Positions 1 through 64,000 of a DNA stretch of 64,000 nt are shown here, piece after piece (the stretch's first letter is position 1; the number at the start of each line of letters is the position of its first letter). Source of the DNA: Micromonospora echinaurantiaca (GTDB taxonomy: Bacteria; Actinomycetota; Actinomycetes; Mycobacteriales; Micromonosporaceae). The notes beneath the pieces are model-generated. The model was not told the origin of the DNA, made no database searches, and saw only the letters and a list, made by a program, of their open reading frames with translations. A program made the translations under genes and the position numbers. The stretch covers positions 434,001 to 498,000 of the forward strand of contig NZ_LT607750.1 in the NCBI RefSeq assembly GCF_900090235.1. Direction: 5' to 3'.

Positions 1-311
1 GGGTGGTCTGGGACCGGCCGACCCGGTTCGGGATGGTGTACCCGGCGCGCGGGGTCCTGGTCGATCCCACCTCACCGGCGCCCGACGGGCTCGCCCGGCT
101 GATCGGCGCGAACCGGGCCAACATCCTCGCCCGGCTGGACACCCCGTTGAGCACCTCGCAGCTCGTGGTGGTGACCGGGCTGTCCCTCGGGACGGTGAGC
201 GACCACCTCCGGGTGCTGCTGGACGCGGGAGCGGTCAGCAAGCGGCGGTCCGGGCGCGAGGTGCTCTACTGGCGTACGCCGCTCGGCGACGCGCTCGCCG
301 CCGGCGGCTGA
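1..311 (+). CDS. Winged-helix (ArsR-like) transcriptional regulator, C-terminal fragment
   Basis: The frame is already open at base 3 and ends with TGA at 309-311, so only the last 103 residues are present and the true start lies left of the window. The visible part reads as a winged helix-turn-helix: a helix around LARLIGANRANILARL, then LSTSQLVVVTGLSLGTVSDH, the spacing expected of an ArsR-type recognition helix, and a wing ending REVLYWRTPLGDAL. Similar C-terminal HTH domains occur in actinobacterial ArsR-like regulators of about 330 residues whose N-terminal half is unrelated. No ligand site is visible. It reads towards the convergent ABC exporter genes but does not overlap them, so regulation of that exporter is possible but unproven. 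Confidence 0.75.
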   Translation, partial: VVWDRPTRFGMVYPARGVLVDPTSPAPDGLARLIGANRANILARLDTPLSTSQLVVVTGLSLGTVSDHLRVLLDAGAVSKRRSGREVLYWRTPLGDALAAGG

Positions 312-341
312 GCGGGATCGCCCGGCCGCCGGCCCACCGGG

Positions 342-1187
342 TCAGCCGTCGCGCTTGGTCGTCCAGCGGAAGGTGGTCAGGCAGAGCACCAGGCCGACCG
401 CGCACCACACGGCGAGCACCAGGGCGACCCGGCCCAGCTCGAACGATCCGGCCGGCTCCTGTGCGCCGAAGCTCTCCGGCAGGAAGACCGAGCGCAGCCC
501 CTGGCACATCCACTTCAGCGGGAAGATCGCCGCCACCTGCTGCATCCAGGACGGCAGCTCGGTGAAGACGAAGAACACCCCGGAGATGAACTGGAGCACC
601 AGCGCCACCGGGGTGACCACCGCCGACCCGCTGCGCGCGGTGCGGGCCAGCGACGAGATGGCGATGCCGCAGAGGGTGCAGGCGGTCACGCCGAGCACCG
701 ACACCCAGCCGAAGGTCAGCCACTTCGCGGCGGTGCCGGGCAGGTCCAGGTCGAACAGCGCCACCGAGACGGCGAGCAGCAGCACCGTCTCCGCGACGCC
801 GATGGCGACCACCATCAGTACCTTGCCGGCGAACCACACCCACTTCGGCATCGGCGTGCCCCGGTAGCGCTTGAGCACTCCCCGGTCGCGCTCGATCGGG
901 ATCCAGATGCCGAGGTTCTGGAAGCTGACGGTCATCAGGCCGGTCGCGATCATGCCGGTGATGAAGTACTGGGTGTAGCTGACCCCGGGGGCGATCTCGT
1001 CGCTGAAGATCGCCGCGAAGATCAGGATCATGATGACCGGGAAGCCCATCGTGAACACGACGGACTCCCGGCTGCGCAGGAACTGGGTGATCTCCAACCG
1101 ACCCTGCCGCAGGGCGAGGGCCGCCGGGCCCCGCCGCCGCGCCGGTGCCGCGGCGGCCCGCGGGGCCGGCTTCATGGTGGCGGTCAT
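342..1187 (-). CDS. ABC-2 type exporter permease
   Basis: 281-residue integral membrane protein. A short basic, Ala/Pro-rich cytoplasmic N-terminus is followed by about six hydrophobic segments (for example VVFTMGFPVIMILIFAAIF, LMVVAIGVAETVLLLAVSVA, VLQFISGVFFVFTEL and a last helix before CLTTFRWTTKRDG). Length and layout match the DrrB/ABC2_membrane family, which pairs with a separate ATPase to export drugs or lipids. It overlaps the upstream ATPase gene by 4 bp (ATGA), so the two are translationally coupled. The FISGVF-FVFTELP stretch before the fifth segment is typical of the family. The substrate cannot be read from the sequence. Confidence 0.9.
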   Translation of the reverse strand: MTATMKPAPRAAAAPARRRGPAALALRQGRLEITQFLRSRESVVFTMGFPVIMILIFAAIFSDEIAPGVSYTQYFITGMIATGLMTVSFQNLGIWIPIERDRGVLKRYRGTPMPKWVWFAGKVLMVVAIGVAETVLLLAVSVALFDLDLPGTAAKWLTFGWVSVLGVTACTLCGIAISSLARTARSGSAVVTPVALVLQFISGVFFVFTELPSWMQQVAAIFPLKWMCQGLRSVFLPESFGAQEPAGSFELGRVALVLAVWCAVGLVLCLTTFRWTTKRDG

Positions 1188-2032
1188 GCGTGTCCGATCA
1201 TGGTGAGGTAGATGTCCTCCAGGGTCGGCCGGGTCACCGTGAGGCCGGGCACCTCGCCGCCGAAGCGCGCGGCCAGCTCCGCCACCAGCGCCGTCGGCGT
1301 CGCGCTCTCGACGCTCTCCAACGCCCCGTCCGGCGTACGCCAGGAGACCGTGGCCAGCGCCTCCTGCCGGTTGCCGAGCCGGTTCGGCGCGGCGACCTCC
1401 ACCAGCCGGCCGCCCGCGATCACCCCGACCCGGTCGGCCAGCGCCTCGGCCTCGTCCAGGTAGTGGGTGGTCAGCAGGATGGTGGTGCCGGCCGCGGCCA
1501 GGTCCCGGATCAGCTCCCAGAACTCGCGCCGCGCCTCCGGGTCGAAGCCGGTGGTCGGCTCGTCGAGGAAGAGCAGCTCGGGCCGGCCGACGATGCCGAG
1601 CGCCACGTCGAGCCGGCGCTTCTGGCCGCCGGAGAGGGTGTGCGTGCGGGCCTTCGCCTTGCCGGCCAGGCCGACCCGCTCGACGACCTTGTCCGGGTCG
1701 TCGGCGTCGGCGTAGAACCCGGCGAAGTGGCGGACCACCTCGCCGACGGTCAGCTCGTCGAACTCCCCGGTGCCCTGGAGCACGATGCCGACCCGGGAGC
1801 GCCAGTCCGCGGCCGGCTGCGCCGGATCGCTGCCGAGTACCGAGACCTCGCCGGCGTCCCGGCGCCGGAAGCCCTCCAGGATCTCCACCGTGGTGGTCTT
1901 GCCCGCGCCGTTCGGGCCGAGCAGGGCGAACACCTCGCCCCGGCGCACGTCGAGGTCGACCCCCGCCACCGCGACGGTGTCCCCGTACGCCTTGCGCAGC
2001 CCCCGGACGGAGATCGCGAGCTCGTCATCCAT
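1184..2032 (-). CDS. ABC exporter ATP-binding protein (DrrA/CcmA type)
   Basis: About 282 residues from the ATG at 2030-2032 (protein start MDDELAISVRGLRKAYG). The frame is open further upstream, but that part has no family similarity. Walker A is GPNGAGKTTT, the Q-loop lies near GIVLQ, the ABC signature is LSGGQKRRLD, Walker B is ELLFLDEPTTGFD, and the switch histidine is in LTTHYLDE. The C-terminal 80 residues resemble the extension of DrrA-like exporter ATPases. It works with the overlapping permease gene as a two-gene ABC-2 exporter. No Shine-Dalgarno sequence is evident at the chosen start, so the transcript may be leaderless. It is divergent from ecm across 151 bp. Confidence 0.9.
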   Translation of the reverse strand: MDDELAISVRGLRKAYGDTVAVAGVDLDVRRGEVFALLGPNGAGKTTTVEILEGFRRRDAGEVSVLGSDPAQPAADWRSRVGIVLQGTGEFDELTVGEVVRHFAGFYADADDPDKVVERVGLAGKAKARTHTLSGGQKRRLDVALGIVGRPELLFLDEPTTGFDPEARREFWELIRDLAAAGTTILLTTHYLDEAEALADRVGVIAGGRLVEVAAPNRLGNRQEALATVSWRTPDGALESVESATPTALVAELAARFGGEVPGLTVTRPTLEDIYLTMIGHA

Positions 2033-2157
2033 GCCGTCAAGTGTGCGACCTGGGCGGCGGGGCCGACCGGCCGGGGTGTGGTGGTCCCCGCCATGTCGGG
2101 CGGTTGGCACCCGGACGTCCCCTCCATGGAGCTGTGTGGTTTTCCACAGCGCCGGTG

Positions 2158-2175
2158 ACTGAACGGTAACTTAGA
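2158..2175 (+). promoter_or_regulatory. EMC dyad operator, site 1 (ecm)
   Basis: ACTGAACGGTAACTTAGA. It matches the motif shared by five promoters of acyl-CoA genes in this window (invariant GAAC at positions 4-7, T at 14, G at 17). It overlaps the proposed -10 TAGACT at 2172-2177, as expected of a repressor site. The function is inferred only from recurrence and position. Confidence 0.6.
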
Positions 2176-2177
2176 CT
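2172..2177 (+). promoter_or_regulatory. -10 element of a leaderless ecm promoter
   Basis: TAGACT fits TANNNT and lies exactly six bases before the ecm ATG, which puts the transcription start at or next to the A of ATG. No Shine-Dalgarno sequence precedes the start. The same TAGACT-N6-ATG layout recurs at the aldehyde dehydrogenase gene. Confidence 0.5.
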
Positions 2178-2183
2178 CCGGCC

Positions 2184-4190
2184 ATGGACGAGAAGGCTCC
2201 CCCCGGCCGGCTGCCCGAGCGCGACCGCCCCTGGGTGATGCGCACCTACGCCGGGCACTCCTCGGCCGCCGCGACCAACGCGCTCTTCCGCCGCAACCTG
2301 GCCAAGGGGCAGACCGGCCTGTCGGTCGCCTTCGATCTGCCCACCCAGACCGGTTACGACCCCGACCACGAACTCGCCGCCGGCGAGGTCGGCCGGGTCG
2401 GGGTGCCGGTCGCCCACCTCGGCGACATGCGGGCCCTCTTCGACGGCATCCCGCTGGCCGAGATGAACACCTCGATGACCATCAACGCGCCGGCGATGTG
2501 GCTGCTCGCCCTCTACGGCACGGTCGGCGCCGAGCAGGGGGCCGAGCTGGCCCGCTGCGCGGGCACCACGCAGAACGACATCATCAAGGAGTACCTGTCC
2601 CGAGGGACGTACATCTTCCCGCCCGCGGCGTCGCTGCGGCTCACTGCGGACGTCATCGCGTACACGCTGCGCGAGATGCCCCGCTGGAACCCGGTCAACA
2701 TCTGCTCGTACCACCTCCAGGAGGCCGGCGCGACGCCGGTGCAAGAGGTCGGCTTCGCGCTGGCCACCGCAGTCGCCGTGCTCGACGCGGTACGCGACTC
2801 CGGCCAGGTGCCCGCCGAGCGGATGGGCGACGTGGTGCAGCGGATCTCGTTCTTCGTCAACGCCGGGGTCCGCTTCGTCGAGGAGATCGCCAAGATGCGC
2901 GCCTTCGGCGCGCTCTGGGACGAGATCACCCGGGACCGCTACGGGGTGGAGAACCCGAAGCAGCGGCGGTTCCGCTACGGCGTACAGGTCAACTCGCTGG
3001 GGCTGACCGAGGCGCAGCCGGAGAACAACATCCAGCGGATCGTGCTGGAGATGCTCGGCGTCACGCTCTCCCGGGACGCCCGGGCCCGCGCCGTGCAGCT
3101 GCCGGCCTGGAACGAGGCGCTCGGCCTGCCCCGGCCGTGGGACCAGCAGTGGTCGCTGCGCATGCAGCAGGTCCTGGCGTACGAGTCGGACCTGCTCGAG
3201 TACCCGGACCTGTTCGCCGGCTCGCACGTGATGACCGCGCTGGTCGACGAGATCGTCACCGGGGCCCGGGTCGAGCTGGCGAAGGTGCTGGAAATGGGCG
3301 GCGTGGTCACCGCCGTGGAGACCGGCTACCTGAAGAGCGCGCTGGTCGCCTCGCTGGCCGAGCGGCGGCGCCGGATGGAGGCCGGCACCGACGTGGTGGT
3401 CGGCGTCAACCGGTTCACCGAGACCGAGCCGTCGCCGCTGACCGCGGCCGGCGCCGAGGCGATCGAACAGGTGGACCCGGCGGTGGAGAAGTCCGCCGCG
3501 GTCGCCGTACGCGAATGGCGGGCCAACCGGGACGCGGCCGCCGTCGACGCGGCCCTGGCCCGGCTCCGCGCGGACGCCGCGACCAGCACGAACCTGATGC
3601 CGGCGACGCTGGAGTGCGTGCGGGCCGGGGTGACCACCGGCGAGTGGGCCGGCGCGCTGCGGCAGGTCTTCGGCGAGTACCGGGCGCCGACCGGGCTGGC
3701 CGGTGGCGCCGGGGCCGGCGCGGACGCCGGGCTCGCCGGGGTGCGGGAGCGGGTCGCCGCCACCGCCCGCGAGCTGGGCAGCGGCCGGCTGCGGCTGCTG
3801 GTCGGCAAGCCCGGCCTGGACGGGCACTCCAACGGCGCCGAGCAGATCGCGGTACGCGCCCGCGACGCCGGCTTCGAGGTGGTCTACCAGGGCATCCGGC
3901 TGACCGCCGGACAGATCGTCGCCGCCGCCGTCGAGGAGGACGTGGACCTGGTCGGGCTCTCCGTGCTCTCCGGCTCGCACCTGGCCGCGGTGCCCGCGGT
4001 GCTGGACGGGCTGCGTGCCGCCGGCCGGTCGGACCTGCCCGTGGTGGTCGGCGGCATCATCCCGGCGGCCGACGCGGAGCAACTGCGCGCCGCCGGGGTG
4101 GCCCGGGTCTTCACGCCGAAGGACTTCGCTCTCACCGGCATCATCGACGAGCTCGTCACCGTGGTTCGGCAGGCCAACGGTCTGCGCTGA
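2184..4190 (+). CDS. ecm: Ethylmalonyl-CoA mutase (MeaA/Ecm), B12-dependent
   Basis: 668 residues. It is a fused acyl-CoA mutase: a TIM-barrel catalytic domain (about 1-515) and a C-terminal cobalamin domain (about 530-668) with DGHSNG (His548 as lower Co ligand), SVLSGSH and VVVGGIIP. Y22 in RTYAGHS and R140 in LSRGTY are the carboxylate-binding pair found in methylmalonyl- and ethylmalonyl-CoA mutases. The text (TQTGYDPDHELAAGEVGRVG, YHLQEAGATPVQE) matches the MeaA/Ecm clade of Streptomyces rather than MutB, so the likely reaction is (2R)-ethylmalonyl-CoA to (2S)-methylsuccinyl-CoA. A -10-like TAGACT lies six bases before the ATG, so the mRNA is probably leaderless. An 18-bp dyad overlaps this promoter. 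Confidence 0.88.
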   Translation: MDEKAPPGRLPERDRPWVMRTYAGHSSAAATNALFRRNLAKGQTGLSVAFDLPTQTGYDPDHELAAGEVGRVGVPVAHLGDMRALFDGIPLAEMNTSMTINAPAMWLLALYGTVGAEQGAELARCAGTTQNDIIKEYLSRGTYIFPPAASLRLTADVIAYTLREMPRWNPVNICSYHLQEAGATPVQEVGFALATAVAVLDAVRDSGQVPAERMGDVVQRISFFVNAGVRFVEEIAKMRAFGALWDEITRDRYGVENPKQRRFRYGVQVNSLGLTEAQPENNIQRIVLEMLGVTLSRDARARAVQLPAWNEALGLPRPWDQQWSLRMQQVLAYESDLLEYPDLFAGSHVMTALVDEIVTGARVELAKVLEMGGVVTAVETGYLKSALVASLAERRRRMEAGTDVVVGVNRFTETEPSPLTAAGAEAIEQVDPAVEKSAAVAVREWRANRDAAAVDAALARLRADAATSTNLMPATLECVRAGVTTGEWAGALRQVFGEYRAPTGLAGGAGAGADAGLAGVRERVAATARELGSGRLRLLVGKPGLDGHSNGAEQIAVRARDAGFEVVYQGIRLTAGQIVAAAVEEDVDLVGLSVLSGSHLAAVPAVLDGLRAAGRSDLPVVVGGIIPAADAEQLRAAGVARVFTPKDFALTGIIDELVTVVRQANGLR

Positions 4191-4194
4191 GGCC

Positions 4195-4230
4195 CCCGCC
4201 GTCACCGACCACCGGGGCGGTGGCGGCGGG
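4195..4230. terminator. Convergent hairpin after ecm
   Basis: A 13-bp stem (4195-4207 with 4218-4230, one T/G wobble) and a 10-base loop lie between the convergent ecm and DUF1540 genes. There is no U tract, as is usual in actinobacteria. It could serve both strands. Confidence 0.6.
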
Positions 4231-4255
4231 TCAGCGCTGGTTGTCGCTCAGGCGA

Positions 4256-4555
4256 TCAGCGCTGGTCGTAGGTGATGCAGTCGGCCATGTCGTTGTCCGG
4301 ACCGACCTTGATCGCCGGCGCGTGGCACTCCAACTGGTCGTTGTGCCGGCAGTCGGCCCGCTGGCAGGCGCCGACCTGCGCGATGAGGCCGTCCACGCCG
4401 GCCTGGACGGTGGGCAGTTCGATGAACGTCCGGCAGTGCGCGTGGTCCATGCTGCCGATAGTGATGGCGAACGCGTGGCAGTCGCCGGTGTGGTTGTACC
4501 CGCAGGCCACCACCACGCACTCCTGAACTCGGGGCATCTCCATCGCTGCGGTCAT
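4256..4555 (-). CDS. DUF1540 protein with two Cys motifs
   Basis: 99 residues. Start at ATG 4553-4555, seven bases after AGGAGG. The protein consists of two copies of the DUF1540 pattern. The first is CVVVACGYNHTGDCHAFAIT followed by a later Cys in HAHC. The second is CQRADCRHNDQLECHAPAIK, ending near ADCITYD. Such four-Cys modules probably bind a metal, but no biochemical role is established for the family. There is no signal peptide, so it is presumably cytoplasmic. It lies 59 bp downstream of the deacetylase gene on the same strand and may share its transcript, but the strong ribosome site suggests independent expression. Confidence 0.85.
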   Translation of the reverse strand: MTAAMEMPRVQECVVVACGYNHTGDCHAFAITIGSMDHAHCRTFIELPTVQAGVDGLIAQVGACQRADCRHNDQLECHAPAIKVGPDNDMADCITYDQR

Positions 4556-4614
4556 GCCGACCTCCTCTAGTCCTGCGTGAATTCTACTGATTTGCCGGCC
4601 TTCCGGACCGGGAT

Positions 4615-5541
4615 TCAGCCCTGCCCGAGCACCTCCGAGAGCGGCGCCGGCTCCAGGCCGCGCTCGGCCAGGCCGGCCAGGATGTGCGGCAGCGCCTCGT
4701 CGGTCATCGGCGCGTTCGCCTCCGTCACGTGCAGGATGATCACCGAGCCCGGGCGGACCCCGTCCAGCGCCGCCCGCACCACCGGTCGCCAGGACTTCGC
4801 GAACGGGTCGCCGCTGACCACGTCCCCGTCCACCACGGTCAGCCCCAGCGGTGCCAGCGCGTCGAGCGCGTTGCGGTCGTGGCACAGGCCGGGGAAGCGG
4901 AAGTACCGGGTCTGCCGCCCGCCGTACCCGGCCACCAGGTCGAACGTCCGGGCCACGTCGGCGGTCATCTCCCGCTCGGGTACGCGGGGGAGGCCGTAAC
5001 AGTCCGGGGTGAAGGCCAGATGCCCGTACGTGTGGTTGGCCAGCTCGAAGCGCGGGTTCGCGGCCAGGCGGCGGGTGAGCGCCGGGTACTGCTCGACCCA
5101 CATGCCGGTGAGGAAGAAGGTGGCCGGCACCCCCTCCCGCTCCAGCAGGTCGATGATCTTCAGGTTCGCGTACGACCGCACCGCGCCGCTGCGCAGCTGG
5201 CGCCGCATCGCGCCGGTCATGTCCGCGTCGAAGGTGAGCGCCACCTTGTTCCCGGTACGCGGCCCGTGGTCGACGACGGGAGGCACGCTCCCGACCGGGG
5301 TGGCGCCCGGCAGTTCCGGGCCGATCCCGGGCCGGGCGGTGACGGGCGGTGCCGAGGCGGGTGCCGATGCCCGCGGCGTCGCCGGTGCCGGGGACTGCGT
5401 GGCGGGTACCGCCGCCGGCATCCGGACCATGCCGGCGCTGGCCGGCGTACGGAGCGGGCTGGGGCCGGTCAGCAGGGCGGCCGCCGCGGCCACGGCGGCG
5501 AGGACCGCGACGACTGGAACGCGGGGAATCTTCACGGGCAC
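4615..5541 (-). CDS. Secreted polysaccharide deacetylase (NodB domain, CE4)
   Basis: 309 residues from GTG at 5539-5541. The first residues, VPVKIPRVPVVAVLAAVAAA, form an N-terminal membrane or signal segment, followed by a Pro/Ala-rich spacer to about residue 90 and a NodB domain. Metal and catalytic motifs are visible: LTFDADM (the Asp-Asp region, with one extra residue compared with the usual TFDD), HTYGH (metal His pair), RFPG, and ILHV near the end. CE4 enzymes remove acetyl groups from chitin, peptidoglycan or xylan, and nothing here identifies the substrate. Open frame continues upstream of the GTG but is Arg/Pro-rich with no signal sequence, so the internal GTG was preferred. Confidence 0.85.
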   Translation of the reverse strand: MPVKIPRVPVVAVLAAVAAAAALLTGPSPLRTPASAGMVRMPAAVPATQSPAPATPRASAPASAPPVTARPGIGPELPGATPVGSVPPVVDHGPRTGNKVALTFDADMTGAMRRQLRSGAVRSYANLKIIDLLEREGVPATFFLTGMWVEQYPALTRRLAANPRFELANHTYGHLAFTPDCYGLPRVPEREMTADVARTFDLVAGYGGRQTRYFRFPGLCHDRNALDALAPLGLTVVDGDVVSGDPFAKSWRPVVRAALDGVRPGSVIILHVTEANAPMTDEALPHILAGLAERGLEPAPLSEVLGQG

Positions 5542-5686
5542 CGCAAGATGATCGCAGCGCCGCCTCGGCTCGTGTGGCCGGGACCAGCGGGCCGGTAGCC
5601 GGAAGCGACCGGTGGCGGTGGGGCGGTCGCTCCGGTCTCGGGTCGTGGCCCGCAACCGACCTTGCGGTCAGCTGGGCGCAGGAGGG

Positions 5687-5735
5687 GGTGTGGCCCGCCG
5701 TGACGGGCTTTGGGCGGTCGGGCTTGCGGTTGCGT
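5687..5735 (+). repeat. Partial copy of 70-bp palindromic element
   Basis: Starts GGTGTGGCCCGCCGTGAC and continues with GGGCGGTCGGGCTTG, matching the left two-thirds of the full element at 5774. The right arm is missing. Confidence 0.6.
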
Positions 5736-5773
5736 CGGGGTTTGCTTGCGGTGGGTGGGTGGTTGCGGTTGGG

Positions 5774-5843
5774 GGTGTGGCCCGCCGTGACCGGCTCCGG
5801 GCGGTCAGGCTTGATCCCTGCGCCGGTCACAGCGGGCCACACC
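5774..5843 (+). repeat. 70-bp palindromic intergenic element, copy A
   Basis: The outer arms are an inverted repeat: 22 bases starting GGTGTGGCCCGCCGTGAC against a right arm ending in CAGCGGGCCACACC, 21 of 22 paired. The centre reads GGGCGGTCAGGCTTGATCCC. A near-identical copy lies in reverse orientation at 8095-8164. It may be a REP-like or MITE-like element, or a spreading terminator. Its mobility is unproven. Confidence 0.75.
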
Positions 5844-5844
5844 C

Positions 5845-6127
5845 TCGCCGTGGTCCAGCTCCGTCGGCCGCGGACGGCGACTGGATGCACGTCTGCGCCG
5901 CGGCGCGGTCATGGTGGGCCGACGTTGTCGTGGTCCAGCTCCGCTCGTGCGGTCACGGTAGGCCCATCGTTGTCGTGGTTCGGGTCCGCTCGGCTGGTCG
6001 CGGCGGGCCTTGTCGTGGTTCAGTCCGCCCGGCTGGTCGCGGCGGGCGAACCTTCGTCGGGGGTCAGGTCCGCTCAGTGCGCTCTTGTCGTGGTCCGGGT
6101 CCGTTCGTGCCGCCGGTGCCGGGGCCG
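5845..6127 (+). repeat. Degenerate 40-45 bp direct repeats
   Basis: Five imperfect copies begin near 5845, 5925, 5970, 6010 and 6085. Each starts close to TTGTCGTGGTCCAGCTCCG and runs into GCTGGTCGCGGCGGGCC. Spacing is 80, 45, 40 and 75 bp. The drift between copies suggests an old tandem array. Confidence 0.5.
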
Positions 6128-6203
6128 GTTCGCTCGTCCCGTCCGGCGTGCGCTGGCTGGCGGCCGGTCGGTTCGGGCGTGTCGGCGGGGGCTACGTTGT
6201 CCG

Positions 6204-6247
6204 AGAGGTTGATACCTCTGAGTCATCAATATGCCGCTGAGGTATCA
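6204..6247. promoter_or_regulatory. Operator-like dyad in an A+T-richer patch
   Basis: TGATACCTC at 6210-6218 is repeated inverted as GAGGTATCA at 6239-6247. A nested short hairpin, AGAGGT-TGAT-ACCTCT, lies at 6204-6219. The patch is clearly lower in GC than its surroundings. The arms suit a dimeric regulator. The next large gene is 780 bp downstream, so the target is unknown. Confidence 0.35.
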
Positions 6248-6531
6248 CGCTCGTTCCTCCGTGAACCCACCGGCACGAGGGCGCCCGGTGGGATCCCGAC
6301 CGGTTGGGATGGAACTTCAGCGGGCGATCCGGACATTCCGCGCGTCAGGCTTCGTGGGCGTGCGGGCCCGTCGTCGTTTCGCCGATGTGGCGGTATCGAC
6401 CCGTGCGGGATAACCCCATATCGGCGACACGGAGTCGATCACCCCGTCCGGCCCGTCGGCCGGGCTGGTGGTTCGACCCGTGAGTGGGGTGTTTGTCGGT
6501 TTGTGGGTGTGACCGGCGGCATCCGGGTGGT

Positions 6532-6559
6532 GGAATCGGGGCCGGGTCGGGGGCGTTAC
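6532..6559 (+). promoter_or_regulatory. ECF-type promoter 1 of 4
   Basis: GGAAT at 6532-6536, 17 bases, then CGTTAC at 6554-6559. This fits -35 GGAAT/GGAAC and -10 CGTT or GTT of SigE/SigR-type ECF sigma factors. It is the most diverged of four copies and lies 86 bp before the next. Confidence 0.5.
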
Positions 6560-6617
6560 ATCATGCGGACGATCGAGCAAGGGCACGCCGCCGGCCACGG
6601 CCGGCCCGGGGCCTGGC

Positions 6618-6645
6618 GGAATGATGGCGGGCGGCCGGTCGTTAC
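6618..6645 (+). promoter_or_regulatory. ECF-type promoter 2 of 4
   Basis: GGAAT at 6618-6622, 17 bases, CGTTAC at 6640-6645. Directly followed by ATCCCCCGGCGATCGCAGCA, which is repeated exactly after copy 3. Confidence 0.55.
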
Positions 6646-6705
6646 ATCCCCCGGCGATCGCAGCAACGGTCCCGTCTGGCTCCAACCGATGAGGGTCGTG
6701 GCCCC

Positions 6706-6733
6706 GGAATGATGGGGTGCTGGCGGTCGTTAC
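6706..6733 (+). promoter_or_regulatory. ECF-type promoter 3 of 4
   Basis: GGAAT at 6706-6710, 17 bases, CGTTAC at 6728-6733, preceded by GGCCCC as in copy 4. It starts 88 bp after copy 2 and 88 bp before copy 4. Confidence 0.6.
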
Positions 6734-6793
6734 ATCCCCCGGCGATCGCAGCAACACCCCGCCCGGCAAGAGCCGGGTGAGGGTTCTGGCCCC

Positions 6794-6821
6794 GGAATGA
6801 TGGTGGGCTGGCGGTCGTTAC
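6794..6821 (+). promoter_or_regulatory. ECF-type promoter 4 of 4
   Basis: GGAAT at 6794-6798, 17 bases, CGTTAC at 6816-6821. It is nearest to the lysozyme-like gene, leaving a leader of about 200 nt before the ATG at 7025. The sequence after the -10 differs from copies 2 and 3. Confidence 0.6.
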
Positions 6822-7024
6822 ACCCAGTCCGGCACCGCGCAGGGCACCCCCGCCCGCTGGTGTGCCGGGCATCTGGCACCGGCCAGGGCATCCCCCGCCC
6901 GGCGAGAGTGCCGAGAGTGTCGAGTAGGTCTTTCCCCGAGTCTTTCTGGGCGCCTGATGGTGCTTGCGCCCCTTATGGCCCGTCCCCCCGGGCTGGTGGC
7001 GTCATCCCCCGAAGGAGCTTTGTG

Positions 7025-7618
7025 ATGAACACGATCATGCGTAAGAGCGTTCTGGGTATTGCTGGTCTGGCTTTCGCCGGTGGCATCGCCGCTGGCCCCG
7101 CCACGCACGCTGACACCACCTCGGTCGAGGCCGTGAAGCCGGTTGCCGTGGTGCAGGCTGACAAGCCGGGTGTCGATAAGGCGAAGCTGATTCCGCATGG
7201 TGTGCAGGGTGAGCAGTCGCGCATCGAGCTCGACGGTGAGCAGGTGGAGAACGTGAAGGCGATCATCGCGGCGACGAAGAAGTCCGACATGGACGAGCGC
7301 GCCGCCGTGGTGGCGATCGCTACCGCGCTGCAGGAGTCGAAGCTGGAGAACCTGGGTCACCTGGGTGACCGGAATGACCACGACTCGCAGGGCCTGTTCC
7401 AGCAGCGCCCGTCCAGCGGTTGGGGCACGGTGGAGCAGATCACCGACCCCGAGTACTCGACCAAGGCGTTCCTGAAGGGCCTCAAGCAGGTCGACGGCTG
7501 GCAGGACATGCCGCTGACCAAGGCCGCCCAGACCGTGCAGGTGTCGGCCTACCCGTTCCACTACGCCCAGTGGGAGCAGCAGGCCGCCGACCTCGTCGCC
7601 GAGCACTGGAACAACTGA
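7025..7618 (+). CDS. Secreted lysozyme-like protein
   Basis: 197 residues. ATG at 7025, six bases after AAGGAG. A Sec signal peptide (MNTIMRKSVLGIAGLAFAGG, cleavage likely after ATHA) is followed by about 60 polar residues and then a lysozyme-superfamily domain (about 80-197). Its signature is a catalytic-type Glu in ALQESKLEN, then DSQGLFQQRPSSGWGT, DPEYSTKAFLKGL and FHYAQWEQQAADL, as in actinobacterial and phage muralytic domains. The likely role is peptidoglycan cleavage outside the cell, for growth, branching or germination. The gene stands alone, preceded by four tandem ECF-like promoters and followed by strong hairpins. Codon use is less GC-extreme than that of its neighbours (GGTATTGCTGGTCTG), which may mean high expression. 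Confidence 0.8.
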   Translation: MNTIMRKSVLGIAGLAFAGGIAAGPATHADTTSVEAVKPVAVVQADKPGVDKAKLIPHGVQGEQSRIELDGEQVENVKAIIAATKKSDMDERAAVVAIATALQESKLENLGHLGDRNDHDSQGLFQQRPSSGWGTVEQITDPEYSTKAFLKGLKQVDGWQDMPLTKAAQTVQVSAYPFHYAQWEQQAADLVAEHWNN

Positions 7619-7659
7619 CCCAACCCAACACGCAGCACTGACTTTCCGCATAGGGGGAC

Positions 7660-7694
7660 TGCTGGCCGACACCCACACCGGGTGCCGGCCAGCA
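7660..7694 (+). terminator. Hairpin terminator after lysozyme-like gene
   Basis: Left arm TGCTGGCCGACACCC (7660-7674), right arm GGGTGCCGGCCAGCA (7680-7694), one mismatch, loop of five. It lies 42 bp after the stop codon. Confidence 0.75.
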
Positions 7695-7710
7695 GCACAT
7701 CCACCGACCG

Positions 7711-7743
7711 CAGGGCCAGCACCCACCCCGGGTGCCGGCCCTG
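7711..7743 (+). terminator. Second hairpin with the same core
   Basis: CAGGGCCAGCACCC (7711-7724) pairs with GGGTGCCGGCCCTG (7730-7743), one mismatch. The loop-side sequence, ACCCAC(A/C)CCGGGTGCCGG, is shared with the hairpin 50 bp upstream, so the two arose by duplication or from the same repeat family. A weaker relative lies near 7830-7855. Confidence 0.65.
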
Positions 7744-7938
7744 CGGCATACCCGGACTCGGGCCGGCCCCCGGATCGCGGGCACTCGCCAGCGATGTCTT
7801 CCCAGCAGACCGACCGACACCTGCCACCGCTGACCGGCACCCACCACCGGGTATCGGCACCTCGCGGAACCGAACCGATCCCCGCCGGCACCGGCACGGC
7901 GGCGGCAGCGGCGCGCGCTGACACCGGCGGCCTGGCGC

Positions 7939-7987
7939 AGATCTTGGACAGTTACCGTCCGCCGCGAACCGAAACTGTCCAAGATCT
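7939..7987. repeat. Perfect 15-bp inverted repeat
   Basis: AGATCTTGGACAGTT at 7939-7953 is repeated inverted at 7973-7987 with a 19-base spacer. The arms are A+T-richer than the region. It may be a bidirectional terminator or a dispersed repeat. It lies between the lysozyme-like gene and the convergent DUF4126 gene. Confidence 0.65.
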
Positions 7988-8094
7988 CGACCAGCGCCCC
8001 ACACACCCACGTCCCACGTCCCGCACACCCACGCGGACAGCGCGAGGCACCGACCCGACGACCGCGACCGGCGGTCGAGGCTCGACCGGGACAG

Positions 8095-8164
8095 GGGTGT
8101 GGCCCGCCGTGCCCGGCGCAGGGATCAAGCCTGACCGCCCGAAGCCGGCCACGGCGGGCCACAC
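8095..8164 (-). repeat. 70-bp palindromic intergenic element, copy B
   Basis: Reverse-orientation copy of the element at 5774-5843, with only a handful of differences over 70 bp. It keeps the GGTGTGGCCCGCCGTG and CGGCGGGCCACACC arms and the centre GGGATCAAGCCTGACCGCCC. Confidence 0.75.
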
Positions 8165-8257
8165 CCCCAAACCACGCCCCCGACGCAGCCCCACCCACCT
8201 GGCGGACCCCGAACCCTGAACGCAGCCGGGCCCGACCACCGGCGGGAGAGAGAGCGG

Positions 8258-8875
8258 TCAGACCCGGTAGCCGGCGGCGCGGGCGGCTTGGCGTTCCCGG
8301 CGGCGGTCGGACCGGCGGCGCAGGAACCAGAACAGGAAGAGCGCCATGCCGGCCAGGAACGCCAGCACCAACACCGGCAGGATGATCGCCACCACAGACA
8401 TCACCACGCTGGTGGCGTCCTCGGCGGTGCTCGCGACCGGCGCGCCCACCCCGGCGGTGGTCGCGTTGATGACCGGCCGCGCGGCCGACTTGAGCAGGTG
8501 TACGCCGAGCGCGATCAGCACCCCGGTCACCACGGGGACCCACTCGCTGGAGGAGAAGAAGCTCCCCGGGTCGCTCACCGTGACCGTCTCCGAGGTGGAC
8601 CCGGCGCCGAAGGCCAGGCCGCCGGCCGTCGGGCGGACCACGGTCTGCACCACGTCGTTGACGTGGTCGACCACCGGCACCTTGTCGGCGACCACCTCGA
8701 CGGCGAGCAGCACGGCGAGGATGAGGATCACCCAGCCGTTGCCGAGCCACTGCCAGCCGCTCGGCAGGTCGATGAGGTCGGTGTAGCGGGCCAGCAGCCC
8801 CATGGTGAGCAGGGGGATGTAGGCGTTCAGGCCCGCCGAGGCGGCGAGGCCGGTGCCGGTGAGGACTTCGAACAC
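8258..8875 (-). CDS. DUF4126 family membrane protein
   Basis: 205 residues from GTG at 8873-8875 ([20 protein letters not shown]). About four to five hydrophobic segments: residues near 5-30, a helix at [14 protein letters not shown], a helix at [15 protein letters not shown], and a long last one at [20 protein letters not shown], followed by a very basic tail ([17 protein letters not shown]). The order [30 protein letters not shown] matches the DUF4126 family, whose function is unknown. It is divergent from nucS with 71 bp between starts. No clear ribosome site is visible. Confidence 0.8.
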
Positions 8876-8934
8876 CGTCTCAGCATCGCACCGGCACGCC
8901 AGTGCCGCTCGGTGGCGTCGGCCGGCGTCTCCGC

Positions 8935-8940
8935 TACCCT
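8935..8940 (+). promoter_or_regulatory. -10 element of a leaderless nucS promoter
   Basis: TACCCT six bases before the GTG start of nucS, with no Shine-Dalgarno sequence. It has the same spacing as the TAGACT elements at ecm and the aldehyde dehydrogenase gene. Confidence 0.45.
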
Positions 8941-8946
8941 CGTCGG

Positions 8947-9606
8947 GTGCGGTTGGTGATTGCGAAGTGCTCGGTGGACTACGTCGGACGGCTCTCGGCC
9001 CACCTGCCGCCGGCCACCCGGTTGCTGATGGTGAAGGCGGACGGGTCGGTGTCCATCCACGCCGACGACCGGGCGTACAAGCCACTCAACTGGATGAGCC
9101 CGCCGTGCCGGCTGGAGGAGGCACCGGGCGTCTGGCGGGTGGTCAACAAGGCCGGCGAGGAGCTGCGGATCACCCTGGAGGAGATCTTCCAGGACACCTC
9201 GTACGACCTGGGTGTCGACCCGGGCCTGCGCAAGGACGGCGTGGAGGCGCACCTGCAGGAACTGCTGGCGGCCAACCCGACGGCGCTGGGCGAGGGCTTC
9301 ACGCTGATCCGCCGGGAGTACATGACCGCGATCGGCCCGGTCGACCTGCTCTGCCGGGACGGGCAGAACGCCACGGTCGCCGTCGAGGTGAAGCGCCGGG
9401 GCGAGATCGACGGCGTCGAGCAGCTCACCCGCTACCTGGAACTGCTCAACCGCGACCCGCTGCTGGCCCCGGTGGCCGGTGTCTTCGCGGCACAGGAGAT
9501 CAAGCCGCAGGCCCGGGTGCTCGCCACCGACCGGGGGATCCGCTGCGTGGTGGTGGACTACGACAAGCTGCGCGGCATCGAGCGGGACGAGCTGACCCTG
9601 TTCTGA
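8947..9606 (+). CDS. nucS: Mismatch-specific endonuclease NucS (EndoMS)
   Basis: 219 residues from GTG at 8947 ([20 protein letters not shown]). N-terminal DNA-binding and dimerisation half; C-terminal RecB-like nuclease half with the D-(E/x)VK core in [10 protein letters not shown] and [17 protein letters not shown]. NucS cuts both strands at G:T, G:G and T:T mismatches and provides non-canonical mismatch repair in actinobacteria that lack MutS/MutL. The protein ends in ELTLF, in keeping with the C-terminal beta-clamp-binding tail of bacterial NucS. Length is typical. The gene is single and divergent from the DUF4126 gene. Confidence 0.95.
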
Positions 9607-9642
9607 CCTCCGGCGGCCGACCCGCGGCGGCCGACCCGCAGC

Positions 9643-9751
9643 GGTCACCCGCCCGCGGCGGCGCCGGGCGAACCCCGCCGGTCACCCGCCCGCGGCGGCC
9701 CCGGGCGAACTCCGCCGGTCACCTGCCACGGCGCCCGGCGGACCACGGCGG
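9643..9751. repeat. 37-bp tandem repeat between nucS and the aldehyde dehydrogenase gene
   Basis: Units start at 9643, 9680 and 9717, each beginning GGTCACC and ending near CGAAC(C/T)CCGCC. The first two differ at about two bases, and the third is diverged and shorter. It fills the space between two convergent genes. There may be a fold-back terminator function, but copy-number variation is more likely. Confidence 0.7.
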
Positions 9752-11248
9752 TCAGCGGCCGTACATCACCTTGATGGCCTTGACCAGCCGGGCGACGTCG
9801 GTGGGCGTCCGGTCGAAGGTGGTCGACGGCAGCAGCGAGCGGGCCCGACGACGGGTGATCGCCTTGGCCCGGCCGAACTCGCGCAGCCCGTCCTCGCCGT
9901 GGATCCGGCCGAAGCCGGACTCGCCCACGCCGCCGAACGGCAGGGTGGACATCCCGGCGAAGGTCAGCGTGGAGTTGACCGAGGCCATGCCCGAGCGCAA
10001 CCGGCGGGCGATCGCCACCGCGCGCTGCCGCCCGAAGACCGAACCTCCCAGGCCGTACGGCAGGGCGTTGGCCCGGCTGACCGCCTCCTCGGCGTCGCGG
10101 ACCCGGTTGATGGTGAGCGTCGGGCCGAACGTCTCCTCGCGTACGGCGGCCGAGTCCTCGGGCACGTCGACCAGCACGGTGGGCCGCACGTACGGCGGCT
10201 GTACCGCGTCCGCGCCGCCGAGCACCGCGCGCCCGCCCCGGGCCAGCGCGTCGTCGATGTGCCGGCGGATCACGTCGAGCTGGCTCGGCATGGTGATCGG
10301 CCCGATGTCGGCGCCGTCCGCGCCGACGGTGAGCCGGCCGGCCCGCTCCACCACCTTGCCGACGAAGGCGTCGAAGACCGGCTCGACGGCGTACACCCGC
10401 TCGATGCCGATGCAGGTCTGGCCGGCGTTGGTCAGCGCACCCCAGACGCACGCCTCGGCGGCGGCGTCCAGGTCGGCGTCCGCGTCCACGATCATGGCGT
10501 CCTTGCCGCCGGCCTCCAGCAGCACCGGGGTCAGCGACTCGGCGCAGGCCGTCATCACCTTCTTCGCCGTCGCCGTGGAGCCGGTGAACGCGATCTTGTC
10601 GACCCCGGAGCGGCAGAGCGCCGCGCCGACGTCGCCGAGGCCGTGCACCGCGGTGAGCACCGGGTGTTCCGGCACCACCTCGGCGAAGCTGTCGACCAGC
10701 CACTGCCCGACGGCGGGGGTGTACTCGCTGGGCTTGAAGACCACCGCGTTGCCGGCGGCCAGCGCGTACGCGGTGGATCCGATCGGGGTGAAGACGGGGT
10801 AGTTCCACGGGCCGATCACGCCGACCACCCCGTACGGCTGGTATTCGAGGTGGGCGGAGAACTCGGCGAGCACGAGCCGCGAGCGGACCCGGCGCGGGCC
10901 GAGCACCCGGCGGGCGTTGCGCGCCGCCCAGTCCACGTGCTCGACGGCGGTGACCAGCTCGACGACGGCGTCCGCGACCGGCTTGCCGCCCTCGGTGTGG
11001 ATCAGCTCGGCGAGCTGCTCGATCCGCTGGGCGAGCAGCGCCCGCCAGCGCAGCAGCCGCCGCCGGCGCCCGGCGAAGCCGAGCCCGGCCCACCACTCGG
11101 CGGCCGCCCGGGCCCGCTTGACCGCCTCGGTCACCTCGGCCGCGGTGGCGATCGGATAGCGCCCGGCCTCGGCGCCGGTCGCGGGGCTGGTCGAGACCAG
11201 AAGACCGTCCTCGATGCGGGGGGCGCCCGGGACCTGCACTGCCGTCAT
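9752..11248 (-). CDS. NAD(P)-dependent aldehyde dehydrogenase
   Basis: 498 residues. Conserved features: GPWNYPVFTP (cofactor-site Asn), KPSEYTP, FTGST, catalytic Glu in LLEAGGKDAMIV, nucleophilic Cys in NAGQTCIGIE, and EETFGPTL, then PFGGVGESGFGR. It oxidises an aldehyde to the acid in the cytoplasm. The substrate is uncertain, and the overall type resembles the succinate-semialdehyde and medium-chain group. The C-terminal 60 residues (RARSLLPSTTF to IKVMYGR) form the tail common in actinobacterial relatives. Start at ATG 11246-11248 with TAGACT six bases upstream and no Shine-Dalgarno sequence, so the mRNA is probably leaderless. The gene is alone, convergent with nucS. Confidence 0.92.
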   Translation of the reverse strand: MTAVQVPGAPRIEDGLLVSTSPATGAEAGRYPIATAAEVTEAVKRARAAAEWWAGLGFAGRRRRLLRWRALLAQRIEQLAELIHTEGGKPVADAVVELVTAVEHVDWAARNARRVLGPRRVRSRLVLAEFSAHLEYQPYGVVGVIGPWNYPVFTPIGSTAYALAAGNAVVFKPSEYTPAVGQWLVDSFAEVVPEHPVLTAVHGLGDVGAALCRSGVDKIAFTGSTATAKKVMTACAESLTPVLLEAGGKDAMIVDADADLDAAAEACVWGALTNAGQTCIGIERVYAVEPVFDAFVGKVVERAGRLTVGADGADIGPITMPSQLDVIRRHIDDALARGGRAVLGGADAVQPPYVRPTVLVDVPEDSAAVREETFGPTLTINRVRDAEEAVSRANALPYGLGGSVFGRQRAVAIARRLRSGMASVNSTLTFAGMSTLPFGGVGESGFGRIHGEDGLREFGRAKAITRRRARSLLPSTTFDRTPTDVARLVKAIKVMYGR

Positions 11249-11254
11249 GGCGGA

Positions 11255-11260
11255 AGTCTA
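11255..11260 (-). promoter_or_regulatory. -10 element of a leaderless aldehyde dehydrogenase promoter
   Basis: On the minus strand TAGACT, then six bases, then ATG. It is the same hexamer and spacing as at ecm. Confidence 0.5.
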
Positions 11261-11543
11261 GACCCGAGGATTACTCGCCGGTAGGGGTCGGCGCCGGCGC
11301 TCCCGGCGGAGCCCGCCGCGCGGCCGCCGCACCGGCCGCGCTGGGCCGGTGCACCGGACGGGTCGTCGGGCTCGTTGAACGGGCGGAGGGGGCCGTCCGG
11401 CACGCGGGAGGCGGATGCCGTTCCGACGAAGGACGGATGACCGCCCGGGGAGGCGGAGTTGACCGCGTGGGCGGTGGAGACAACTACTTTCTGATGGCAG
11501 GCTGGCGCGCGGGGTGACCGTGCGGGTGGAGGGCTGACTGTCC

Positions 11544-12089
11544 ATGGAGGAACATCCGAATCTCTTGCCGTTGTTGACCGTGGCCGGTGGATCGATGCGC
11601 GGGGCGAGTTTCCGGGTCCGCCGGACGCCGCTGGTGATCGGCCGTGCGCCGACCGTCGACGTGGTGCTGAACGACCTGCACCTGAGCCGTCGGCACGCCC
11701 AGGTGTGGCTCACCCCGGAGGGGGTGTCGCTGGCCGACCTGGGCTCGACGAACGGCACCTGGTTGAACGACCGGCGGATCACCGGCGTGGAGTGGCTCAG
11801 CGACGGCGACGTGATCCGGCTCGGCCGTACCGAGCTGCGGTTCTTCGACCCGGGAGTGGCCGTCACCGACCCGGTGGGCCTGCTGATCGGCACCCCGCGG
11901 CGGGACCACCGGCCGACCCTGCCGCTGCCGGTCGCCGCCCCGCCCGCCGGCGCCCGGCCGCCGGAGCGCACCGTGCCGGCCACGCCCGGCGTACGGAACG
12001 CGCCGGGCCAGTCGCCGGTGCCGGCCGGGCCGGGCATGGCGGCGGAACCGACCGTGCCGCCCGCGCCCGCCGTGCCGACCGCACCGTAG
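11544..12089 (+). CDS. FHA domain protein
   Basis: 181 residues. The FHA fold covers about residues 10-100: VIGRAPTVDVVL (Arg of the phosphothreonine pocket), HLSRRHAQVW (Ser, Arg and His) and LADLGSTNGTWLND (Asn and Gly). The tail from about 115 is Pro/Ala/Arg-rich and probably disordered. FHA domains bind phosphothreonine proteins and serve Ser/Thr-kinase signalling, but no kinase gene is in the window. The 295 bp upstream (11249-11543) hold no other gene I can support. A GGAGGG lies 11-12 bases before the ATG. Confidence 0.88.
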   Translation: MEEHPNLLPLLTVAGGSMRGASFRVRRTPLVIGRAPTVDVVLNDLHLSRRHAQVWLTPEGVSLADLGSTNGTWLNDRRITGVEWLSDGDVIRLGRTELRFFDPGVAVTDPVGLLIGTPRRDHRPTLPLPVAAPPAGARPPERTVPATPGVRNAPGQSPVPAGPGMAAEPTVPPAPAVPTAP

Positions 12090-12165
12090 GGCGGGCGGAC
12101 CGCCACCTCCCGGCGGCCGGTCATAGCGGCCGGACACATGGACGCGCCGGCGGCCGGGTGGCAGC

Positions 12166-13236
12166 ATGCCGCGGATGGAGAGCGTGCGGCAGGTCGTCAC
12201 GGCGAACGGGATCACCCAGGCGGTACGGGTGGCCGGGCCGCCGGAGGGCGTACCGCTGCTGCTGATCCACGGCAACTGCTCGTCGGCCCTGTTCTGGGAG
12301 CCGCTGGTCCGCCGGCTGCCGGCCACGCTCCGGGTGGTCGCACCCGACCTGCGCGGCTACGGCGAGACGGACACCGCCCCGGTGGACGCCACCCGGGGGC
12401 TGCGCGACTTCGCCGACGACGTGGCCGCCCTGCTGGACGAGGGGTCGCTGTTCCCGACCGGGGCCCGGCCGGTGGTGGCCGGCCACTCGCTCGGCGGGGG
12501 AGTGGCCATGCAGCTGCTGGTCGACCACCCGGACCGGGTGGCCGCGCTGCTGCTCTCCGCCCCCGTCTCGCCGTACGGTTACGGCGGCACCCGCGACCTG
12601 GCCGGCACGCCGACCACCGCCGACTTCGCCGGCACCGGCGGGGGCACCGCCAACCAGGACTTCGTCAAGCGGCTGGCCGCCGGCGACCGCGGCGCGGACG
12701 CCCCGACCAGCCCGCGCAACGTGCTGCGGGCCACCTACGTGGCCGACCCGGCGTCCCTCGGCGCTGACGAGGAACTGCTGCTGGACAGCGTCCTGTCCAC
12801 GGCCACCGGCGACGACAACTACCCGGGCACGGCGGTCGCCTCGGCGAACTGGCCGGGCACCGCGCCCGGCCGTCGCGGGGTGCTCAACGCCCTTTCTCCG
12901 GCGCACTTCCGGATCGCCGACGACCTGGTCGCGGTCGCCGACAAGCCGCCGGTCACCTGGATCCACGGCGACGCCGACGTGATCGTCTCGGACACCGCGC
13001 TGATGGACCTGGCGTACCTGGGGTCGTTGGGCGCGGTGCCCGGCTGGCCCGGCGAGGTGGACTGCCCGCCGCAGCCGATGGTCGGCCAGACCCGGGCGGT
13101 GCTCGACCGGTACGCGGCCGCCGGCGGCAGCTACCGAGAGGTGCTGCTGCCCGGTTGCGGGCACAGCCCGCACCTGGAGCGGCCGGCCGAGTTCGTCGCC
13201 GAACTGCTCGCCCTGACCGCCGGCCCGACGGCCTGA
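12166..13236 (+). CDS. Alpha/beta-fold hydrolase
   Basis: 356 residues. Canonical fold signatures: LLIHGNCSS (oxyanion turn), VVAGHSLGGGVAM (nucleophile Ser), HGDADVIVSD (acid Asp) and LPGCGHSPHLERP (catalytic His). A cap region lies between about residues 145 and 250. A single-chain esterase, lactonase or epoxide-hydrolase-like activity is likely, and the natural substrate is unknown. ATG at 12166 or the in-frame ATG at 12175; neither has a strong ribosome site. It is followed after 170 bp by the fused 3-hydroxybutyryl-CoA dehydrogenase gene with its own promoter. Confidence 0.85.
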   Translation: MPRMESVRQVVTANGITQAVRVAGPPEGVPLLLIHGNCSSALFWEPLVRRLPATLRVVAPDLRGYGETDTAPVDATRGLRDFADDVAALLDEGSLFPTGARPVVAGHSLGGGVAMQLLVDHPDRVAALLLSAPVSPYGYGGTRDLAGTPTTADFAGTGGGTANQDFVKRLAAGDRGADAPTSPRNVLRATYVADPASLGADEELLLDSVLSTATGDDNYPGTAVASANWPGTAPGRRGVLNALSPAHFRIADDLVAVADKPPVTWIHGDADVIVSDTALMDLAYLGSLGAVPGWPGEVDCPPQPMVGQTRAVLDRYAAAGGSYREVLLPGCGHSPHLERPAEFVAELLALTAGPTA

Positions 13237-13358
13237 CCCGTCCGATCCGACCCCCGCACGCCCCCGGGCGGACATCGACCGACGGCAGCGCCGACGGTGG
13301 TGAAATATCCCACGGCGTCTCGACAACCGACGGTCACGTGGCAGACTCGCGCGCATAA

Positions 13359-13376
13359 CCTTAGTGGCCGTTCATG
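13359..13376 (-). promoter_or_regulatory. EMC dyad operator, site 2 (fused dehydrogenase)
   Basis: Plus strand CCTTAGTGGCCGTTCATG; minus strand CATGAACGGCCACTAAGG. It shares GAAC-N6-CTAAGG with the other sites. It overlaps a -10-like TAACCT (13356-13361) and lies 31-48 bp before the chosen GTG start. Confidence 0.55.
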
Positions 13377-13406
13377 CGGCCGTGCGGAGCATTGGGGAGG
13401 CCGGTC

Positions 13407-15197
13407 GTGGCGCGCGAGTTCAGCAGCGTGGGCGTGGTGGGACTGGGCACCATGGGTGCCGGCATCGTCGAGGTCTTCGCCCGCAACGGCATCGACGTGG
13501 TCGCGGTCGAGATCTCCGACGCCGCGCTGGAGCGCGGCCGGGCCACCCTGACCGGCTCCACCGACCGGGCGGTGGCCAAGGGCAAGCTCGCCGAGGCCGA
13601 CCGGGACGCCCTGCTGGCCCGCGTCGACTGGCAGGTGGGGCTGGACGCGCTGCACTCGGTCGACCTGGTGATCGAGGCGGTGCCCGAGCACCTCGACCTG
13701 AAGCAGCGGATCTTCGCCGAGCTGGACCGGGTCTGCAAGCCCGAGGCGATCCTGGCCACCAACACCTCGTCGCTGAGCGTCACCGAGATCTCGGTCGCCA
13801 CCACCCGGCCCAATCAGGTCATCGGCATCCACTTCTTCAACCCGGCGCCGGTCATGAAGCTGGTCGAGGTGGTCCGGACGGTGGTCACCTCGGCCGACGT
13901 GGTCGCCGACGTGGAGGCGCTCTGCGAGCGGCTGGGCAAGGTCGACGTCACCATCAACGACCGGGCCGGCTTCATCGCCAACGCGCTGCTGTTCGGCTAC
14001 CTCAACCACGCGGTCGGCATGTTCGAGTCGCACTACGCCAGCCGCGAGGACATCGACGCGGCCATGAAGCTCGGCTGCGGCCTGCCGATGGGTCCGCTCG
14101 CCCTGATGGACCTGATCGGCCTGGACACGGCGTACGAGATCCTGGACACCATGTACCGGCGCGGCGGCCGGGACCGCCGGCACGCCCCGGTGCCGCTGAT
14201 CAAGCAGATGGTCACCGCGGGGCTGCTGGGCCGCAAGTCCGGCCGGGGCTTCTACACCTACGAGCGGCCCGGCTCGCCGGTGGTCGTACCGGACGAGCAG
14301 ACGCCGGTGGCGACGGGGTCGGCGCTGGCCGACGGCGCCCGGGCCATCGCCAAGGTCGGCGTGGTCGGCTCCGGGACGATGGCGACCGGGATCATCGAGG
14401 TGTTCGCCAAGGCCGGCTACGAGGTCGTCTCGGTGACCCGGGGTGCGGAGAAGTCGGCCAAGGTCTGCGAGGCGGTCAAGACCTCGCTGAACAAGGGCGT
14501 GGTGCGGGGCAAGCTCAGCGAGGCCGACCGGGACGCGGCGCTGGGCCGGGTCACCTGGTCCGCCGCCCTGGACCACCTCGCCGACGTCGACCTGGTGGTC
14601 GAGGCGGTGGTCGAGGAACTCAGCGTCAAGAAGGCCCTCTTCGCCAGCCTCGACGAGATCTGCAAGCCGGGCGTGGTGCTCGCCACCACCACCTCGTCGC
14701 TGCCGGTGATCGACGTCGCGATGGCCACCCAGCGGCCGGCCGACGTGGTCGGGCTGCACTTCTTCAACCCGGCCCCGATCATGCCGTTGGTGGAGATCGT
14801 GCAGACCATCCGCACCTCGGCGGAGACCACCGCCACCGCCCGCGCGGTCTGCGCGGCGCTGGGCAAGACCGGCGTGGTCTGCGGCGACCGGTCCGGTTTC
14901 ATCGTCAACGCGCTGCTCTTCCCGTACCTGAACGACGCGGTGAAGATGCTGGAGGCGAGCTACTCCACCGCCGACGACATCGACTACGCGATGAAGCTGG
15001 GCTGCGGCTACCCGATGGGCCCGTTCGAGCTGCTCGACGTGGTCGGCCTGGACGTCTCGCTGGCCATCCAGCGCGAGCTCTACCTGGAGCTGCGCGAGCC
15101 GGGCTTCGCGCCCGCGCCACTGCTGGAGCACCTGGTGACCGCCGGCTACCTGGGCCGCAAGAGCGGTCGCGGGTTCCGCGACCACACCAACCGCTGA
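13407..15197 (+). CDS. Tandem-fused 3-hydroxybutyryl-CoA dehydrogenase
   Basis: 596 residues made of two complete dehydrogenase units. Unit 1 (about 1-290) has the Rossmann motif VGLGTMGAGI, TNTSSLS, HFFNPAPVMKLVEVV and RAGFIANALL. Unit 2 (about 313-596) has VGSGTMATGI, TTTSSLP, HFFNPAPIMPLVEIV and RSGFIVNALL. Both keep the catalytic His-Glu pair, Ser and Asn and the C-terminal GPFELLD/GPLALMD helix region, so both look active. The reaction is (S)-3-hydroxybutyryl-CoA with acetoacetyl-CoA, which supplies crotonyl-CoA to Ccr. The start was set to GTG 13407, six bases after GGGGAGG; an ATG at 13374 lies inside the dyad operator. Standard family length is about 285, so this is a duplication-fusion. 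Confidence 0.9.
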   Translation: MAREFSSVGVVGLGTMGAGIVEVFARNGIDVVAVEISDAALERGRATLTGSTDRAVAKGKLAEADRDALLARVDWQVGLDALHSVDLVIEAVPEHLDLKQRIFAELDRVCKPEAILATNTSSLSVTEISVATTRPNQVIGIHFFNPAPVMKLVEVVRTVVTSADVVADVEALCERLGKVDVTINDRAGFIANALLFGYLNHAVGMFESHYASREDIDAAMKLGCGLPMGPLALMDLIGLDTAYEILDTMYRRGGRDRRHAPVPLIKQMVTAGLLGRKSGRGFYTYERPGSPVVVPDEQTPVATGSALADGARAIAKVGVVGSGTMATGIIEVFAKAGYEVVSVTRGAEKSAKVCEAVKTSLNKGVVRGKLSEADRDAALGRVTWSAALDHLADVDLVVEAVVEELSVKKALFASLDEICKPGVVLATTTSSLPVIDVAMATQRPADVVGLHFFNPAPIMPLVEIVQTIRTSAETTATARAVCAALGKTGVVCGDRSGFIVNALLFPYLNDAVKMLEASYSTADDIDYAMKLGCGYPMGPFELLDVVGLDVSLAIQRELYLELREPGFAPAPLLEHLVTAGYLGRKSGRGFRDHTNR

Positions 15198-15237
15198 CCC
15201 GGTCAACGCCGGCCGGCGCCGGCGGCGTCTGGAGGAT

Positions 15238-15732
15238 GTGACCTTCGAGGAGTACGTCGGCAGCCGCGGCCCGGCCCTGATCCGGCTGGCCCGGCTGCTG
15301 ACCGGCGACGCACACCGGGCCGAGGACCTCACCCAGGACGTGCTGGCCCGGGCGTACGTGCACTGGCGCCGGATCGCCCGCACCGACCGGCCCGACGTGT
15401 ATGTGCGCCGGATGCTGGTGAACGCGAACACCTCCTGGTGGCGGCGGCGGTCCAGCCGCGAGGTGGCGGTCGCCAGCTTCACCGAGCGCCCCCAGCGGGG
15501 CGACCTCGGCGGCGAGGCGGCCGACCGGGACGAGATGTGGCGGCTGATCAGCGCCCTGCCCGACCGCCAACGCGCCGTGCTGGTGCTGCGCTACTACGAG
15601 GACCTGGACGACGTGACGATCGCCCAGATCCTGGACTGCTCCCCGGTCACCGTCCGCACCCACGCGATGCGGGCGCTCGCCCACCTCCGGGAGCGCTGCG
15701 GCGTCCCGACGACCAAGGGGAGCCGGCCGTGA
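15238..15732 (+). CDS. SigE-family ECF sigma factor
   Basis: 164 residues. Region 2 runs through EYVGSRGPALIRLARLLTGD and HRAEDLTQDVLARAY. Region 4 is LPDRQRAVLVLRYYEDLDDVTIAQIL followed by the HTH CSPVTVRTHAMRALAHLR. This is the pattern of the actinobacterial SigE-family RNA polymerase sigma factors. GTG at 15238 directly follows GGAGG, a tight spacing. The stop overlaps the start of the next gene (GTGA), so it is translationally coupled to a membrane protein that probably controls it. The target promoter is unknown. The tandem GGAAT-N17-CGTT sites at 6532-6821 are formally candidates for any ECF factor. Confidence 0.92.
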   Translation: MTFEEYVGSRGPALIRLARLLTGDAHRAEDLTQDVLARAYVHWRRIARTDRPDVYVRRMLVNANTSWWRRRSSREVAVASFTERPQRGDLGGEAADRDEMWRLISALPDRQRAVLVLRYYEDLDDVTIAQILDCSPVTVRTHAMRALAHLRERCGVPTTKGSRP

Positions 15733-16808
15733 CCGACCTTGACCAGCGGATCGCCTCGGTGCTGCGGGAGCGCGCCGAGGGAGAGATCGATTCCCACCGG
15801 CTGCTGTCGGCCTCGCGGGCCAGGGGTCGCCGCCGTCAACTGCGTCGCCGGTTCGCCACGGGCACGGCGCTGGCCCTGGTCGGCGTACTCGGCTTCGTCG
15901 GGGTGACCGGGCCGGACCTCACCGGACTGCCCGGCCGGCTGCCCTGGACCGCGGCCACGCCGACCGTCGCCCCGCCGGTGCCGCCCCGGGTCGACGGGGT
16001 GCCCGGCGCGGCCCAGCGGCCGGAGCTGGTGGGCACCGACCCGCGGGTGCTGCACCTCGGCGTCGACCGGAGCCGAGCCCGCTACCTGCGCTGGGCCGTC
16101 CACAGCTCGAACCGGGTCGAGTCGGTCCAGTTCAGCGTCGGCGGCGGCCGGCCCGTCCTGGTCGAGGTGAGCGGCTCCGCGGAGGCGATCGACGAATTCC
16201 TCCTCGACGGCGTCCCCCTCCAGGAGGCCGTGATTCCGCTGACCTTCGACGGCGCCGTCCAAGAGTTCGGGGGTACGGCCCGCGGGCTGGTCACGGCCTG
16301 GCAGCCCGCTCCCGGCCTGTACGCCCGAGCGAGCACGCTCGGCGGCGACCGGAGCGCCCTCGCCCAGGCCATGGACGCCGTCCGCTGGGACGAGGCACGA
16401 CGGTGCGCGACGCCGCTGCGGCTGAGCACCCTGCCGGCGGGCGCGACGCTGAGCGCCTGCTCGGTCGAGGCCACCGCCTTCCCGGCGGGCCTCCGGGTGG
16501 AGTTCACCCTCCACCGGGAGCCGTCGGCGACCATGTGGGTGCGGCTGCTGTACGGGGCGCAGATCGCTGGCGGCACCACCGAGAGCAACCGCGTGGTGGG
16601 TGGCCGTCCCGCCTACCTCTACCCGGACGGCACGAAGCTGGAACTGCTCGGCATCCCGAAGGCGCACCTGACCGCCGACTTCGGTGCGCCGTTGCCCGGG
16701 ACGGAGCGTCCCGAGGGCGACCCGGGCTTCAGCGAGGCCGACGCGACGGGCGTGCTGGCCGGGGCGCAGCTGGCGAAGGACCTGACCGACCCGGACACCT
16801 GGGAGTGA
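15729..16808 (+). CDS. Putative membrane regulator of the ECF sigma factor
   Basis: 359 residues from GTG 15729, overlapping the sigma gene by 4 bp. A basic cytoplasmic N-terminus (about 1-40, ARGRRRQLRRR) is followed by one membrane helix (ATGTALALVGVLGFVGVTG), a Pro/Ala spacer, and an external domain of about 260 residues with no recognised family. It has two Cys residues (RRCATPL and LSACSV) that could form a disulfide. The zinc-finger motif of ZAS anti-sigma factors is absent. By analogy with SigE-family operons, the N-terminus would hold the sigma factor and the outer domain would sense a signal. This is inference from operon structure. Confidence 0.7.
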   Translation: MTDLDQRIASVLRERAEGEIDSHRLLSASRARGRRRQLRRRFATGTALALVGVLGFVGVTGPDLTGLPGRLPWTAATPTVAPPVPPRVDGVPGAAQRPELVGTDPRVLHLGVDRSRARYLRWAVHSSNRVESVQFSVGGGRPVLVEVSGSAEAIDEFLLDGVPLQEAVIPLTFDGAVQEFGGTARGLVTAWQPAPGLYARASTLGGDRSALAQAMDAVRWDEARRCATPLRLSTLPAGATLSACSVEATAFPAGLRVEFTLHREPSATMWVRLLYGAQIAGGTTESNRVVGGRPAYLYPDGTKLELLGIPKAHLTADFGAPLPGTERPEGDPGFSEADATGVLAGAQLAKDLTDPDTWE

Positions 16809-16874
16809 CCGCGCGTCGTCGGCCGGGCCGCCCGAGCCGGGCCGGTCCGGCCGACGGCCGTACGCTTGGGAAGC

Positions 16875-17201
16875 GTGAGCCCCCGCCGTAACCGACCCCG
16901 CCGCGACGACACCGCGCACCTGGACACCGACCGGGTCCGCCAGGGGGTCGCCTCGGTGCAGCAGTGGCGCGACGGCGACTGGCAGGTACGCGGGATCACC
17001 GGCGGGGCGTCGGTGAAGACGTACCGCTGTCCCGGCTGTGACCAGGAGATCCGCCCGGGCGTGGCGCACGTGGTGGCCTGGCCGGCCGACGGCCGGGGTG
17101 ACCTGACCGACCGCCGGCACTGGCACAGCGGCTGCTGGCGGGCCCGGGACCGGCGCGGGCCCAACCTCCAGCGCGGCCGCGGCGCTCCCCGGCACGGCTG
17201 A
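16875..17201 (+). CDS. Small zinc-ribbon-like protein of unknown function
   Basis: 108 residues. GTG at 16875 is preceded eight bases earlier by TACGCT, so it may be leaderless. A basic N-terminus (SPRRNRPRRDD), then YRCPGCDQEIRPGVAHVVAW and RRHWHSGCWRARDRRG: two CxxC-type Cys and later His/Cys residues that could form a single zinc site. The same architecture is widespread in actinobacteria, often annotated 'ATP/GTP-binding protein' without evidence; no P-loop is present here. It is followed after 66 bp by a hydrolase gene. Confidence 0.75.
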   Translation: MSPRRNRPRRDDTAHLDTDRVRQGVASVQQWRDGDWQVRGITGGASVKTYRCPGCDQEIRPGVAHVVAWPADGRGDLTDRRHWHSGCWRARDRRGPNLQRGRGAPRHG

Positions 17202-17267
17202 GCGATCTGGATCACCTGGTTCCCGCCTCGCCGGGCGGCGGATCCGGCGGCGCGGGAGACTGGGACG

Positions 17268-18077
17268 GTGAGCACACCGATCCGCGCGTCGTCGATCCTG
17301 CCCGGCCGCCGTGAGGACATCGAGCTGCACACCGCGGACGGTCTGCGGCTGGTCGGCGAGCTGGCCCGCCCGCTGGACCGGGAGCCGGTGGCCACCCTGG
17401 TCTGCCTGCATCCGCTGCCCACGCACGGCGGGATGATGGACAGCCACGTCTTCCGCAAGGCGGCCTGGCGGCTGCCCGCCCTGGCCGACCTGGCCGTGCT
17501 GCGGTTCAACACCCGGGGCACCAGCAGCCTGCGGGGCACCAGCGAGGGCGCCTTCGACAACGCGGTCGGCGAGCGCTTCGACGTCGCCGCCGCCATCGAG
17601 TACGCCGAGTTCCACGAGCTGCCGGACATCTGGCTGCTCGGCTGGTCGTTCGGCACCGACCTGACCCTCAAGTACGGCTGCGACCCGGCGGTGACCGGGG
17701 CCATCCTGCTCTCCCCGCCGCTGCGCTTCTCCACCCCGGCCGACCTGGCCCAGTGGGCGGACGCCGGCAAGCCGCTGGTCGCGCTCGTCCCCGAGTTCGA
17801 CGACTACCTGCGCCCGGACGAGGCCCGGGAGCGCTTCGCGGCGGTGCCGCAGGCCGAGGTGGTCGGGGTGCCGGGGGCCAAGCACCTCTGGGTCGGTGAC
17901 GCGGAGACCGCGCTGGACGAGGTGGTCCGCCGGGTCAACCCGGCCGCCACGGTCCCGCTGCCGACCACCTGGGACGGCCCGATGACCTCCGGCGACGTGA
18001 GCGCGTACGCCGACCGCACGGTGGCCTCGTTCGCCGACCGTCCGGTGCCCGGTCCGCCGGCCGGCCAGGCCGGCTGA
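17268..18077 (+). CDS. Alpha/beta hydrolase (serine aminopeptidase-like)
   Basis: 269 residues. Motifs: LVCLHPLPTHGGMMDS (oxyanion region), RFNTRGTSSLRGTS, nucleophile elbow LLGWSFGTD, acid region VPEFDDYLRPDEA, and His in VPGAKHLWVG. The order agrees with the CocE/BAAT and serine-aminopeptidase-like hydrolases of about 220-270 residues. There is no signal peptide, so it is cytosolic. GTG or ATG choice at 17268 follows a GC-rich leader (GGGACGGTG). Substrate unknown. It converges on the AI-2E transporter gene. Confidence 0.85.
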   Translation: MSTPIRASSILPGRREDIELHTADGLRLVGELARPLDREPVATLVCLHPLPTHGGMMDSHVFRKAAWRLPALADLAVLRFNTRGTSSLRGTSEGAFDNAVGERFDVAAAIEYAEFHELPDIWLLGWSFGTDLTLKYGCDPAVTGAILLSPPLRFSTPADLAQWADAGKPLVALVPEFDDYLRPDEARERFAAVPQAEVVGVPGAKHLWVGDAETALDEVVRRVNPAATVPLPTTWDGPMTSGDVSAYADRTVASFADRPVPGPPAGQAG

Positions 18078-18113
18078 GCAGGCCCGCCGGTCTGCCGGTC
18101 GGGCTGACCCGCC

Positions 18114-18134
18114 CGGGCCGGGCTGTCCGGCCCG
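18114..18134. terminator. Convergent hairpin between hydrolase and AI-2E genes
   Basis: CGGGCCGG (18114-18121), GCTGT loop, CCGGCCCG (18127-18134). A second imperfect stem lies just upstream at 18082-18104. It lies in the 67-bp gap between convergent stops. Confidence 0.5.
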
Positions 18135-18144
18135 CCGGGGCGGA

Positions 18145-19377
18145 TCAGCGGGACTGCTGTCGGGGGAGCACCACCTCGCGCAGGATCAGCTGGACGGCCG
18201 CGACCAGCGGGATGGCCAGCAGCGCGCCCACCACGCCCATCAGCGCCACCCCGAGCAGCGCGGCGACCAGCGCGGCGACCTCGTTGACCTCCACCGACCG
18301 GCGCATGATCTTGGGGTAGATGAGGTAGTTCTCCACCTGCTGGTAGATCACGAAGAACACCACGCAGGCGATGCCGACCGGCAGGTCGGTGGCGAAGCCG
18401 ACCAGGCTGACGATGACCGCGCCGAGGGTGGCGCCGATCTGCGGGATCAGGTCGGCCACCGCGACCACCACGGCCAGGGCGAACGGGTACGGCAGCCCGG
18501 CGATCAGCGCGAACACGAAGGTGCTCACCCCGGCCAGTACCGCGATGCTGAGCGCGCCGACCATGTACGCGCCCACCTTGGTCAGGATCTCGTCGCCGAT
18601 CAGCCGCACCCGTTCCCGGCGGGAGGCCGGCACCACCGCGTAGCCGAGCGCCCGGAGCTTGTCGAAGTAGACCAGGAAGTAGATGGTCAGCACGAGCACG
18701 GTGAGGGCCCGGAAGATGGTGCCGAAGATGAGCTGGGCGCCGCCGAGCACGCCGCCCAGGGCCCGGCCGACGGTCTCCGCGTTGGCGGCGCCCTGCACCC
18801 GCTCCATCACGTCGTACCGCTCGACGAGGTCGTTGACGGTCTGGTTGCGACGCAGCGCCTCGACGTAGCTCGGCAGCTGCTCGATGAACTGGCCGGACTG
18901 GGTGACGATCGGCGGCACCAGCGCCACCACGCCGCCGCAGAGCAGCAGCAGCACGGTCAGCGCGACCACCGCCACGGCCAGACCGCGCGGCAGGCCGAAC
19001 CGCCGTAGCCGGAGCACCGCCGGGTTCAGGCCGACGGCCAGGAAGAGCGCGATGACCACCAGGACCAGGATCCCGGCCGCGTTGCGCAGCCCCAGGTAGA
19101 CGGTGTACGCGAGCAGCGCGCCGAGCGCGCCGGTGAAGCCGACCAGGAAGCTGTTGCGGCGCAGCGGCCGCCCGGGCCGGCCGAACCGTCCGGACGCGGT
19201 GTAGACCGGCGGGTCGTCGTCCGACCCGGCTCGGCTGCCCTCCTCGGGCGTCGCGTCCGGCCCGCTCGGCTCCCGCGCCGGCGCCGAGGTCCCAGGCCGG
19301 TCCGGTTCCGCGCCGGGCCGGGATGCTTCCGGCCGCTCCGGGTCCGGTCCGTGCGTCGTCGGCTCGCCCTGCGCCAC
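18145..19377 (-). CDS. AI-2E family transporter (PerM type)
   Basis: 410 residues. GTG at 19375-19377 follows GGAGGAGG by five bases. A hydrophilic N-terminal extension of about 75 residues rich in Glu, Pro, Asp and Arg comes first, then about eight membrane segments with the family signatures LFLAVGLNPAV, RGLAVAVVAL, IPQIGATLGAV and LGVALMGVVGALLAIPLVAA. Members of this family export small molecules or act as Na+(Li+)/H+ antiporters, and the name does not prove AI-2 transport. The 296 bp upstream (19378-19673) hold nothing I can identify. The gene is probably monocistronic. Confidence 0.9.
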   Translation of the reverse strand: MAQGEPTTHGPDPERPEASRPGAEPDRPGTSAPAREPSGPDATPEEGSRAGSDDDPPVYTASGRFGRPGRPLRRNSFLVGFTGALGALLAYTVYLGLRNAAGILVLVVIALFLAVGLNPAVLRLRRFGLPRGLAVAVVALTVLLLLCGGVVALVPPIVTQSGQFIEQLPSYVEALRRNQTVNDLVERYDVMERVQGAANAETVGRALGGVLGGAQLIFGTIFRALTVLVLTIYFLVYFDKLRALGYAVVPASRRERVRLIGDEILTKVGAYMVGALSIAVLAGVSTFVFALIAGLPYPFALAVVVAVADLIPQIGATLGAVIVSLVGFATDLPVGIACVVFFVIYQQVENYLIYPKIMRRSVEVNEVAALVAALLGVALMGVVGALLAIPLVAAVQLILREVVLPRQQSR

Positions 19378-19673
19378 CGGGACCTCCTCCGGTCACGTCC
19401 GGCGGATCCACCGGACACCGCTGCCGACCCGCGCGAGCGGGTTCCAGCCAGGAGCGTAGCGGGCGCGGGGGACGGTACGGCGAACCGACGGACGCTCGGG
19501 CTGCGCCGGCCAGCACGCCGCCGCGCCGACCGGCGGTGCCTGCTGGCCGGTCGACGATGTGGACGGACGGGTCTCAGGTGTTCAGCCGGGGCACCGCCAC
19601 GGGTGCGGTCGAGCGTGTTCGATCTGCGCGGGATCCGGCGGCCCGGGTGTGGGCGGGACGCCGCCGGCCCCGG

Positions 19674-21920
19674 TCAGTCCTTCTCGGCGCTGACCGTGCT
19701 GGGCTTGGCGCTGCGCTCGTCGATGGTCGGCTTGGTGGGCCGCTTGCCGTTCTCGCCGGTGCTGGTGATCTTCGTCGGGGTGGCGCCTCGGCCGCCCTCA
19801 CCCGGGACCGCGGCCACCGTCGGCTCGCCGCCCACACCGGCCCCGCCGCCGTCCGCCGTGGTCACCGGTTCGGCGACCGGGCCCGCCTCCGCCTGACCGG
19901 CCCCGGCCGGCTGGCCGCCGGCGGGCTTCCCGTCGGGCTTGGCGCCGTCCGGCTTCCCGTCCGGCCCGCCCGCCGGCTTCGCGCCGGAGACCGCCGCCGC
20001 GGCGTCGCCGGCCGGCTTCGGGCCGCCCGCGTCCACGGTCTGCTTCTGGCTGGTGCTCGGCGGGCTGGCCGGCTTCGCGCTCGCCTCCGCCGCGGTGGCC
20101 GGTCGCGCCGCGGCACCCGCCGGGATCCCGGACGCCGGCTTGGCGTCGGACCCCGGCTTGGTACCCGCGCCGGCCGGCTTCACCGCGCCGTCGGGGCGTT
20201 TCGCGTTGCCGGCCTTCGGGCCGGTCGTCGGTGCGGCCACGGTGGCGCCGTCGGTGCCGGCGGGGCGGCCGCCGGCGGTGGTCAGTTGCAACCGCAGCTC
20301 GGCCACCTGCCGCTGGAGCTCGTCGGACTCCTGCCGGGACTGCCAGGTCTCCTGGCGCAGGTCAGCGAGCTGCTGCTGGGCCTGGGCGATCTCCAGCATC
20401 ACCTGGGCGAGCTGCTGCCGGCCGGCGGCCGCCTCCTGCTGGGTGGCGGCGAGGTGCTGCTGGGTGGTGGCCAGGTGCTGCTGGGTGGTGGCGGCGTACT
20501 CCTCGAACTGCCGGCGGGAGGTCGCCACGTACTCGTCGGCCGTGCGCCGCTTCTCGGCCGCCTCCGACTCGACCCGGCTGAGCAGCGTCGTGGCCTCCTC
20601 CTCGGCCTGCTGGCGCATGGTGAGCGCGTCCCGCTCGGCGGCCTCGCGGACCGCGGCGGCGCCCTGCTCGACCTCGTTCTTCCGGGTGCGGTACTCCGAC
20701 TCCAGCTGCGTGCGCCGCTTGGTGTACGTCGACTCCAGCTCGTCCTGCCGCGTCTTGTGCTGCTTCTCCATCTCCGCGTTGCGGGTCTTGTACTGCTTCT
20801 CCAGCTCGGTGCGGCGGGTGGTGAACTCCTGCTCGGCGGCGGCCCGCCGCTGGGCCAGCTCCCGGTCGGCCGCCTCGCGCCGACCGTTCACCTCCTTCTC
20901 CACGCCGGCCCGCCAGGCGCCCAGCTCCTGCTGCGTCTGCGCCCGGGCGTGCTGCACGTACGCCTCGGTCTCGCTGCGCATCCGCTGCACGTACGCCTCG
21001 GTCTCGGCCCGGCTGCGCCGGGCGGACTCGGTCGCCTGCGTGGTCAGCCGCTCCGCCTCCTGGCGGGCCTTCTCCCGGGTGGCCCGGCCGGCGGTGCTGG
21101 CATCGTCGATGATCTGCTTGGCCTCGCGCTGGGCCTTGGCGTGGGTGGCCCGGCCGGCCTCGGTGGCCTGCTCGACCAGGCGGCGGGCCTCCTGCTGGGC
21201 CTTGGCGTGCACCTCCTTGGCGGCCTCGCGCAGCTCGGTCGCCTCCTGCTGGGCCTTGGCGTGTGCCTCCTTGGCGGCCTCGCGCAGCTTGGTCGCCTCC
21301 TGCTGGGCCCGGGTGTGGATCTCCTTCGCCGCGTCGCGCAGCTGGGTGGCCTCCTGCTGCGCCTTGGTCAGCGCCTCCTGGGCGGCCTTGCGCAGCCGCT
21401 CGGCCTCCGCCTTGGCGGACTTGACGGCGGCGTCCGCCTCGGCCTTGCGGGCGGCGGTGTGCCGCTCCTCCTCGGCCCGGCGGGCGGCCAGCGCGATCTC
21501 GAAGTCCTTGAGCGCCTTGGCGGCCTCCGCGCGGGCCTCCTCGATGATGTGCTCGGCGGCGGCGCGGCGGGCCTCGATCTCCTCGTTGGCCTCGCGCAGG
21601 ATCGCCTCGGCCTGCTCCTCGGCGAGGGTGAGGATCTGTTCGACCCGGGGGCCGAGGTGCCGGAACGAGGCGCGGTCGACCACCCCGACCTGCTTGCGCA
21701 CCTGGGCCAGATCCCGCTGGAGCACCTCGACCTGGCCGGCCAGCTTGTGGATCTGTGTGTAGGCCTGCTCCCGCTCAGCCGCGAGGGTCGCGATCTCGTG
21801 CTCCGCACGCGCGACGTACCGGTCGACCTGTCGTTTCTCGTACCCCCGCAGAGCGGACTCGAAGCTGGGCTCCGTGGTCACGTCCCCGCCGAGAGCGAAC
21901 AGTTCCTCGCCGTGCGACAT
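19674..21920 (-). CDS. scy: Scy-like polar coiled-coil protein
   Basis: 748 residues from ATG 21918-21920, preceded by GGATGGGGG. The N-terminus has the DivIVA-like segment SFESALRGYEKRQVDRYVAR, followed by a very long coiled coil (about 45-520) rich in Ala, Glu, Gln, Lys and Arg. Within it, an 18-residue unit close to TKLREAAKEAHAKAQQEA occurs three times in a row, and there are QHLATTQ repeats near 480-500. From about 535 the tail is Pro/Ala/Gly/Lys-rich and probably disordered. In Streptomyces, Scy organises the tip polarity complex with DivIVA and FilP, and scy/filP lie beside the same acyl-CoA genes as here. It is shorter than Streptomyces Scy (about 1300). It lies 173 bp downstream of the filP-like gene on the same strand. 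Confidence 0.75.
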   Translation of the reverse strand: MSHGEELFALGGDVTTEPSFESALRGYEKRQVDRYVARAEHEIATLAAEREQAYTQIHKLAGQVEVLQRDLAQVRKQVGVVDRASFRHLGPRVEQILTLAEEQAEAILREANEEIEARRAAAEHIIEEARAEAAKALKDFEIALAARRAEEERHTAARKAEADAAVKSAKAEAERLRKAAQEALTKAQQEATQLRDAAKEIHTRAQQEATKLREAAKEAHAKAQQEATELREAAKEVHAKAQQEARRLVEQATEAGRATHAKAQREAKQIIDDASTAGRATREKARQEAERLTTQATESARRSRAETEAYVQRMRSETEAYVQHARAQTQQELGAWRAGVEKEVNGRREAADRELAQRRAAAEQEFTTRRTELEKQYKTRNAEMEKQHKTRQDELESTYTKRRTQLESEYRTRKNEVEQGAAAVREAAERDALTMRQQAEEEATTLLSRVESEAAEKRRTADEYVATSRRQFEEYAATTQQHLATTQQHLAATQQEAAAGRQQLAQVMLEIAQAQQQLADLRQETWQSRQESDELQRQVAELRLQLTTAGGRPAGTDGATVAAPTTGPKAGNAKRPDGAVKPAGAGTKPGSDAKPASGIPAGAAARPATAAEASAKPASPPSTSQKQTVDAGGPKPAGDAAAAVSGAKPAGGPDGKPDGAKPDGKPAGGQPAGAGQAEAGPVAEPVTTADGGGAGVGGEPTVAAVPGEGGRGATPTKITSTGENGKRPTKPTIDERSAKPSTVSAEKD

Positions 21921-22028
21921 GCCCCCATCCTCACACGCATCGGGCCCTCCTGGGGCGATACGGACGCCCCTGTTGGGACCTGTTTCACTGCGTTTCGGTG
22001 CTCGACTCCCACGGACCGGGAAACGCAT

Positions 22029-22072
22029 ACGGCGCGGGGAGCCACCGGTCACCCGGTGTCACCCCGCGCCGT
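22029..22072 (-). terminator. Hairpin between filP-like and scy-like genes
   Basis: ACGGCGCGGGG (22029-22039) pairs with CCCCGCGCCGT (22062-22072), with a nested CACCGG/CCGGTG stem inside. It may end filP transcription, so scy would need its own promoter. Confidence 0.65.
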
Positions 22073-22093
22073 GTCATGCCCCGGCCGGGCCGG

Positions 22094-23356
22094 TCAGCCG
22101 GCGGTCTCCGCGGCCACCTTGTCGCCGCTGCCGTCGGCGGCCTTCTTCGCCTCGGCCTGCGCGGGCGCGGCCGAGCCCGGCACGCCGGGCACGATGCCGG
22201 CGAGACCGGAGAGCATCTGGCCCAGCTGCGCGGTGACCGCGTCCTTCTGGCGGGTGAGGTCCTCCACCTCGCGGCGGGCAGCCTGAGTGGTCAGCTCGGC
22301 CTCGGTGCGCGCCTCGCTGAGCAGCCGCTGCGACTCGGCCCGCGCCTCGTTCAGCGTCTTCTCGGCCAGCGCCTTGGCCTTCTCGACCGTCTCGGTCGCG
22401 GTGCGCTCCGACTCGACCCGGCGGGCCTCGGCGCGCTGCTCGATCTCCTTGGCCCGCTCCTGGGCGGCCCGGGCCCGCTGCTCGGCCTCGCTGACCAGCT
22501 TCTGGGTCTGCGCCACCTGGGCGGCGTGCCGCTCGGACTCCTCGCGCTCGGCCTTCTCGCGCCGCTCGGCGAGCTGCAGCTCAAGGGCCTGGAGGTCCTT
22601 GTCGCGCTTGTCGCGGGCGTCGGTGAGCAGCTTGGTCGCCTCGGCGCGCTTCTCCTCGGCCTCGCGGGCCGCCTTGGCCCGCTGCTGGGTGATCTCCCGC
22701 TCGGCGGTGGCGCGCAGCGTGGCGACCTCGCGCTCGACGGTGGACTTCAGCTCGGCCACCTCGTGCGCGGTGACCGTACGCAGCTGCTTGGTCTCGCGGT
22801 CGGCGTCCGCGCGCAGCGTGTCGGCCTCGCGGCGGGCCTGCACCCGGACCTCGGCGGCCTCCCGCTCGGCGGCGGTGCGGACGTTGCCCGCCTCCCGCTC
22901 GGCGGTGGCCTTCATCGCGGCCGCCTCGGCGCGGGCCTTGTCGGTGATCTCCCGCGCCTCGAGGCGGGCGGCGGACAGGATGCCCTCCGACTCGCGCTTG
23001 GCCTCGTTGCGGTGGTCGTTGGCCTGCTCCTCGGCGAGGCGGAGGATCTGCTCGACGCGGGTGCCGAGGCCGGAGAGGGTCGGCCGGCTGTTCTCCTCGA
23101 GCTGCTTGTTGGTGTCCGTGAGCTTCTGCTCCAGCGCGGCCATGCGCTGCTCGGCCTGGCGGAGCCGACGCTGCGCGTCGTTCATCCGCTGCTCGGCCTC
23201 GGCGCGGGCCTGCTCGGACTGGGTCAGCGCGGCGGTCATCCGGCCGATGAAGTCATCGACCTGGTGAGTGTTGTATCCGCGCAGGCCGACGGTGAAATCT
23301 GGCTGCGAGTTCGCGTTATCGAAGAACGCGAGAGGGGAGGACTGCTGCTGGGGCAT
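22094..23356 (-). CDS. filP: FilP-like DivIVA-related coiled-coil protein
   Basis: 420 residues. DivIVA-like N-terminus (DFTVGLRGYNTHQVDDFIGR), a short coil, the hinge SGLGTRVEQILRLAEEQAND characteristic of FilP/DivIVA relatives, then an almost unbroken coiled coil of Ala/Glu/Arg/Lys heptads to about residue 375 and a short Pro/Ala tail. LTRQKDAVTAQLGQMLSGL near the end resembles the FilP C-terminus of Streptomyces. FilP forms a cytoplasmic filament network behind hyphal tips that gives stiffness. The protein is longer than Streptomyces FilP (about 310). Together with the next gene and the adjacent ccr/epimerase/thiolase cluster it conserves the Streptomyces neighbourhood. Low complexity makes exact orthology uncertain. 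Confidence 0.75.
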   Translation of the reverse strand: MPQQQSSPLAFFDNANSQPDFTVGLRGYNTHQVDDFIGRMTAALTQSEQARAEAEQRMNDAQRRLRQAEQRMAALEQKLTDTNKQLEENSRPTLSGLGTRVEQILRLAEEQANDHRNEAKRESEGILSAARLEAREITDKARAEAAAMKATAEREAGNVRTAAEREAAEVRVQARREADTLRADADRETKQLRTVTAHEVAELKSTVEREVATLRATAEREITQQRAKAAREAEEKRAEATKLLTDARDKRDKDLQALELQLAERREKAEREESERHAAQVAQTQKLVSEAEQRARAAQERAKEIEQRAEARRVESERTATETVEKAKALAEKTLNEARAESQRLLSEARTEAELTTQAARREVEDLTRQKDAVTAQLGQMLSGLAGIVPGVPGSAAPAQAEAKKAADGSGDKVAAETAG

Positions 23357-23515
23357 TGGGACATACTCGCAGACGCCCCAGGGTCCTTCGCAAGAGCGGT
23401 GCCGAGCTTTGGTGTCCTGTTTACATGGTCAACTTCGGCGTCCGCCGGACACCGGACCAACCGGCGATCTTGGCAGGTCCCGGGCGGGTCGGACGGCTGG
23501 GTCCGAGAGCCGGAA

Positions 23516-23548
23516 AAAGGGCCGCGGGGCAAGCGCCCGCGGCCCTTT
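23516..23548. terminator. Terminator 1 after ccr
   Basis: Perfect 13-bp stem AAAGGGCCGCGGG (23516-23528) with CCCGCGGCCCTTT (23536-23548), loop of seven. The A-rich and T-rich flanks suit termination on either strand. Confidence 0.8.
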
Positions 23549-23555
23549 GTCGCCG

Positions 23556-23591
23556 CCGGTCGCGGGCACTCGAATGGGTGCCCGCGACCGG
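23556..23591 (-). terminator. Terminator 2 after ccr
   Basis: Perfect 14-bp stem CCGGTCGCGGGCAC (23556-23569) with GTGCCCGCGACCGG (23578-23591). Tandem with the previous hairpin, 53 bp after the ccr stop. Confidence 0.8.
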
Positions 23592-23644
23592 TGCGGAATG
23601 GCGATCGACCGTTGCGGCAATCGTCGCCGGCGGCCCCTGTCGGG

Positions 23645-25000
23645 TCAGTGGCCGCGGAACCGGTTGATCGCGTCCTCGTGCCGGGACCGCAGCTCCGGGT
23701 CGCGGACGCCGAGCCCGTCGGCCGGGGCGAGGCAGCGGACGCCGACCTTGCCCTGGTGCGCGTTGCGGTGCACCTCGTACGCGGCCTGGCCGGTCTGCTC
23801 CAGCGGGTAGGTCCTCGACACCGTGGGGTGGATCTTCCCGAGCGCCACCAGCCGGTTGGCCTCCCACGCCTCCCGGTAGTTGGCGAAGTGGCTGCCGACG
23901 ATGCGCTTGAGGTGCATCCAGAGGTAACGGTTGTCGTACTGGTGCTGGTATCCGCTGGTGGAGGCGCAGGTGACGATGGTGCCGCCGCGCTTGGTCACGT
24001 AGACGCTCGCGCCGAAGGTCTCCCGGCCTGGGTGCTCGAAGACGATGTCCGGGTCCTCGCCGCCGGTCAGCTCCCGGATCCGCTCGCCGAAGCGCCGCCA
24101 CTCGTCCTGGTCCTGGGTCTGCTCGTCCTTCCAGAACCGGAAACCCTCGGCGGCCCGGTCGATGACCAGCTCGGCGCCCATCCTGCGGCACAGCTCGGCC
24201 TTGTCCGGACTGGACACCACGCAGACCGGGATGGCGCCGCCGTTGAGCGCCATCTGGGTGGCGTAGCCGCCCAGGCCGCCGGAGGCGCCCCAGATCAGCA
24301 CCACGTCACCCTGCTTCATGTTGGCGCCGTGGTGCGAGACCAGCTGCCGGTACGCGGTGGAGTTCACCAGCCCCGGGCTGGCCGCCTCCTCCCAGCTCAG
24401 GTGCCGCGGTTTGGGCATCAGCTGGTTGGCCTTGACGATGGCCAGTTCGGCGAGGCCGCCGAAGTTGGTCTCGAAGCCCCAGATCCGCTGCTGCGGGTCG
24501 AGCATGGTGTCGTCGTGCCCGGCCGCGTCCTCCAGCTCGACAGAGAGGCAGTGCGCGACCACCTCGTCGCCGGCGGACCACCGGGTCACCCCCGGCCCGG
24601 TCCGCAGCACCACGCCGGCGGCGTCCGACCCGACCACGTGGTACGGCAGGTCGTGCCGCTTGGTCAGCTCGGAGAGCCGGCCGTAGCGCTGGAGGAACTT
24701 GAAGGTGGACAGCGGCTCGAAGATGCTGGTCCAGACGGTGTTGTAGTTGATGGCGCTGGCCATCACCGCGATCAGCGCCTCGCCCGGGCCGAGCTCCGGC
24801 GTCGGCACCTCCTGCACGTGCAGCGCCTTGCGCGGGTCCTTGTCCCGGGTGGCCATGCCGTCGAACATCCGGGTCTCGTCGGCGCGTACCACGACGCCGC
24901 GGTAGGACTCGGGCACGGGCAGCCCGGCGAGACCGGCGAGTTCCCGCTCCGGTTGCGCGGAGCCTTCCGCCGACATGATCGCTTCGAGGATGTCCTGCAC
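23645..25000 (-). CDS. ccr: Crotonyl-CoA carboxylase/reductase
   Basis: 451 residues. It reductively carboxylates crotonyl-CoA with NADPH and CO2 to (2S)-ethylmalonyl-CoA, the key step of the ethylmalonyl-CoA pathway and the source of C4 polyketide extender units. It is a medium-chain dehydrogenase/reductase: ASAINYNTVWTSIFEPLSTF at the active site, PYHVVGSDAAGVV, WGFETNFGGLAE, nucleotide motif IWGASGGLGGYA, FEHPGRETFG, and the C-terminal HQGKVGVRCLAPADGLGVRD. The start was set to GTG 24998-25000, which follows GGAGG by six bases and aligns with the usual Ccr N-terminus (VQDILEAI). An in-frame ATG at 25051 is possible. A dyad operator sits about 130 bp upstream. Confidence 0.93.
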   Translation of the reverse strand: MQDILEAIMSAEGSAQPERELAGLAGLPVPESYRGVVVRADETRMFDGMATRDKDPRKALHVQEVPTPELGPGEALIAVMASAINYNTVWTSIFEPLSTFKFLQRYGRLSELTKRHDLPYHVVGSDAAGVVLRTGPGVTRWSAGDEVVAHCLSVELEDAAGHDDTMLDPQQRIWGFETNFGGLAELAIVKANQLMPKPRHLSWEEAASPGLVNSTAYRQLVSHHGANMKQGDVVLIWGASGGLGGYATQMALNGGAIPVCVVSSPDKAELCRRMGAELVIDRAAEGFRFWKDEQTQDQDEWRRFGERIRELTGGEDPDIVFEHPGRETFGASVYVTKRGGTIVTCASTSGYQHQYDNRYLWMHLKRIVGSHFANYREAWEANRLVALGKIHPTVSRTYPLEQTGQAAYEVHRNAHQGKVGVRCLAPADGLGVRDPELRSRHEDAINRFRGH

Positions 25001-25130
25001 GGTGACCTCCGGTTCGTCCGCACCCGTGCGCACGGGCCTGGGTGCTGCCATCGTCGGCGCCGGGGCGGCCGTTAACCATGTCGACGTCCGACACATCCGG
25101 GACCGACCGCGTTCCGATGGGCCGGACGTT

Positions 25131-25148
25131 ACTGAACGGTAGCTAGGG
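25131..25148 (+). promoter_or_regulatory. EMC dyad operator, site 3 (ccr)
   Basis: ACTGAACGGTAGCTAGGG. The first ten bases equal site 1. On the minus strand it contains TACCGT, a possible ccr -10, giving a leader of about 130 nt. Confidence 0.55.
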
Positions 25149-25365
25149 CCGGAAGTCCTCTGTGAAAAACCGCATCGACCGATGCGTGAAGGTGCCCGGG
25201 TGAACGTTGAACCGCGCACTGCCGTGCTTGCCGCCGGCGCGCCGGCCGGCACGACGGGTGGTCCCGGCGGGGGTCGCGGTGCCCCCGGGTCCCGCGCATC
25301 CGGTCGGCGGTACGGCCGGACGCGCCGCGCCCCGACGCTCTCCGGCGGCGCGCGGCGCGTCTGCG

Positions 25366-25854
25366 TCAGTGCGTGGCCGACTCGGCCGACTCGGCCGGCT
25401 CGACCAGCTCGACCAGGACGCCACCGGCGTCCTTCGGGTGCACGAAGTTGATCCGGGAGTCGGCGGTGCCGCGCTTCGGGGTCTCGTAGAGCAGCCGTAC
25501 GCCGCGCTCGCGCAGCGCCGCGCAGGCCGCGTCGATGTCCGCCACGGTGTACGCCACCTGCTGCACCCCGGGGCCGTTGCGGTCCAGGAACTTCGCGATG
25601 GTCGACTCCGGCGTCAGCGGGGCGAGCAGTTGCACGCAGCCACCCTCGGTGGTCGGCCCGACGGCCAGCATCGCCTCGCGGACGCCCTGTTCGGCGTTGG
25701 TCTCGGTGTGCACGCAGCGCATCCCGAACGTCCGCTGGTAGAAGTCGATCGCGGCGTCCAGGTCGGCCACGGCGATCCCGACGTGGTCGATGCGGCGCAG
25801 CCCGATGTCTGTGACATAGTCGGCAGCGGTCTCGACGGGGGAGTTCTCAGCCAT
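25366..25854 (-). CDS. mce: Ethylmalonyl-CoA/methylmalonyl-CoA epimerase
   Basis: 162 residues. A vicinal-oxygen-chelate fold: metal ligands in IDHVGIAVADLDAA, CVQLLAPLTPES, GVQQVAYTVADIDAA and GVLVELVEP; FYQRTFG and SRINFVHPKD agree with methylmalonyl-CoA epimerases, which in this pathway also act on ethylmalonyl-CoA. It converts the Ccr product to the isomer used by Ecm. The C-terminus EPAESAESATH is a small local duplication. ATG at 25852-25854 has no Shine-Dalgarno sequence, but CAGACT lies six bases upstream as in a leaderless promoter. It is divergent from the acetyltransferase gene with a shared dyad operator between them. Confidence 0.92.
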   Translation of the reverse strand: MAENSPVETAADYVTDIGLRRIDHVGIAVADLDAAIDFYQRTFGMRCVHTETNAEQGVREAMLAVGPTTEGGCVQLLAPLTPESTIAKFLDRNGPGVQQVAYTVADIDAACAALRERGVRLLYETPKRGTADSRINFVHPKDAGGVLVELVEPAESAESATH

Positions 25855-25866
25855 GGCGCTAGTCTG

Positions 25867-25884
25867 GCCGAACAATCGTTAAGG
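25867..25884 (+). promoter_or_regulatory. EMC dyad operator, site 4 (mce / acetyltransferase)
   Basis: GCCGAACAATCGTTAAGG in the 62-bp divergent gap. It lies 13 bp from the epimerase ATG and 33 bp from the acetyltransferase ATG, so one bound dimer could control both directions. Confidence 0.55.
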
Positions 25885-25916
25885 CGTACAGGTCGGCACC
25901 CCCCTCGGAGGCAGGT

Positions 25917-27116
25917 ATGGCTTCGGTGATCGTCAGCGGCGCGCGGACCCCCATGGGGCGCCTGCTGGGCAACCTCAAGGACCTCCCGGCGACCAAGCTC
26001 GGCGGCGTGGCGATCAAGGCGGCGCTGGAGCGCGCCGGCGTCGCGCCCGAGCAGGTGCAGTACGTGATCATGGGTCAGGTGCTCCAGGCCGGCGCCGGGC
26101 AGATCCCGGCCCGGCAGGCGGCGGTCGAGGCGGGCATCCCGATGTCCGTACCGGCCCTGACCATCAACAAGGTCTGCCTCTCCGGCCTGGACGCGATCGC
26201 CCTGGCCGACCAGCTGATCCGGGCCGGCGAGTTCGACATCGTGGTGGCTGGCGGCATGGAGTCGATGACCAACGCCCCGCACCTGCTGCTCGGCCAGCGC
26301 GGCGGCTACAAGTACGGCGACGTGGTGGTCAAGGACCACATGGCGCTGGACGGCCTGACCGACGCCTGGGACTGCTGCTCGATGGGCGAGTCGACCGAGC
26401 GGCTCGGCGCCAAGCACGGCATCAGCCGGGCGGAGCAGGACGAGTTCGCCGCGGCCAGCCACCAGCGGGCCGCCGCCGCGCAGAAGAACGGGCACTTCGC
26501 CGAGGAGATCGCCCCGGTGGTCATCCCGCAGCGCAAGGGCGACCCGCTGGTGATCAGCGAGGACGAGGGCGTCCGGCCGGACACCACGGCCGAGACGCTG
26601 GGCAAGCTGCGTCCCGCGTTCACCAAGGACGGGACCATCACCGCCGGCAGCTCCTCGCCGATCTCCGACGGCGCCGCCGCGGTGGTGGTAATGAGCAAGG
26701 CCAAGGCCAAGGAGCTGGGGCTGACCTGGCTGGCCGAGATCGGCGCGCACGGCAACGTGGCCGGCCCGGACAACTCCCTGCACTCGCAGCCGTCCAACGC
26801 CATCCAGCACGCGCTGCGCAAGGGCGGGCTGAGCGTCGACGACCTGGACCTGATCGAGATCAACGAGGCGTTCGCCCAGGTCGGCATCCAGTCCATGCGT
26901 GACCTCGGTGTCGGCCCGGAGAAGGTCAACGTCAACGGTGGGGCGATCGCGCTGGGCCACCCGATCGGCATGTCCGGCGCCCGGCTGGTGCTCACCCTCG
27001 CGCTGGAGCTGAAGCGGCGGGGCGGCGGCACCGGCGCGGCCGCCCTCTGCGGCGGCGGTGGCCAGGGCGACGCGCTGATCATCCACGTCCCGGCCGCCGG
27101 CGAGAGCGGTCAGTGA
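25917..27116 (+). CDS. atoB: Acetyl-CoA acetyltransferase (thiolase)
   Basis: 399 residues. Biosynthetic thiolase: acyl-accepting Cys87 in [26 protein letters not shown], catalytic His in [16 protein letters not shown], and the second Cys in [11 protein letters not shown]. It joins two acetyl-CoA to acetoacetyl-CoA, the entry step to the ethylmalonyl-CoA pathway. ATG at 25917 follows GGAGG by five bases. The stop overlaps the meaB start by 4 bp (GTGA), so the two are coupled. A dyad operator lies 33-50 bp upstream. Confidence 0.95.
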
Positions 27117-28132
27117 GCGACGCGATCGTGAGCGAGACCGTCGACAGCGTCCCGGCGGCGGGCACCGGGTCGGTGCGCCGCAGCCGGGACGTGCCGATGC
27201 TGGTCGAGCGGGCCCGCGCGGGTGACCCCCGCGCGGTGGCCCGGCTGATCACCCTGGTCGAGTCCGGCGACGAGACGCTGCCGCGGATCGCCGCGGCGCT
27301 GGCGCCGTACGCCGGCCAGGCCCAGGTGGTCGGGCTGACCGGTTCCCCCGGCGTGGGCAAGTCCACCACCACCAACGAGCTGGTCCGGGCGTTGCGCGCC
27401 CGCGGTCACCGGGTGGGCGTGCTGGCCATCGACCCGTCCAGCCCGTTCACCGGCGGCGCGATCCTCGGCGACCGGGTGCGGATGCAGGACCACGCCACCG
27501 ATCCGGGCGTCTACATCCGGTCGATGTCCAGCCGGGGCCACCTCGGCGGGCTCTCCGCGGCGACCCCGCAGGCGGTCCGGGTGCTGGAGGGCGCCGGCTG
27601 CGACGTGGTGCTGGTCGAGACCGTCGGGGTCGGGCAGGCGGAGGTGGAGGTCGCCTCGCTGGCCGACACCACGTTGGTGCTGCTCGCCCCCGGGATGGGC
27701 GACGCCATCCAGGCGGTCAAGGCCGGCATCCTGGAGATCGCCGACGTCTTCGTGGTGAACAAGGCCGACCGGGACGGCGCCGACGCCACGGTGCGCGACA
27801 TCCAGGGCATGATCGCGCTCGGCGAGCGCGGGCCGGGCCAGTGGCGCCCGCAGGTGGTGCGCGCCGTCGCCGCGCGCGGCGAGGGGATCGACGACATCGC
27901 GGCCGCGATCGACAAGCACCGCGGTTGGCTGGTCGAGCACGGCGAGCTGCGCCGCCGGCAGGAGACGCGGGCCGCCGCCGAGATCGAGGCGATCGCGCTC
28001 GGCGCGCTGCGCGACCGGATCGGCTCGCTGCGCGACGGTACGGAGCTGCCGGCGCTCGCCGCGAAGGTGGCCGAGGGGGCGCTGGACCCGTACGCGGCGG
28101 CGGACGAGCTGCTCAGCCAGCTCGGCTCCTGA
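27113..28132 (+). CDS. meaB: MeaB/ArgK-type GTPase, B12-mutase chaperone
   Basis: 339 residues from GTG 27113. G3E GTPase: Walker [15 protein letters not shown], switch region [35 protein letters not shown], and NKADRDGAD as the guanine-specificity motif. MeaB proteins load, gate and repair adenosylcobalamin on acyl-CoA mutases. Two mutases are encoded in the window (Ecm and IcmA). The gene sits between the acetyltransferase and icmA, so either may be its client. The C-terminal dimerisation arm (about 260-339) is present. It is coupled to the upstream thiolase gene. Confidence 0.93.
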
Positions 28133-28344
28133 CCGTCCCGCCGGTTCCGCCCGGCCGGCCCCGCCCGGCCGGTGCCGTGTCCACCCCGGACCGCCCGGAA
28201 CTAGTACGCTCGCACCGCTCCACGGTCGGCGTGGGGCGGTGGTGTGCGGCCGGAGTGGGAGAGCATGAGCGAGCGCCAGCGAGCGAATCATCAATGCAGT
28301 GCGGCGGTGCCTCAGGGCGGCACGGAGCGCAGCGGAGGGCCGGC

Positions 28345-28758
28345 GTGAGCGACGAGGCGACGCGGGAACTGTCGGTGACGCCGGACGCGGTGGCGGGCGG
28401 AACGACCTCCGTCTCGGACGAGGTCGTGGAGAAGATCGCGGTGGCCGCCGCGCGGTCGGTGCCCGGGGTGGTGGAGCTGGGCGGCGACGTGGCGCGGTTC
28501 TTCAACTCGGTGCTCGACCGGGTCGGGCTGGACAAGGTCGGCGACGCCACGCGCGGCGCCTCGGCGCACGTGACCAACGGTGCGGCGGTGGTCAACCTGG
28601 TCATCGTGATCGAGGCGGGCCGGACGGTCCCCGAGGTGACCGAGGCGGTCCGGGCGAAGGTGACCGAGGCGGTCGAGGCGTACGGGCTGCGGGCGGACGA
28701 GGTCAACATCCGGGTCGACGACGTGGCCCTGGGCGAGTCCGCCGCGCCGACCGCCTGA
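28345..28758 (+). CDS. Asp23/Gls24 family envelope stress protein
   Basis: 137 residues from GTG 28345, seven bases after GGAGGG. The fold is recognisable from SDEVVEKIAVAAARSVPGVVEL, AAVVNLVIVIEAGRTVPEV and VRAKVTEAVEAYGLRADEVNIRVDDV. Asp23-like proteins are abundant cytosolic or membrane-associated factors linked to cell-wall stress, and their biochemical role is unclear. A -10-like TACGCT lies at 28205-28210. The leader contains GAGCGAGCGCCAGCGAGCG, which may belong to a dispersed repeat. It lies between meaB and icmA but has its own leader. Confidence 0.85.
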   Translation: MSDEATRELSVTPDAVAGGTTSVSDEVVEKIAVAAARSVPGVVELGGDVARFFNSVLDRVGLDKVGDATRGASAHVTNGAAVVNLVIVIEAGRTVPEVTEAVRAKVTEAVEAYGLRADEVNIRVDDVALGESAAPTA

Positions 28759-28797
28759 GCCTCCGGGGCGCCCCCGGTTACCGGCCGGTACGACTTC

Positions 28798-28815
28798 CCT
28801 TAGCGATCGTTCAGG
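28798..28815 (-). promoter_or_regulatory. EMC dyad operator, site 5 (icmA)
   Basis: Plus strand CCTTAGCGATCGTTCAGG, the most symmetric site (core CGATCG); minus strand CCTGAACGATCGCTAAGG. It lies just upstream of the -10-like TACACT at 28825-28830, over the -35 region. Confidence 0.6.
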
Positions 28816-28867
28816 CTCCCGGCCTACACTCGACGTGCAGTCGAGAGCTCGAGGAGGAGCCCCGCGG

Positions 28868-30556
28868 ATGAACGCCGACGAGATCGCAGCCGGACGGGCA
28901 CGCTGGCAGGCCCGGTACGACGCCGCGCGCAAGCGGGACGCCGACTTCACCACGCTCTCCGGGATGGCCGTCGACCCGGTCTACGGGCCGCCGGAGGGCG
29001 TCGCCTATCCGGGCTTCGAGCGGATCGGCTGGCCGGGCGAGTACCCGTACACCCGGGGCCTGTACCCGACCGGCTACCGGGGGCGGACCTGGACCATCCG
29101 GCAGTTCGCCGGCTTCGGCAACGCCCGGCAGACCAACGAGCGCTACAAGATGATCCTGGGTGCCGGCGGCGGCGGCCTCTCGGTCGCCTTCGACATGCCC
29201 ACCCTGATGGGGCGGGACTCGGACGACCCGCAGGCGCTCGGCGAGGTCGGGCACTGCGGCGTCGCGGTGGACAGCGCGGCCGACATGGAGGTGCTCTTCG
29301 ACGGCATCGACCTGGCCGGCGTGACCACCTCGATGACCATCTCCGGCCCGGCGGTGCCGGTGTTCTGCATGTACCTGGTGGCCGCCGAGCGGCAGGGCGC
29401 CGACCTGTCCACCCTGGACGGCACCCTGCAGACGGACATCTTCAAGGAGTACATCGCGCAGAAGGAGTGGCTCTTCGACCCGGAGCCGCACCTGCGCCTG
29501 ATCGGCGACCTGATGGAGTACTGCGCCCGGGAGATCCCGCGCTACAAGCCGCTGTCGGTCTCCGGCTACCACATCCGCGAGGCCGGCTCGACCGCCGCGC
29601 AGGAACTGGCGTACACCCTCGCCGACGGGTTCGGCTACGTCGAGCTGGGGCTGTCCCGCGGGCTGGACGTGAACGTCTTCGCCCCCGGCCTGAGCTTCTT
29701 CTTCGACTCCCACGTCGACTTCTTCGAGGAGATCGCCAAGTTCCGGGCCGCCCGCCGGATCTGGGCCCGGTGGCTGCGCGACGTCTACGGCGCCACCAGC
29801 GAGAAGGCCCTCTGGCTGCGGTTCCACACGCAGACCGCAGGGGTCTCGCTGACCGCCCAGCAGCCGGTGAACAACGTGGTGCGCACCGCCGTCGAGGCGC
29901 TCGCGGCGGTGCTCGGCGGCACCAACTCGCTGCACACCAACGCCCTGGACGAGACGCTCGCGCTGCCCACCGACGAGTCCGCCGAGATCGCCCTGCGCAC
30001 CCAGCAGGTGCTGATGGAGGAGACCGGGGTGACCAACGTGGCCGACCCGCTCGGCGGTTCGTGGTACGTCGAGGCGCTCACCGACAAGATCGAGGCCGAG
30101 GCGGAGGAGATCTTCGCCCGGATCAAGCAGCTCGGCGGCGGGGGCCCGCACCAGATCGGCCCGATGACCTCCGGCATCCTGCGTGGCATCGAGGACGGCT
30201 GGTTCACCGGCCACATCGCCGAGTCGGCGTTCGCCTACCAGCAGGCGCTGGAGAAGGGCGAGAAGAAGATCGTCGGGGTCAACTGCCACACCAGCACCGT
30301 GGCCAAGGACCTGGAGATCCTGCGTATCTCGCACGAGGTGGAGCTGGAACAGCGCCGGGTGCTGGCCGAGCGCAAGGCGGCCCGGGACGACGCGGCGGTC
30401 AAGGCGGCCGTGGCGCGGATGGTCGAGGCCAGCCGGACCGGCGAGAACATGATCCCGGCGATGCTCGACGCCGTCCGCGCCGAGGCCACCCTCGGCGAGA
30501 TCTGCGACGCCCTGCGCGACGAGTGGGGCGTCTACCGGGAGCCCGCCCGCTTCTGA
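28868..30556 (+). CDS. icmA: Isobutyryl-CoA mutase large subunit
   Basis: 562 residues from ATG 28868 (GAGGAGGAG eight bases upstream). It is an acyl-CoA mutase barrel without the C-terminal cobalamin domain. The substrate-determining residues are Phe80 (RQFAGFG) and Gln198 (YIAQKEW), the exact residues and numbers that separate isobutyryl-CoA mutase from methylmalonyl-CoA mutase (Tyr89/Arg207). It should interconvert isobutyryl-CoA and n-butyryl-CoA, linking valine breakdown to the C4 pool used by Ccr. It needs a separate small B12-binding subunit (IcmB), which is not encoded in this window. A dyad operator lies in its promoter. Confidence 0.92.
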
Positions 30557-30581
30557 TCCGTCCGCACCCACGCCCCCGCTC

Positions 30582-30619
30582 CGGCGGCCCGGCAACCGGG
30601 GTATTCGTACCCTTTGCCG
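30582..30619 (+). terminator. Terminator after icmA
   Basis: GGCCCGGCAA (30582-30591) pairs with TTGCCGGGCC (30610-30619), with an inner GGTA-TTCG-TACC stem-loop. The UUCG-type loop stabilises it. Confidence 0.75.
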
Positions 30620-30750
30620 GGCCTTCCGGGGCGGGATCGTGGCGCTGCCGGGCCGAACCGCCCACAAGGGCGGTGAGCAGGGTGAGAACTGCAACTGTCG
30701 CCGTCGCGGTTGATCGGAGTTGGGCCGCGCGCGTGCGAGACTAGATAACC

Positions 30751-31659
30751 ATGAGCGACCCACGGATCACCTCGTCGATCTTCACCCGCGGCGCGGTCGA
30801 CCTCAGCGCGCTGCGCACCCCTGCCCCGAGTCCGACCCCGGCCCAGGCCGGTCCCCCCGCCGGTGCGCCCGGTGGCGCCGTCGGCGGCGGAGTCACCGTC
30901 ATCGACGTGACCGAGGCGACCTTCCAGTCCGAGGTCCTCGAACGCTCGCTGAACACGCCGGTCGTGGTGGACTTCTGGGCCGAGTGGTGCGAGCCGTGCA
31001 AGCAGCTCTCCCCGGTGCTGGAGCGGCTGGCCGTCGAGGGTGGCGGCGCCTGGGTGCTCGCCAAGATCGATGTGGACGCCAACCCGCGCATCGCCCAGAT
31101 GTTCCGGGTGCAGGGCATCCCGATGGTCTACGCGGTGGTCGGCGGTCAGCCGATCGACGCCTTCTCCGGGGTGGTGCCGGAGGCGCAGCTGCGGCAGTGG
31201 ATCCAGGCGGTGCTCAAGGCCGGCGGCGTGACCGTGGCGGAGCCGACCGACCCCCGCCTCGACGAGGCCGACGACGCCCTGATGAGCGGCGACCTGGACG
31301 CCGCCGAGCGGGCGTACCGCAAGATCCTGGCCGACTCGCCGACCGACGCCGCGGCCGAGGCCGGCCTGGCCCAGGTCGGCCTCGCCCGCCGGGTGGCCGG
31401 CGCCGACCCGCAGGCGGCGCTCGCCGCCGCCGAGGCCAACCCGGACGACGTGGACGCCCAGCTGCTGGCCGCCGACATCGAGGTGCTCAGCGGCCTGGCC
31501 GAGCAGGCCTACCGGCGCCTGGTCGGCGTGGTCCGGCGGACCGCCGGCGACGACCGCGAGAAGGTACGCCAGCACCTCGTCGGACTGTTCACCATCGCCG
31601 GTCCGGAGGACCCCGCGGTGGCCTCGGCCCGCCGGGCCCTGGCCAGCGCGCTGTTCTGA
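30751..31659 (+). CDS. Thioredoxin-TPR protein (CnoX/YbbN-like)
   Basis: 302 residues. Pro/Gly-rich N-terminus (1-47), thioredoxin fold (about 48-150) with [18 protein letters not shown], cis-Pro in [10 protein letters not shown], and a helical TPR-like C-terminal half (about 165-302; [20 protein letters not shown]). This is the layout of CnoX, a redox-linked chaperone or holdase that hands clients to GroEL. The active site CEPC differs from the CGPC of thioredoxin and from the SxxC of E. coli CnoX, so disulfide exchange is possible. No Shine-Dalgarno sequence precedes the ATG, so it may be leaderless. Confidence 0.88.
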
Positions 31660-31725
31660 GCACGTAGCACGCCAGCGCGGGCCGGCGTCCCGGCCGGCCC
31701 GCCCGACCACCGAGGACGGGAGCCC

Positions 31726-33066
31726 ATGATGCGCCGGATCGCCGTCCTCGACGCGCCGTCCAACCTGGGCCTGCGCCCGCCCACGGCCACCTCGGTGCCG
31801 GGCTGCGCCAAGGCGCCCGGCGCGCTGCGCGACCACGACCTGCTCGCTCGGCTGCGGGCCCGGGACGCCGGCTGCCTGACTCCGCCGCGCTACGACCCGG
31901 GCGACTGGCGGCCGGGCGACGGGGTCTGCCACGCCCGGGAGATCTCCGACTACTCGGTGGCGCTCGCCGACCGGATCGGTTCGATCATCGACCGGGGGGA
32001 GTTCCCGCTGGTCCTCGGCGGGGACTGCTCGATCCTGCTCGGTTCGGCGCTGGCCATGCACCGGCTCGGCGAGGCGGTCGGCGGCCGGATCGGGCTGGTC
32101 TTCGTCGACGGCCACTCCGACTTCCGGCACCCCGGCAACGCCTCCTACGTGGGCGCCGCGGCGGGCGAGGACCTCGCCCTGGTGACCGGCCGGGGGCAGG
32201 CCGACCTGGCGGCCATCGAGGGGCGTCGCCCCTACTTCCGGGACATCGACGTGGTCGTGCTCGGCATCCGGGCGCAGGACGAGTACCGGCTCGACCTCCA
32301 GGCCGCCGGGATCGTCACCCGGCCGGTGCCGGCGCTGCGGGCCGAGGGCGCGGCGCGTACCGCGCAGTGGGCGCACGAGCAGCTCGCCGACTGCGCCGGC
32401 TACTGGGTGCACATCGACGTGGACGTACTGGACCCGGCCGTGATGCCGGCGGTCGACGCGCCCGACCCGGGCGGGATCGCCTTCGCCGAGCTGGAGATCC
32501 TGCTGGCCGGGCTGGTCGACACCCCGCACTGCCTCGGCGTCGAGCTGACCGTCTTCGACCCCGACTACGACCCGGACGGCGCGTACGCCGCCGAGATCGT
32601 CAACACGGTGGTGGCCGGGCTCGCCCCGGTCAGCGCGCCGGAGGCGGTGCCGCCCCGGCTGTTGCCGGGTCCGTCGAGCACCCGTGCCGCCCGGCCGGGC
32701 AACGGGCGGTCCGCCGCCCGGGTCGTCCCGCCGCGCGGCGCCGTGGACGCCGACCGGCCGACCCAGCCGGACCCGGACGCGACTGCTCCTCCGGCCGGCC
32801 TGGAACCGGTCCGTGCGTCCGGGGCGGCCGTCGCGGCCGGGCTGGAGCCGGTGGTGCCGCCCGGGTCCGCCGTTCCGGCCGGGCTGGAGCCCGTCGGGCC
32901 GTCCTCCGCCGAGCTGGAGCCGGTCGGGCCGCCCGCGGCCGCCGGTCCGGGGCTGCTGCGCCGGAACCCGCTGGCCATGGCCGAACCGCCTGCCGACCCC
33001 GACGCCGACGCCGACCTGTCGGCATCGGAGGACGGCACCGCCCACCCCAGCGCCGGGATCGCCTGA
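31726..33066 (+). CDS. Arginase/agmatinase-family ureohydrolase with long C-terminal tail
   Basis: 446 residues. The Mn2+-binding set of ureohydrolases is visible: GGDCS (His replaced by Cys), DGHSDF, HIDVDVLDP and GVELTVFDPDYDP. Family members are about 300 residues; here residues from about 305 form a Pro/Ala/Arg-rich extension with four LEPV repeats (GLEPVRAS, GLEPVVPP, GLEPVGPS, ELEPVGPP). The substrate could be arginine, agmatine, formiminoglutamate or another guanidino compound. Because the usual GGDHS reads GGDCS and the DAHxD motif reads DGHSD, the assignment stays at family level. It is followed by a perfect convergent hairpin. Confidence 0.82.
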   Translation: MMRRIAVLDAPSNLGLRPPTATSVPGCAKAPGALRDHDLLARLRARDAGCLTPPRYDPGDWRPGDGVCHAREISDYSVALADRIGSIIDRGEFPLVLGGDCSILLGSALAMHRLGEAVGGRIGLVFVDGHSDFRHPGNASYVGAAAGEDLALVTGRGQADLAAIEGRRPYFRDIDVVVLGIRAQDEYRLDLQAAGIVTRPVPALRAEGAARTAQWAHEQLADCAGYWVHIDVDVLDPAVMPAVDAPDPGGIAFAELEILLAGLVDTPHCLGVELTVFDPDYDPDGAYAAEIVNTVVAGLAPVSAPEAVPPRLLPGPSSTRAARPGNGRSAARVVPPRGAVDADRPTQPDPDATAPPAGLEPVRASGAAVAAGLEPVVPPGSAVPAGLEPVGPSSAELEPVGPPAAAGPGLLRRNPLAMAEPPADPDADADLSASEDGTAHPSAGIA

Positions 33067-33111
33067 CCCTCCGCACGGCACCCCCCGGCCCCGACCCGCT
33101 GCCCCGAGTAG

Positions 33112-33170
33112 TGATCAAGGGGTTTGCGTCAGAACCTGGCGGCCGGTGGTTGACGCAAACCCCTTGATCA
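33112..33170. terminator. Perfect 20-bp convergent hairpin
   Basis: TGATCAAGGGGTTTGCGTCA at 33112-33131 and its exact reverse complement at 33151-33170, with a 19-base loop. It lies between the convergent ureohydrolase and PBP genes and is suitable as a bidirectional terminator. Confidence 0.8.
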
Positions 33171-33180
33171 ACGCTGCCGT

Positions 33181-33207
33181 GGGGTGGGTGGGGTGGGTGG
33201 GGTGGGG
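33181..33207 (+). other. G-quadruplex-forming run
   Basis: Six G runs of 3-4 separated by single T bases, GGGGTGGGTGGGGTGGG and onwards, on the plus strand directly after the PBP stop codon (TTA at 33208-33210 seen from this strand). Single-base loops make a very stable G4 likely in single-stranded DNA. Confidence 0.7.
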
Positions 33208-35157
33208 TTAGTGGGGGAGGGCGCGGAGGAAGCGTTCGGCGATCGGGACGGCGGTGGCGGTGCTGGCGCCGCCCTGCTCGACGAAGACCGCGAACGCGAC
33301 GTCGCCCTGCCAGCCGACGAACCAGGCGTGGGTGTGCGCCGGGTTGTTGTCGTACTCGGCGGTGCCGGTCTTGCCGTGCACCGGGTCGCCCGGCACGTCC
33401 TTGAGGGCGGTGCCGGTGCCGGCGGTGACCACCTCCCGCATCATCGTCTTCACCGCCTCGACCGACTCGGCCTTGAGCGGCTGGCCGGGGGCGGCCGGCT
33501 GGGCCGGGGCCGGGTCCAGCACCAGCTTCGGCTGCTCGAAGCGACCCCGGGCGACCGCGGCGGTGGCCGACGCCATGGCCAGCGGGCTGACCAGGGTGGT
33601 GCCCTGGCCGATCGCGGCGGCGGCCTGCTCGGTCGCGCCGCCGTTGGCGGAGACCTTGCCGGTGAAGGCGTCCAGGCCGACGTCCCACTGCGCCTCCAGG
33701 CCCAGTGACCGACCGGTCACCGCGAGCCCGTCCGCGCCCAGCTTCGGGGCCAGCGCGGTGAACGCGGTGTTGCAGGACTTCGCGAAGTCGGTGCGGAACG
33801 GCACCGAGCCGAGCACGAAGTTGTCGGAGTTCTTGAAGGCACGGCCGTCGACGGTGAACGTCTTCGGGCAGTCGACCGGCCCGTCCAGGGTGACCGCACC
33901 CCGGTCCAGCAGCCCGAGCGCGCTGACCATCTTGAACGTCGACCCCGGCGGGACCTGGGCGGTGAAGGCGAGGTTCTCCCCGGCCGCGCCCGGCCCGTTC
34001 GCCGCGGCGAGCACCGCGCCGTCGCTGATCCGCAGCGCCACCAGCGCGGAGCGCCGCCGCTCACCGCGCAGCGCCGCGTCGGCCGCGTTCTGGGTGGCCA
34101 CGTCCAGGGTGGTCTTCAGCGGCGCCCCGGGCTGTGGGTCGCGGCGGAACACCTCGGTGCCGGTCGGCGCCAGGGTGCCGTCCGGCCCGGGCCGCTCGAT
34201 GATCACGCTGAGCCCCGGCGTGCCGCGCAGCCGCTCGTCGTAGCGCCCCTGCAGACCGCCGTGGCCGACCAGGTCGCCGGCGGCGTACCGGTCGGGGTGC
34301 CGGGTCAGGTCGTCGGCCTGCGCCGGGTCGACCGAGCCGAGCACCGCCCGGGCGAACTCGCGGGTCGGGGCGAGGTCCAGCTCGTCGGCGCGGAACTTGG
34401 TGCCCGGCAGGTCGTAGATCCGTGGCTTGATCTGCCGGTACGCCTCCTCGCGCAGGGTCACCACCTCGACGAACGCGCCCGGGTCGGCGTCGGCGAGCCG
34501 CTTGGGCAGGCCGGAGAGGTCGACCGGCGGGGTGATCGCCGGCCGGATCGCCCGGAACGCGCCGTCCAGCTTCCGGACCAGACCCGGCACGTCGGTCGCC
34601 TCGCTCGGCTGCACCCCCACCCGGACCACCGGTCGCGGCGCCACGATCGGCTGGCCGGCGTCGTCGAGCACCGCTGCCCGCGGGCCGGTCTGCCGGCGCA
34701 GCCCGAGCCGGTCGCCCCGGGTGAGCTGCTCCTGCACCACCTTCGGCTCCCAGATCACCTGCCACTGGTCGTCGCCGCCGCGGGTCATCCGGACCGTCCG
34801 GTCATACGCCCAGCGGGTGTCGCCCGGCAGAGTCCACTCGACCTTGACGGTCGCGGTGGCGGTGTCCGCGGTGATCTTGGGTTCGCCGCGGCGGGTCAGT
34901 GCCGGCGGGGTGGCGGCCAGCTCGCCGGAGAGCTCCTTGATCTCCCGCGCGACGTCGACCGCCGGCACCTTGGCGCCGGTCGGGTCGACGAACCCGACCG
35001 CCTGCAGGTCGCCGGAGCGCCAGCCGGCCAGGAACGCGTCCACGCTGCGTTCCGGCCCGTCGCTGTCGGAGCAGGCGGTGAGCCCGCCGGCCGTGAGCAG
35101 GATCGCGGCCAGCGCGGCGAGTGACAGGCCGTGACGACGGGGGTACGACGGACGCAT
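33208..35157 (-). CDS. Class B penicillin-binding protein (lipoprotein, MecA_N-like domain)
   Basis: 649 residues from ATG 35155-35157, preceded by AAGGAGC. A lipoprotein signal with lipobox LTAC is followed by an NTF2-like MecA_N domain (about 30-150; SVDAFLAGWRSGDLQAVGF), a dimerisation domain, and a transpeptidase domain with all three motifs: SxxK in PPGSTFKMVSAL, SxN in AKSCNTAF, and KTG in HGKTGTAEYD. It forms peptide cross-links in peptidoglycan outside the membrane. The N-terminal NTF2 module is shared with MecA/PBP2a-type low-affinity PBPs, so reduced beta-lactam affinity is possible but not shown. A -10-like TAACGT lies upstream on the minus strand. Divergent from gdh. Confidence 0.92.
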   Translation of the reverse strand: MRPSYPRRHGLSLAALAAILLTAGGLTACSDSDGPERSVDAFLAGWRSGDLQAVGFVDPTGAKVPAVDVAREIKELSGELAATPPALTRRGEPKITADTATATVKVEWTLPGDTRWAYDRTVRMTRGGDDQWQVIWEPKVVQEQLTRGDRLGLRRQTGPRAAVLDDAGQPIVAPRPVVRVGVQPSEATDVPGLVRKLDGAFRAIRPAITPPVDLSGLPKRLADADPGAFVEVVTLREEAYRQIKPRIYDLPGTKFRADELDLAPTREFARAVLGSVDPAQADDLTRHPDRYAAGDLVGHGGLQGRYDERLRGTPGLSVIIERPGPDGTLAPTGTEVFRRDPQPGAPLKTTLDVATQNAADAALRGERRRSALVALRISDGAVLAAANGPGAAGENLAFTAQVPPGSTFKMVSALGLLDRGAVTLDGPVDCPKTFTVDGRAFKNSDNFVLGSVPFRTDFAKSCNTAFTALAPKLGADGLAVTGRSLGLEAQWDVGLDAFTGKVSANGGATEQAAAAIGQGTTLVSPLAMASATAAVARGRFEQPKLVLDPAPAQPAAPGQPLKAESVEAVKTMMREVVTAGTGTALKDVPGDPVHGKTGTAEYDNNPAHTHAWFVGWQGDVAFAVFVEQGGASTATAVPIAERFLRALPH

Positions 35158-35334
35158 GGTGCAGCTCCTTGGATCTTCCACTGCCTGCACGTTAGTACGG
35201 GTCCGCCGTCCGCATCGTCCCCGGTTGGGGGCGGACGGGCGGGAAGACGGACCCGTGACGGTGTGATGAACATCGCGCGGCGGGGTACTCCTGGGGCCGG
35301 CCAACCTCGTACCCGCAACGGGTGAAAGGACAGT

Positions 35335-35348
35335 GTCCGGATCCGGAC
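35335..35348. promoter_or_regulatory. Perfect 14-bp palindrome upstream of gdh
   Basis: GTCCGGATCCGGAC, followed by a related GTCCGGCCGGA. It lies about 45 bp before a -10-like TAGGCT (35393-35398) in the PBP/gdh divergent gap (35158-35446). It may be an activator or repressor site. Confidence 0.35.
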
Positions 35349-35446
35349 GTCCGGCCGGAGGTCCGCCGCGGAAGCACCAAAGCGGGAGGGCCTAGGCTGG
35401 GCGGGAGAGTGACCCACAACGCGGTGGGTCGAGGGGAGTGGCACCG

Positions 35447-38400
35447 ATGGACCGGCGTCCGGCGATCAAACCGGGACCCGACCTCCGGCAGGATGACACC
35501 AGCCGGGACGACAGCTTCGATTCGGCGACCGACGGGGACGGTTTCGGCCGACTCGACACAGGAGTGACCGGGATGACCGGTTCGAGCATCGACACCATCT
35601 ACGACCTGGGCCTGCCGCCGGATTCGCTGGCCGGGGACACGGAGGACAGCGAGCTCGACGAACCGGTACCGAACGCGGAGCGCCTGGTGGCCCAGGCGGT
35701 CGCGCTCGCCGGGGACGACCACGACGCGGCGACCCTGGTCAGCCGCTTCTGGCGGTTCGCCCCGGACGAGGAGCTGATCGGCTTCACCGCCGAGGAGATG
35801 CTCGCCGCGGCCCAGGCCCACCGCGACCTGGCCCGGCAGCGCGTCCCGGGTGAGCTGAAGCTGCGGATCCACGAGCCCGACGCCGACCAGCACCACACCG
35901 TGATCGAGATCGTCACCGACGACATGCCGTTCCTGGTTGACTCGGTGACCGCCCTGCTCAACTCGCACCACCTCGACGTGCACCTGCTGGTCCACCCGCT
36001 GGTGGTGGTGCGGCGGGAGCCGCTCGGCCGGCTCACCGAGGTCTGCGCGGACGTCGAGCCGGACGACGCGATCGCCGGTGATCTGGTCGAGAGCTGGATG
36101 CACATCGAGATCGACCCGGTCCGCGACGCCGCCGAGCGGGACACGCTGCGCCGGGAGTTGCAGCGGGTGCTCACCGACGTGCGGGAGGCCGTCGAGGACT
36201 GGCCGAAGATGCGCCAGCGGGCGCTCTCCCTCGCCGACGAGCTGGCCGCCGCCCGGACGAGCGACAACCGGCCGCCGGTGCCGGAGAAGGACATCACCGA
36301 CTCGGTCGAGCTGCTGCGCTGGCTGGCGCACGACCACTTCACCTTCCTCGGCTACCGGGAGTACCGGCTGACCGAGGCCGCGGACGGCGGCCAGGCGCTG
36401 GAGGCGGTGCTCGGCACCGGGCTGGGCATCCTGCGCCAGGACTCGCCCGAGGCCCGGTCGCTGTCGTCGATGACCCCCGAGGCGCACGAGCGGGTCACCG
36501 AGAAGCGCCTGCTGATCATCACCAAGGCGAACTCCCGGGCCACCGTGCACCGCTCGGCCTACCTCGACTACATCGGCTTCAAGGTGTTCGACGAGGCCGG
36601 CGAGGTGGTCGGGGAGCGGCGCTTCCTGGGCCTGTTCTCCACCGCCGCGTACCGCACCAGCGTGCGGGAGCTGCCGGTGGTCCGCCGCAAGGTCGCCGAG
36701 GTGCTCGACCGCTCGGGCCTGAGCCAGCGCAGCCACTCGGGCAAGGACCTGCTCCAGATTCTGGAAACCTACCCGCGCGACGAGCTGTTCCAGATCAAGA
36801 CCGACGACCTCTACCACGCGGTGATCGGCGTGCTGCGCATGGCCGGCCGCCGGCAGCTGCGGGTCTTCCTGCGCCGGGACGCGTACGGGCGGTTCATCTC
36901 CTGCCTGATCTACCTGCCCCGGGACCGGTTCACCACGCAGAACCGGCTGCGCATGCAGGACATCCTGTTGCGCGAGCTGAACGGGGTGGGCGTCGACTAC
37001 ACCACCCGGGTGACCGAGTCGATGCTGGCCCGGGTGCACTTCATCGTCCGGACCGACCCGAACCGGCCGCCCAGCGACATCGACGCCGACCTGCTCGCCG
37101 AGGAGCTGGCCGACGCCACCCGGCTCTGGGACGACGACTACCGGCTGGTGCTGGAGCGCAAGCTCGGCGACGAGCAGGCCAAGCACCTCTTCAGCCGGTA
37201 CGCCGACGCCTTCCCGGAGGGCTACAAGGACGGGCACACGCCGTACGAGGCGATGAAGGACCTGGCCAAGCTGGAGCTGCTGGAGGAGCCCGGCCAGCTG
37301 GAGATGCACCTGTTCCGCAAGCAGCTGGCGCCCCGCCCCGGGGGCCGGACGGCGGAGGCCGAGCAGGCCGAGCCGATGGACGTGCGGTTCAAGGTCTACC
37401 GCTACGGCGAGCCGATGATGCTCTCCGCCGTGCTGCCGGTGCTGCACTCGCTCGGCGTTCGGGTGGTCGACGAGCACCCGTACGAGGTGGAGCGGGTCGA
37501 CGGCCGGATCTGGCTGTACGACTTCGGGCTCCAACTGCCGGAGGGGCACCAGGAGCTGGCCGAGGTGCGCCCGCACGTGGAGAACGCCTTCGCGGCGGCG
37601 TGGCGGGGCGAGGCCGAGGTCGACGGCTTCAACGAGCTGGTGCTGCGTGCCGGCCTCACCTGGCGCCAGGTGGTGGTGCTGCGGGCGTACGCGAAGTACC
37701 TGCGCCAGGCCGGCACGGTCTTCTCCCAGGACTACATGGAGTCGACCTTCATCGCCTACCCGCGGATCGCGCAGCTGCTGGTCGAGCTCTTCGAGGTCCG
37801 GTTCGTGCCGGGCGCGATGGATGCCGGGCAGCGGCAGCAGCGCAGCGGTGAGCTGGTCGCCGAGATCCGGGCCGCGCTGGACGACGTGGCCAGCCTCGAC
37901 CAGGACCGCATCCTGCGCTCGTACCTGACGCTGATCCAGGCCACCCTGCGCACGAGCTTCTACCAGAAGCGCTCCGGCGGGCGGCCGAAGGCGTACGTGG
38001 CCTTCAAGCTGGACCCGCAGGCGATCCCGGATCTGCCGGCACCCCGGCCGAAGTTCGAGATCTTCGTCTACTCGCCCCGCTTCGAGGGCGTGCACCTGCG
38101 GTTCGGGCCGGTGGCCCGGGGCGGGCTGCGCTGGTCGGACCGGCGGGAGGACTTCCGCACCGAGGTGCTCGGCCTGGTCAAGGCGCAGATGGTGAAGAAC
38201 GCCGTGATCGTGCCGGTGGGCGCCAAGGGCGGCTTCGTGCTCAAGCAGAAGCCGGGCGACCGGGACGAGGCGGTGGCCTGCTACAAGGAGTTCGTCTCGG
38301 CGCTGCTGGACGTCACCGACAACATCCTCAGCGGGGAGATCGTGCCGCCGGAGGACGTGGTCCGGCACGACGGTGACGACCCGTACATGGTGGTGGCGGC

Positions 38401-40504
38401 GGACAAGGGCACCGCCACCTTCTCCGACATCGCCAACGAGATCTCCGCGGCGCACAACTTCTGGCTCGGCGACGCGTTCGCCTCCGGTGGCTCCGCGGGC
38501 TACGACCACAAGAAGATGGGCATCACCGCCCGGGGCGCCTGGGAGTCGGTCAAGCGGCACTTCCGCGAGCTTGGTCACGACACCCAGACCCAGGACTTCA
38601 CGGTGGTCGGCGTCGGCGACATGTCCGGCGACGTGTTCGGCAACGGGATGCTGCTCTCCGAGCACATCCGGCTGGTGGCCGCCTTCGACCACCGGCACAT
38701 CTTCCTCGACCCGGACCCGGACGCCGCCACCTCGTACGCCGAGCGGAAGCGGCTGTTCGAGCTGTCCCGGTCGTCGTGGGAGGACTACAACGCGGAGCTG
38801 ATCTCGGCCGGTGGTGGCGTCTACCCGCGTACCGCCAAGTCGGTGCCGATCTCGCCGCAGGTGCGCGAGCGGCTCGGCCTGGACGACGACGTGGCGCAGA
38901 TGTCCCCGCAGGAGCTGATGAAGGCGATCCTCACCGCGCCGGTCGACCTGTTCTGGAACGGCGGCATCGGCACCTACGTGAAGGCGTCCAGCCAGACCAA
39001 CGCGGAGGTGGGCGACAAGTCCAACGACGCGATCCGGGTGGACGGCAAGAACCTGCGCTGCCGGGTGGCCGGTGAGGGCGGCAACCTGGGCTGGACCCAG
39101 CTCGGCCGGATCGAGTACGCCCTGACCGGCGGCCGGATCTACACCGACTTCATCGACAACGCGGCCGGGGTGGACTGCTCCGACCACGAGGTGAACATCA
39201 AGATCCTGCTGAACACGGCGGTCGCCGACGGCGAGCTGACCGTCCCGGAGCGGGACGAGCTGCTCGCCGAGATGACCGACGAGGTCGCCGAGCTGGTGCT
39301 GCGGGACAACTACGACCAGGCCCGGGCGCTGAACAACGCCCAGGCGCAGGCCGCCTCGCTGCTCCCGGTGCACCGGCGGATGATCACCGAGCTGGAGCGC
39401 TCCGGCGCGCTGGACCGGGCGCTGGAGGCGCTGCCGCCGGACGAGGAACTGGCGGTGCGTAGCGAGTCGGGGCTCACCGCGCCGGAGTTCGCGGTGCTGC
39501 TCGCGTACGTCAAGATCGTCCTGGAGAAGGAGATCCTGAACGAGGGGCTGGCGGACGAGGACTGGACCACCGAGGTCCTGGTCAACTACTTCCCGACCCC
39601 GATGCGGGAGCGGTTCGCCGACCGGATGGGCCGGCACCGGCTGCGCCGGGACATCGTCACCACGGTGCTGGTCAACGAGGCGATCAACCGGGGCGGCATC
39701 TCGTTCGTCTTCCGGGTCGTCGAGGAGACCGCGGCCAGCGCGGCGGACGTGATCCGGGCGTACGTCGTGGTCCGTGAGGTGTTCGGCCTGGGCGAGCTCT
39801 GGGACGCGGTGGAGGCGCTGGACAACAAGGTCGCACCGGAGCTGCAGACCAGCGTCTACCTGGACACCCGGCGGCTGGTCGATCGGGCGGTGCGGTGGCT
39901 GGTGACCAACCGCCGCTCGCCGATCGACGTGCCGGCGGAGATCGCCCGGCTGCGGGACGGGGTGGCCCGGCTGCTGCCGGGGCTGGAGAACCTCTTCTAC
40001 GGCAGCGAGCGGGAGGCCATCGCGGCGCACATCGACTCGATGACCGAGCGGGGGCTGCCGCGCGACCTGGCCGAGCAGGCGACCCGGCTGATGTACAGCT
40101 TCGGCCTGCTGGACGTGGTGGAGACGGCGGCGAGCAGCGGACGCGACGTGGGCGAGGTCGCCTCGGTCTACTTCGTGCTCTCCGACCGGTTCCGGGTTGA
40201 TTCGCTGCTGTCGAAGATCTCCCTGCTGCCGCGGGAGGACCGCTGGCAGACGCTGGCCCGGATGGCGCTGCGGTACGACCTGTACGCCGCGCTGGCCGCG
40301 CTGACCGCGGAGGTGCTCGACTCCACGCCGGACACCCTGCCTCCGCACGAGCGGGTGTCGCAGTGGGAGCAGTCCAACGCCACCTCGATCCACCGGGCCG
40401 AGCGGGCGATGGGCGAGTTCGACGAGTCCCGGGCGGACCTGGCGGCCCTGTCGGTGCTGCTCCGCCAGATCCGCACCCTGGTGCGGACCTCCGCCGCCGC
40501 CTGA
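35447..40504 (+). CDS. gdh: Large NAD-specific glutamate dehydrogenase (GDH-180 class)
   Basis: 1685 residues from ATG 35447 (GAGGGGAG eight bases upstream). It catalyses L-glutamate + NAD+ to 2-oxoglutarate + NH4+, mainly in the catabolic direction. About 700 N-terminal residues hold ACT-like regulatory domains. The catalytic core has GPVARGGLRWSDRREDFRTE, PVGAKGGFVLKQKP (catalytic Lys region), and the NAD motif VVGVGDMSGDVFGNGML. A helical C-terminal domain of about 400 residues follows. Length and order match the 1600-1700-residue enzyme first described in Streptomyces clavuligerus. In mycobacteria this enzyme is controlled by GarA, a small FHA protein. The FHA protein at 11544 is larger and lacks the GarA phosphosite context, so I do not equate them. 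Confidence 0.96.
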   Translation: MDRRPAIKPGPDLRQDDTSRDDSFDSATDGDGFGRLDTGVTGMTGSSIDTIYDLGLPPDSLAGDTEDSELDEPVPNAERLVAQAVALAGDDHDAATLVSRFWRFAPDEELIGFTAEEMLAAAQAHRDLARQRVPGELKLRIHEPDADQHHTVIEIVTDDMPFLVDSVTALLNSHHLDVHLLVHPLVVVRREPLGRLTEVCADVEPDDAIAGDLVESWMHIEIDPVRDAAERDTLRRELQRVLTDVREAVEDWPKMRQRALSLADELAAARTSDNRPPVPEKDITDSVELLRWLAHDHFTFLGYREYRLTEAADGGQALEAVLGTGLGILRQDSPEARSLSSMTPEAHERVTEKRLLIITKANSRATVHRSAYLDYIGFKVFDEAGEVVGERRFLGLFSTAAYRTSVRELPVVRRKVAEVLDRSGLSQRSHSGKDLLQILETYPRDELFQIKTDDLYHAVIGVLRMAGRRQLRVFLRRDAYGRFISCLIYLPRDRFTTQNRLRMQDILLRELNGVGVDYTTRVTESMLARVHFIVRTDPNRPPSDIDADLLAEELADATRLWDDDYRLVLERKLGDEQAKHLFSRYADAFPEGYKDGHTPYEAMKDLAKLELLEEPGQLEMHLFRKQLAPRPGGRTAEAEQAEPMDVRFKVYRYGEPMMLSAVLPVLHSLGVRVVDEHPYEVERVDGRIWLYDFGLQLPEGHQELAEVRPHVENAFAAAWRGEAEVDGFNELVLRAGLTWRQVVVLRAYAKYLRQAGTVFSQDYMESTFIAYPRIAQLLVELFEVRFVPGAMDAGQRQQRSGELVAEIRAALDDVASLDQDRILRSYLTLIQATLRTSFYQKRSGGRPKAYVAFKLDPQAIPDLPAPRPKFEIFVYSPRFEGVHLRFGPVARGGLRWSDRREDFRTEVLGLVKAQMVKNAVIVPVGAKGGFVLKQKPGDRDEAVACYKEFVSALLDVTDNILSGEIVPPEDVVRHDGDDPYMVVAADKGTATFSDIANEISAAHNFWLGDAFASGGSAGYDHKKMGITARGAWESVKRHFRELGHDTQTQDFTVVGVGDMSGDVFGNGMLLSEHIRLVAAFDHRHIFLDPDPDAATSYAERKRLFELSRSSWEDYNAELISAGGGVYPRTAKSVPISPQVRERLGLDDDVAQMSPQELMKAILTAPVDLFWNGGIGTYVKASSQTNAEVGDKSNDAIRVDGKNLRCRVAGEGGNLGWTQLGRIEYALTGGRIYTDFIDNAAGVDCSDHEVNIKILLNTAVADGELTVPERDELLAEMTDEVAELVLRDNYDQARALNNAQAQAASLLPVHRRMITELERSGALDRALEALPPDEELAVRSESGLTAPEFAVLLAYVKIVLEKEILNEGLADEDWTTEVLVNYFPTPMRERFADRMGRHRLRRDIVTTVLVNEAINRGGISFVFRVVEETAASAADVIRAYVVVREVFGLGELWDAVEALDNKVAPELQTSVYLDTRRLVDRAVRWLVTNRRSPIDVPAEIARLRDGVARLLPGLENLFYGSEREAIAAHIDSMTERGLPRDLAEQATRLMYSFGLLDVVETAASSGRDVGEVASVYFVLSDRFRVDSLLSKISLLPREDRWQTLARMALRYDLYAALAALTAEVLDSTPDTLPPHERVSQWEQSNATSIHRAERAMGEFDESRADLAALSVLLRQIRTLVRTSAAA

Positions 40505-40517
40505 GCGGTCCGTACAG

Positions 40518-40554
40518 CGGTCCGGCCGGTCGGTTTCACCGACCGGCCGGACCG
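40518..40554. terminator. Convergent terminator between gdh and sortase
   Basis: Perfect 17-bp stem: CGGTCCGGCCGGTCGGT (40518-40534), loop TTC, ACCGACCGGCCGGACCG (40538-40554). Confidence 0.85.
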
Positions 40555-40570
40555 TTCCGGCTCTGGTGGA

Positions 40571-41245
40571 TCATTCCGTCAGAGTGGCGAGGACGATCAC
40601 GTTGTCGGGGTAGCTGCCGGCGGCCTCGTCGAAGACCCCGCCGCAGGTCACCACCCGCAGGCCCGGCTTGTCGCTGGGGCCGTACACCAGCTCGGTGGGG
40701 AACGCGTCCTTCGGGTGCCGCTGGACCGACTCGACGGTGAAGGTCGCCGGCTGGCCGTCCTCGCGGGCCACGGTGATGGCGTCACCGGGTTGCAGTGCGC
40801 CGAGCGAGAAGAAGACCGCCGGCCCCATCTTGGCCGAGTCGACGTGCCCGACGATCACCGCGTTGCCGACCTCGCCCGGGCTCGGTCCCGGCTGGTACCA
40901 GCCGGCCAGCTCGGCCCGCTCCAGCGGTGGGACCTGGACGGTGCCGTCGGGGTTGGTGCCCAGCGAGATGATGCTGGCGCCGACCCCGATCCGGGGGATG
41001 GTGATCGTGGTGGGGGTGGAGCGGGGCAGTCCGACGGGGGCCGGTGCCTCGTCGTACGTGTCGAACGACGGCGTGGCGCTCGGCGTGGCCGCCGCCTGGG
41101 CCAGCGGCTGGGGCGGGCGGGGAGCGGGCGTGCCCTTGAGCGACGCACCGACCAGACCGGCGCCCACCATGGCGAGCAGGACGACGACGGCCGCGCCGGC
41201 GGCGCGCCACGGAATCCCGTGACGGCCGCCGGCCCGGGTCGTCAT
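40571..41245 (-). CDS. Class E/F-type sortase
   Basis: 224 residues. N-terminal membrane helix (AAGAAVVVLLAMVGAGLVGA), a Pro/Ala spacer, then a sortase barrel: ITIPRIGVGASI, catalytic His in VIVGHVDSAKMGPAVFF, and catalytic Cys in RVVTCGGVFD. After the Cys the chain reads FDEAAGSYPDNVIVLATL; some relatives carry Arg where this one has Glu, so the third catalytic residue is unclear. Sortases cleave a C-terminal sorting signal and attach proteins to the wall. The gene starts 4 bp after the stop of a secreted repeat protein that is its likely client. An in-frame ATG at 41266 would overlap that gene. Confidence 0.85.
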   Translation of the reverse strand: MTTRAGGRHGIPWRAAGAAVVVLLAMVGAGLVGASLKGTPAPRPPQPLAQAAATPSATPSFDTYDEAPAPVGLPRSTPTTITIPRIGVGASIISLGTNPDGTVQVPPLERAELAGWYQPGPSPGEVGNAVIVGHVDSAKMGPAVFFSLGALQPGDAITVAREDGQPATFTVESVQRHPKDAFPTELVYGPSDKPGLRVVTCGGVFDEAAGSYPDNVIVLATLTE

Positions 41246-41249
41246 CACG

Positions 41250-42320
41250 TCACGCGTAGGACGCATCGGTCCGACGGCGACGCAGCAGCACGATGCCACC
41301 GAGGGCCGAGGCGCCGATCAGGCTCGCCCCCGCGGCGGCCAGCTCGCGGTCGGTGCCGGTGCCGGCGCCGCCGTCACCGCCGTCGACCCCGCCACGCGGG
41401 AGGACGACCAGCTCGCCCTTACCGCAGGAACCCTCGAGCTTGTAGCGGCCCGGCTTGGCGTGCCGGTCGACCTTGGCCTCGCCGTAGTAGACGAAGTCAC
41501 GCTTGTGCTCCCAGCGGTCCTCGCCCTTGCCGTGGTCGCCGTACTCCTCGTCGGACCAGCCGTTCTCGTGGTCCTTGCCCTTGTCGTCGTGGTCCTTGCC
41601 CTTGTCGTGGTCCTTGCCCTTGTCGTCGTGGTCCTTGCCCTTGTCGTCGTGGTCCTTCCAGTCCGAGCCGTGGTCGCCCCGCTCGGACTCGTCGCCGTAG
41701 TCGCCGTGGTCCTTCTTGTCGCCGTCGCGGCCGGACTCCTCGCGGTCCTTCCAGTCGCCGTTGTGCTCGGCGTCCTGGCCGTGCTCGTCGCCCTTCCAGT
41801 CCTTGCGGTCCTCCTCGCGGCCGGAGTCGCCGCCGCCCTGGCCGTTCATCGCCGCCGGCTGCGGCTTGCCGGTCTCGTTCCCGTAGCCGTCGTGGTCCTT
41901 CTTGTCGTGGTCCTTGCCCTTGTCGTCGTGGTCCTTGCCCTTGTCGTGGTCCTTGCCCTTGTCCTCGTGGTCCTTGCCCTTGTCGTGGTCCTTCTTGTCG
42001 TGGTCCTTGCCGTGCCCGTCGCGACGGTCCTCCCCTCCGTCACGCCAGTCGCGGTGGTCCTCGCCCCGCCCGTCGACCGGCTTGAGCTTGACCTTGCCGG
42101 TGACCTTCGACCACACGAACGCGTGCTTCTGCGGCTCGTCGCAGACCTCGAGGAGCTTGACCTTGTCCCCGGGCTTCACGACGTGCGGCTTGGCGAAGAC
42201 CTTGCCGTCCTTGTCGTGGTGGCCGCCGTCGGCGTACGCGATCGCCGGCGTGAACACCAGCAGCGAGGCACCGCCGAGGGCGGCGCCCGCGACGACCTTC
42301 CCGAGCATCTTCTTAGCCAT
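41250..42320 (-). CDS. Secreted Lys/Asp/His-repeat protein, probable sortase substrate
   Basis: 356 residues from ATG 42318-42320. Signal peptide (MAKKMLGKVVAGAALGGASL, cleavage near AYA), a small domain (about 35-75; KPHVVKPGDKVKLLEVCDEP), then about 190 residues dominated by KGKDHDD/KKDHD units in two blocks. Next comes a second small domain (RDFVYYGEAKVDRHAKPGRY with GSCGKGELVVL), a Gly/Asp spacer, a C-terminal helix (AGASLIGASALGGIVLL) and RRRR. The end has the architecture of a wall-sorting signal, although no clear LPxTG or LAxTG is seen; LPRGG precedes the spacer. Cys residues in both flanking domains could pair. High His/Asp content suggests metal or cation binding. Its operon with the sortase supports surface anchoring. 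Confidence 0.75.
   Translation of the reverse strand: MAKKMLGKVVAGAALGGASLLVFTPAIAYADGGHHDKDGKVFAKPHVVKPGDKVKLLEVCDEPQKHAFVWSKVTGKVKLKPVDGRGEDHRDWRDGGEDRRDGHGKDHDKKDHDKGKDHEDKGKDHDKGKDHDDKGKDHDKKDHDGYGNETGKPQPAAMNGQGGGDSGREEDRKDWKGDEHGQDAEHNGDWKDREESGRDGDKKDHGDYGDESERGDHGSDWKDHDDKGKDHDDKGKDHDKGKDHDDKGKDHENGWSDEEYGDHGKGEDRWEHKRDFVYYGEAKVDRHAKPGRYKLEGSCGKGELVVLPRGGVDGGDGGAGTGTDRELAAAGASLIGASALGGIVLLRRRRTDASYA
41566..41660 (-). repeat. Coding repeat block 2 (KGKDHDD)
   Basis: About five imperfect units of 15-18 bp, seen on the plus strand as (CC)TTGTC(GTC)GTGGTCCTTGCC. Translated on the minus strand as KDHDD-KG units. The period is a multiple of three, so copy changes stay in frame. Confidence 0.7.
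41889..42010 (-). repeat. Coding repeat block 1 (KKDHD/KGKDHDK)
   Basis: Six to seven units of the same 15-18 bp repeat, nearest the N-terminus of the encoded protein. It is separated from block 2 by a non-repetitive acidic segment. Confidence 0.7.
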
Positions 42321-42935
42321 GACCTGCGTCACTCCATCCCCTGTTGTCCTCGGCTCGGCGACATCCGAGCTAGGACCGACGTTAGACCGTTTCACGAGCT
42401 ATGAGAGGAAAGATTCGTGTTTAAGAGTTTGGTGGAGATGCAGGTCATAGGGGTGCTAAGCCGTTTTCGTGGCCGCTGCTGCCGGTTGTTGAGGGGCCGA
42501 GGGGTTGTCGACTCCCGGTGCCTTCGGTGCCGGTCCGGCGTCCCTCGGGACGACTCGGCGGGATAGTCCGGGTCGCGCGCCCTCGCGTGCGACGGCCTCG
42601 ATGCCCGGGCGGAACCCGTGGATGCCCGGATCGGCGGTGGCCCCGGTGCGCGAGGACATCGAGGCATTGCCATGGAAGCGCTCCCATGCAAGAATCGGCG
42701 CACGCGGTTCGGGGAGCCACACCGCGCAGCAGGCAGGAGTCGAGGGCACCGGTCCGCCGGACGACGTCCCGCCCCGGGCCGGCCGTCGCCGGCCGTCGTA
42801 CCACCACCACCGCCCGTCCGGGTCGGGCGTCCCCGAAGAATCCCGTTGGCGCCGGCGGTCGTCCGCGCAGGACGCCCATCGGGCCACCGTGCCGGGCCGT
42901 TCGCGGGTCCGGTCTCGCCCAAGGAGATCAGTGGC
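42321..42935. other. Divergent intergenic region, repeat protein / cellulase
   Basis: 615 bp without a supported gene. The part near 42385-42440 is A+T-richer (AAAGATTCGTGTTTAAGAG) and probably carries the promoter of the minus-strand repeat protein. A CebR-type operator lies at 42673-42686. The rest forms a long leader of the cellulase gene in which I see no clear structure. Confidence 0.5.
42673..42686. promoter_or_regulatory. CebR-type operator upstream of the cellulase gene
   Basis: TGGAAGCGCTCCCA differs at one base from the palindrome TGGGAGCGCTCCCA bound by the LacI-family cellobiose sensor CebR in streptomycetes and relatives. It lies 250 bp before the cellulase ATG. Cellobiose or cellotriose induction of the downstream gene is expected. 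Confidence 0.8.
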
Positions 42936-44714
42936 ATGAACGTGTGGAGAAGGATGTCCGGCCCACGCCGGGCCCTCGCGCTCGCCGGCGCGGGCACCCT
43001 GGTCGCGGGCGGGCTGGTGACCCTTCCGGTCACCGTCGCCCACGCCGCGACCCAGTGCGCGGTGACGTACACGACCAACGACTGGCCCGGCGGGTTCACC
43101 GCCACCGTCAACATCAGGAACATCGGCGACGCGCTCAACGGGTGGACGCTCGGCTTCACCTTCCCGGACGGTGGCCAGCGCGTGCAGCAGGGCTGGTCGG
43201 CCCGGTGGGCCCAGTCCGGCCAGAACGTCACCGCGCAGAACGAGTCCTACAACGGCTCGCTGGCCAGCGGGGCGACCGTGAGCATCGGCTTCAACGGCGC
43301 CTGGAGCGGCAGCAACCCGAAGCCGACCTCGTTCACCCTGAACGGGGTGACCTGCAACGGCGGCACGAACCCGACCACCCCGCCGCCCACCACCACGCCG
43401 CCGCCGACCACCCCGCCCCCCACCACGCAGCCGCCGACCACCCCGCCGCCCGGCACCAAGGTGGACAACCCGTACCTGAACGCCCAGGGCTACGTGAACC
43501 CGGAGTGGAAGGCCAAGGCCGAGTCCGTCGCGGGCGGCAACCGGGTCTCCAGCAACCCCACAGCGGTCTGGCTGGACCGGATCGCCGCCATCAACGGCAC
43601 GCCGGACAGCAGCTCCAACGGTGCCATGGGGGTACGCGACCACCTGGACGAGGCGCTGCGTCAGGGCGCCAAATACATCCAGTTCGTCATCTACAACCTG
43701 CCCGGCCGGGACTGCGCGGCGCTCGCCTCCAACGGTGAGCTCGGCCCGGACGAACTGCCGAAGTACAAGGCCGAGTACATCGACCCGATCGCCGCCATCC
43801 AGGGCGACCCGAAGTACGCCAACCTGCGGATCATCAACATCATCGAGATCGACTCACTGCCGAACCTGGTGACCAACACCTCCGGGCAGCCCGGCGGCAC
43901 CACGATGTGCGACACGGTGAAGGCCAACGGGGCGTACGTCAACGGGGTCGGCTACGCGCTGGCCAAGCTGGGCGCGATCGGCAACGTCTACAACTACATC
44001 GACGCCGCGCACCACGGCTGGATCGGCTGGGACAGCAACTTCGGCCCGACCGCCGACATGCTGAAGAGCGCCGCGGTCGCCTCCGGCAGCACGGTGGCGA
44101 ACGTGCACGGCTTCATCGTGAACACGGCCAACTATTCGGCCCTGCGCGAGCCGTACGTCAAGGTCACCGACACGGTGAACGGGCAGACCGTGCGGCAGTC
44201 CACCTGGATCGACTGGAACCAGTACGTCGACGAGCTGTCCTTCGCCCAGGCCTTCCGCAACAAGCTGGTCCAGGTCGGCTTCGACAGCAACATCGGCATG
44301 CTGATCGACACCTCCCGCAACGGCTGGGGCGGCTCCGCCCGGCCCACCGGCCCGGGCCCGATGACCAACGTCAACGACTACGTCAACGGTGGCCGGGTGG
44401 ACCGCCGGATCCACCCTGGCAACTGGTGCAACCAGTCCGGAGCGGGTCTGGGCGAGCGCCCGAAGGCCGCGCCGGAGCCGGGCATCGACGCGTACGTCTG
44501 GGTCAAGCCGCCGGGTGAGTCGGACGGCTCCAGCCGGGAGATCCCGAACAACGAGGGCAAGGGCTTCGACCGGATGTGCGACCCGACGTACGGCGGCAAC
44601 GAGCGCAACGGCAACAACCCGACCGGCGCCCTGCCGGACGCGCCGATCTCCGGTGCCTGGTTCCCCGCGCAGTTCGCTCAGCTCATGCAGAACGCCTACC
44701 CGCCGCTCTCCTGA
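42936..44714 (+). CDS. GH6 cellobiohydrolase with N-terminal CBM2
   Basis: 592 residues from ATG 42936 (AAGGAGA eight bases upstream). Signal peptide to about residue 36 (VTVAHA), CBM2 cellulose-binding module (about 37-138; TYTTNDWPGGFTATVNIRNI, conserved Trp residues), a Thr/Pro linker (139-175), and a GH6 domain (about 178-592). GH6 landmarks: VIYNLPGRDCAALASNGE, IIEIDSLPNLVTN, YIDAAHHGWIGWDSN, HGFIVNTANY, DTSRNGWGG and WVKPPGESDG. The EIDSLPN form and overall match suggest the exo-acting CbhA/Cel6B group rather than an endoglucanase. It releases cellobiose from the non-reducing end of cellulose outside the cell. A strong terminator follows. Confidence 0.95.
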   Translation: MNVWRRMSGPRRALALAGAGTLVAGGLVTLPVTVAHAATQCAVTYTTNDWPGGFTATVNIRNIGDALNGWTLGFTFPDGGQRVQQGWSARWAQSGQNVTAQNESYNGSLASGATVSIGFNGAWSGSNPKPTSFTLNGVTCNGGTNPTTPPPTTTPPPTTPPPTTQPPTTPPPGTKVDNPYLNAQGYVNPEWKAKAESVAGGNRVSSNPTAVWLDRIAAINGTPDSSSNGAMGVRDHLDEALRQGAKYIQFVIYNLPGRDCAALASNGELGPDELPKYKAEYIDPIAAIQGDPKYANLRIINIIEIDSLPNLVTNTSGQPGGTTMCDTVKANGAYVNGVGYALAKLGAIGNVYNYIDAAHHGWIGWDSNFGPTADMLKSAAVASGSTVANVHGFIVNTANYSALREPYVKVTDTVNGQTVRQSTWIDWNQYVDELSFAQAFRNKLVQVGFDSNIGMLIDTSRNGWGGSARPTGPGPMTNVNDYVNGGRVDRRIHPGNWCNQSGAGLGERPKAAPEPGIDAYVWVKPPGESDGSSREIPNNEGKGFDRMCDPTYGGNERNGNNPTGALPDAPISGAWFPAQFAQLMQNAYPPLS

Positions 44715-44770
44715 GCCGACGCCCACCGGCCGCTGGCAGTAGGTGAGGCGCTCCAGCGGCAGGTTCCCCC

Positions 44771-44810
44771 GGGCCCCCGGCCCGACCGCCACCGGTCGGG
44801 CCGGGGGCCC
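44771..44810 (+). terminator. Terminator after the cellulase gene
   Basis: Perfect 17-bp stem GGGCCCCCGGCCCGACC (44771-44787) with GGTCGGGCCGGGGGCCC (44794-44810), loop GCCACC. Confidence 0.85.
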
Positions 44811-44927
44811 CTCGCCACCCCGCCCACTCCGTCCCACCCCTCGCACGTTCAGGGAAAGAGCGGCCTTCCGCCGCCCGGAGGCCACTCCTTCCCTGTTCGG
44901 GCGCGGATCTTGCCCCGGAGTGCGGGG

Positions 44928-45308
44928 TCAGGGCACGGTTTTCTCGATCGCGGCGCGGCCCAGTTCGGCGAGGTCGCGGCGGGCCCGTTCCAGATTCTCC
45001 GGGGTCATGTCCTGGCCCCGGGCCATCACCAGGTCCTCCGGATCCCACGGCTGCTCACCGCCGGTGCGGATGTTGTCCGGGGCGGCACCGGTGCCGGTCC
45101 CGGTCGCGCCGGTGCCGGCGGCGTACGGGTCACCGATCAGGTTCTCGCCGGCGCTCCGCTCGCCGCGGTCACCGGGCCCCACGAAGGTGGGATTGTCCCG
45201 GTCGGCGCCGCCCCCGGTCATCAGCTGCGGGACGCCGGTGTCGTCCTCCACCGCCGCGGCCACTTCCGGGCTCTCCTCCAGCGGGCGGTCACGGTCACGG
45301 TCCGTCAT
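44928..45308 (-). CDS. Acidic protein of unknown function
   Basis: 126 residues, ATG 45306-45308 six bases after AGGAGGGC. Rich in Asp, Glu, Gly and Thr, with a low-complexity centre (AAGTGATGTGTGAAPD) and a short helical C-terminus (MTPENLERARRDLAELGRAAI). No domain, signal or membrane segment is recognised. It is probably cytosolic and largely disordered. The good ribosome site and clean codon bias support a real gene. It lies upstream of nothing on its strand and convergent to the cellulase gene. Confidence 0.65.
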   Translation of the reverse strand: MTDRDRDRPLEESPEVAAAVEDDTGVPQLMTGGGADRDNPTFVGPGDRGERSAGENLIGDPYAAGTGATGTGTGAAPDNIRTGGEQPWDPEDLVMARGQDMTPENLERARRDLAELGRAAIEKTVP

Positions 45309-45423
45309 GTCGCTGCCCTCCTGTCCCAGGCGCGTTCCCTGATCCCCCTGGCCTACCCCGGGAGGCGGATGGCATGCCCGCCGGGACGCGCTCGTCCGGC
45401 CCGGGTCGGGCGGTACGTCCCGT

Positions 45424-45738
45424 TCAGGAGGGTCGCTTCTCCTCCGGCGACTCGGGTGGCTCGGCCGGGTTGCGCCACTGCCAGAGCAGCATCAGCACCC
45501 CGAACACGAGCATGCCGAGGCCGGCCCAGAGGTTGATCCGCACTCCCTCGGCCTTCTCCATCGCGGCGGCGCCGTCGAAGACGCCGACCAGCGTGACGAT
45601 CACCCCGTACGCCGTGAACAGCCCACCGATCACCCGGCGGATGTCGAACAGCCGGGCGGCGGCGGACCGGCGACGGGCCTCCTCGGTGGCCGCCACCATC
45701 CGGTCGTGCCCGTGCGGGTTGAGGTTGTCCATGGCCAT
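45424..45738 (-). CDS. Small membrane protein paired with a symporter
   Basis: 104 residues. A charged N-terminus (about 1-32) is followed by two hydrophobic segments (VIGGLFTAYGVIVTLVGVF and LWAGLGMLVFGVLMLLWQW) and a Pro/Glu tail. The start lies 15 bp after the symporter stop, so the two genes form an operon. Similar two-helix proteins beside sodium:solute symporters may be accessory subunits, as in some bacterial symporter pairs, but no function is established. Confidence 0.75.
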   Translation of the reverse strand: MAMDNLNPHGHDRMVAATEEARRRSAAARLFDIRRVIGGLFTAYGVIVTLVGVFDGAAAMEKAEGVRINLWAGLGMLVFGVLMLLWQWRNPAEPPESPEEKRPS

Positions 45739-45753
45739 GGCCGAGCACCCTTC

Positions 45754-47412
45754 CTAGAAGAACGGCACGTAGAGGAGGAGGGAGAAGACCAGGGCGATCA
45801 CGCCGAGGACGACGGGGGAGCGCCACCAGACCGCGTCCCCGGTGAGCACGTCGCCCTTCAGGTCGATCCCGCCGGTGCCGTACACCAGGCCGCGCAGGTC
45901 CTCGTCCCGCCGCGGGGTGGTGAACGGGGTGACGATCGCGGCGACCACCGCCACCGTCACGAACGCGATGCCGGCGCCCCAGAAGCTCTCCTCCAGGTCG
46001 GAGTTGAAGTGCACCACCCCGCCCTTGTAGAGCAGGTAGGTGGCCAGGGCGGCCAGGGTGCCCAGGAGCAGGGAGAGGAAACCGGCCGCGGCGGTCATCC
46101 GCTTCCAGAACATGCCGATGATGAAGGTGGCGAACAGCGGCGCGTTGAACAGCGAGAAGAGCGCCTGGATGTAGTTCATGATGTTGCTGAACCCGGCCGC
46201 GATGAAGGCGGTGCCGATGCCGATCAGCACGCCGGCGACGGTCGCCCAGCGGCCGATCCGGATGTAGTACTCGTCGGGCCGGTCCCGGCGGATGTACGAC
46301 TGCCAGATGTCGTAGGTGAAGACGGTGTTGAAGCCGCTGACGTTGGCCGCCATGCCGGCCATGAACGAGGCGACCAGGCCGGTCACCGCGACGCCGAGCA
46401 CGCCGTTGGGGAGCAGGTCGCGCATCAGCAGCGGGATGGCGTTGTTGTAGACCAGGTCGCCGCTCTCCGCCCCCAGCCCCTGCACGGTGACCAGGGCGAC
46501 CAGGCCGGGGATCACGGTGACCACCGGGATCAGCAGCTTCGGGTAGGCGGCGATGATCGGCGTACGCCGGGCGGCGCTCATGTTCTTGGCCGACAGGGCG
46601 CGCTGCACCTCGGCGAAGTTGGTCGTCCAGTAGCCGAACGAGAGCACGAAGCCGAGGCCGAAGACGATGCCGATCCAGTGCGCGCCCAGCGGGTTGGCGG
46701 TGCTGCCGGTGTCCTGCCAGGTGTGCAGCCCCGCCTCGCCGAGCTTGGAGTCGCGCACCGCGTCCATCAGCCCGGACACCCCGCCCACCTTCACCAGGCC
46801 GAGGATGGTGATCGGCAGCAGGCCGGCGACGATCACGAAGAACTGGAGCACCTCGTTGTAGATCGCCCCGGAGAGCCCGCCCACCGTGATGTAGGCCAGC
46901 ACGATCAGCGCGCCGACCACGATGGCCACCCAGAGCGGCCAGCCGAGCAGCGCCTGCATGATCAGCGCCAGCGCGTACAGGTTCACCCCGGCGATCAGCA
47001 CCTGGGCCACCGCGAAGCTGAGCGCGTTCAGCAGGTGGGTCGGGCGGTTGAAGCGCAGCCGCAGGTACTCGGGCACGCTGCGGACCTTGGAGCCGTAGTA
47101 GAAGGGCATCATCACGATGCCTAGGAAGACCATCGCCGGCACGGCGCCGATCCAGTAGTAGTGCAGGGTCATCGCGCCGTACTGGGCGCCGTTGGCGGCC
47201 ATCCCGATGATCTCCAACGCCCCGAGGTTGGCCGAGACGAAGGCGAGGCCGGTCACCCAGGCGGGCAGCGAACGGCCGGAGAGGAAGAAGTCGACGCTGG
47301 TCCGGATCGCCCGGCGGGCGGCGAAGCCGACCCCGAGCACGGTGACGAAGTAGAGCGCCAGGATGCCGTAGTCCAGGACGTTCATGTTCAGCCGGAGGCC
47401 GCCGCCGTCCAT
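45754..47412 (-). CDS. Sodium:solute symporter (SSS/SLC5 family)
   Basis: 552 residues from ATG 47410-47412 (GGGTGACGGGG just upstream); a later ATG at 47385 lacks a ribosome site. About 13-14 membrane helices. The family signatures are FFLSGRSLPAWVTGLAFVSANLGALEIIGMAANGAQYG in pieces around the unwound first helix, SVPEYLRLRFN, GGLSGAIYNEVLQF, and AGMAANVSGFNTVFTYDIWQ (Na2 site region). The closest type appears to be the vSGLT-like sugar/inositol branch. It imports a solute with Na+; the substrate is unknown. Operon with the small two-helix gene downstream. Confidence 0.92.
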   Translation of the reverse strand: MDGGGLRLNMNVLDYGILALYFVTVLGVGFAARRAIRTSVDFFLSGRSLPAWVTGLAFVSANLGALEIIGMAANGAQYGAMTLHYYWIGAVPAMVFLGIVMMPFYYGSKVRSVPEYLRLRFNRPTHLLNALSFAVAQVLIAGVNLYALALIMQALLGWPLWVAIVVGALIVLAYITVGGLSGAIYNEVLQFFVIVAGLLPITILGLVKVGGVSGLMDAVRDSKLGEAGLHTWQDTGSTANPLGAHWIGIVFGLGFVLSFGYWTTNFAEVQRALSAKNMSAARRTPIIAAYPKLLIPVVTVIPGLVALVTVQGLGAESGDLVYNNAIPLLMRDLLPNGVLGVAVTGLVASFMAGMAANVSGFNTVFTYDIWQSYIRRDRPDEYYIRIGRWATVAGVLIGIGTAFIAAGFSNIMNYIQALFSLFNAPLFATFIIGMFWKRMTAAAGFLSLLLGTLAALATYLLYKGGVVHFNSDLEESFWGAGIAFVTVAVVAAIVTPFTTPRRDEDLRGLVYGTGGIDLKGDVLTGDAVWWRSPVVLGVIALVFSLLLYVPFF

Positions 47413-47569
47413 CCCCGTCACCCTTCGTCCACCGTCCACCGTCCCGCACCGGTCGTACGCGTGCGCCCCCATTTACCCCGGGTGCGAAGTTTCACGCCTG
47501 GGATGCGCGTGGCCGCCCGACACCCGGGCGCCCCCGACCGGAATCGGCCAGGGGCGCCGCGGTGGCCGG

Positions 47570-48562
47570 TCAGCGGCCGAGGACCCGGTCCAGGAAGTCG
47601 CGGTACTGGCGGACCGCCATTCGCAGCTGCTCGGTGTCCGTCGAGCCGGCGTCCTGCCACGCGCCGAGCCGGCTCTTCTGCGCCGACAGCGCCGAGGCGA
47701 GGGCCTGGATGGCCTCGTCCACCAGTGCCTGCGCCTCGCCGGCGGCCGCCCTGGGGTCGTCCACGAAACGCAGCTGGATGTCCCGCCAGCGGTCCCGGAA
47801 CCGCTGCGCGACGTCCGCCTCGAAGAGGGTGGCGGGCTCGGCGGGCACCGTGGTGGCGGGTTGCCCGCCGACCGTACCGGCCTGCGGGGTCGTGGTGTCC
47901 GGGTCGACCATGGCCGGCGTGGCGCTGCCGTACCCGGCGGCCCCGGTCCCGTCCGGGTTCCCGGCCCAGTCGGTCAGGTCCGCGCGCCGCTCCGGGGCCC
48001 CCTCGGTGGCGTTCGGCGGCAGCACCGTCCGGGTGCCGGACGGTTCCTCGGGGTCACCGCCGGGCCGCTGTTCCGCGGCGCCGCGCGGCCCGTGGAACTC
48101 GGCCGTCGGGTCGGCCCGCCGCCCCTCCCGCGGGCCGTCGGCGGCGCCGTCGCCGGGCCGGGCGGTCCACTCCGTGCGGGGGTCCGGCTCGTCCTCCGGG
48201 CGCGGGCTGGCCAGCGCGGACGCGGCGACGGCACCCCCCACGCTGGTGGCGCCGAACGCGGTCGGCACCGGGCCCGGTTCGTGGAACTCGGTCCGGTCGT
48301 CGTCGGCCGACTTCGCCGCCCCGGTCGCGTCGGCCCGCCGGTCGGCGTCGCGGGAGCCGTCCGGCCGGTCGGCCGTACGGCCCTCGGCGCGCTCGCCGGC
48401 GACCGTCGGGTCGTCGAAGGTGCCGCGGTCGGAGAGCACGTCCTCCGGCACGTCGGCCCGGTCGGCCCGGTCGGCCCGGTCCCCGCTCGGCGGAACCGGC
48501 ACCGGCGTGGACCGGACGGCCTCGGGGTGCTCCGTGCTCACCCGCTGCTCTTCCTGGCGCAT
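47570..48562 (-). CDS. Paralogue A: disordered N-terminus plus conserved C-terminal helical domain
   Basis: 330 residues from ATG 48560-48562, seven bases after GAGGAG. The first 220 residues are low-complexity (Asp, Arg, Pro, Gly and Ala) with no signal peptide. The last 100 form a helical domain, VAQRFRDRWRDIQLRFVDDP followed by EAQALVDEAIQALASAL and DTEQLRMAVRQYRDFLDRVLG. The same domain ends the preceding gene product (paralogue B). Ten bases separate the two genes, so they are an operon and probably a duplication. The domain occurs in actinobacterial proteins of unknown function. Divergent from catalase. Confidence 0.75.
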   Translation of the reverse strand: MRQEEQRVSTEHPEAVRSTPVPVPPSGDRADRADRADVPEDVLSDRGTFDDPTVAGERAEGRTADRPDGSRDADRRADATGAAKSADDDRTEFHEPGPVPTAFGATSVGGAVAASALASPRPEDEPDPRTEWTARPGDGAADGPREGRRADPTAEFHGPRGAAEQRPGGDPEEPSGTRTVLPPNATEGAPERRADLTDWAGNPDGTGAAGYGSATPAMVDPDTTTPQAGTVGGQPATTVPAEPATLFEADVAQRFRDRWRDIQLRFVDDPRAAAGEAQALVDEAIQALASALSAQKSRLGAWQDAGSTDTEQLRMAVRQYRDFLDRVLGR

Positions 48563-48572
48563 GGTGGTCTCC

Positions 48573-49166
48573 TCAGCGGTTCGTGACGTCGTGCGGGGTG
48601 TCCGGTTGGCGCTGCTCGGGCGGCCGGGGCGCGACCGGCTCCTCGCCGAGCAGTTCGGCGAAGAGGGCTCGGTAGTGCACCAGCGCCTGACGCAGCTCCT
48701 CGGTGCTGGCCTCACCGCGGGAATTGCGCAGGTGGATCTCGTGCGCGTCCCGGTACCGGGTGAGCGTCCGGGCGTGCTCGACGGAGAGGTGGGCGAGCTG
48801 GTCGGAGAAGTCGCCGGTGGGGTAGCCGCGTTCGGCGACGAGTCGGGTGAGAAGTTCGTCCGCGTCGCCCACCGTCTCGCCCGGCGAGTCGACGAAACGC
48901 ACCTGGAGTTCCTCCCAGGCGGCCGCGTACCGGGCCCGGGACTCGGCGGAGAGCGGGGTGAGAGTGAGCTCGGCGTGCCGGCGCTCCCGGTCCCGCAGTT
49001 CCCGCTCGGCGGCGGTACGGCTGTCCCGCTCGGCGACCACCCGGTCGTACTCCGGCCCGAAGCGGCGCCGCAGCGCCCGGCGCCGGCCGGCCACCAGGGC
49101 GACCGCGACCAGCGCCACGATCACCAGGACGACGAGGACTGTGACGATTACCTGCGTGGGCGACAT
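48573..49166 (-). CDS. Paralogue B: membrane-anchored helical protein
   Basis: 197 residues from ATG 49164-49166, directly after AAGGAGGAGG. One N-terminal membrane helix (VIVTVLVVLVIVALVAVALV), a charged coiled-coil segment (RRRALRRRFGPEYDRVVAER), then the helical domain: AAWEELQVRFVDSPGETVGDA to TEELRQALVHYRALFAELLG. The parallel with paralogue A (LQxRFVDxP, 60-70 residues, then TE(Q/E)LR.A...YR.....LLG) is clear. It faces the catalase gene across a 300-bp divergent promoter region, which suggests a stress context. Function unknown. Confidence 0.78.
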   Translation of the reverse strand: MSPTQVIVTVLVVLVIVALVAVALVAGRRRALRRRFGPEYDRVVAERDSRTAAERELRDRERRHAELTLTPLSAESRARYAAAWEELQVRFVDSPGETVGDADELLTRLVAERGYPTGDFSDQLAHLSVEHARTLTRYRDAHEIHLRNSRGEASTEELRQALVHYRALFAELLGEEPVAPRPPEQRQPDTPHDVTNR

Positions 49167-49466
49167 GGCCTCCTCCTTCGCCCGGTGGTATTCCCTCGGC
49201 TCACTGATCGCCAATCCCGTTGCGCGGCACTTTCCTGACCGATCCGGCGAGATCCCGGCGTGTCGGCACGCCCCCGCGCGGACATGACGAGTCACACAGA
49301 GTGACGGCCTGACCAAAACTTGACTCATTCCAGAAAACGCGCTTGGCTGGGTGAGGCCGGTCGGACCGACCCCGAGCGCCCCGCCGCCCCCGACTGCCAG
49401 CAATCCGCCCCGAGCGACGGCGACGACGTCCGAGGGCACGCCGCGACACCGATCAGGAGGAGAGCG

Positions 49467-50957
49467 ATGAGCGACCCGCGGGCCAGCAGGCCGGTCCTCA
49501 CCACCCGCCAGGGCCACCCGGTGCACAACAACCAGCAGCAGCGGACGGTCGGTTCACGCGGCCCGGCGACGCTGGAGAACTACCACTTCCTGGAGAAGAT
49601 CAGCCACTTCGACCGGGAGCGGATCCCGGAGCGGGTGGTGCACGCCCGCGGCTTCGTCGCGCACGGCGAGTTCGAGGCGTACGGGACCATCGGCGACCAG
49701 CCGGCGTCGACGTACACCCGGGCCAAGCTCTTCCAGACCACGGGCGGGAAGACCCCGGTCACCATCCGGTTCTCCACCGTCATCGGCGGCCGGGACTCCT
49801 CCGAGGCGGCCCGCGACCCGCGTGGCTTCGCGGTGAAGTTCCGCACCGAGGACGGCAACTGGGACATGGTGGGCAACAACCTCCAGGTCTTCTTCATCCG
49901 CGACGCGATCAAGTTCCCGGACGTGATCCACGCGCTGAAGCCGGATCCGGTGACCTTCCGGCAGGAGCCGAACCGGATCTTCGACTTCATGTCGAACACG
50001 CCCGAGTCGATGCACATGCTGACCTGGCTCTTCTCCCCGTACGGCATCCCGCGCGACTACCGGACCATGCGCGGCTCCGGGGTGAACACCTACCGCTTCG
50101 TCAACGCCGAGGGCGAGGGTGTGCTGGTCAAGTTCCACTGGCTGTCCCAGCAGGGCGAGCACAACCTGACCCAGGCCGAGGCGAACGCCATCCAGGCCAC
50201 CGACCTGGGCCACGCCTCCAAGGACCTCTACGAGGCGATCGAGCGCGGCGACTACCCGCGCTGGGAACTCAACGTGCAGATCATGAGCGACGACGAGCAC
50301 CCGGAGCTGGACTTCGACCCGCTCGACGACACCAAGATCTGGCCCGAGGAGGACTTCCCCTACCTGCCGGTCGGCATGATGACGCTCAACCGCAACATCA
50401 CCGACCACCACAACGAGAACGAGCAGATCGCCTTCGGCACCGGCGTGCTGGTCGACGGGATCGACTTCTCCGACGACAAGATGCTGGTCGGGCGGACCTT
50501 CTCCTACTCGGACACCCAGCGCTACCGGGTCGGCCCGAACTACCTCCAGCTGCCGATCAACCGGCCGCGCGAGGACGTGGTGGTCAGCACCAACCAGACC
50601 GGCGGCTCGATGTCGTACGGGGTGGACAACCGCGGCGCCAACCCGCACATCAACTTCGAGCCGTCCTCGGTCGCCGGGCTCCAGGAGGCCGACGAGTCCT
50701 ACCGCGAGTACCGCCCGTTCGTCTCGGGGCAGATCATGAAGGCCCCGATCGAGCGGCAGAACAACTACGCGCAGGCCGGCCGCCGCTACCGCGAGATGGC
50801 CGACTGGGAGCGGGACGACCTGATCCTCAACCTGGTCACCAACCTGGCCCAGTGCGACAAGCACATCCAGGAGAAGATGGTCTGGCACTTCAGCCAGTGC
50901 GACTCCGACTACGGTCGGCGGGTCGCCGAGGGGCTCGGCCTCGCCGCCAACCTCTGA
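49467..50957 (+). CDS. Monofunctional haem catalase, divergent clade
   Basis: 496 residues from ATG 49467 (AGGAGGAG). It decomposes H2O2. Catalytic His in [14 protein letters not shown], Asn in [14 protein letters not shown], and proximal haem Tyr in [17 protein letters not shown] are all present, with [20 protein letters not shown] as the entry helix. Small-subunit length. Several normally conserved stretches are altered: the NPxNYFAExEQ segment reads [14 protein letters not shown], and the FWSLTPESxH segment reads [14 protein letters not shown]. These mark a divergent clade rather than a broken gene. The leader from 49167 to 49466 contains TTGACT at 49320, a possible -35. It is followed by a perfect hairpin. 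Confidence 0.93.
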
Positions 50958-50972
50958 TCCCGTCCGTTCTCC

Positions 50973-51004
50973 GCGCGCCCCGCCGGCCGACCGGCGGGGC
51001 GCGC
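50973..51004 (+). terminator. Terminator after the catalase gene
   Basis: Perfect 14-bp stem GCGCGCCCCGCCGG (50973-50986) with CCGGCGGGGCGCGC (50991-51004), loop CCGA. Confidence 0.8.
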
Positions 51005-51175
51005 GTCGTCCGTCCGGGTCCACGGTGGAGGGCGCGACGGACGGTAGTGCTTCGGGCGCGGATTACGTATCCTGCCGAAGGCGCCCTGCCGGCGCCGCGG
51101 CCGGGCCCCGGCCGGCCGGAAGCCACCCGGCCGGCGTCGGTTGCCCCTGCCGCCATCCTTCCGGGCGAGGTCTGA

Positions 51176-53881
51176 TTGAACACCCGCGACTGGCCGATCC
51201 GGTCCAAACTGACCGCGCTGGTCGTCGTCCCGGTCACCGCGCTGCTGGCGCTCTGGATCTTCGCCACCACGCTCACCTTCGGGCCCGCGCTCGACCTGCT
51301 CTCCGCCCGGACCCTCCTCTACGACCTGGGCCGCCCCGGCGAGGCCGTGGTGGCCGAGTTGCAGCGGGAACGCCGCCTCTCGGTGATCCAGCTGGCCGGG
51401 TCCGAGCCGCTGCCGGCGCTGGCCGAGCAGCGGGCGCGTACCGACCGGGCGGTGGCGGAGCTGCGCCGCCGGATCGCCGGCGACGACCTGCGGGACGCCG
51501 CCGGCGACCACCTCGACACCCGACTGGACCAGCTGGTCAGTGCCCTGGAGGGGTTGCCGCTCGGGCGCGGGTTCATCGACCGGCGGGAGGTCGACCGGGT
51601 CGGCGCGCTCAACCTCTACAGCGGGATGATCTCGTCGGCGTTCCAGACCTTCGCCGCCATGGCGACCCTGCCCGACCAGCAACTCAACCGGCAGGCGCTG
51701 GCCGTCACCGCGCTCGGCCGCTCCCGCGAGCTGCTCGGCCAGACCGACGCGCTGCTGGCCGGGGCGCTGGCCGCCGGCCGGTTCGCCGACGGTGAGCACG
51801 CCCAGCTGGTGCAGACCATCGGCAACCAGCGGTTCCTGGCCGAGAACGCGGTGGCCGACCTGCCCGACGCCGACCGCGCCGACTACCAGCGGCTCACCGA
51901 GCAGGAGGCGTTCGGTCGGCTCCGCGCCATGCAGGACACGCTGCTGGCCGCCGACCGGTCCGCCCGCCCGCCGGTCGACGGGCCGGCGTGGCAGGCCAGC
52001 TACGAGACCGTCCAGCAGGCGCTGCGCGACTACGAGCTGGCCCAGGCCGACGGCCTGGCCGAGCGGTCGGTGCCGCTGGCGGTGCGGGTCCTGGTCCGGC
52101 TCGCCGCCGCCGGCCTGCTGGGCCTGACCGCCGTCGTGGTCGCGGTGGTGGTGGCGCTGCGGGTCGGTCGTTCCCTCGCGCACCGACTGACCGGCGTACG
52201 CACGGCCGCGCTGGAGATGGCCGAGCGCCGGCTGCCGGACGTGGTGGCCCGGCTGCGCCGGGGCGAGCAGGTGGACGTGGCCCGCGAGGCACCCCCGCTG
52301 GAGTACGGCGCGGACGAGATCGGCCAGGTGGGCCGGGCGTTCAACGAGGTGCAGCGGACGGCGGTGCGGGCCGCGGTGGACGAGGTGACCCTGCGCCGGG
52401 GCCTGAACGAGGTCTTCCTGAACATCGCCCGGCGCAGCCAGGGGCTGGTGCACCGGCAGCTCGCCCTGCTCGACCGGATGGAGCGGCACACCGAGGACCC
52501 GGACGAGCTGGCCGAGCTGTTCCGGGTCGACCACCTCGCCACCCGGCTGCGCCGGCACGCCGAGGACCTGGTCATCCTGGCCGGCGCGGCGCCGGGCCGG
52601 GGCTGGCGCAACCCGGTCGCCATGGTCGACCTGATCCGCGGCGCGATCTCCGAGGTCGAGTCGTACGACCGGGTCGAGATCACCACCGTGCAGCCCGCCG
52701 GCACCCTCGGCCGGGCGGTGGGCGACGTGATCCACCTGCTCGCCGAGCTGATCGAGAACGCCACCGCGTTCTCCCCGCCGGACAGCCGGGTGGAGGTGAC
52801 CGGGGAGCGGGTGGCCAAGGGCTACGCCATCGAGATCACCGACCGGGGGCTGGGCATGTCGGCCGCGGCGATCGAGGACGCGAACCGGCGGCTGGCCCGC
52901 TCGCCCGAGTTCGACCCCACCGAGACCGCCCGCCTCGGCCTGTTCGTGGTGGCCCGGCTCGCCGCCCGGCACGGGGTCCGGGTGCGGCTGCGCCCCGCCG
53001 ATCCCACCGGGCTGACCGCCGTGGTGCTCCTGCCCGCCGACCTGGTCACCGCCGAGCCGTCTCCGCTGCCCGGGCCGGCCGACGCCGAACCGGCGCGGGT
53101 CGGGGCGACGCCGGGGCGGCGCCAGCTGGACCGGGCCGACCGGCTGGCCAGCCTGCCCCGTCCCCGGACCGGCCGGACGACCCGGCCGCGCCCCGCGCCG
53201 ACCGCGCCGGACGGGACGGCCGAGCTGTCCGGGCCCGGCGGCGGCCCGGTGCCCACCGCCCCGGCCGGGGAGATCGACGGGCTGCCCCGGCGGGTGCGCC
53301 GGCGGCCGGCCGCCCGCCCGGCACCGCGCGCCGGGGACACCGCCCGCCCGACGCCGGGGACGACCGCGGCCCGCCCGACGACGGAGTCGACCACGGTCGG
53401 TCCGCCGACGGAGGCCGCGGCGAGCCCGGCGGAGTCCGCGAGCCGGCCGCCCGTCCTGCCCGTGCGACAGCCGGCCCTGGACGTGCCGACCCTGCCGCAA
53501 CCGGTGGTGGAGGCGCTGCGGTCGCGGACCCCGGAGGAGGCGCGCCGGTTCATGTCGGCGCTGCAGACCGGCACCGCCCGGGGCCGCCGGGCGGCTGCCG
53601 AGGGCGCCGACCCGGGCCGGGAGGCCCGCCAGAGCGCCCCCGCCCCGACCGGCGCCGCCGCCGAACCCACCGGTCCGGCCGAAGCCGCGTCTCCTGCCGG
53701 TCCCGCCGCTTCCGCCGGGCCGGTCGGCGGCGAGGCGCCGGTGGTTGCCCCGGGCACCGCTGACTCCGCCGACGGCCCCGCAGCGGCGGGTGCCGCGGCT
53801 GGTCGGCCGGTCGACAACGACCGCACGGCCGTCCTGCCGGCGGCCACCGAATCCCTGACCGTGACTGAGAGGGACGCCTGA
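51176..53881 (+). CDS. cvnA: Conservon histidine-kinase-like protein CvnA
   Basis: 901 residues, apparently from TTG 51176 (GAGG six bases upstream; no ATG or GTG fits better). Two membrane helices (LTALVVVPVTALLALWIF and AAGLLGLTAVVVAVVVAL) flank an external nitrate-sensor-like helical domain (about 45-310). Then come a HAMP-like linker, an atypical dimerisation helix (NEVFLNIARRSQGLVHRQLA) and an HATPase domain with N box LLAELIENATAFSPP, G1 ITDRGLGMS and G2 ARLGLFVVARLAARHGV. The last 250 residues are Pro/Ala/Thr-rich. CvnA-type proteins work with CvnB-D as a membrane-associated GTPase signalling complex that resembles eukaryotic GPCR units. It overlaps cvnB by one base. Confidence 0.93.
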   Translation: MNTRDWPIRSKLTALVVVPVTALLALWIFATTLTFGPALDLLSARTLLYDLGRPGEAVVAELQRERRLSVIQLAGSEPLPALAEQRARTDRAVAELRRRIAGDDLRDAAGDHLDTRLDQLVSALEGLPLGRGFIDRREVDRVGALNLYSGMISSAFQTFAAMATLPDQQLNRQALAVTALGRSRELLGQTDALLAGALAAGRFADGEHAQLVQTIGNQRFLAENAVADLPDADRADYQRLTEQEAFGRLRAMQDTLLAADRSARPPVDGPAWQASYETVQQALRDYELAQADGLAERSVPLAVRVLVRLAAAGLLGLTAVVVAVVVALRVGRSLAHRLTGVRTAALEMAERRLPDVVARLRRGEQVDVAREAPPLEYGADEIGQVGRAFNEVQRTAVRAAVDEVTLRRGLNEVFLNIARRSQGLVHRQLALLDRMERHTEDPDELAELFRVDHLATRLRRHAEDLVILAGAAPGRGWRNPVAMVDLIRGAISEVESYDRVEITTVQPAGTLGRAVGDVIHLLAELIENATAFSPPDSRVEVTGERVAKGYAIEITDRGLGMSAAAIEDANRRLARSPEFDPTETARLGLFVVARLAARHGVRVRLRPADPTGLTAVVLLPADLVTAEPSPLPGPADAEPARVGATPGRRQLDRADRLASLPRPRTGRTTRPRPAPTAPDGTAELSGPGGGPVPTAPAGEIDGLPRRVRRRPAARPAPRAGDTARPTPGTTAARPTTESTTVGPPTEAAASPAESASRPPVLPVRQPALDVPTLPQPVVEALRSRTPEEARRFMSALQTGTARGRRAAAEGADPGREARQSAPAPTGAAAEPTGPAEAASPAGPAASAGPVGGEAPVVAPGTADSADGPAAAGAAAGRPVDNDRTAVLPAATESLTVTERDA

Positions 53882-54303
53882 TGCTGCAGCCGACGAGGCA
53901 GAGTGCCGATCTCGACTGGTTGCTCGACGAGTTGGTGGACCGGGTGCCAGCCGCCCGCGAGGCGGTGGTGCTGTCGGCCGACGGGCTCCTGCTCGGCGCG
54001 TCCGCCGGGTTGGACCGGGCGGACGCGGAGCACCTGTGCGCGCTCGCCTCCGGTCTGTCCAGCCTGGCTCGGGGCGCGAGCCGGCACGTCGCGGGCGGAC
54101 CGGTCCGGCAGACCGTGGTGGAGATGGAGGCGGCGTACCTGCTCGTCACGGCGGCTGGGCAGGGGGCCTGCCTGGCCGTGGTCAGCGAGGCCGACGCCGA
54201 CATCGGCCTGGTGGCGTACGAGATGGCGATGCTGGTGACCCGGGTGGGGGAGAACCTGACAGCCCCGGCCCGGTCGGCGGCGGGAGCGGCCGATGCGGAC
54301 TGA
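53881..54303 (+). CDS. cvnB: Conservon roadblock/LC7 protein CvnB
   Basis: 140 residues. The roadblock/LC7 fold is seen in LDWLLDELVDRVPAAREAVV, LSADGLLLGASAGLD, HLCALASGLSSLARGA and VVEMEAAYLLVTAAG. In conservons CvnB is thought to act on the GTPase CvnD, as MglB acts on MglA. ATG shares its A with the TGA of cvnA. Confidence 0.94.
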   Translation: MLQPTRQSADLDWLLDELVDRVPAAREAVVLSADGLLLGASAGLDRADAEHLCALASGLSSLARGASRHVAGGPVRQTVVEMEAAYLLVTAAGQGACLAVVSEADADIGLVAYEMAMLVTRVGENLTAPARSAAGAADAD

Positions 54304-54682
54304 GTCGCCCGGGCCGCAGCACGAGTGGCTGGACGGCGACGCCGGCCCCGTGGTGCGGCCCTACACGCTCACCGGCGGGCGGGTCCGGTCGGCCGTCGAC
54401 GGCTTCGACCTGGTCGCGTTCGTGCTGGCCGAGCCCGGCGCCGACCTGGCCGCCCATCCGGAGCTGCAACCGGAGCACCGCCGACTGGTCGAGCTGACCG
54501 GCCGGCCGGTCCCGGTGGCCGAGCTGGCGGCCGACCTCGACCTCGCGGTCGGCGTGGTCCGGGTGCTGCTCGGTGACCTGCTGGCCCGGGGCGTGGTCGC
54601 CGTGCACCAGCCGCCGCGCACCACGTACCTGCCCGACAACGACATCCTCAAGGCGGTGGTCAGTGGACTCCGTGCGCTATGA
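54293..54682 (+). CDS. cvnC: Conservon DUF742 protein CvnC
   Basis: 129 residues. DUF742 features: VRPYTLTGGR near the N-terminus, a helical middle (HRRLVELTGRPVPVAELAAD), LAVGVVRVLLGDLLARGVV (winged-helix-like) and the ending DNDILKAVVSGLRAL. It overlaps cvnB by 11 bp and cvnD by 20 bp. It may bind CvnA or CvnD; its biochemistry is not established. Confidence 0.94.
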   Translation: MRTESPGPQHEWLDGDAGPVVRPYTLTGGRVRSAVDGFDLVAFVLAEPGADLAAHPELQPEHRRLVELTGRPVPVAELAADLDLAVGVVRVLLGDLLARGVVAVHQPPRTTYLPDNDILKAVVSGLRAL

Positions 54683-55259
54683 CGGTGAGCGGGCCCGGAT
54701 CCCGCTCGCCCTGAAGATCCTCATCGCCGGGGGCTTCGGCGCCGGCAAGACGACGCTGGTCAGCGCGCTGAGCGAGGTCCGGCCGCTGCAGACCGAGGAA
54801 GTGCTGACCGGGGCCGGGGTCGGCACCGACGACCTGTCCGGGGTGGAGACCAAGTCGACCACCACGGTGGCGATGGACTTCGGCCGGATCACCATCAACG
54901 AGGACCTCCAGGTCTACCTCTTCGGCACCCCCGGCCAGGACCGCTTCTGGTTCCTGTGGGACGAGCTGGCGTTCGGTGCGCTCGGCGCGGTGGTGCTCGC
55001 CGACACCCGGCGACTGGCCGACTGCTTTCCGTCGATCGACTACTTCGAGCAGCGCGGCATCCCGTTCGTGGTCGGGGTGAACTGCTTCGACGGCGGACGC
55101 CGGTTCAGCCTGGAGACCGTACGCCAGGCCCTCGACCTGGACCCCGAGGTGCCGTTGGTGCTCTGCGACGCCCGGGACCGGCAGTCCGGCAAGCTGGTGC
55201 TGATCGAGCTGGTCGAGCACGTTGCCCGGCAGCGCGGCGAGCCGGTGCCGGCGGCCTGA
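54663..55259 (+). CDS. cvnD: Conservon Ras-like GTPase CvnD
   Basis: 198 residues from GTG 54663. Small GTPase: P-loop IAGGFGAGKTTLVSAL, switch/G2 Thr in ETKSTTTVAMDFG, G3 LFGTPGQDRFWFLWDEL (no Gln61-type residue of Ras at the classic place, Gln follows Pro-Gly), and VNCFDGG in place of NKxD. It lacks a visible lipid-anchor signal. It completes the cvnABCD operon, whose four genes all overlap. No cytochrome P450 gene follows, unlike some conservons. Confidence 0.93.
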   Translation: MDSVRYDGERARIPLALKILIAGGFGAGKTTLVSALSEVRPLQTEEVLTGAGVGTDDLSGVETKSTTTVAMDFGRITINEDLQVYLFGTPGQDRFWFLWDELAFGALGAVVLADTRRLADCFPSIDYFEQRGIPFVVGVNCFDGGRRFSLETVRQALDLDPEVPLVLCDARDRQSGKLVLIELVEHVARQRGEPVPAA

Positions 55260-55408
55260 CCGCGCGGCGCGGCGCTCCGGCGGACCGGCGACGCGGGCAG
55301 CGAGCGGTCGGGCCGGCCGGGAATCGGTGCGGCGAATCGCGGCTAACGGTCGGGCATTGCGGGAACCCTCTGGTTGGATCGACGCAGGAGCGGGCGGAGG
55401 GTGGACTG

Positions 55409-56446
55409 GTGACAGGTCAGGGCACGATCGTCCACGTAGGCGGCTACACGGAGCACAGCGGCGGCCGGGCCACGGGCATCGTGGCGGCCCGGCGGGATCC
55501 GGACTCCGGTGAACTCACCCCGCTGGGCACGGTCGCGGTCACCCCGTCGCCGTCGTTCCTCGCCCGGCACCCCGCCCTGCCGGTGCTCTACGCCGTCAAC
55601 GAGCTCTCCACCGGTGAGGTCAGCGCCTGGCGGGTCGCGCCGGACGGCGGGCTCACCCCGCTCGGTGTCCAGCTCAGCGGCGGTGTCGAGCCCTGCCACC
55701 TGGCGGTCGCCCCGGACGGGCGGCACCTGTTCGTGGCCAACTACGGCGACGGCAGCGTAGCGGTGCTGCCGCTCGACCCGCAGGGGATGCCCGGCGAGCG
55801 CACCGACCTGGTGCAGCACGAGGGGCACGGCGCCGACCCCCAGCGCCAGGACCGGGCGCACGCCCACATGGTTTCGCCGGACCCGGGGCGCGGGCCGCTG
55901 CTCGCGGTCGACCTGGGCACCGACTCGGTCTACCGGTACGACCTGGACGCCGCCACCGGACGGCTGGTGCCCCGGGCGCCCCGGGTGCGTACCCACGCCG
56001 GGACCGGCCCCCGGCACCTGGCCCGGCACCCGGACGGCGGGAGCTGCTACCTGGCCGGCGAGCTGGACGCCTCGGTCACCGCGTACGAGCTGACCGCCGA
56101 CGGCACGCTGCACCAGCGGGGTCGGGTCGAGGCCAGCGAACGGACCGGGCACGTGCAGCCGTCCGAGATCGCGGTCGGGCCGGACGGGCGCTTCCTGTAC
56201 GTGGCCAACCGCGGGGTGGGCACGGTCTCGGTCTTCTCCCTCGCCGGCCAGCTGCCGGAGCTGGTCGCCGAGGTGGACACCGGCGGGGAGTGGCCGCGGC
56301 ACTTCGCGCTGATCGGGCCGCACCTCTACGTGGCCGATGAGCGGGCCGACATGGTCCGGGTGTTCCGGGTCGATCCGGCCACCGGCGTACCGGCCCCGGT
56401 GGGCGAGCCGGTGCCGCTGCCGAGCCCCACCTGCGTGCTGCCCTGA
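55409..56446 (+). CDS. Lactonase family beta-propeller protein
   Basis: 345 residues from GTG 55409 (GCGGAGG eight bases upstream). Seven-bladed propeller repeats are evident: VTPSPSFLARHPALPVLYAV, VEPCHLAVAPDGRHLFVANY, GPRHLARHPDGGSCYLAGEL, QPSEIAVGPDGRFLYVANRG, EWPRHFALIGPHLYVADE. This matches the YbhE/Pgl-type 6-phosphogluconolactonase family; His/Arg in DRAHAHMVSPD and Glu in QPSEIA lie at expected active-site positions. It may hydrolyse 6-phosphogluconolactone in the pentose-phosphate pathway, but many family members have other lactone substrates. There is no signal peptide, so it is cytosolic. Confidence 0.88.
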   Translation: MTGQGTIVHVGGYTEHSGGRATGIVAARRDPDSGELTPLGTVAVTPSPSFLARHPALPVLYAVNELSTGEVSAWRVAPDGGLTPLGVQLSGGVEPCHLAVAPDGRHLFVANYGDGSVAVLPLDPQGMPGERTDLVQHEGHGADPQRQDRAHAHMVSPDPGRGPLLAVDLGTDSVYRYDLDAATGRLVPRAPRVRTHAGTGPRHLARHPDGGSCYLAGELDASVTAYELTADGTLHQRGRVEASERTGHVQPSEIAVGPDGRFLYVANRGVGTVSVFSLAGQLPELVAEVDTGGEWPRHFALIGPHLYVADERADMVRVFRVDPATGVPAPVGEPVPLPSPTCVLP

Positions 56447-56579
56447 GTGGGCGGGATGCCTTGTTCGGCAACGCCTTGAGGCTGACCAATCACTCAGCGT
56501 CGTGAAACGGTGATCAACTGTATCTCCTCCGTAACTTTCGTCCGAACGGTTATGGCAGTCACCCCTTCGGATACGCAAG

Positions 56580-58346
56580 ATGGTCTGCGTGTCAGCAGGC
56601 CGCCATCGCATGCGTTCGAATCTCAACGGAGCCGCCGCCGCAGCAGCGGTCGGCGTTCTCGTCGTCTCCGCGGGGGGCTGGTTCGGCTATCAGCAGCTCG
56701 CCGGGCCGGACTGCTCGGGCAAGGTCGAGCTCTCCGTCGCGGTGGCCACGGAGCTCGCGCCCGCCGTCAGCGGAGCCGCCGACCAGTGGGTCAAGGACGG
56801 CGCGGCGGTCGGCGGCACCTGCATCGCGGTGACGGTGACGGCCTCCGACCCGGTCGAGGTCGCCGCCACGGTGGCCGCCAAGCACGGCGCCGTGCTGGCC
56901 GGCGTCGGCCAGGCGAGCGGCACGGCGGTCAGCCCGGACGTCTGGATCCCGGATTCGTCCACCTGGCTGGCCCGGCTCAAGGACGGCGGCGCGACCGCGT
57001 TCGACCCGGCCAACGGGGCGTCCATCGCGCGCAGCCCGGTGGTCGTGGCGATGCCCGAGCCGATCGCCTCCCGGCTCGGCTGGCCGGACAAGAAGCTGAC
57101 CTGGAACAACCTGCTCGGCGAACTGAAGAGCGACAAGCCGTTGAACACCGGCATCGTCGAGCCGACCACGGACGCGGCCGGGCTCTCCGGGCTGCTCTCG
57201 CTCACCGCCGCCGCCGGGGCCGCGGGCGGCGCCGACGCGCAGCGGGACACCGTCGGCGCGCTGCGCGCACTGGCGAACAGCCGCTCGAAGCTGCGCCAGG
57301 ACCTGCTGGCGCGGTTCCCGACCTCGCCGGACCCCACGACGATCGCCAGCGGCCTCGGCGCCGCGCCGCTCTCCGAAGAGGACGTGATCGCCTACAACAA
57401 GAAGAAGCCCCCGGTCCCGCTGGCCGCGCTCTACCTGGAGCCGGCGCCGATGCCGCTGGACTACCCGTACGCCGTGCTGCCCGGTATCGAGCCGGCCAAG
57501 GCGTCCGCTGCCCGGGTGCTCTTCGAGGTGCTCACCCAGTCGACGTTCCGCAACCGGCTGGCGGCGCAGTCGCTGCGCTCTCCGGACGGCAACTGGGGCT
57601 CGGGCTTCGAGGCGCCGGCGGGTGCGCCGAGCCCGGCGGGGGGCGCGCCGGCGCCCCCGACCGCGGGCGGCACCGCCGCCGGCGGGCTGGACGCCGCCGC
57701 GATCGGCAGCGCGGTCTCCAGCTGGGCGATCGCCACCCAGTCCGGCCGGATGCTGGCCGTCATCGACGTCTCCGGCTCGATGAAGGCCGAGGTGCCCACC
57801 GCCAACAACGCCACCCGGCAGCAGGTCACCGTCGAGGCGGCCCGCCGCGGTCTCACCCTCTTCGACGACTCCTGGTCGATCGGGCTCTGGACCTTCTCCA
57901 CCAACCTCGACAACAGCCGCGACTACCGGCAACTTGTCCCCATCGGCCGGCTCTCCAGCAGGCGCGGTCAGCTGGAGCAGGCGCTCGGCGGCATCCGGTC
58001 CTCCAGCGGTGACACCGGCCTCTACGACACCATGCTCGCCGCCTACAAGGAGGTCCAGGAGGGCTGGGAGCCGGGTCGGGTCAACTCGATCGTGCTCTTC
58101 ACCGACGGCAAGAACGAGGACGCCAACGGCATCTCCCAGCAGAAGCTGCTCTCCGAGCTCAACAAGATCAAGGACCCGGAGCGGCCGATCCAGGTCGTGA
58201 TCATCGGTATCGGCGACAAGGTCAGCAAGGCCGAGCTGGAGTCGATCACCAGGGTCACCGGCGGCGGTGCCTTCGTCACCGAGGATCCGACCAAGATCGG
58301 CGAGATCTTCCTCAGGGCGATCGCGTTGCGCAAGGCGCCCGCCTGA
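56580..58346 (+). CDS. Membrane-anchored solute-binding-like plus VWA domain protein
   Basis: 588 residues. ATG 56580, or GTG 56589 as an alternative. One N-terminal hydrophobic segment (AAAAAAVGVLVVSAGGWFGY) anchors or exports it. Residues about 45-330 resemble an ABC-type solute-binding fold (ELSVAVATELAPAVSGAADQ, SPVVVAMPEPIASRLGW). After a Gly/Pro/Ala linker, a von Willebrand A domain (about 385-588) carries an intact MIDAS: DVSGSMK, Thr in TGLYDT, and Asp in LFTDGKNED. VWA-MIDAS domains bind proteins through a metal ion. The combination is common in actinobacteria but its role is unknown. A strong hairpin follows. Confidence 0.85.
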   Translation: MVCVSAGRHRMRSNLNGAAAAAAVGVLVVSAGGWFGYQQLAGPDCSGKVELSVAVATELAPAVSGAADQWVKDGAAVGGTCIAVTVTASDPVEVAATVAAKHGAVLAGVGQASGTAVSPDVWIPDSSTWLARLKDGGATAFDPANGASIARSPVVVAMPEPIASRLGWPDKKLTWNNLLGELKSDKPLNTGIVEPTTDAAGLSGLLSLTAAAGAAGGADAQRDTVGALRALANSRSKLRQDLLARFPTSPDPTTIASGLGAAPLSEEDVIAYNKKKPPVPLAALYLEPAPMPLDYPYAVLPGIEPAKASAARVLFEVLTQSTFRNRLAAQSLRSPDGNWGSGFEAPAGAPSPAGGAPAPPTAGGTAAGGLDAAAIGSAVSSWAIATQSGRMLAVIDVSGSMKAEVPTANNATRQQVTVEAARRGLTLFDDSWSIGLWTFSTNLDNSRDYRQLVPIGRLSSRRGQLEQALGGIRSSSGDTGLYDTMLAAYKEVQEGWEPGRVNSIVLFTDGKNEDANGISQQKLLSELNKIKDPERPIQVVIIGIGDKVSKAELESITRVTGGGAFVTEDPTKIGEIFLRAIALRKAPA

Positions 58347-58362
58347 GCCTTCGGACAGCCTG

Positions 58363-58405
58363 AAAGGGCCCGTCGTACCGCTGCATTCGGTACGCCGGGC
58401 CCTTT
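58363..58405 (+). terminator. Terminator after the VWA gene
   Basis: 18-bp stem with one mismatch: AAAGGGCCCGTCGTACCG (58363-58380), loop CTGCATT, CGGTACGCCGGGCCCTTT (58388-58405). Confidence 0.85.
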
Positions 58406-58566
58406 CCGCATCGCGGCCCGGCCGGGAAAAGTGACGGCAATACGTCCGAAGCAATCGGCCGCCACACTTGTCGGGGCAGGATGTCGTTCGTGCTCCCGCA
58501 CCGCCGGTCCCGCGATCCGGGCCGGCCGCCACCCGGGGGCCGCCGGCGACCGATGTGGGAGGTTCG

Positions 58567-60051
58567 GTGACCTCGGCGACGCTGTTGACCCCCGCACGGA
58601 CGCCGGCGCCACCGGACGGGTCGCCCTCCGGCCCGGTGGCCCGCGCCGACGAACGGGCCTACGTCCGCGTGCTGGTGGTGCTGGACGCCAGCATCCTGAC
58701 CGTCGCCGTGTTGATCGGCTACGTCGCCCGGTTCGGCGAGGACGTCCCGACCGGCTCCCGGATCCCGTACGTGCTGGTGGCGCCCGGGGTGGTGCTCGCC
58801 TGGCTGGTCTCGCTCAAGGCGCTCGGCTGCTACGACGACCGGGTGCTCGGCTACGGGGCGGACGAGTACCGCCGGGTCAGCGCGGCCAGCCTGCGCCTGG
58901 CCGGCGGGGTCGCGATCGCCGGCTACGTCGCCGACGTCGGCATCTCCCGGGGCTTCCTGGCCGTCTCCTTCGCCGTCGGCACCCTCGGGCTCGAGGTGGC
59001 CCGGTTCGCCGCCCGCAAGCGGCTGCACCGGGCCCGGTCCCGGGGCGCCGGCTGGTCGCGCAGGGTGCTGGTGGTCGGCGACACCGCGCACGTGCTGGAA
59101 CTGGTGCACACGCTGCGCCGCGAGCCGTACGCCGGCTACCACGTGGTCGGCGCGTGCATCCCGGACGCGCTGCTGGCCCCGGTCGCGCAGCGGCTGGGCG
59201 ACGTGCCGGTGGTCGGCTCCTTCCGAGGCATCCCCGAGGCGGCCACCGCGATCGGCGCGGACACCGTCGCCGTCACCGCCTCCGGGGAGCTGACCGCAAC
59301 CCGGCTGCGCCGGCTGGGGTGGCAACTGGAGGGCACCGGCATCGACCTGGTGGTCGCCCCGGCGCTGACCGACGTGGCCGGCCCGCGCATCCACACCCGG
59401 CCGGTGGCCGGGCTGCCGCTGATCCACGTCGAGGCGCCCGAGTTCCGGGGCGTCCGGAAGCTGGTCAAGGGCCTCGTCGACCGGTCCGCCGCCGCGCTGG
59501 CCGTGGCGCTGCTGCTGCCGGTGCTGGCGCTGATCGCGCTGGCCATCCGGCTGGACAGCCGGGGGCCGGCGCTGTTCCGGCAGGTCCGCGTCGGCCAGGG
59601 CGGCCGCGAGTTCGGGGTGTTCAAGTTCCGCACCATGGTGGTGAACGCGGACGTCCTGCTGGCCGAGCTGACCGCCCGGAACGAGACCGACGGCCTGATG
59701 TTCAAGATGCGTGACGATCCCCGGGTCACCCGGATCGGCCGGCTGCTGCGCAAGTGGTCCCTGGACGAGCTGCCACAGCTGGTCAACGTCCTGCTCGGGC
59801 AGATGAGCCTGGTCGGCCCCCGACCGCCGCTGCCCGCCGAGGTGGCCCGGTACGAGGGCGACGTGGCCCGCCGGCTGCTGGTCAAGCCGGGCATGACCGG
59901 GCTCTGGCAGGTCAGCGGCCGGTCCGACCTGAGCTGGGAGGACGGCATCCGGCTGGACCTCTACTACGTGGAGAACTGGTCGCTCGCCGCCGACCTGACC
60001 ATCCTGTGGAAGACGTTCGGCGCGGTGCTGCGCAGCCGGGGGGCGTACTGA
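58567..60051 (+). CDS. Exopolysaccharide polyprenyl-phosphate sugar-1-P transferase
   Basis: 494 residues from GTG 58567, five bases after GGGAGG. It has four to five membrane helices in the N-terminal 160 residues, a CoA-binding-like cytosolic domain (RRVLVVGDTAHVLELV), a re-entrant helix (AALAVALLLPVLALIALAI) and the catalytic bacterial sugar transferase domain: FRQVRVGQGGREFGVFKFRTM, DELPQLVNVLLGQMSLVGPR and KPGMTGLWQVSGRSDLSWED. It transfers a sugar-1-phosphate to undecaprenyl phosphate, the first step of exopolysaccharide or capsule subunit assembly. No glycosyltransferase or Wzx/Wzy genes adjoin it here, so it is an orphan in this window. Confidence 0.93.
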   Translation: MTSATLLTPARTPAPPDGSPSGPVARADERAYVRVLVVLDASILTVAVLIGYVARFGEDVPTGSRIPYVLVAPGVVLAWLVSLKALGCYDDRVLGYGADEYRRVSAASLRLAGGVAIAGYVADVGISRGFLAVSFAVGTLGLEVARFAARKRLHRARSRGAGWSRRVLVVGDTAHVLELVHTLRREPYAGYHVVGACIPDALLAPVAQRLGDVPVVGSFRGIPEAATAIGADTVAVTASGELTATRLRRLGWQLEGTGIDLVVAPALTDVAGPRIHTRPVAGLPLIHVEAPEFRGVRKLVKGLVDRSAAALAVALLLPVLALIALAIRLDSRGPALFRQVRVGQGGREFGVFKFRTMVVNADVLLAELTARNETDGLMFKMRDDPRVTRIGRLLRKWSLDELPQLVNVLLGQMSLVGPRPPLPAEVARYEGDVARRLLVKPGMTGLWQVSGRSDLSWEDGIRLDLYYVENWSLAADLTILWKTFGAVLRSRGAY

Positions 60052-60066
60052 CCGCCGGGACCGGGG

Positions 60067-61197
60067 TCACGGCTGCGGGCCGGTCCAGTCCAGACAGACC
60101 ACCACGGCGTCGTCCACCAGGTCACCGGCGACGAACGCGCGCAGGTCGCCGATCAGCGAGCGGACGGCGTCCAGCGGCTCCATCCGGCCGGTCCGGCGCA
60201 GGAACCGGTCCAGCGCGGTCTCGCCGTACCGGAGGTTCTGCCCGGTGGCGTCGATCACGCCGTCGCTGACCACGAAGAGCCGGTCGCCGCGGCGCAGCTC
60301 GAGGTGTTGCTCCCGGTAGTCGGTCGCCTCGAACATGCCGAGCGGGAACTGCTCCTCCAGCGGCTGCTCGGTCACCTCGCCGTCGCGCAGCAGCACCAGC
60401 CGGGGCGAGCCGGCGTCGACCACGGTCAGCACCCCGGTGCGCAGCTCCAGCTGCATCAGCAGGGCGGCCAGGTGCTGGCTGCCCCGGTGTACGTCGTAGA
60501 CGGCCTGGTCGGCCAGGGCGGCCTGGTCGGCCAGGCTCAGCCCGGCCCGCCGGGCGTTGCGCAGCGCGTGGGTGGCGAGCGTGGTGAGCATTGCCGCCTC
60601 GATGCCCTCGCCGGAGCCGTTGATGGTGGAGAGCCAGAGTCGGTCGCCGTCGTCGGCCCAGTCGAAGCTGTCCCCGCGCACCGCGTACGCCGGCTCCAGT
60701 TGACCGGCCAGCCGGAACGCGGGGCGGGTGCGGCTGCGCCCGGGCAGCAGCTCCCACTGCATTTCGGCGGCGAGGGTGAGTCGCCGACTGCGTCGGGCGG
60801 TCCGGTAGACGTCCGTGCCGGCGGAGACGGCCGCCAGCTCGTGGGCCAGCGCGGTGGCGATCTCGGCCAGCCCGGCCAGCGCCGCCGGGTCGTCCGGCAC
60901 CGGGGTGACCCGGAGCACTCCGCGCCGCTCCCCGCGCATCGAGACCGGCAGGTAGCCCACCTGCTCGGCGACGATCGGCGCCTGGTGGTCGAAGCAGCGC
61001 CAGGCCGGATGCCCCGGCGAGGTGACCGGCTCGCCGTCGTGCAGCGGCAGCAGCGCGGAGAGCCGGTAGTCGACCTGGAACAGCTCGGTGCCGGTCACGC
61101 CGTACGACCCGGCCAGCACGGCGGCGACCCGGTCCACCAGCAGGTCGGCCGGGGACTCGATGAGCGCGCGCCGGGCCTGGTCGACGGTTTCGCTCAT
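60067..61197 (-). CDS. PP2C-family (SpoIIE/RsbU-type) serine phosphatase with GAF-like sensor
   Basis: 376 residues from ATG 61195-61197 (TTGGAG upstream). A GAF-like N-terminal half (about 1-140) precedes a SpoIIE-type PP2C domain: LAAEMQWELLPGR, the metal-site region YAVRGDSFDWADDGDRLWL, GSGEGIEAAMLTTLATH, DAGSPRLVLL, LFVVSDGVIDA and VDDAVVVCLDW. Compared with the usual GGD(Y/F)YD motif this reads RGDSFDW, still keeping the metal Asp. Such enzymes dephosphorylate anti-anti-sigma factors in partner-switching pathways. No STAS or kinase gene is in the window. Divergent from the MarR gene with 57 bp between starts. Confidence 0.9.
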   Translation of the reverse strand: MSETVDQARRALIESPADLLVDRVAAVLAGSYGVTGTELFQVDYRLSALLPLHDGEPVTSPGHPAWRCFDHQAPIVAEQVGYLPVSMRGERRGVLRVTPVPDDPAALAGLAEIATALAHELAAVSAGTDVYRTARRSRRLTLAAEMQWELLPGRSRTRPAFRLAGQLEPAYAVRGDSFDWADDGDRLWLSTINGSGEGIEAAMLTTLATHALRNARRAGLSLADQAALADQAVYDVHRGSQHLAALLMQLELRTGVLTVVDAGSPRLVLLRDGEVTEQPLEEQFPLGMFEATDYREQHLELRRGDRLFVVSDGVIDATGQNLRYGETALDRFLRRTGRMEPLDAVRSLIGDLRAFVAGDLVDDAVVVCLDWTGPQP

Positions 61198-61254
61198 CGT
61201 CGCTCCAATCACAAGCCCAAAGACCAGCAGAGGCGGAGTAGTCTCGGGCCCACC

Positions 61255-61821
61255 ATGGCGGAACTGCACGGTCCACCGGGACCCGACACGAGTATGGCTG
61301 CCGAACTGGACGCGGCGGCGGGTGCCCTGCTGACCGTATGGGAGGCGGCGCGGGAACGCACGACCAGCCGGATCTCCGGTGCCCAGTTGCGCGCCGTGAT
61401 GGTGGTCGAGCAGCAGGACGGGATCAACCTGCGCCGGCTGGCCACCGGCCTGGACATGCTGCTCTCCTCGGCGAGCCGGCTCTGCGACCGGCTGGTCGCC
61501 GCCGGGCTGCTGGAGCGCGAACCGGGCCGGTTCGACCGCCGGGAGATCTCGCTGCACCTCACCCCGGAGGCCCGCCGGCTCCTCGCCGAGCTGCGGGACG
61601 ACCGCCGCCAGCAACTCGCCGCGATCCTGGCCGACATGACCCCCGCGGGTCGGCAGGCGCTGCTGGACGGGATGCGGGAGTTCGACGAGGCGGCCCGCCG
61701 GCGGGAGGTCCGCTCCGTCGAGCCGGTCGGCCCCTGGTCGCCCGAGGCCGCCGCGGCGGAGCGCTCGCTCGGGGTGCCGCCCGAGTGGCCGGGCGACCAG
61801 TCGGTGGCCCGCACGGCCTGA
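61255..61821 (+). CDS. MarR-family transcriptional regulator
   Basis: 188 residues from ATG 61255. The winged-helix core is ISGAQLRAVMVVEQQDGINL, RRLATGLDMLLSSASRLCDRLVAAGLLERE, with the wing RFDRREISLHLTPEARRLL, then a dimerisation helix and a short tail. A -10-like TAGTCT lies 11 bases before the ATG and there is no Shine-Dalgarno sequence. It sits between two PP2C phosphatase genes, divergent from the first and convergent with the second, so it may control the shared 57-bp promoter. Ligand unknown. Confidence 0.88.
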   Translation: MAELHGPPGPDTSMAAELDAAAGALLTVWEAARERTTSRISGAQLRAVMVVEQQDGINLRRLATGLDMLLSSASRLCDRLVAAGLLEREPGRFDRREISLHLTPEARRLLAELRDDRRQQLAAILADMTPAGRQALLDGMREFDEAARRREVRSVEPVGPWSPEAAAAERSLGVPPEWPGDQSVARTA

Positions 61822-61956
61822 CCGGCCGGCCGCCGCCGGTCCGCCCACCGCGGCCAGCCGGCTCACCGGCCTGCCGACTCCCGCCACCGGCCGACCGGCC
61901 CCGATGCCGGCCGCCGGGCCCCACCCCGGCCCGCCGGCTGGAATTCGTCCCGGAGA

Positions 61957-63594
61957 TCAGCCTTCCGCCGCCGCTACGGCGAGCATCGCGATGTCGTCCT
62001 GGCTCTGCCCGGCCAGCCAGTCGTCAACCAGCCGGAGCAGCCGGTCGACCAGCGCCGTCGGGGGCAGGCCGGCCGCTTCGCCGAGCGCCTGGCGCAACCG
62101 CCGCTCGCCGAACAGCTCGGCGCCCGCCGGCCCGCCGCGGGCCCCGGTCACCCCGTCGGTGTAGGCGAGCAACAGCTCACCCGGGGCGAGCCGGACCTCG
62201 GCGTCGGCGAACCCGGCCGCCGTCAGCGCGCCCACCGGCATCCCGCCGACCCGGACCCGGCCGACCGTGCCGTCGGCCCGCACCACCAGCGGATCCGGGT
62301 GCCCGCCACCGGCCACCCGGAGTCGGACGCTCCCGTCCGGCTCGGCCTCCACGGTGCCGAGCAGCAGGGTGGTGAACTGGCTGCGCGGGGTGGGCTGCGG
62401 GGTGTCCAGCAGCGCGCGGTCGAGCAGCCGGATCAGCTCCAGCGGCCGCCGCTCCACCAGCCGCAGCGTCTGCAGCGACTGGCGGACCCGCCCGGTGAGC
62501 ACGGCCGCGCCGACGCCCCGGCCGCAGACGTCGCCGAGGGCGAACAACGCGCCCTGCCCGATCCGCGAGACGTCGTAGAAGTCACCGCCGATCCGCAGCC
62601 GGTCGCCGGCCGCGCGGTAGCCACCGGCGAGGGCGACACCGGGCACCGTGGGCAGTTTCGGCGGGAGCAGGCTCTGTTCCAGCACCCGGGCCAGGTGGGC
62701 CTGTTCGCCGTAGAGCTCGGCGGCGCCGACGGCGGCCCCGGCCCGGGCCGCGTACTCCCGGGCCAGCTCGGCGTCCCGCCGATCGAAACCGTCCCGGCCG
62801 GCGCGGCGCAGCAGGACCAGCGCACCGGCCGGGCGGCCCGTGCCGGGCATCGAGCAGACCAGCACCGGGCCGGGTCGGGCGAACTCGGGCGGGAGCACGG
62901 CGGCCAGCGCGGCCGGCTCGGCGTCCCGCCACGGGTCCGGGTCGGCGTCACCGCGCAGCGCTGCGCTCAGGCCCGGCAGCCCCGCCGGCACCGGGCCTTC
63001 CGTGGGCGCCGGGTCGCCGTCGGCGTACCGGATCCAGCACGGCCGTTGGTCGGCCGGGGAGGGCGGGCGGTACAGCACCAGGGCCAGGTCGGCCAGGTAG
63101 GGCACGGGCAGGGTGGCGGCGGTGTGCAGCGTCTGGTCGCGGTGCAGGGACAGCCCGAGGCGGCTGCCGGCCTGGGCCAGGAAACCGGTCCGGGTGCGTT
63201 CGGCGTGCAGCGCGTCGACGCGTGCCGACTCCTCGGTGACGTCCCGCACGTACCAGGCGCACCGGCCGCCGGTCAGGGTGCGCCGGGTGCCGCGCAGCCG
63301 CCGCCCGTGGTGCGTCGCGTCGAAGCCGTCCGTCCCGCTCCGGGCGGCTGCGGCCAGCGCCGGCACCGCGCAGCGGGTCAGGTCGGTGCCGGGGGTGACC
63401 TCGGGCAGCAGGTCGGCGGCGAGCGCGTTGGCCAGCGTGACCACCTGGTCCGCGCCGGTGGTCAGCACCGCCTCGGCCAGCCCGTCGAGCAGCTCGCGGG
63501 CGAGTCGGGGGTCGGCCGGGAGCCGGCCGCCGCGGCGTCGCCCGGCGGCGGTGGGCGGCGCCCCGGCGCCGACGTCCGGTCGGGTCGTGGTCAC
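61957..63594 (-). CDS. PAS-GAF-PP2C serine phosphatase
   Basis: About 545 residues if it starts at GTG 63592-63594 (VTTTRPDV). The frame is open to a TTG at 63678 and no ribosome site decides. A PAS-like domain (about 35-130; LLDGLAEAVLTTGADQVVTL), a GAF domain (about 145-310), the linker ARVLEQSLLPPKLPTVPGV, and a SpoIIE-type PP2C domain with IGGDFYDVSRI, ALGDVCGRGVGAAVLTG, GGGHPDPLVV, LAYTDGVTGAR and DDIAMLAV all intact. It is a standard environmental RsbU-like phosphatase that feeds partner-switching or anti-sigma control. It is the second phosphatase within 3.5 kb, with the MarR gene between. Confidence 0.88.
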   Translation of the reverse strand: MTTTRPDVGAGAPPTAAGRRRGGRLPADPRLARELLDGLAEAVLTTGADQVVTLANALAADLLPEVTPGTDLTRCAVPALAAAARSGTDGFDATHHGRRLRGTRRTLTGGRCAWYVRDVTEESARVDALHAERTRTGFLAQAGSRLGLSLHRDQTLHTAATLPVPYLADLALVLYRPPSPADQRPCWIRYADGDPAPTEGPVPAGLPGLSAALRGDADPDPWRDAEPAALAAVLPPEFARPGPVLVCSMPGTGRPAGALVLLRRAGRDGFDRRDAELAREYAARAGAAVGAAELYGEQAHLARVLEQSLLPPKLPTVPGVALAGGYRAAGDRLRIGGDFYDVSRIGQGALFALGDVCGRGVGAAVLTGRVRQSLQTLRLVERRPLELIRLLDRALLDTPQPTPRSQFTTLLLGTVEAEPDGSVRLRVAGGGHPDPLVVRADGTVGRVRVGGMPVGALTAAGFADAEVRLAPGELLLAYTDGVTGARGGPAGAELFGERRLRQALGEAAGLPPTALVDRLLRLVDDWLAGQSQDDIAMLAVAAAEG

Positions 63595-63723
63595 CGCCGG
63601 TCGCCGGGCGCTCCGGCCTGTCGACCTGTGGTCATGCTGGTCGGGCACTCCTCGGCTGGGGGTTGCTGCCTGCGGCAAGCGTACCGAGGCGGGCGGCGGG
63701 GCGCCCGGGGCGGCGGTGCGGGG

Positions 63724-64000
63724 TCAGCTCGCCCGGGCCAGCCAGCCGCCGGGGCGGGCGACGATCCGGCGGACCACCGATCCGGCGGCGCCGACCGCCG
63801 CGGCGGTCGCACCGAGGGTCGCCGGCCGGACGGTGACCGGTGACCAGGCGGCGGTCAGCACCCGCGCGGAGATCTCGGCGAGCACCGGCGGGCACAGCCA
63901 GCGGGCCAGCGGGGCGTAGCCGCCACCGAGCACCACCGTGTCCAGGTCCAGCAGGTTCACCACGGCGGCGACCGCCACGCCGAGGGCGGTGCCCGCGTCG
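63724..64000 (-). CDS. ROK-family protein, C-terminal part (truncated by window end)
   Basis: The last 92 residues or so are visible, and the gene continues beyond base 64000. The segment DAGTALGVAVAAVVNLLDLD and VVLGGGYAPLARWLCPPVLAE, ending with RPATLGATAAAVGAAGSVVR, is the typical end of ROK sugar kinases and ROK repressors (nucleotide and dimer helices). Whether the missing N-terminus carries an HTH cannot be told, so kinase and NagC/XylR-type repressor are both possible. Confidence 0.8.
   Translation of the reverse strand, partial: DAGTALGVAVAAVVNLLDLDTVVLGGGYAPLARWLCPPVLAEISARVLTAAWSPVTVRPATLGATAAAVGAAGSVVRRIVARPGGWLARAS

Follow-up and report, generated by a model that had tools for sequence, protein, structure and literature searches.

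Operator-like sites before ethylmalonyl-CoA pathway genes of Micromonospora echinaurantiaca probably serve an AccR/BkaR-like TetR regulator

Micromonosporaceae are known for polyketide antibiotics, and enzymes of the ethylmalonyl-CoA pathway, together with isobutyryl-CoA mutase, make polyketide extender units. The window considered here is a 64,000-nucleotide stretch of the Micromonospora echinaurantiaca genome, for which an earlier note had described an 18-bp dyad before five such genes and had proposed a TetR-like repressor dedicated to the pathway. Whether these sites are operators, and of which regulator, is the question addressed below.

Sites and target genes in the window

All five 18-bp sites are present, with the coordinates and strands listed here; the positions in the earlier layout stand, while the genes ccr and mce had to be moved to the minus strand, which places the mce site between the divergent mce and thiolase genes.

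2158..2175, plus strand: predicted operator before ecm, ACTGAACGGTAACTTAGA, matrix score 11.6
2184..4190, plus strand: ecm-like acyl-CoA mutase (target gene), with methylmalonyl-CoA mutase-type N- and C-terminal domains
13359..13376, minus strand: predicted operator before the fused 3-hydroxybutyryl-CoA dehydrogenase gene, CATGAACGGCCACTAAGG, matrix score 11.7
13407..15197, plus strand: fused (two-copy) 3-hydroxybutyryl-CoA dehydrogenase, two matches to 3-hydroxybutyryl-CoA dehydrogenase models
23645..25051, minus strand: ccr, crotonyl-CoA carboxylase/reductase, TIGR01751, 615.8 bits (cut-off 378.55) over 23648-24967
25131..25148, plus strand: predicted operator before ccr, ACTGAACGGTAGCTAGGG, matrix score 11.4
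25366..25854, minus strand: mce, methylmalonyl/ethylmalonyl-CoA epimerase, TIGR03081, 139.2 bits (cut-off 114.95)
25867..25884, plus strand: predicted operator between mce and thiolase, GCCGAACAATCGTTAAGG, matrix score 18.3
25917..27116, plus strand: acetyl-CoA acetyltransferase (thiolase), TIGR01930, 458 bits
27113..28132, plus strand: presumed meaB-type mutase chaperone GTPase, an open reading frame whose start overlaps the thiolase gene end and which we take, by eye and from recall, to belong to this family
28798..28815, minus strand: predicted operator before icmA, CCTGAACGATCGCTAAGG, matrix score 21.7
28868..30556, plus strand: icmA, isobutyryl-CoA mutase large subunit, TIGR00641, 664.4 bits, start checked

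The ecm assignment is that of the earlier note, and NCBIfam leaves the type of this mutase unseparated. For icmA, the domain search (query from codon 2, 28871) listed no C-terminal cobalamin-domain match. The start of ccr is uncertain, the ATG at 25051 (codon checked) being one possibility. Not all targets are specific to the ethylmalonyl-CoA pathway: icmA, thiolase and hbd, the gene of a further 3-hydroxybutyryl-CoA dehydrogenase described below, are not.

The ecm site overlaps a -10-like TAGACT and ends 8 bp before the ATG, and the mce start codon is 12-13 bp from its site. The fused-dehydrogenase site comes after TAACCT, ahead of a GTG start behind GGGGAGG. The possible ATG of ccr comes about 80 bp after its site, and the icmA site precedes a -10-like TACACT by 9 bp. 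Judged from sequence, the sites would thus cover -35, spacer, -10 or start regions, a repressor-like placement in agreement with the earlier reading.

Motif form and statistics

The five sites are variants of the palindrome CTGAACG-NN-CGTTCAG, which also occurs far beyond the window; that of icmA is a half-altered dyad, CTTAGCG-AT-CGTTCAG. With up to three mismatches, the core TGAACGNTNRCTAAGG has six matches in the window (the five sites and one at 46481; shuffled mean 2.15), a count reached by 3 of 100 shuffles, so that significance is only mild when the window is taken by itself. Genome-wide, loose patterns show no enrichment, with 16 matches against 11 in the reversed control at two mismatches or fewer and 152 against 138 at three or fewer. 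Five of the 16 fall in the pathway cluster; the other 11 (L006-L016), which by eye occupy coding, CDS-end or unrelated-gene positions, were taken as chance. One of these 11, L013 at 5.73 Mb, adjoins a gene pair of hydrolase and TetR. For the 15-base consensus CCTGAACGNNNGCTAAGG there are only two exact matches in 7.2 Mb, the icmA site and a sixth site, before hbd (a 3-hydroxybutyryl-CoA dehydrogenase gene), 2.8 kb left of the window.

A matrix built from 16 promoters of the candidate regulator introduced below, none of them from the M. echinaurantiaca genome, returns the same five sites as its top five in the window, the sixth-ranked match scoring 10.8. Twelve shuffles of the window gave top scores of 10.0-16.6 and, on average, 1.25 matches at 11 or above. 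The ecm, fused-dehydrogenase and ccr sites (11.4-11.7) lie within this range; on their own scores, therefore, the icmA and mce sites stand, whereas the other three draw their support from relatives in which they recur.

Recurrence in relatives

Across 61 genomes of the genus (own included), CCTGAACGNNNGCTAAGG with at most one mismatch gives 140 matches against 17 for the reversed control, and 60 of the 61 are positive. Site by site, again with the own genome included, the ecm site scores at least 9.5 in 6/7 genomes (identity 0.96, against 0.75 for the remaining upstream region), the fused-dehydrogenase site recurs in 9/9 (scores 11.7-16.8), the ccr site in all seven with ccr in the stretch (11.4-15.3) and the mce site in 9/9 (12.6-18.3); one misplaced hbd window (G018) was dropped from this comparison. 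The number of 16-bp upstream windows, out of 185, that are at least as conserved as the site is 3 for icmA, 15 each for ecm and the fused dehydrogenase, 45 for ccr, 62 for mce and 70 for hbd. The site is thus not always the upstream stretch of highest conservation in the genus, which counts against the explanation preferred here.

Beyond the genus, the first matrix finds a site before icmA in 30/30 genomes (27 genera, own included), with a minimum of 18.4 and a shuffle maximum of 13.7; the stricter regulator-promoter matrix places 29 of these 30 above the 99% shuffle threshold. By the latter matrix 21 of 28 hbd orthologues carry a site above threshold and seven do not. Among ecm-like orthologues, four of 12 have no site above threshold; hbd matches of 43-45% identity (L382, L383) and a partial ecm-like match (G202) were left out of these counts. 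Before accD1, a site scoring at least 17 is found in all 70 loci with an accD1 match (80 examined, 10 without a match left out) and in 0/700 shuffles. None of 232 control windows scores 11 or more by the regulator-promoter matrix.

The site before ccr was also followed across the class. Of 148 genomes, 65 have a ccr match, and 30 loci were taken, own included; L433 was dropped because its upstream side is cut by contig position. Outside the family only one of 28 usable loci passes (L420), weakly, at 14.2 by the regulator-promoter matrix against a threshold of 10.4. An order-wide exact scan outside the family gave two matches (L076, L077) against eight for the reversed control and hence weak leads only. 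Family-wide one-mismatch matches have a substantial control background and were used as leads. The weak leads L152 and L153 were discarded, having no match of 12 or more with the regulator-promoter matrix.

A scan of this genome and its relatives, which the earlier note had proposed as a check, largely came out as it expected. Besides hbd, the own genome has sites before accD1, before ilvE and acyl-CoA dehydrogenase genes, and a weak one before citE; in relatives they precede citE-like, enoyl-CoA hydratase and TetR genes. On sequence grounds ilvE, citE and the acyl-CoA dehydrogenases are likely further targets.

A candidate regulator

In agreement with the earlier note, no TetR gene was found in the window: none of 33 TetR matches falls there, and no Pfam TetR domain occurs in 20 window open reading frames. 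The candidate lies elsewhere.

G000:C1:6407451-6408071 (about 5.9 Mb along the contig): likely TetR-type regulator, beside leucine-catabolism genes

Its neighbours, by Pfam/NCBIfam matches and gene order (L190), are HMG-CoA lyase, accD1 (acyl-CoA carboxylase beta subunit) and acyl-CoA dehydrogenase, with a biotin carboxylase gene identified by eye. The protein has a PF00440 TetR DNA-binding domain (62.2 bits, residues 26-72). Its best NCBIfam model is the SACE_7040 family (NF050111, 226.9 bits; 225.6 for the L148 protein), yet the curated cut-off of 250 bits is not reached, and it is therefore termed AccR/BkaR-like and not a SACE_7040 equivalog. Of the 30 genomes in the icmA comparison, 29 have it in single copy (E 1e-40 or better), and its own genome contains no close paralogue (orthologue 81% identity, next match 32%). 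The closest solved structures (4g12, 6yj2, 6yl2; E about 1e-42), labelled 'Probable transcriptional regulatory protein', are presumably Rv2506/BkaR.

A de novo palindrome search in the regulator promoters of 29 genomes, with no pathway sites as input, yielded CTGAACGATCGTTCAG with a score of 451; two shuffled sets reached 243-254 in their best runs. The palindrome is clear in 16 of the 29; the remaining 13 include M. echinaurantiaca, in whose own regulator promoter no site was found. The motif at the regulator promoters of other genomes and at accD1 is the same as that at icmA and hbd, and among 20 site-bearing loci the sole transcription factor gene behind a site is this TetR (three loci). 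In three g3 genomes (L322-L324) the icmA site is itself a full palindrome.

The notion of a shared, palindromic, TetR-type operator is upheld, and very probably the site is bound by a repressor type that elsewhere controls leucine breakdown. In particular, we put at roughly 0.8 the probability that the motif is the operator of the one single-copy AccR/BkaR-like TetR near accD1. Counting against this are the regulator promoters that lack a clear site, the own one among them, the hbd and ecm-like orthologues with none above threshold, and the three window sites whose scores shuffled sequence can reach. That the regulator serves the ethylmalonyl-CoA pathway alone is not supported, because the candidate sits with genes of leucine and short-chain acyl-CoA catabolism and the motif also precedes accD1 and ilvE.

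We infer physical binding, repression and a ligand as follows. The regulator, as a dimer, would sit on the 16-bp dyad CTGAACG-NN-CGTTCAG or a half-altered variant and so repress thiolase, both hbd genes, ccr, mce, ecm and icmA; accD1 and ilvE would be shut off with them, as perhaps would the citE-type lyase and acyl-CoA dehydrogenases. It would leave the DNA in response to a short-chain acyl-CoA that arises in branched-chain amino-acid or crotonyl-CoA metabolism.

Alternative readings

The strongest competitor, though an unlikely one, is a second TetR with TTAGCG/TGAACG specificity that binds the pathway sites and leaves only its own locus to the AccR/BkaR-like protein. Pathway sites usually have a TTAGCG-type half, absent from the 16 regulator-promoter sites; at icmA the second half differs from CGTTCA in 27 of 30, mostly as CGCTAA. 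In addition, the promoter of an unrelated TetR at an acyl-CoA locus of a distant genome (L133) contains a TTAGCG palindrome, CTTAGCGATCGCTAAG, and a TetR at 378 kb of the own genome has two CTGACCGATCGGTCAG palindromes. However, the matrix from AccR/BkaR-like promoters alone recovers the icmA and hbd sites in the proportions given above, hbd orthologues carry both TTAGC-type and symmetric TGAACG/CGTTCAG sites, and no other transcription factor gene stands behind a site in the 20 loci. The 378-kb TetR (G000:C1:378094, L163), whose neighbour by eye is an MMPL-like transporter and which carries TGACCGATCGGTCA palindromes of its own, was set aside as a candidate; the L133 TetR is a different protein, with 52% identity over 48 residues only.

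Less probable still is that the AccR/BkaR-like TetR activates some sites, as the title of a paper on CcrR states for a Methylobacterium gene. The distant ccr site would allow this, and the icmA and hbd sites are alike in their distance upstream of a -10-like hexamer, usable by an activator. The ecm, mce and fused-dehydrogenase positions are instead typical of repression, and AccR (PMC10933834) and BkaR (PMC3920632) are described as repressors. That the shared sequence is an ECF-type sigma factor promoter element is very improbable: a SigE-family ECF sigma gene (15238-15732) follows the fused dehydrogenase, and ECF -35 boxes resemble GAAC, but the motif is palindromic, is fixed neither in orientation nor in its distance from the start, and is also found at the TetR's own promoter in other genomes. 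Chance similarity picked by eye, to which the shuffle counts, the unenriched loose patterns and the three low-scoring sites would point, is hardly credible given the genus scan, the orthologue tests, which refute it for icmA and hbd, and the empty control windows; ecm and ccr are the least secure.

Implications

The preferred reading, operator function for the AccR/BkaR-like TetR, gives both the ethylmalonyl-CoA pathway and isobutyryl-CoA mutase a candidate regulator that can be tested. Amino-acid breakdown thus seems to be linked, through a single switch, with a pathway that assimilates carbon and supplies antibiotic precursors. The single weak ccr site among 28 loci outside the family suggests that a local catabolic repressor may have gained the central pathway as a new target. 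It is somewhat more probable than otherwise that in Micromonosporaceae this TetR was raised from local leucine-catabolism control to a master switch, jointly derepressing branched-chain breakdown (ilvE, accD1), acetyl-CoA assimilation (thiolase, hbd, ccr, ecm, mce, citE-type lyase) and isobutyryl/butyryl-CoA interconversion (icmA). If so, an acyl-CoA signal sets the ethylmalonyl- and methylmalonyl-CoA supply for growth and polyketide synthesis.

Comparison with known systems

Among the literature matches listed (titles and abstract starts, subscription papers mostly outside), none links an AccR/BkaR-like regulator to the ethylmalonyl-CoA pathway in Micromonosporaceae. AccR of Streptomyces avermitilis is, in the available text, a TetR repressor of accD1A1-hmgL-fadE4, echA8, echA9 and fadE2, with a 16-bp palindromic operator, GTTAA-N6-TTAAC (PMC10933834). 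By description, the present system shares the TetR beside accD/accA, hmgL and fadE homologues, the 16-bp dyad with a 6-base spacer, the site before accD1 and acyl-CoA dehydrogenase targets, with an enoyl-CoA hydratase target in one relative. The half-sites differ, being TGAAC/GTTCA or TTAGC and not GTTAA; the consensus is CTGAAC/GTTCAG, TTAAC halves occurring in some sites only. The AccR target list in that text also lacks icmA, ccr, ecm, mce, hbd, the citE-type lyase and ilvE.

BkaR/Fad35R (MSMEG_4718, Rv2506), as far as the consulted text goes, represses a divergent operon with accD1 and citE and directly controls 10 genes through the core GTTA(N)T(N4)A(N)TAAC, a 16-bp palindrome of the same spacing as the motif here (PMC3920632). 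BkaR is autoregulated, whereas in M. echinaurantiaca the regulator's own promoter lacks a site, and no ethylmalonyl-CoA or isobutyryl-CoA mutase gene is named among BkaR targets in that text. CcrR of Methylobacterium extorquens, likened by title only, is a TetR-family regulator of an ethylmalonyl-CoA pathway gene and differs, again by title, in being an activator. RamB/PccR of Paracoccus/Rhodobacter belong to the ScfR and not the TetR family; going by the accessible text, they connect the metabolism of short-chain acyl-CoA with genes of assimilation pathways (PMC10370305), the same metabolic coupling as proposed here.

The shared operator

The site shared by five promoters in the window is, judged from sequence, a real and recurrent operator, and its regulator is very probably the AccR/BkaR-like TetR protein encoded elsewhere in this genome. 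The earlier note had inferred a TetR-like regulator from operator shape, which holds, the promoter palindrome of the AccR/BkaR-like TetR being the same motif. Its further proposal of a regulator dedicated to the ethylmalonyl-CoA pathway fails, as sites also precede accD1 and ilvE. The predicted target set is new and the regulator type already known.

All five sites were found as described. Read gene-wise, four follow, with some variation, the pattern CCTTAGC-NNN-CGTTCAGG, and the ecm site has the opposite orientation to the other four. The ccr and mce genes are on the minus strand, and the mce site is common to mce and the divergent thiolase-meaB genes. NCBIfam models identify ccr as crotonyl-CoA carboxylase/reductase, and also detect a methylmalonyl-CoA epimerase, a thiolase, two 3-hydroxybutyryl-CoA dehydrogenases fused to each other and a pair of acyl-CoA mutases. 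Of these mutases the ecm candidate has a cobalamin domain, which the icmA-type enzyme lacks. Within the window alone significance is mild, six matches being reached by 3 of 100 shuffles, and genome-wide the loose pattern shows no enrichment over the reversed control at two (16 versus 11 matches) or three mismatches (152 versus 138). Other genes lie beside or among these predicted targets:

342-2110 of the window, DrrAB-like pair of ABC transporter genes, transcribed away from ecm and sharing the intergenic region that holds the ecm site
8902-9606, gene for the NucS endonuclease, lying after ecm and before the fused dehydrogenase
15238-15732, gene for an ECF sigma factor of the SigE family, immediately following the fused dehydrogenase

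Motif derived from regulator promoters

A palindrome-constrained Gibbs search was run on the TetR gene's upstream region (220 bp) from 29 genomes, with pathway sequences excluded. It returned CTGAACGATCGTTCAG with a score of 451, versus 243-254 for two shuffled sets. This palindrome is clear in 16 of the 29 promoters, and a regulator matrix was built from these 16 sites, all of them from other genomes; by it, the window's top five sites are the five of the earlier note. Sites above the 99% shuffle threshold were found at icmA in 29/30 genomes (27 genera) and at hbd, the 3-hydroxybutyryl-CoA dehydrogenase gene left of the window, in 21/28, two of the 30 genomes being left out for want of a close hbd; none of 232 control windows from the tested loci reached 11. 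With a matrix built from the icmA sites of 29 other genomes, 20/28 hbd genes and 8/12 ecm-like genes pass. By that matrix, matches of at least 12 occur at mce/thiolase in 4/8 genomes and at ccr in 1/8, ccr possibly being absent from some of the stretches scanned. In three g3 genomes (L322-L324), the palindrome at icmA is complete; at one mismatch these genomes give no match to the ordinary consensus, and neither hbd nor the TetR promoter has a site in them.

The predicted regulon

Only two exact matches to the 15-base consensus occur in the 7.2 Mb genome, at icmA and at a new site before hbd. Near-identical flanks surround the two tandem hbd copies, the weaker of which, CCTGAGCGACCACCAAGG, is degenerate. 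Predicted sites outside the window, with regulator-matrix scores for the hbd second copy and site scores otherwise, are as follows:

431175-431192, 2.8 kb left of the window, predicted hbd operator, 16.0
431128-431145, 47 bp from the first, second hbd copy, 5.6
accD1, 22.3
ilvE (branched-chain aminotransferase, TIGR01123), 20.9
M24 peptidase-acyl-CoA dehydrogenase pair (gene names by eye), 19.6
acyl-CoA dehydrogenase with citE about 2 kb away, 19.3
citE, 12.2, weak

Among twenty family-wide loci, which are leads and not tests because they were chosen for holding a site, it precedes a citE/malyl-CoA-lyase-like gene (9), TetR (3), ilvE (2) or enoyl-CoA hydratase (1), and one locus has sites before mce/thiolase together with ccr and icmA. 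The sole match of the citE-like protein is PF03328, and we infer a malyl-CoA lyase; an excerpted account already assigns citE to the M. smegmatis BkaR operon (PMC3920632). One genome has a site scoring 18.5 at L151:2992, 13 bp ahead of a gene whose product, by eye, resembles an L-serine dehydratase at its N-terminus.

The candidate regulator

Family-wide leads from a one-mismatch scan are noisy. In three genomes (L148-L150) a TetR gene starts 33 bp after the site, with acyl-CoA carboxylase and HMG-CoA lyase genes nearby (by eye). The orthologue of the L148 protein in this genome, 207 aa long and encoded at 6,407,451-6,408,071, shares 81% identity, the next best TetR match reaching 32%. Its own promoter here has no site, and the accD1 site reads CCTGAACGATCGTTAGGC. 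The genes after the regulator (seen in locus L190) encode biotin carboxylase (by eye), HMG-CoA lyase, accD1 and acyl-CoA dehydrogenase. Among the best 80 of 147 TetR matches, accD1 is present in 70 loci, and all 70 have a site scoring at least 17 (0/700 shuffles). The TetR gene is single-copy in 29 of the 30 genomes of the icmA test, the exception (G202) being an 810-contig assembly. Since the protein scores 226.9 against the NCBIfam SACE_7040 model, below the cut-off of 250, the name AccR/BkaR-like is used.

Conservation in the genus

At one mismatch or fewer, 60 of 61 genus genomes, this one included, have at least one consensus match (140 matches in all, versus 17 for the reversed control). 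Orthologous promoters from this and eight further genus genomes were also scored with the regulator matrix.

Predicted sites in the genus comparison (gene; genomes with site; score; identity of site/rest of upstream; equally or better conserved 16-bp windows)
icmA; 9/9; 21.7; 1.00/0.66; 3/185
fused dehydrogenase; 9/9; 11.7-16.8; 0.89/0.56; 15/185
ecm; 6/7; at least 9.5; 0.96/0.75; 15/185
ccr; 7/7; 11.4-15.3; 0.96/0.82; 45/185
mce; 9/9; 12.6-18.3; 0.97/0.93; 62/185
hbd; 8/8 usable (one misplaced row dropped); 13.5-20.0; 0.80/0.62; 70/185

Given the many equally conserved windows at ccr, hbd and mce, conservation within the genus is not site-specific there. In two genomes (G012 and G036) no ccr or ecm match passed the identity filter within the stretches taken (L438-L439 and L448-L449, respectively); the predicted operator is nonetheless retained before icmA, hbd, the fused dehydrogenase and mce.

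Scope and competing regulators

Recruitment of ccr looks specific to Micromonosporaceae: of 28 usable loci taken from other families of the class, L420 alone passes the regulator-matrix threshold upstream of ccr. Order-level matches outside the family show no excess (2 versus 8 for the reversed control); by eye, the match in L077 precedes a gene for acyl-CoA dehydrogenase, and that in L076 one for enoyl-CoA hydratase.

Less probably, a second TetR with TTAGCG/TGAACG specificity might instead occupy the pathway sites, leaving the AccR/BkaR-like protein on its own locus only. The chief ground for this is a distant genome in which an unrelated TetR (L133:3587-4360), in an acyl-CoA locus, has a perfect TTAGCG palindrome, CTTAGCGATCGCTAAG, in its promoter. 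A nearby acyl-CoA dehydrogenase in L133 has CTGAACGAGCGCTAAG. In this genome, another TetR gene (L163, G000:C1:378094 region), which adjoins an MMPL-like transporter (by eye), has two CTGACCGATCGGTCAG palindromes separated by 19 bp. It probably encodes a separate local regulator whose operator is similar.

Mechanism and known relatives

For the AccR/BkaR-like regulator, the predicted sites cover the -35 region of icmA and of hbd and the -10 of ecm, and they lie near the start at mce and the fused dehydrogenase. This variable position, together with the palindrome and its use in both orientations, fits a repressor that would block RNA polymerase. BkaR (PMC3920632) and AccR (PMC10933834) are each described as repressors in excerpted text, and methylcrotonyl-, propionyl- and acetyl-CoA are named as AccR ligands in an excerpt of PMC8546615. 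According to the excerpted S. albus study (PMC8176718), the locus tags of an AccR-like gene adjoin those of acyl-CoA carboxylase genes, and expression of isobutyryl-CoA mutase rises strongly when valine is fed, that of ccr falling. The fall in ccr speaks against simple co-induction in Streptomyces; the rise in the mutase is compatible with a branched-chain signal.
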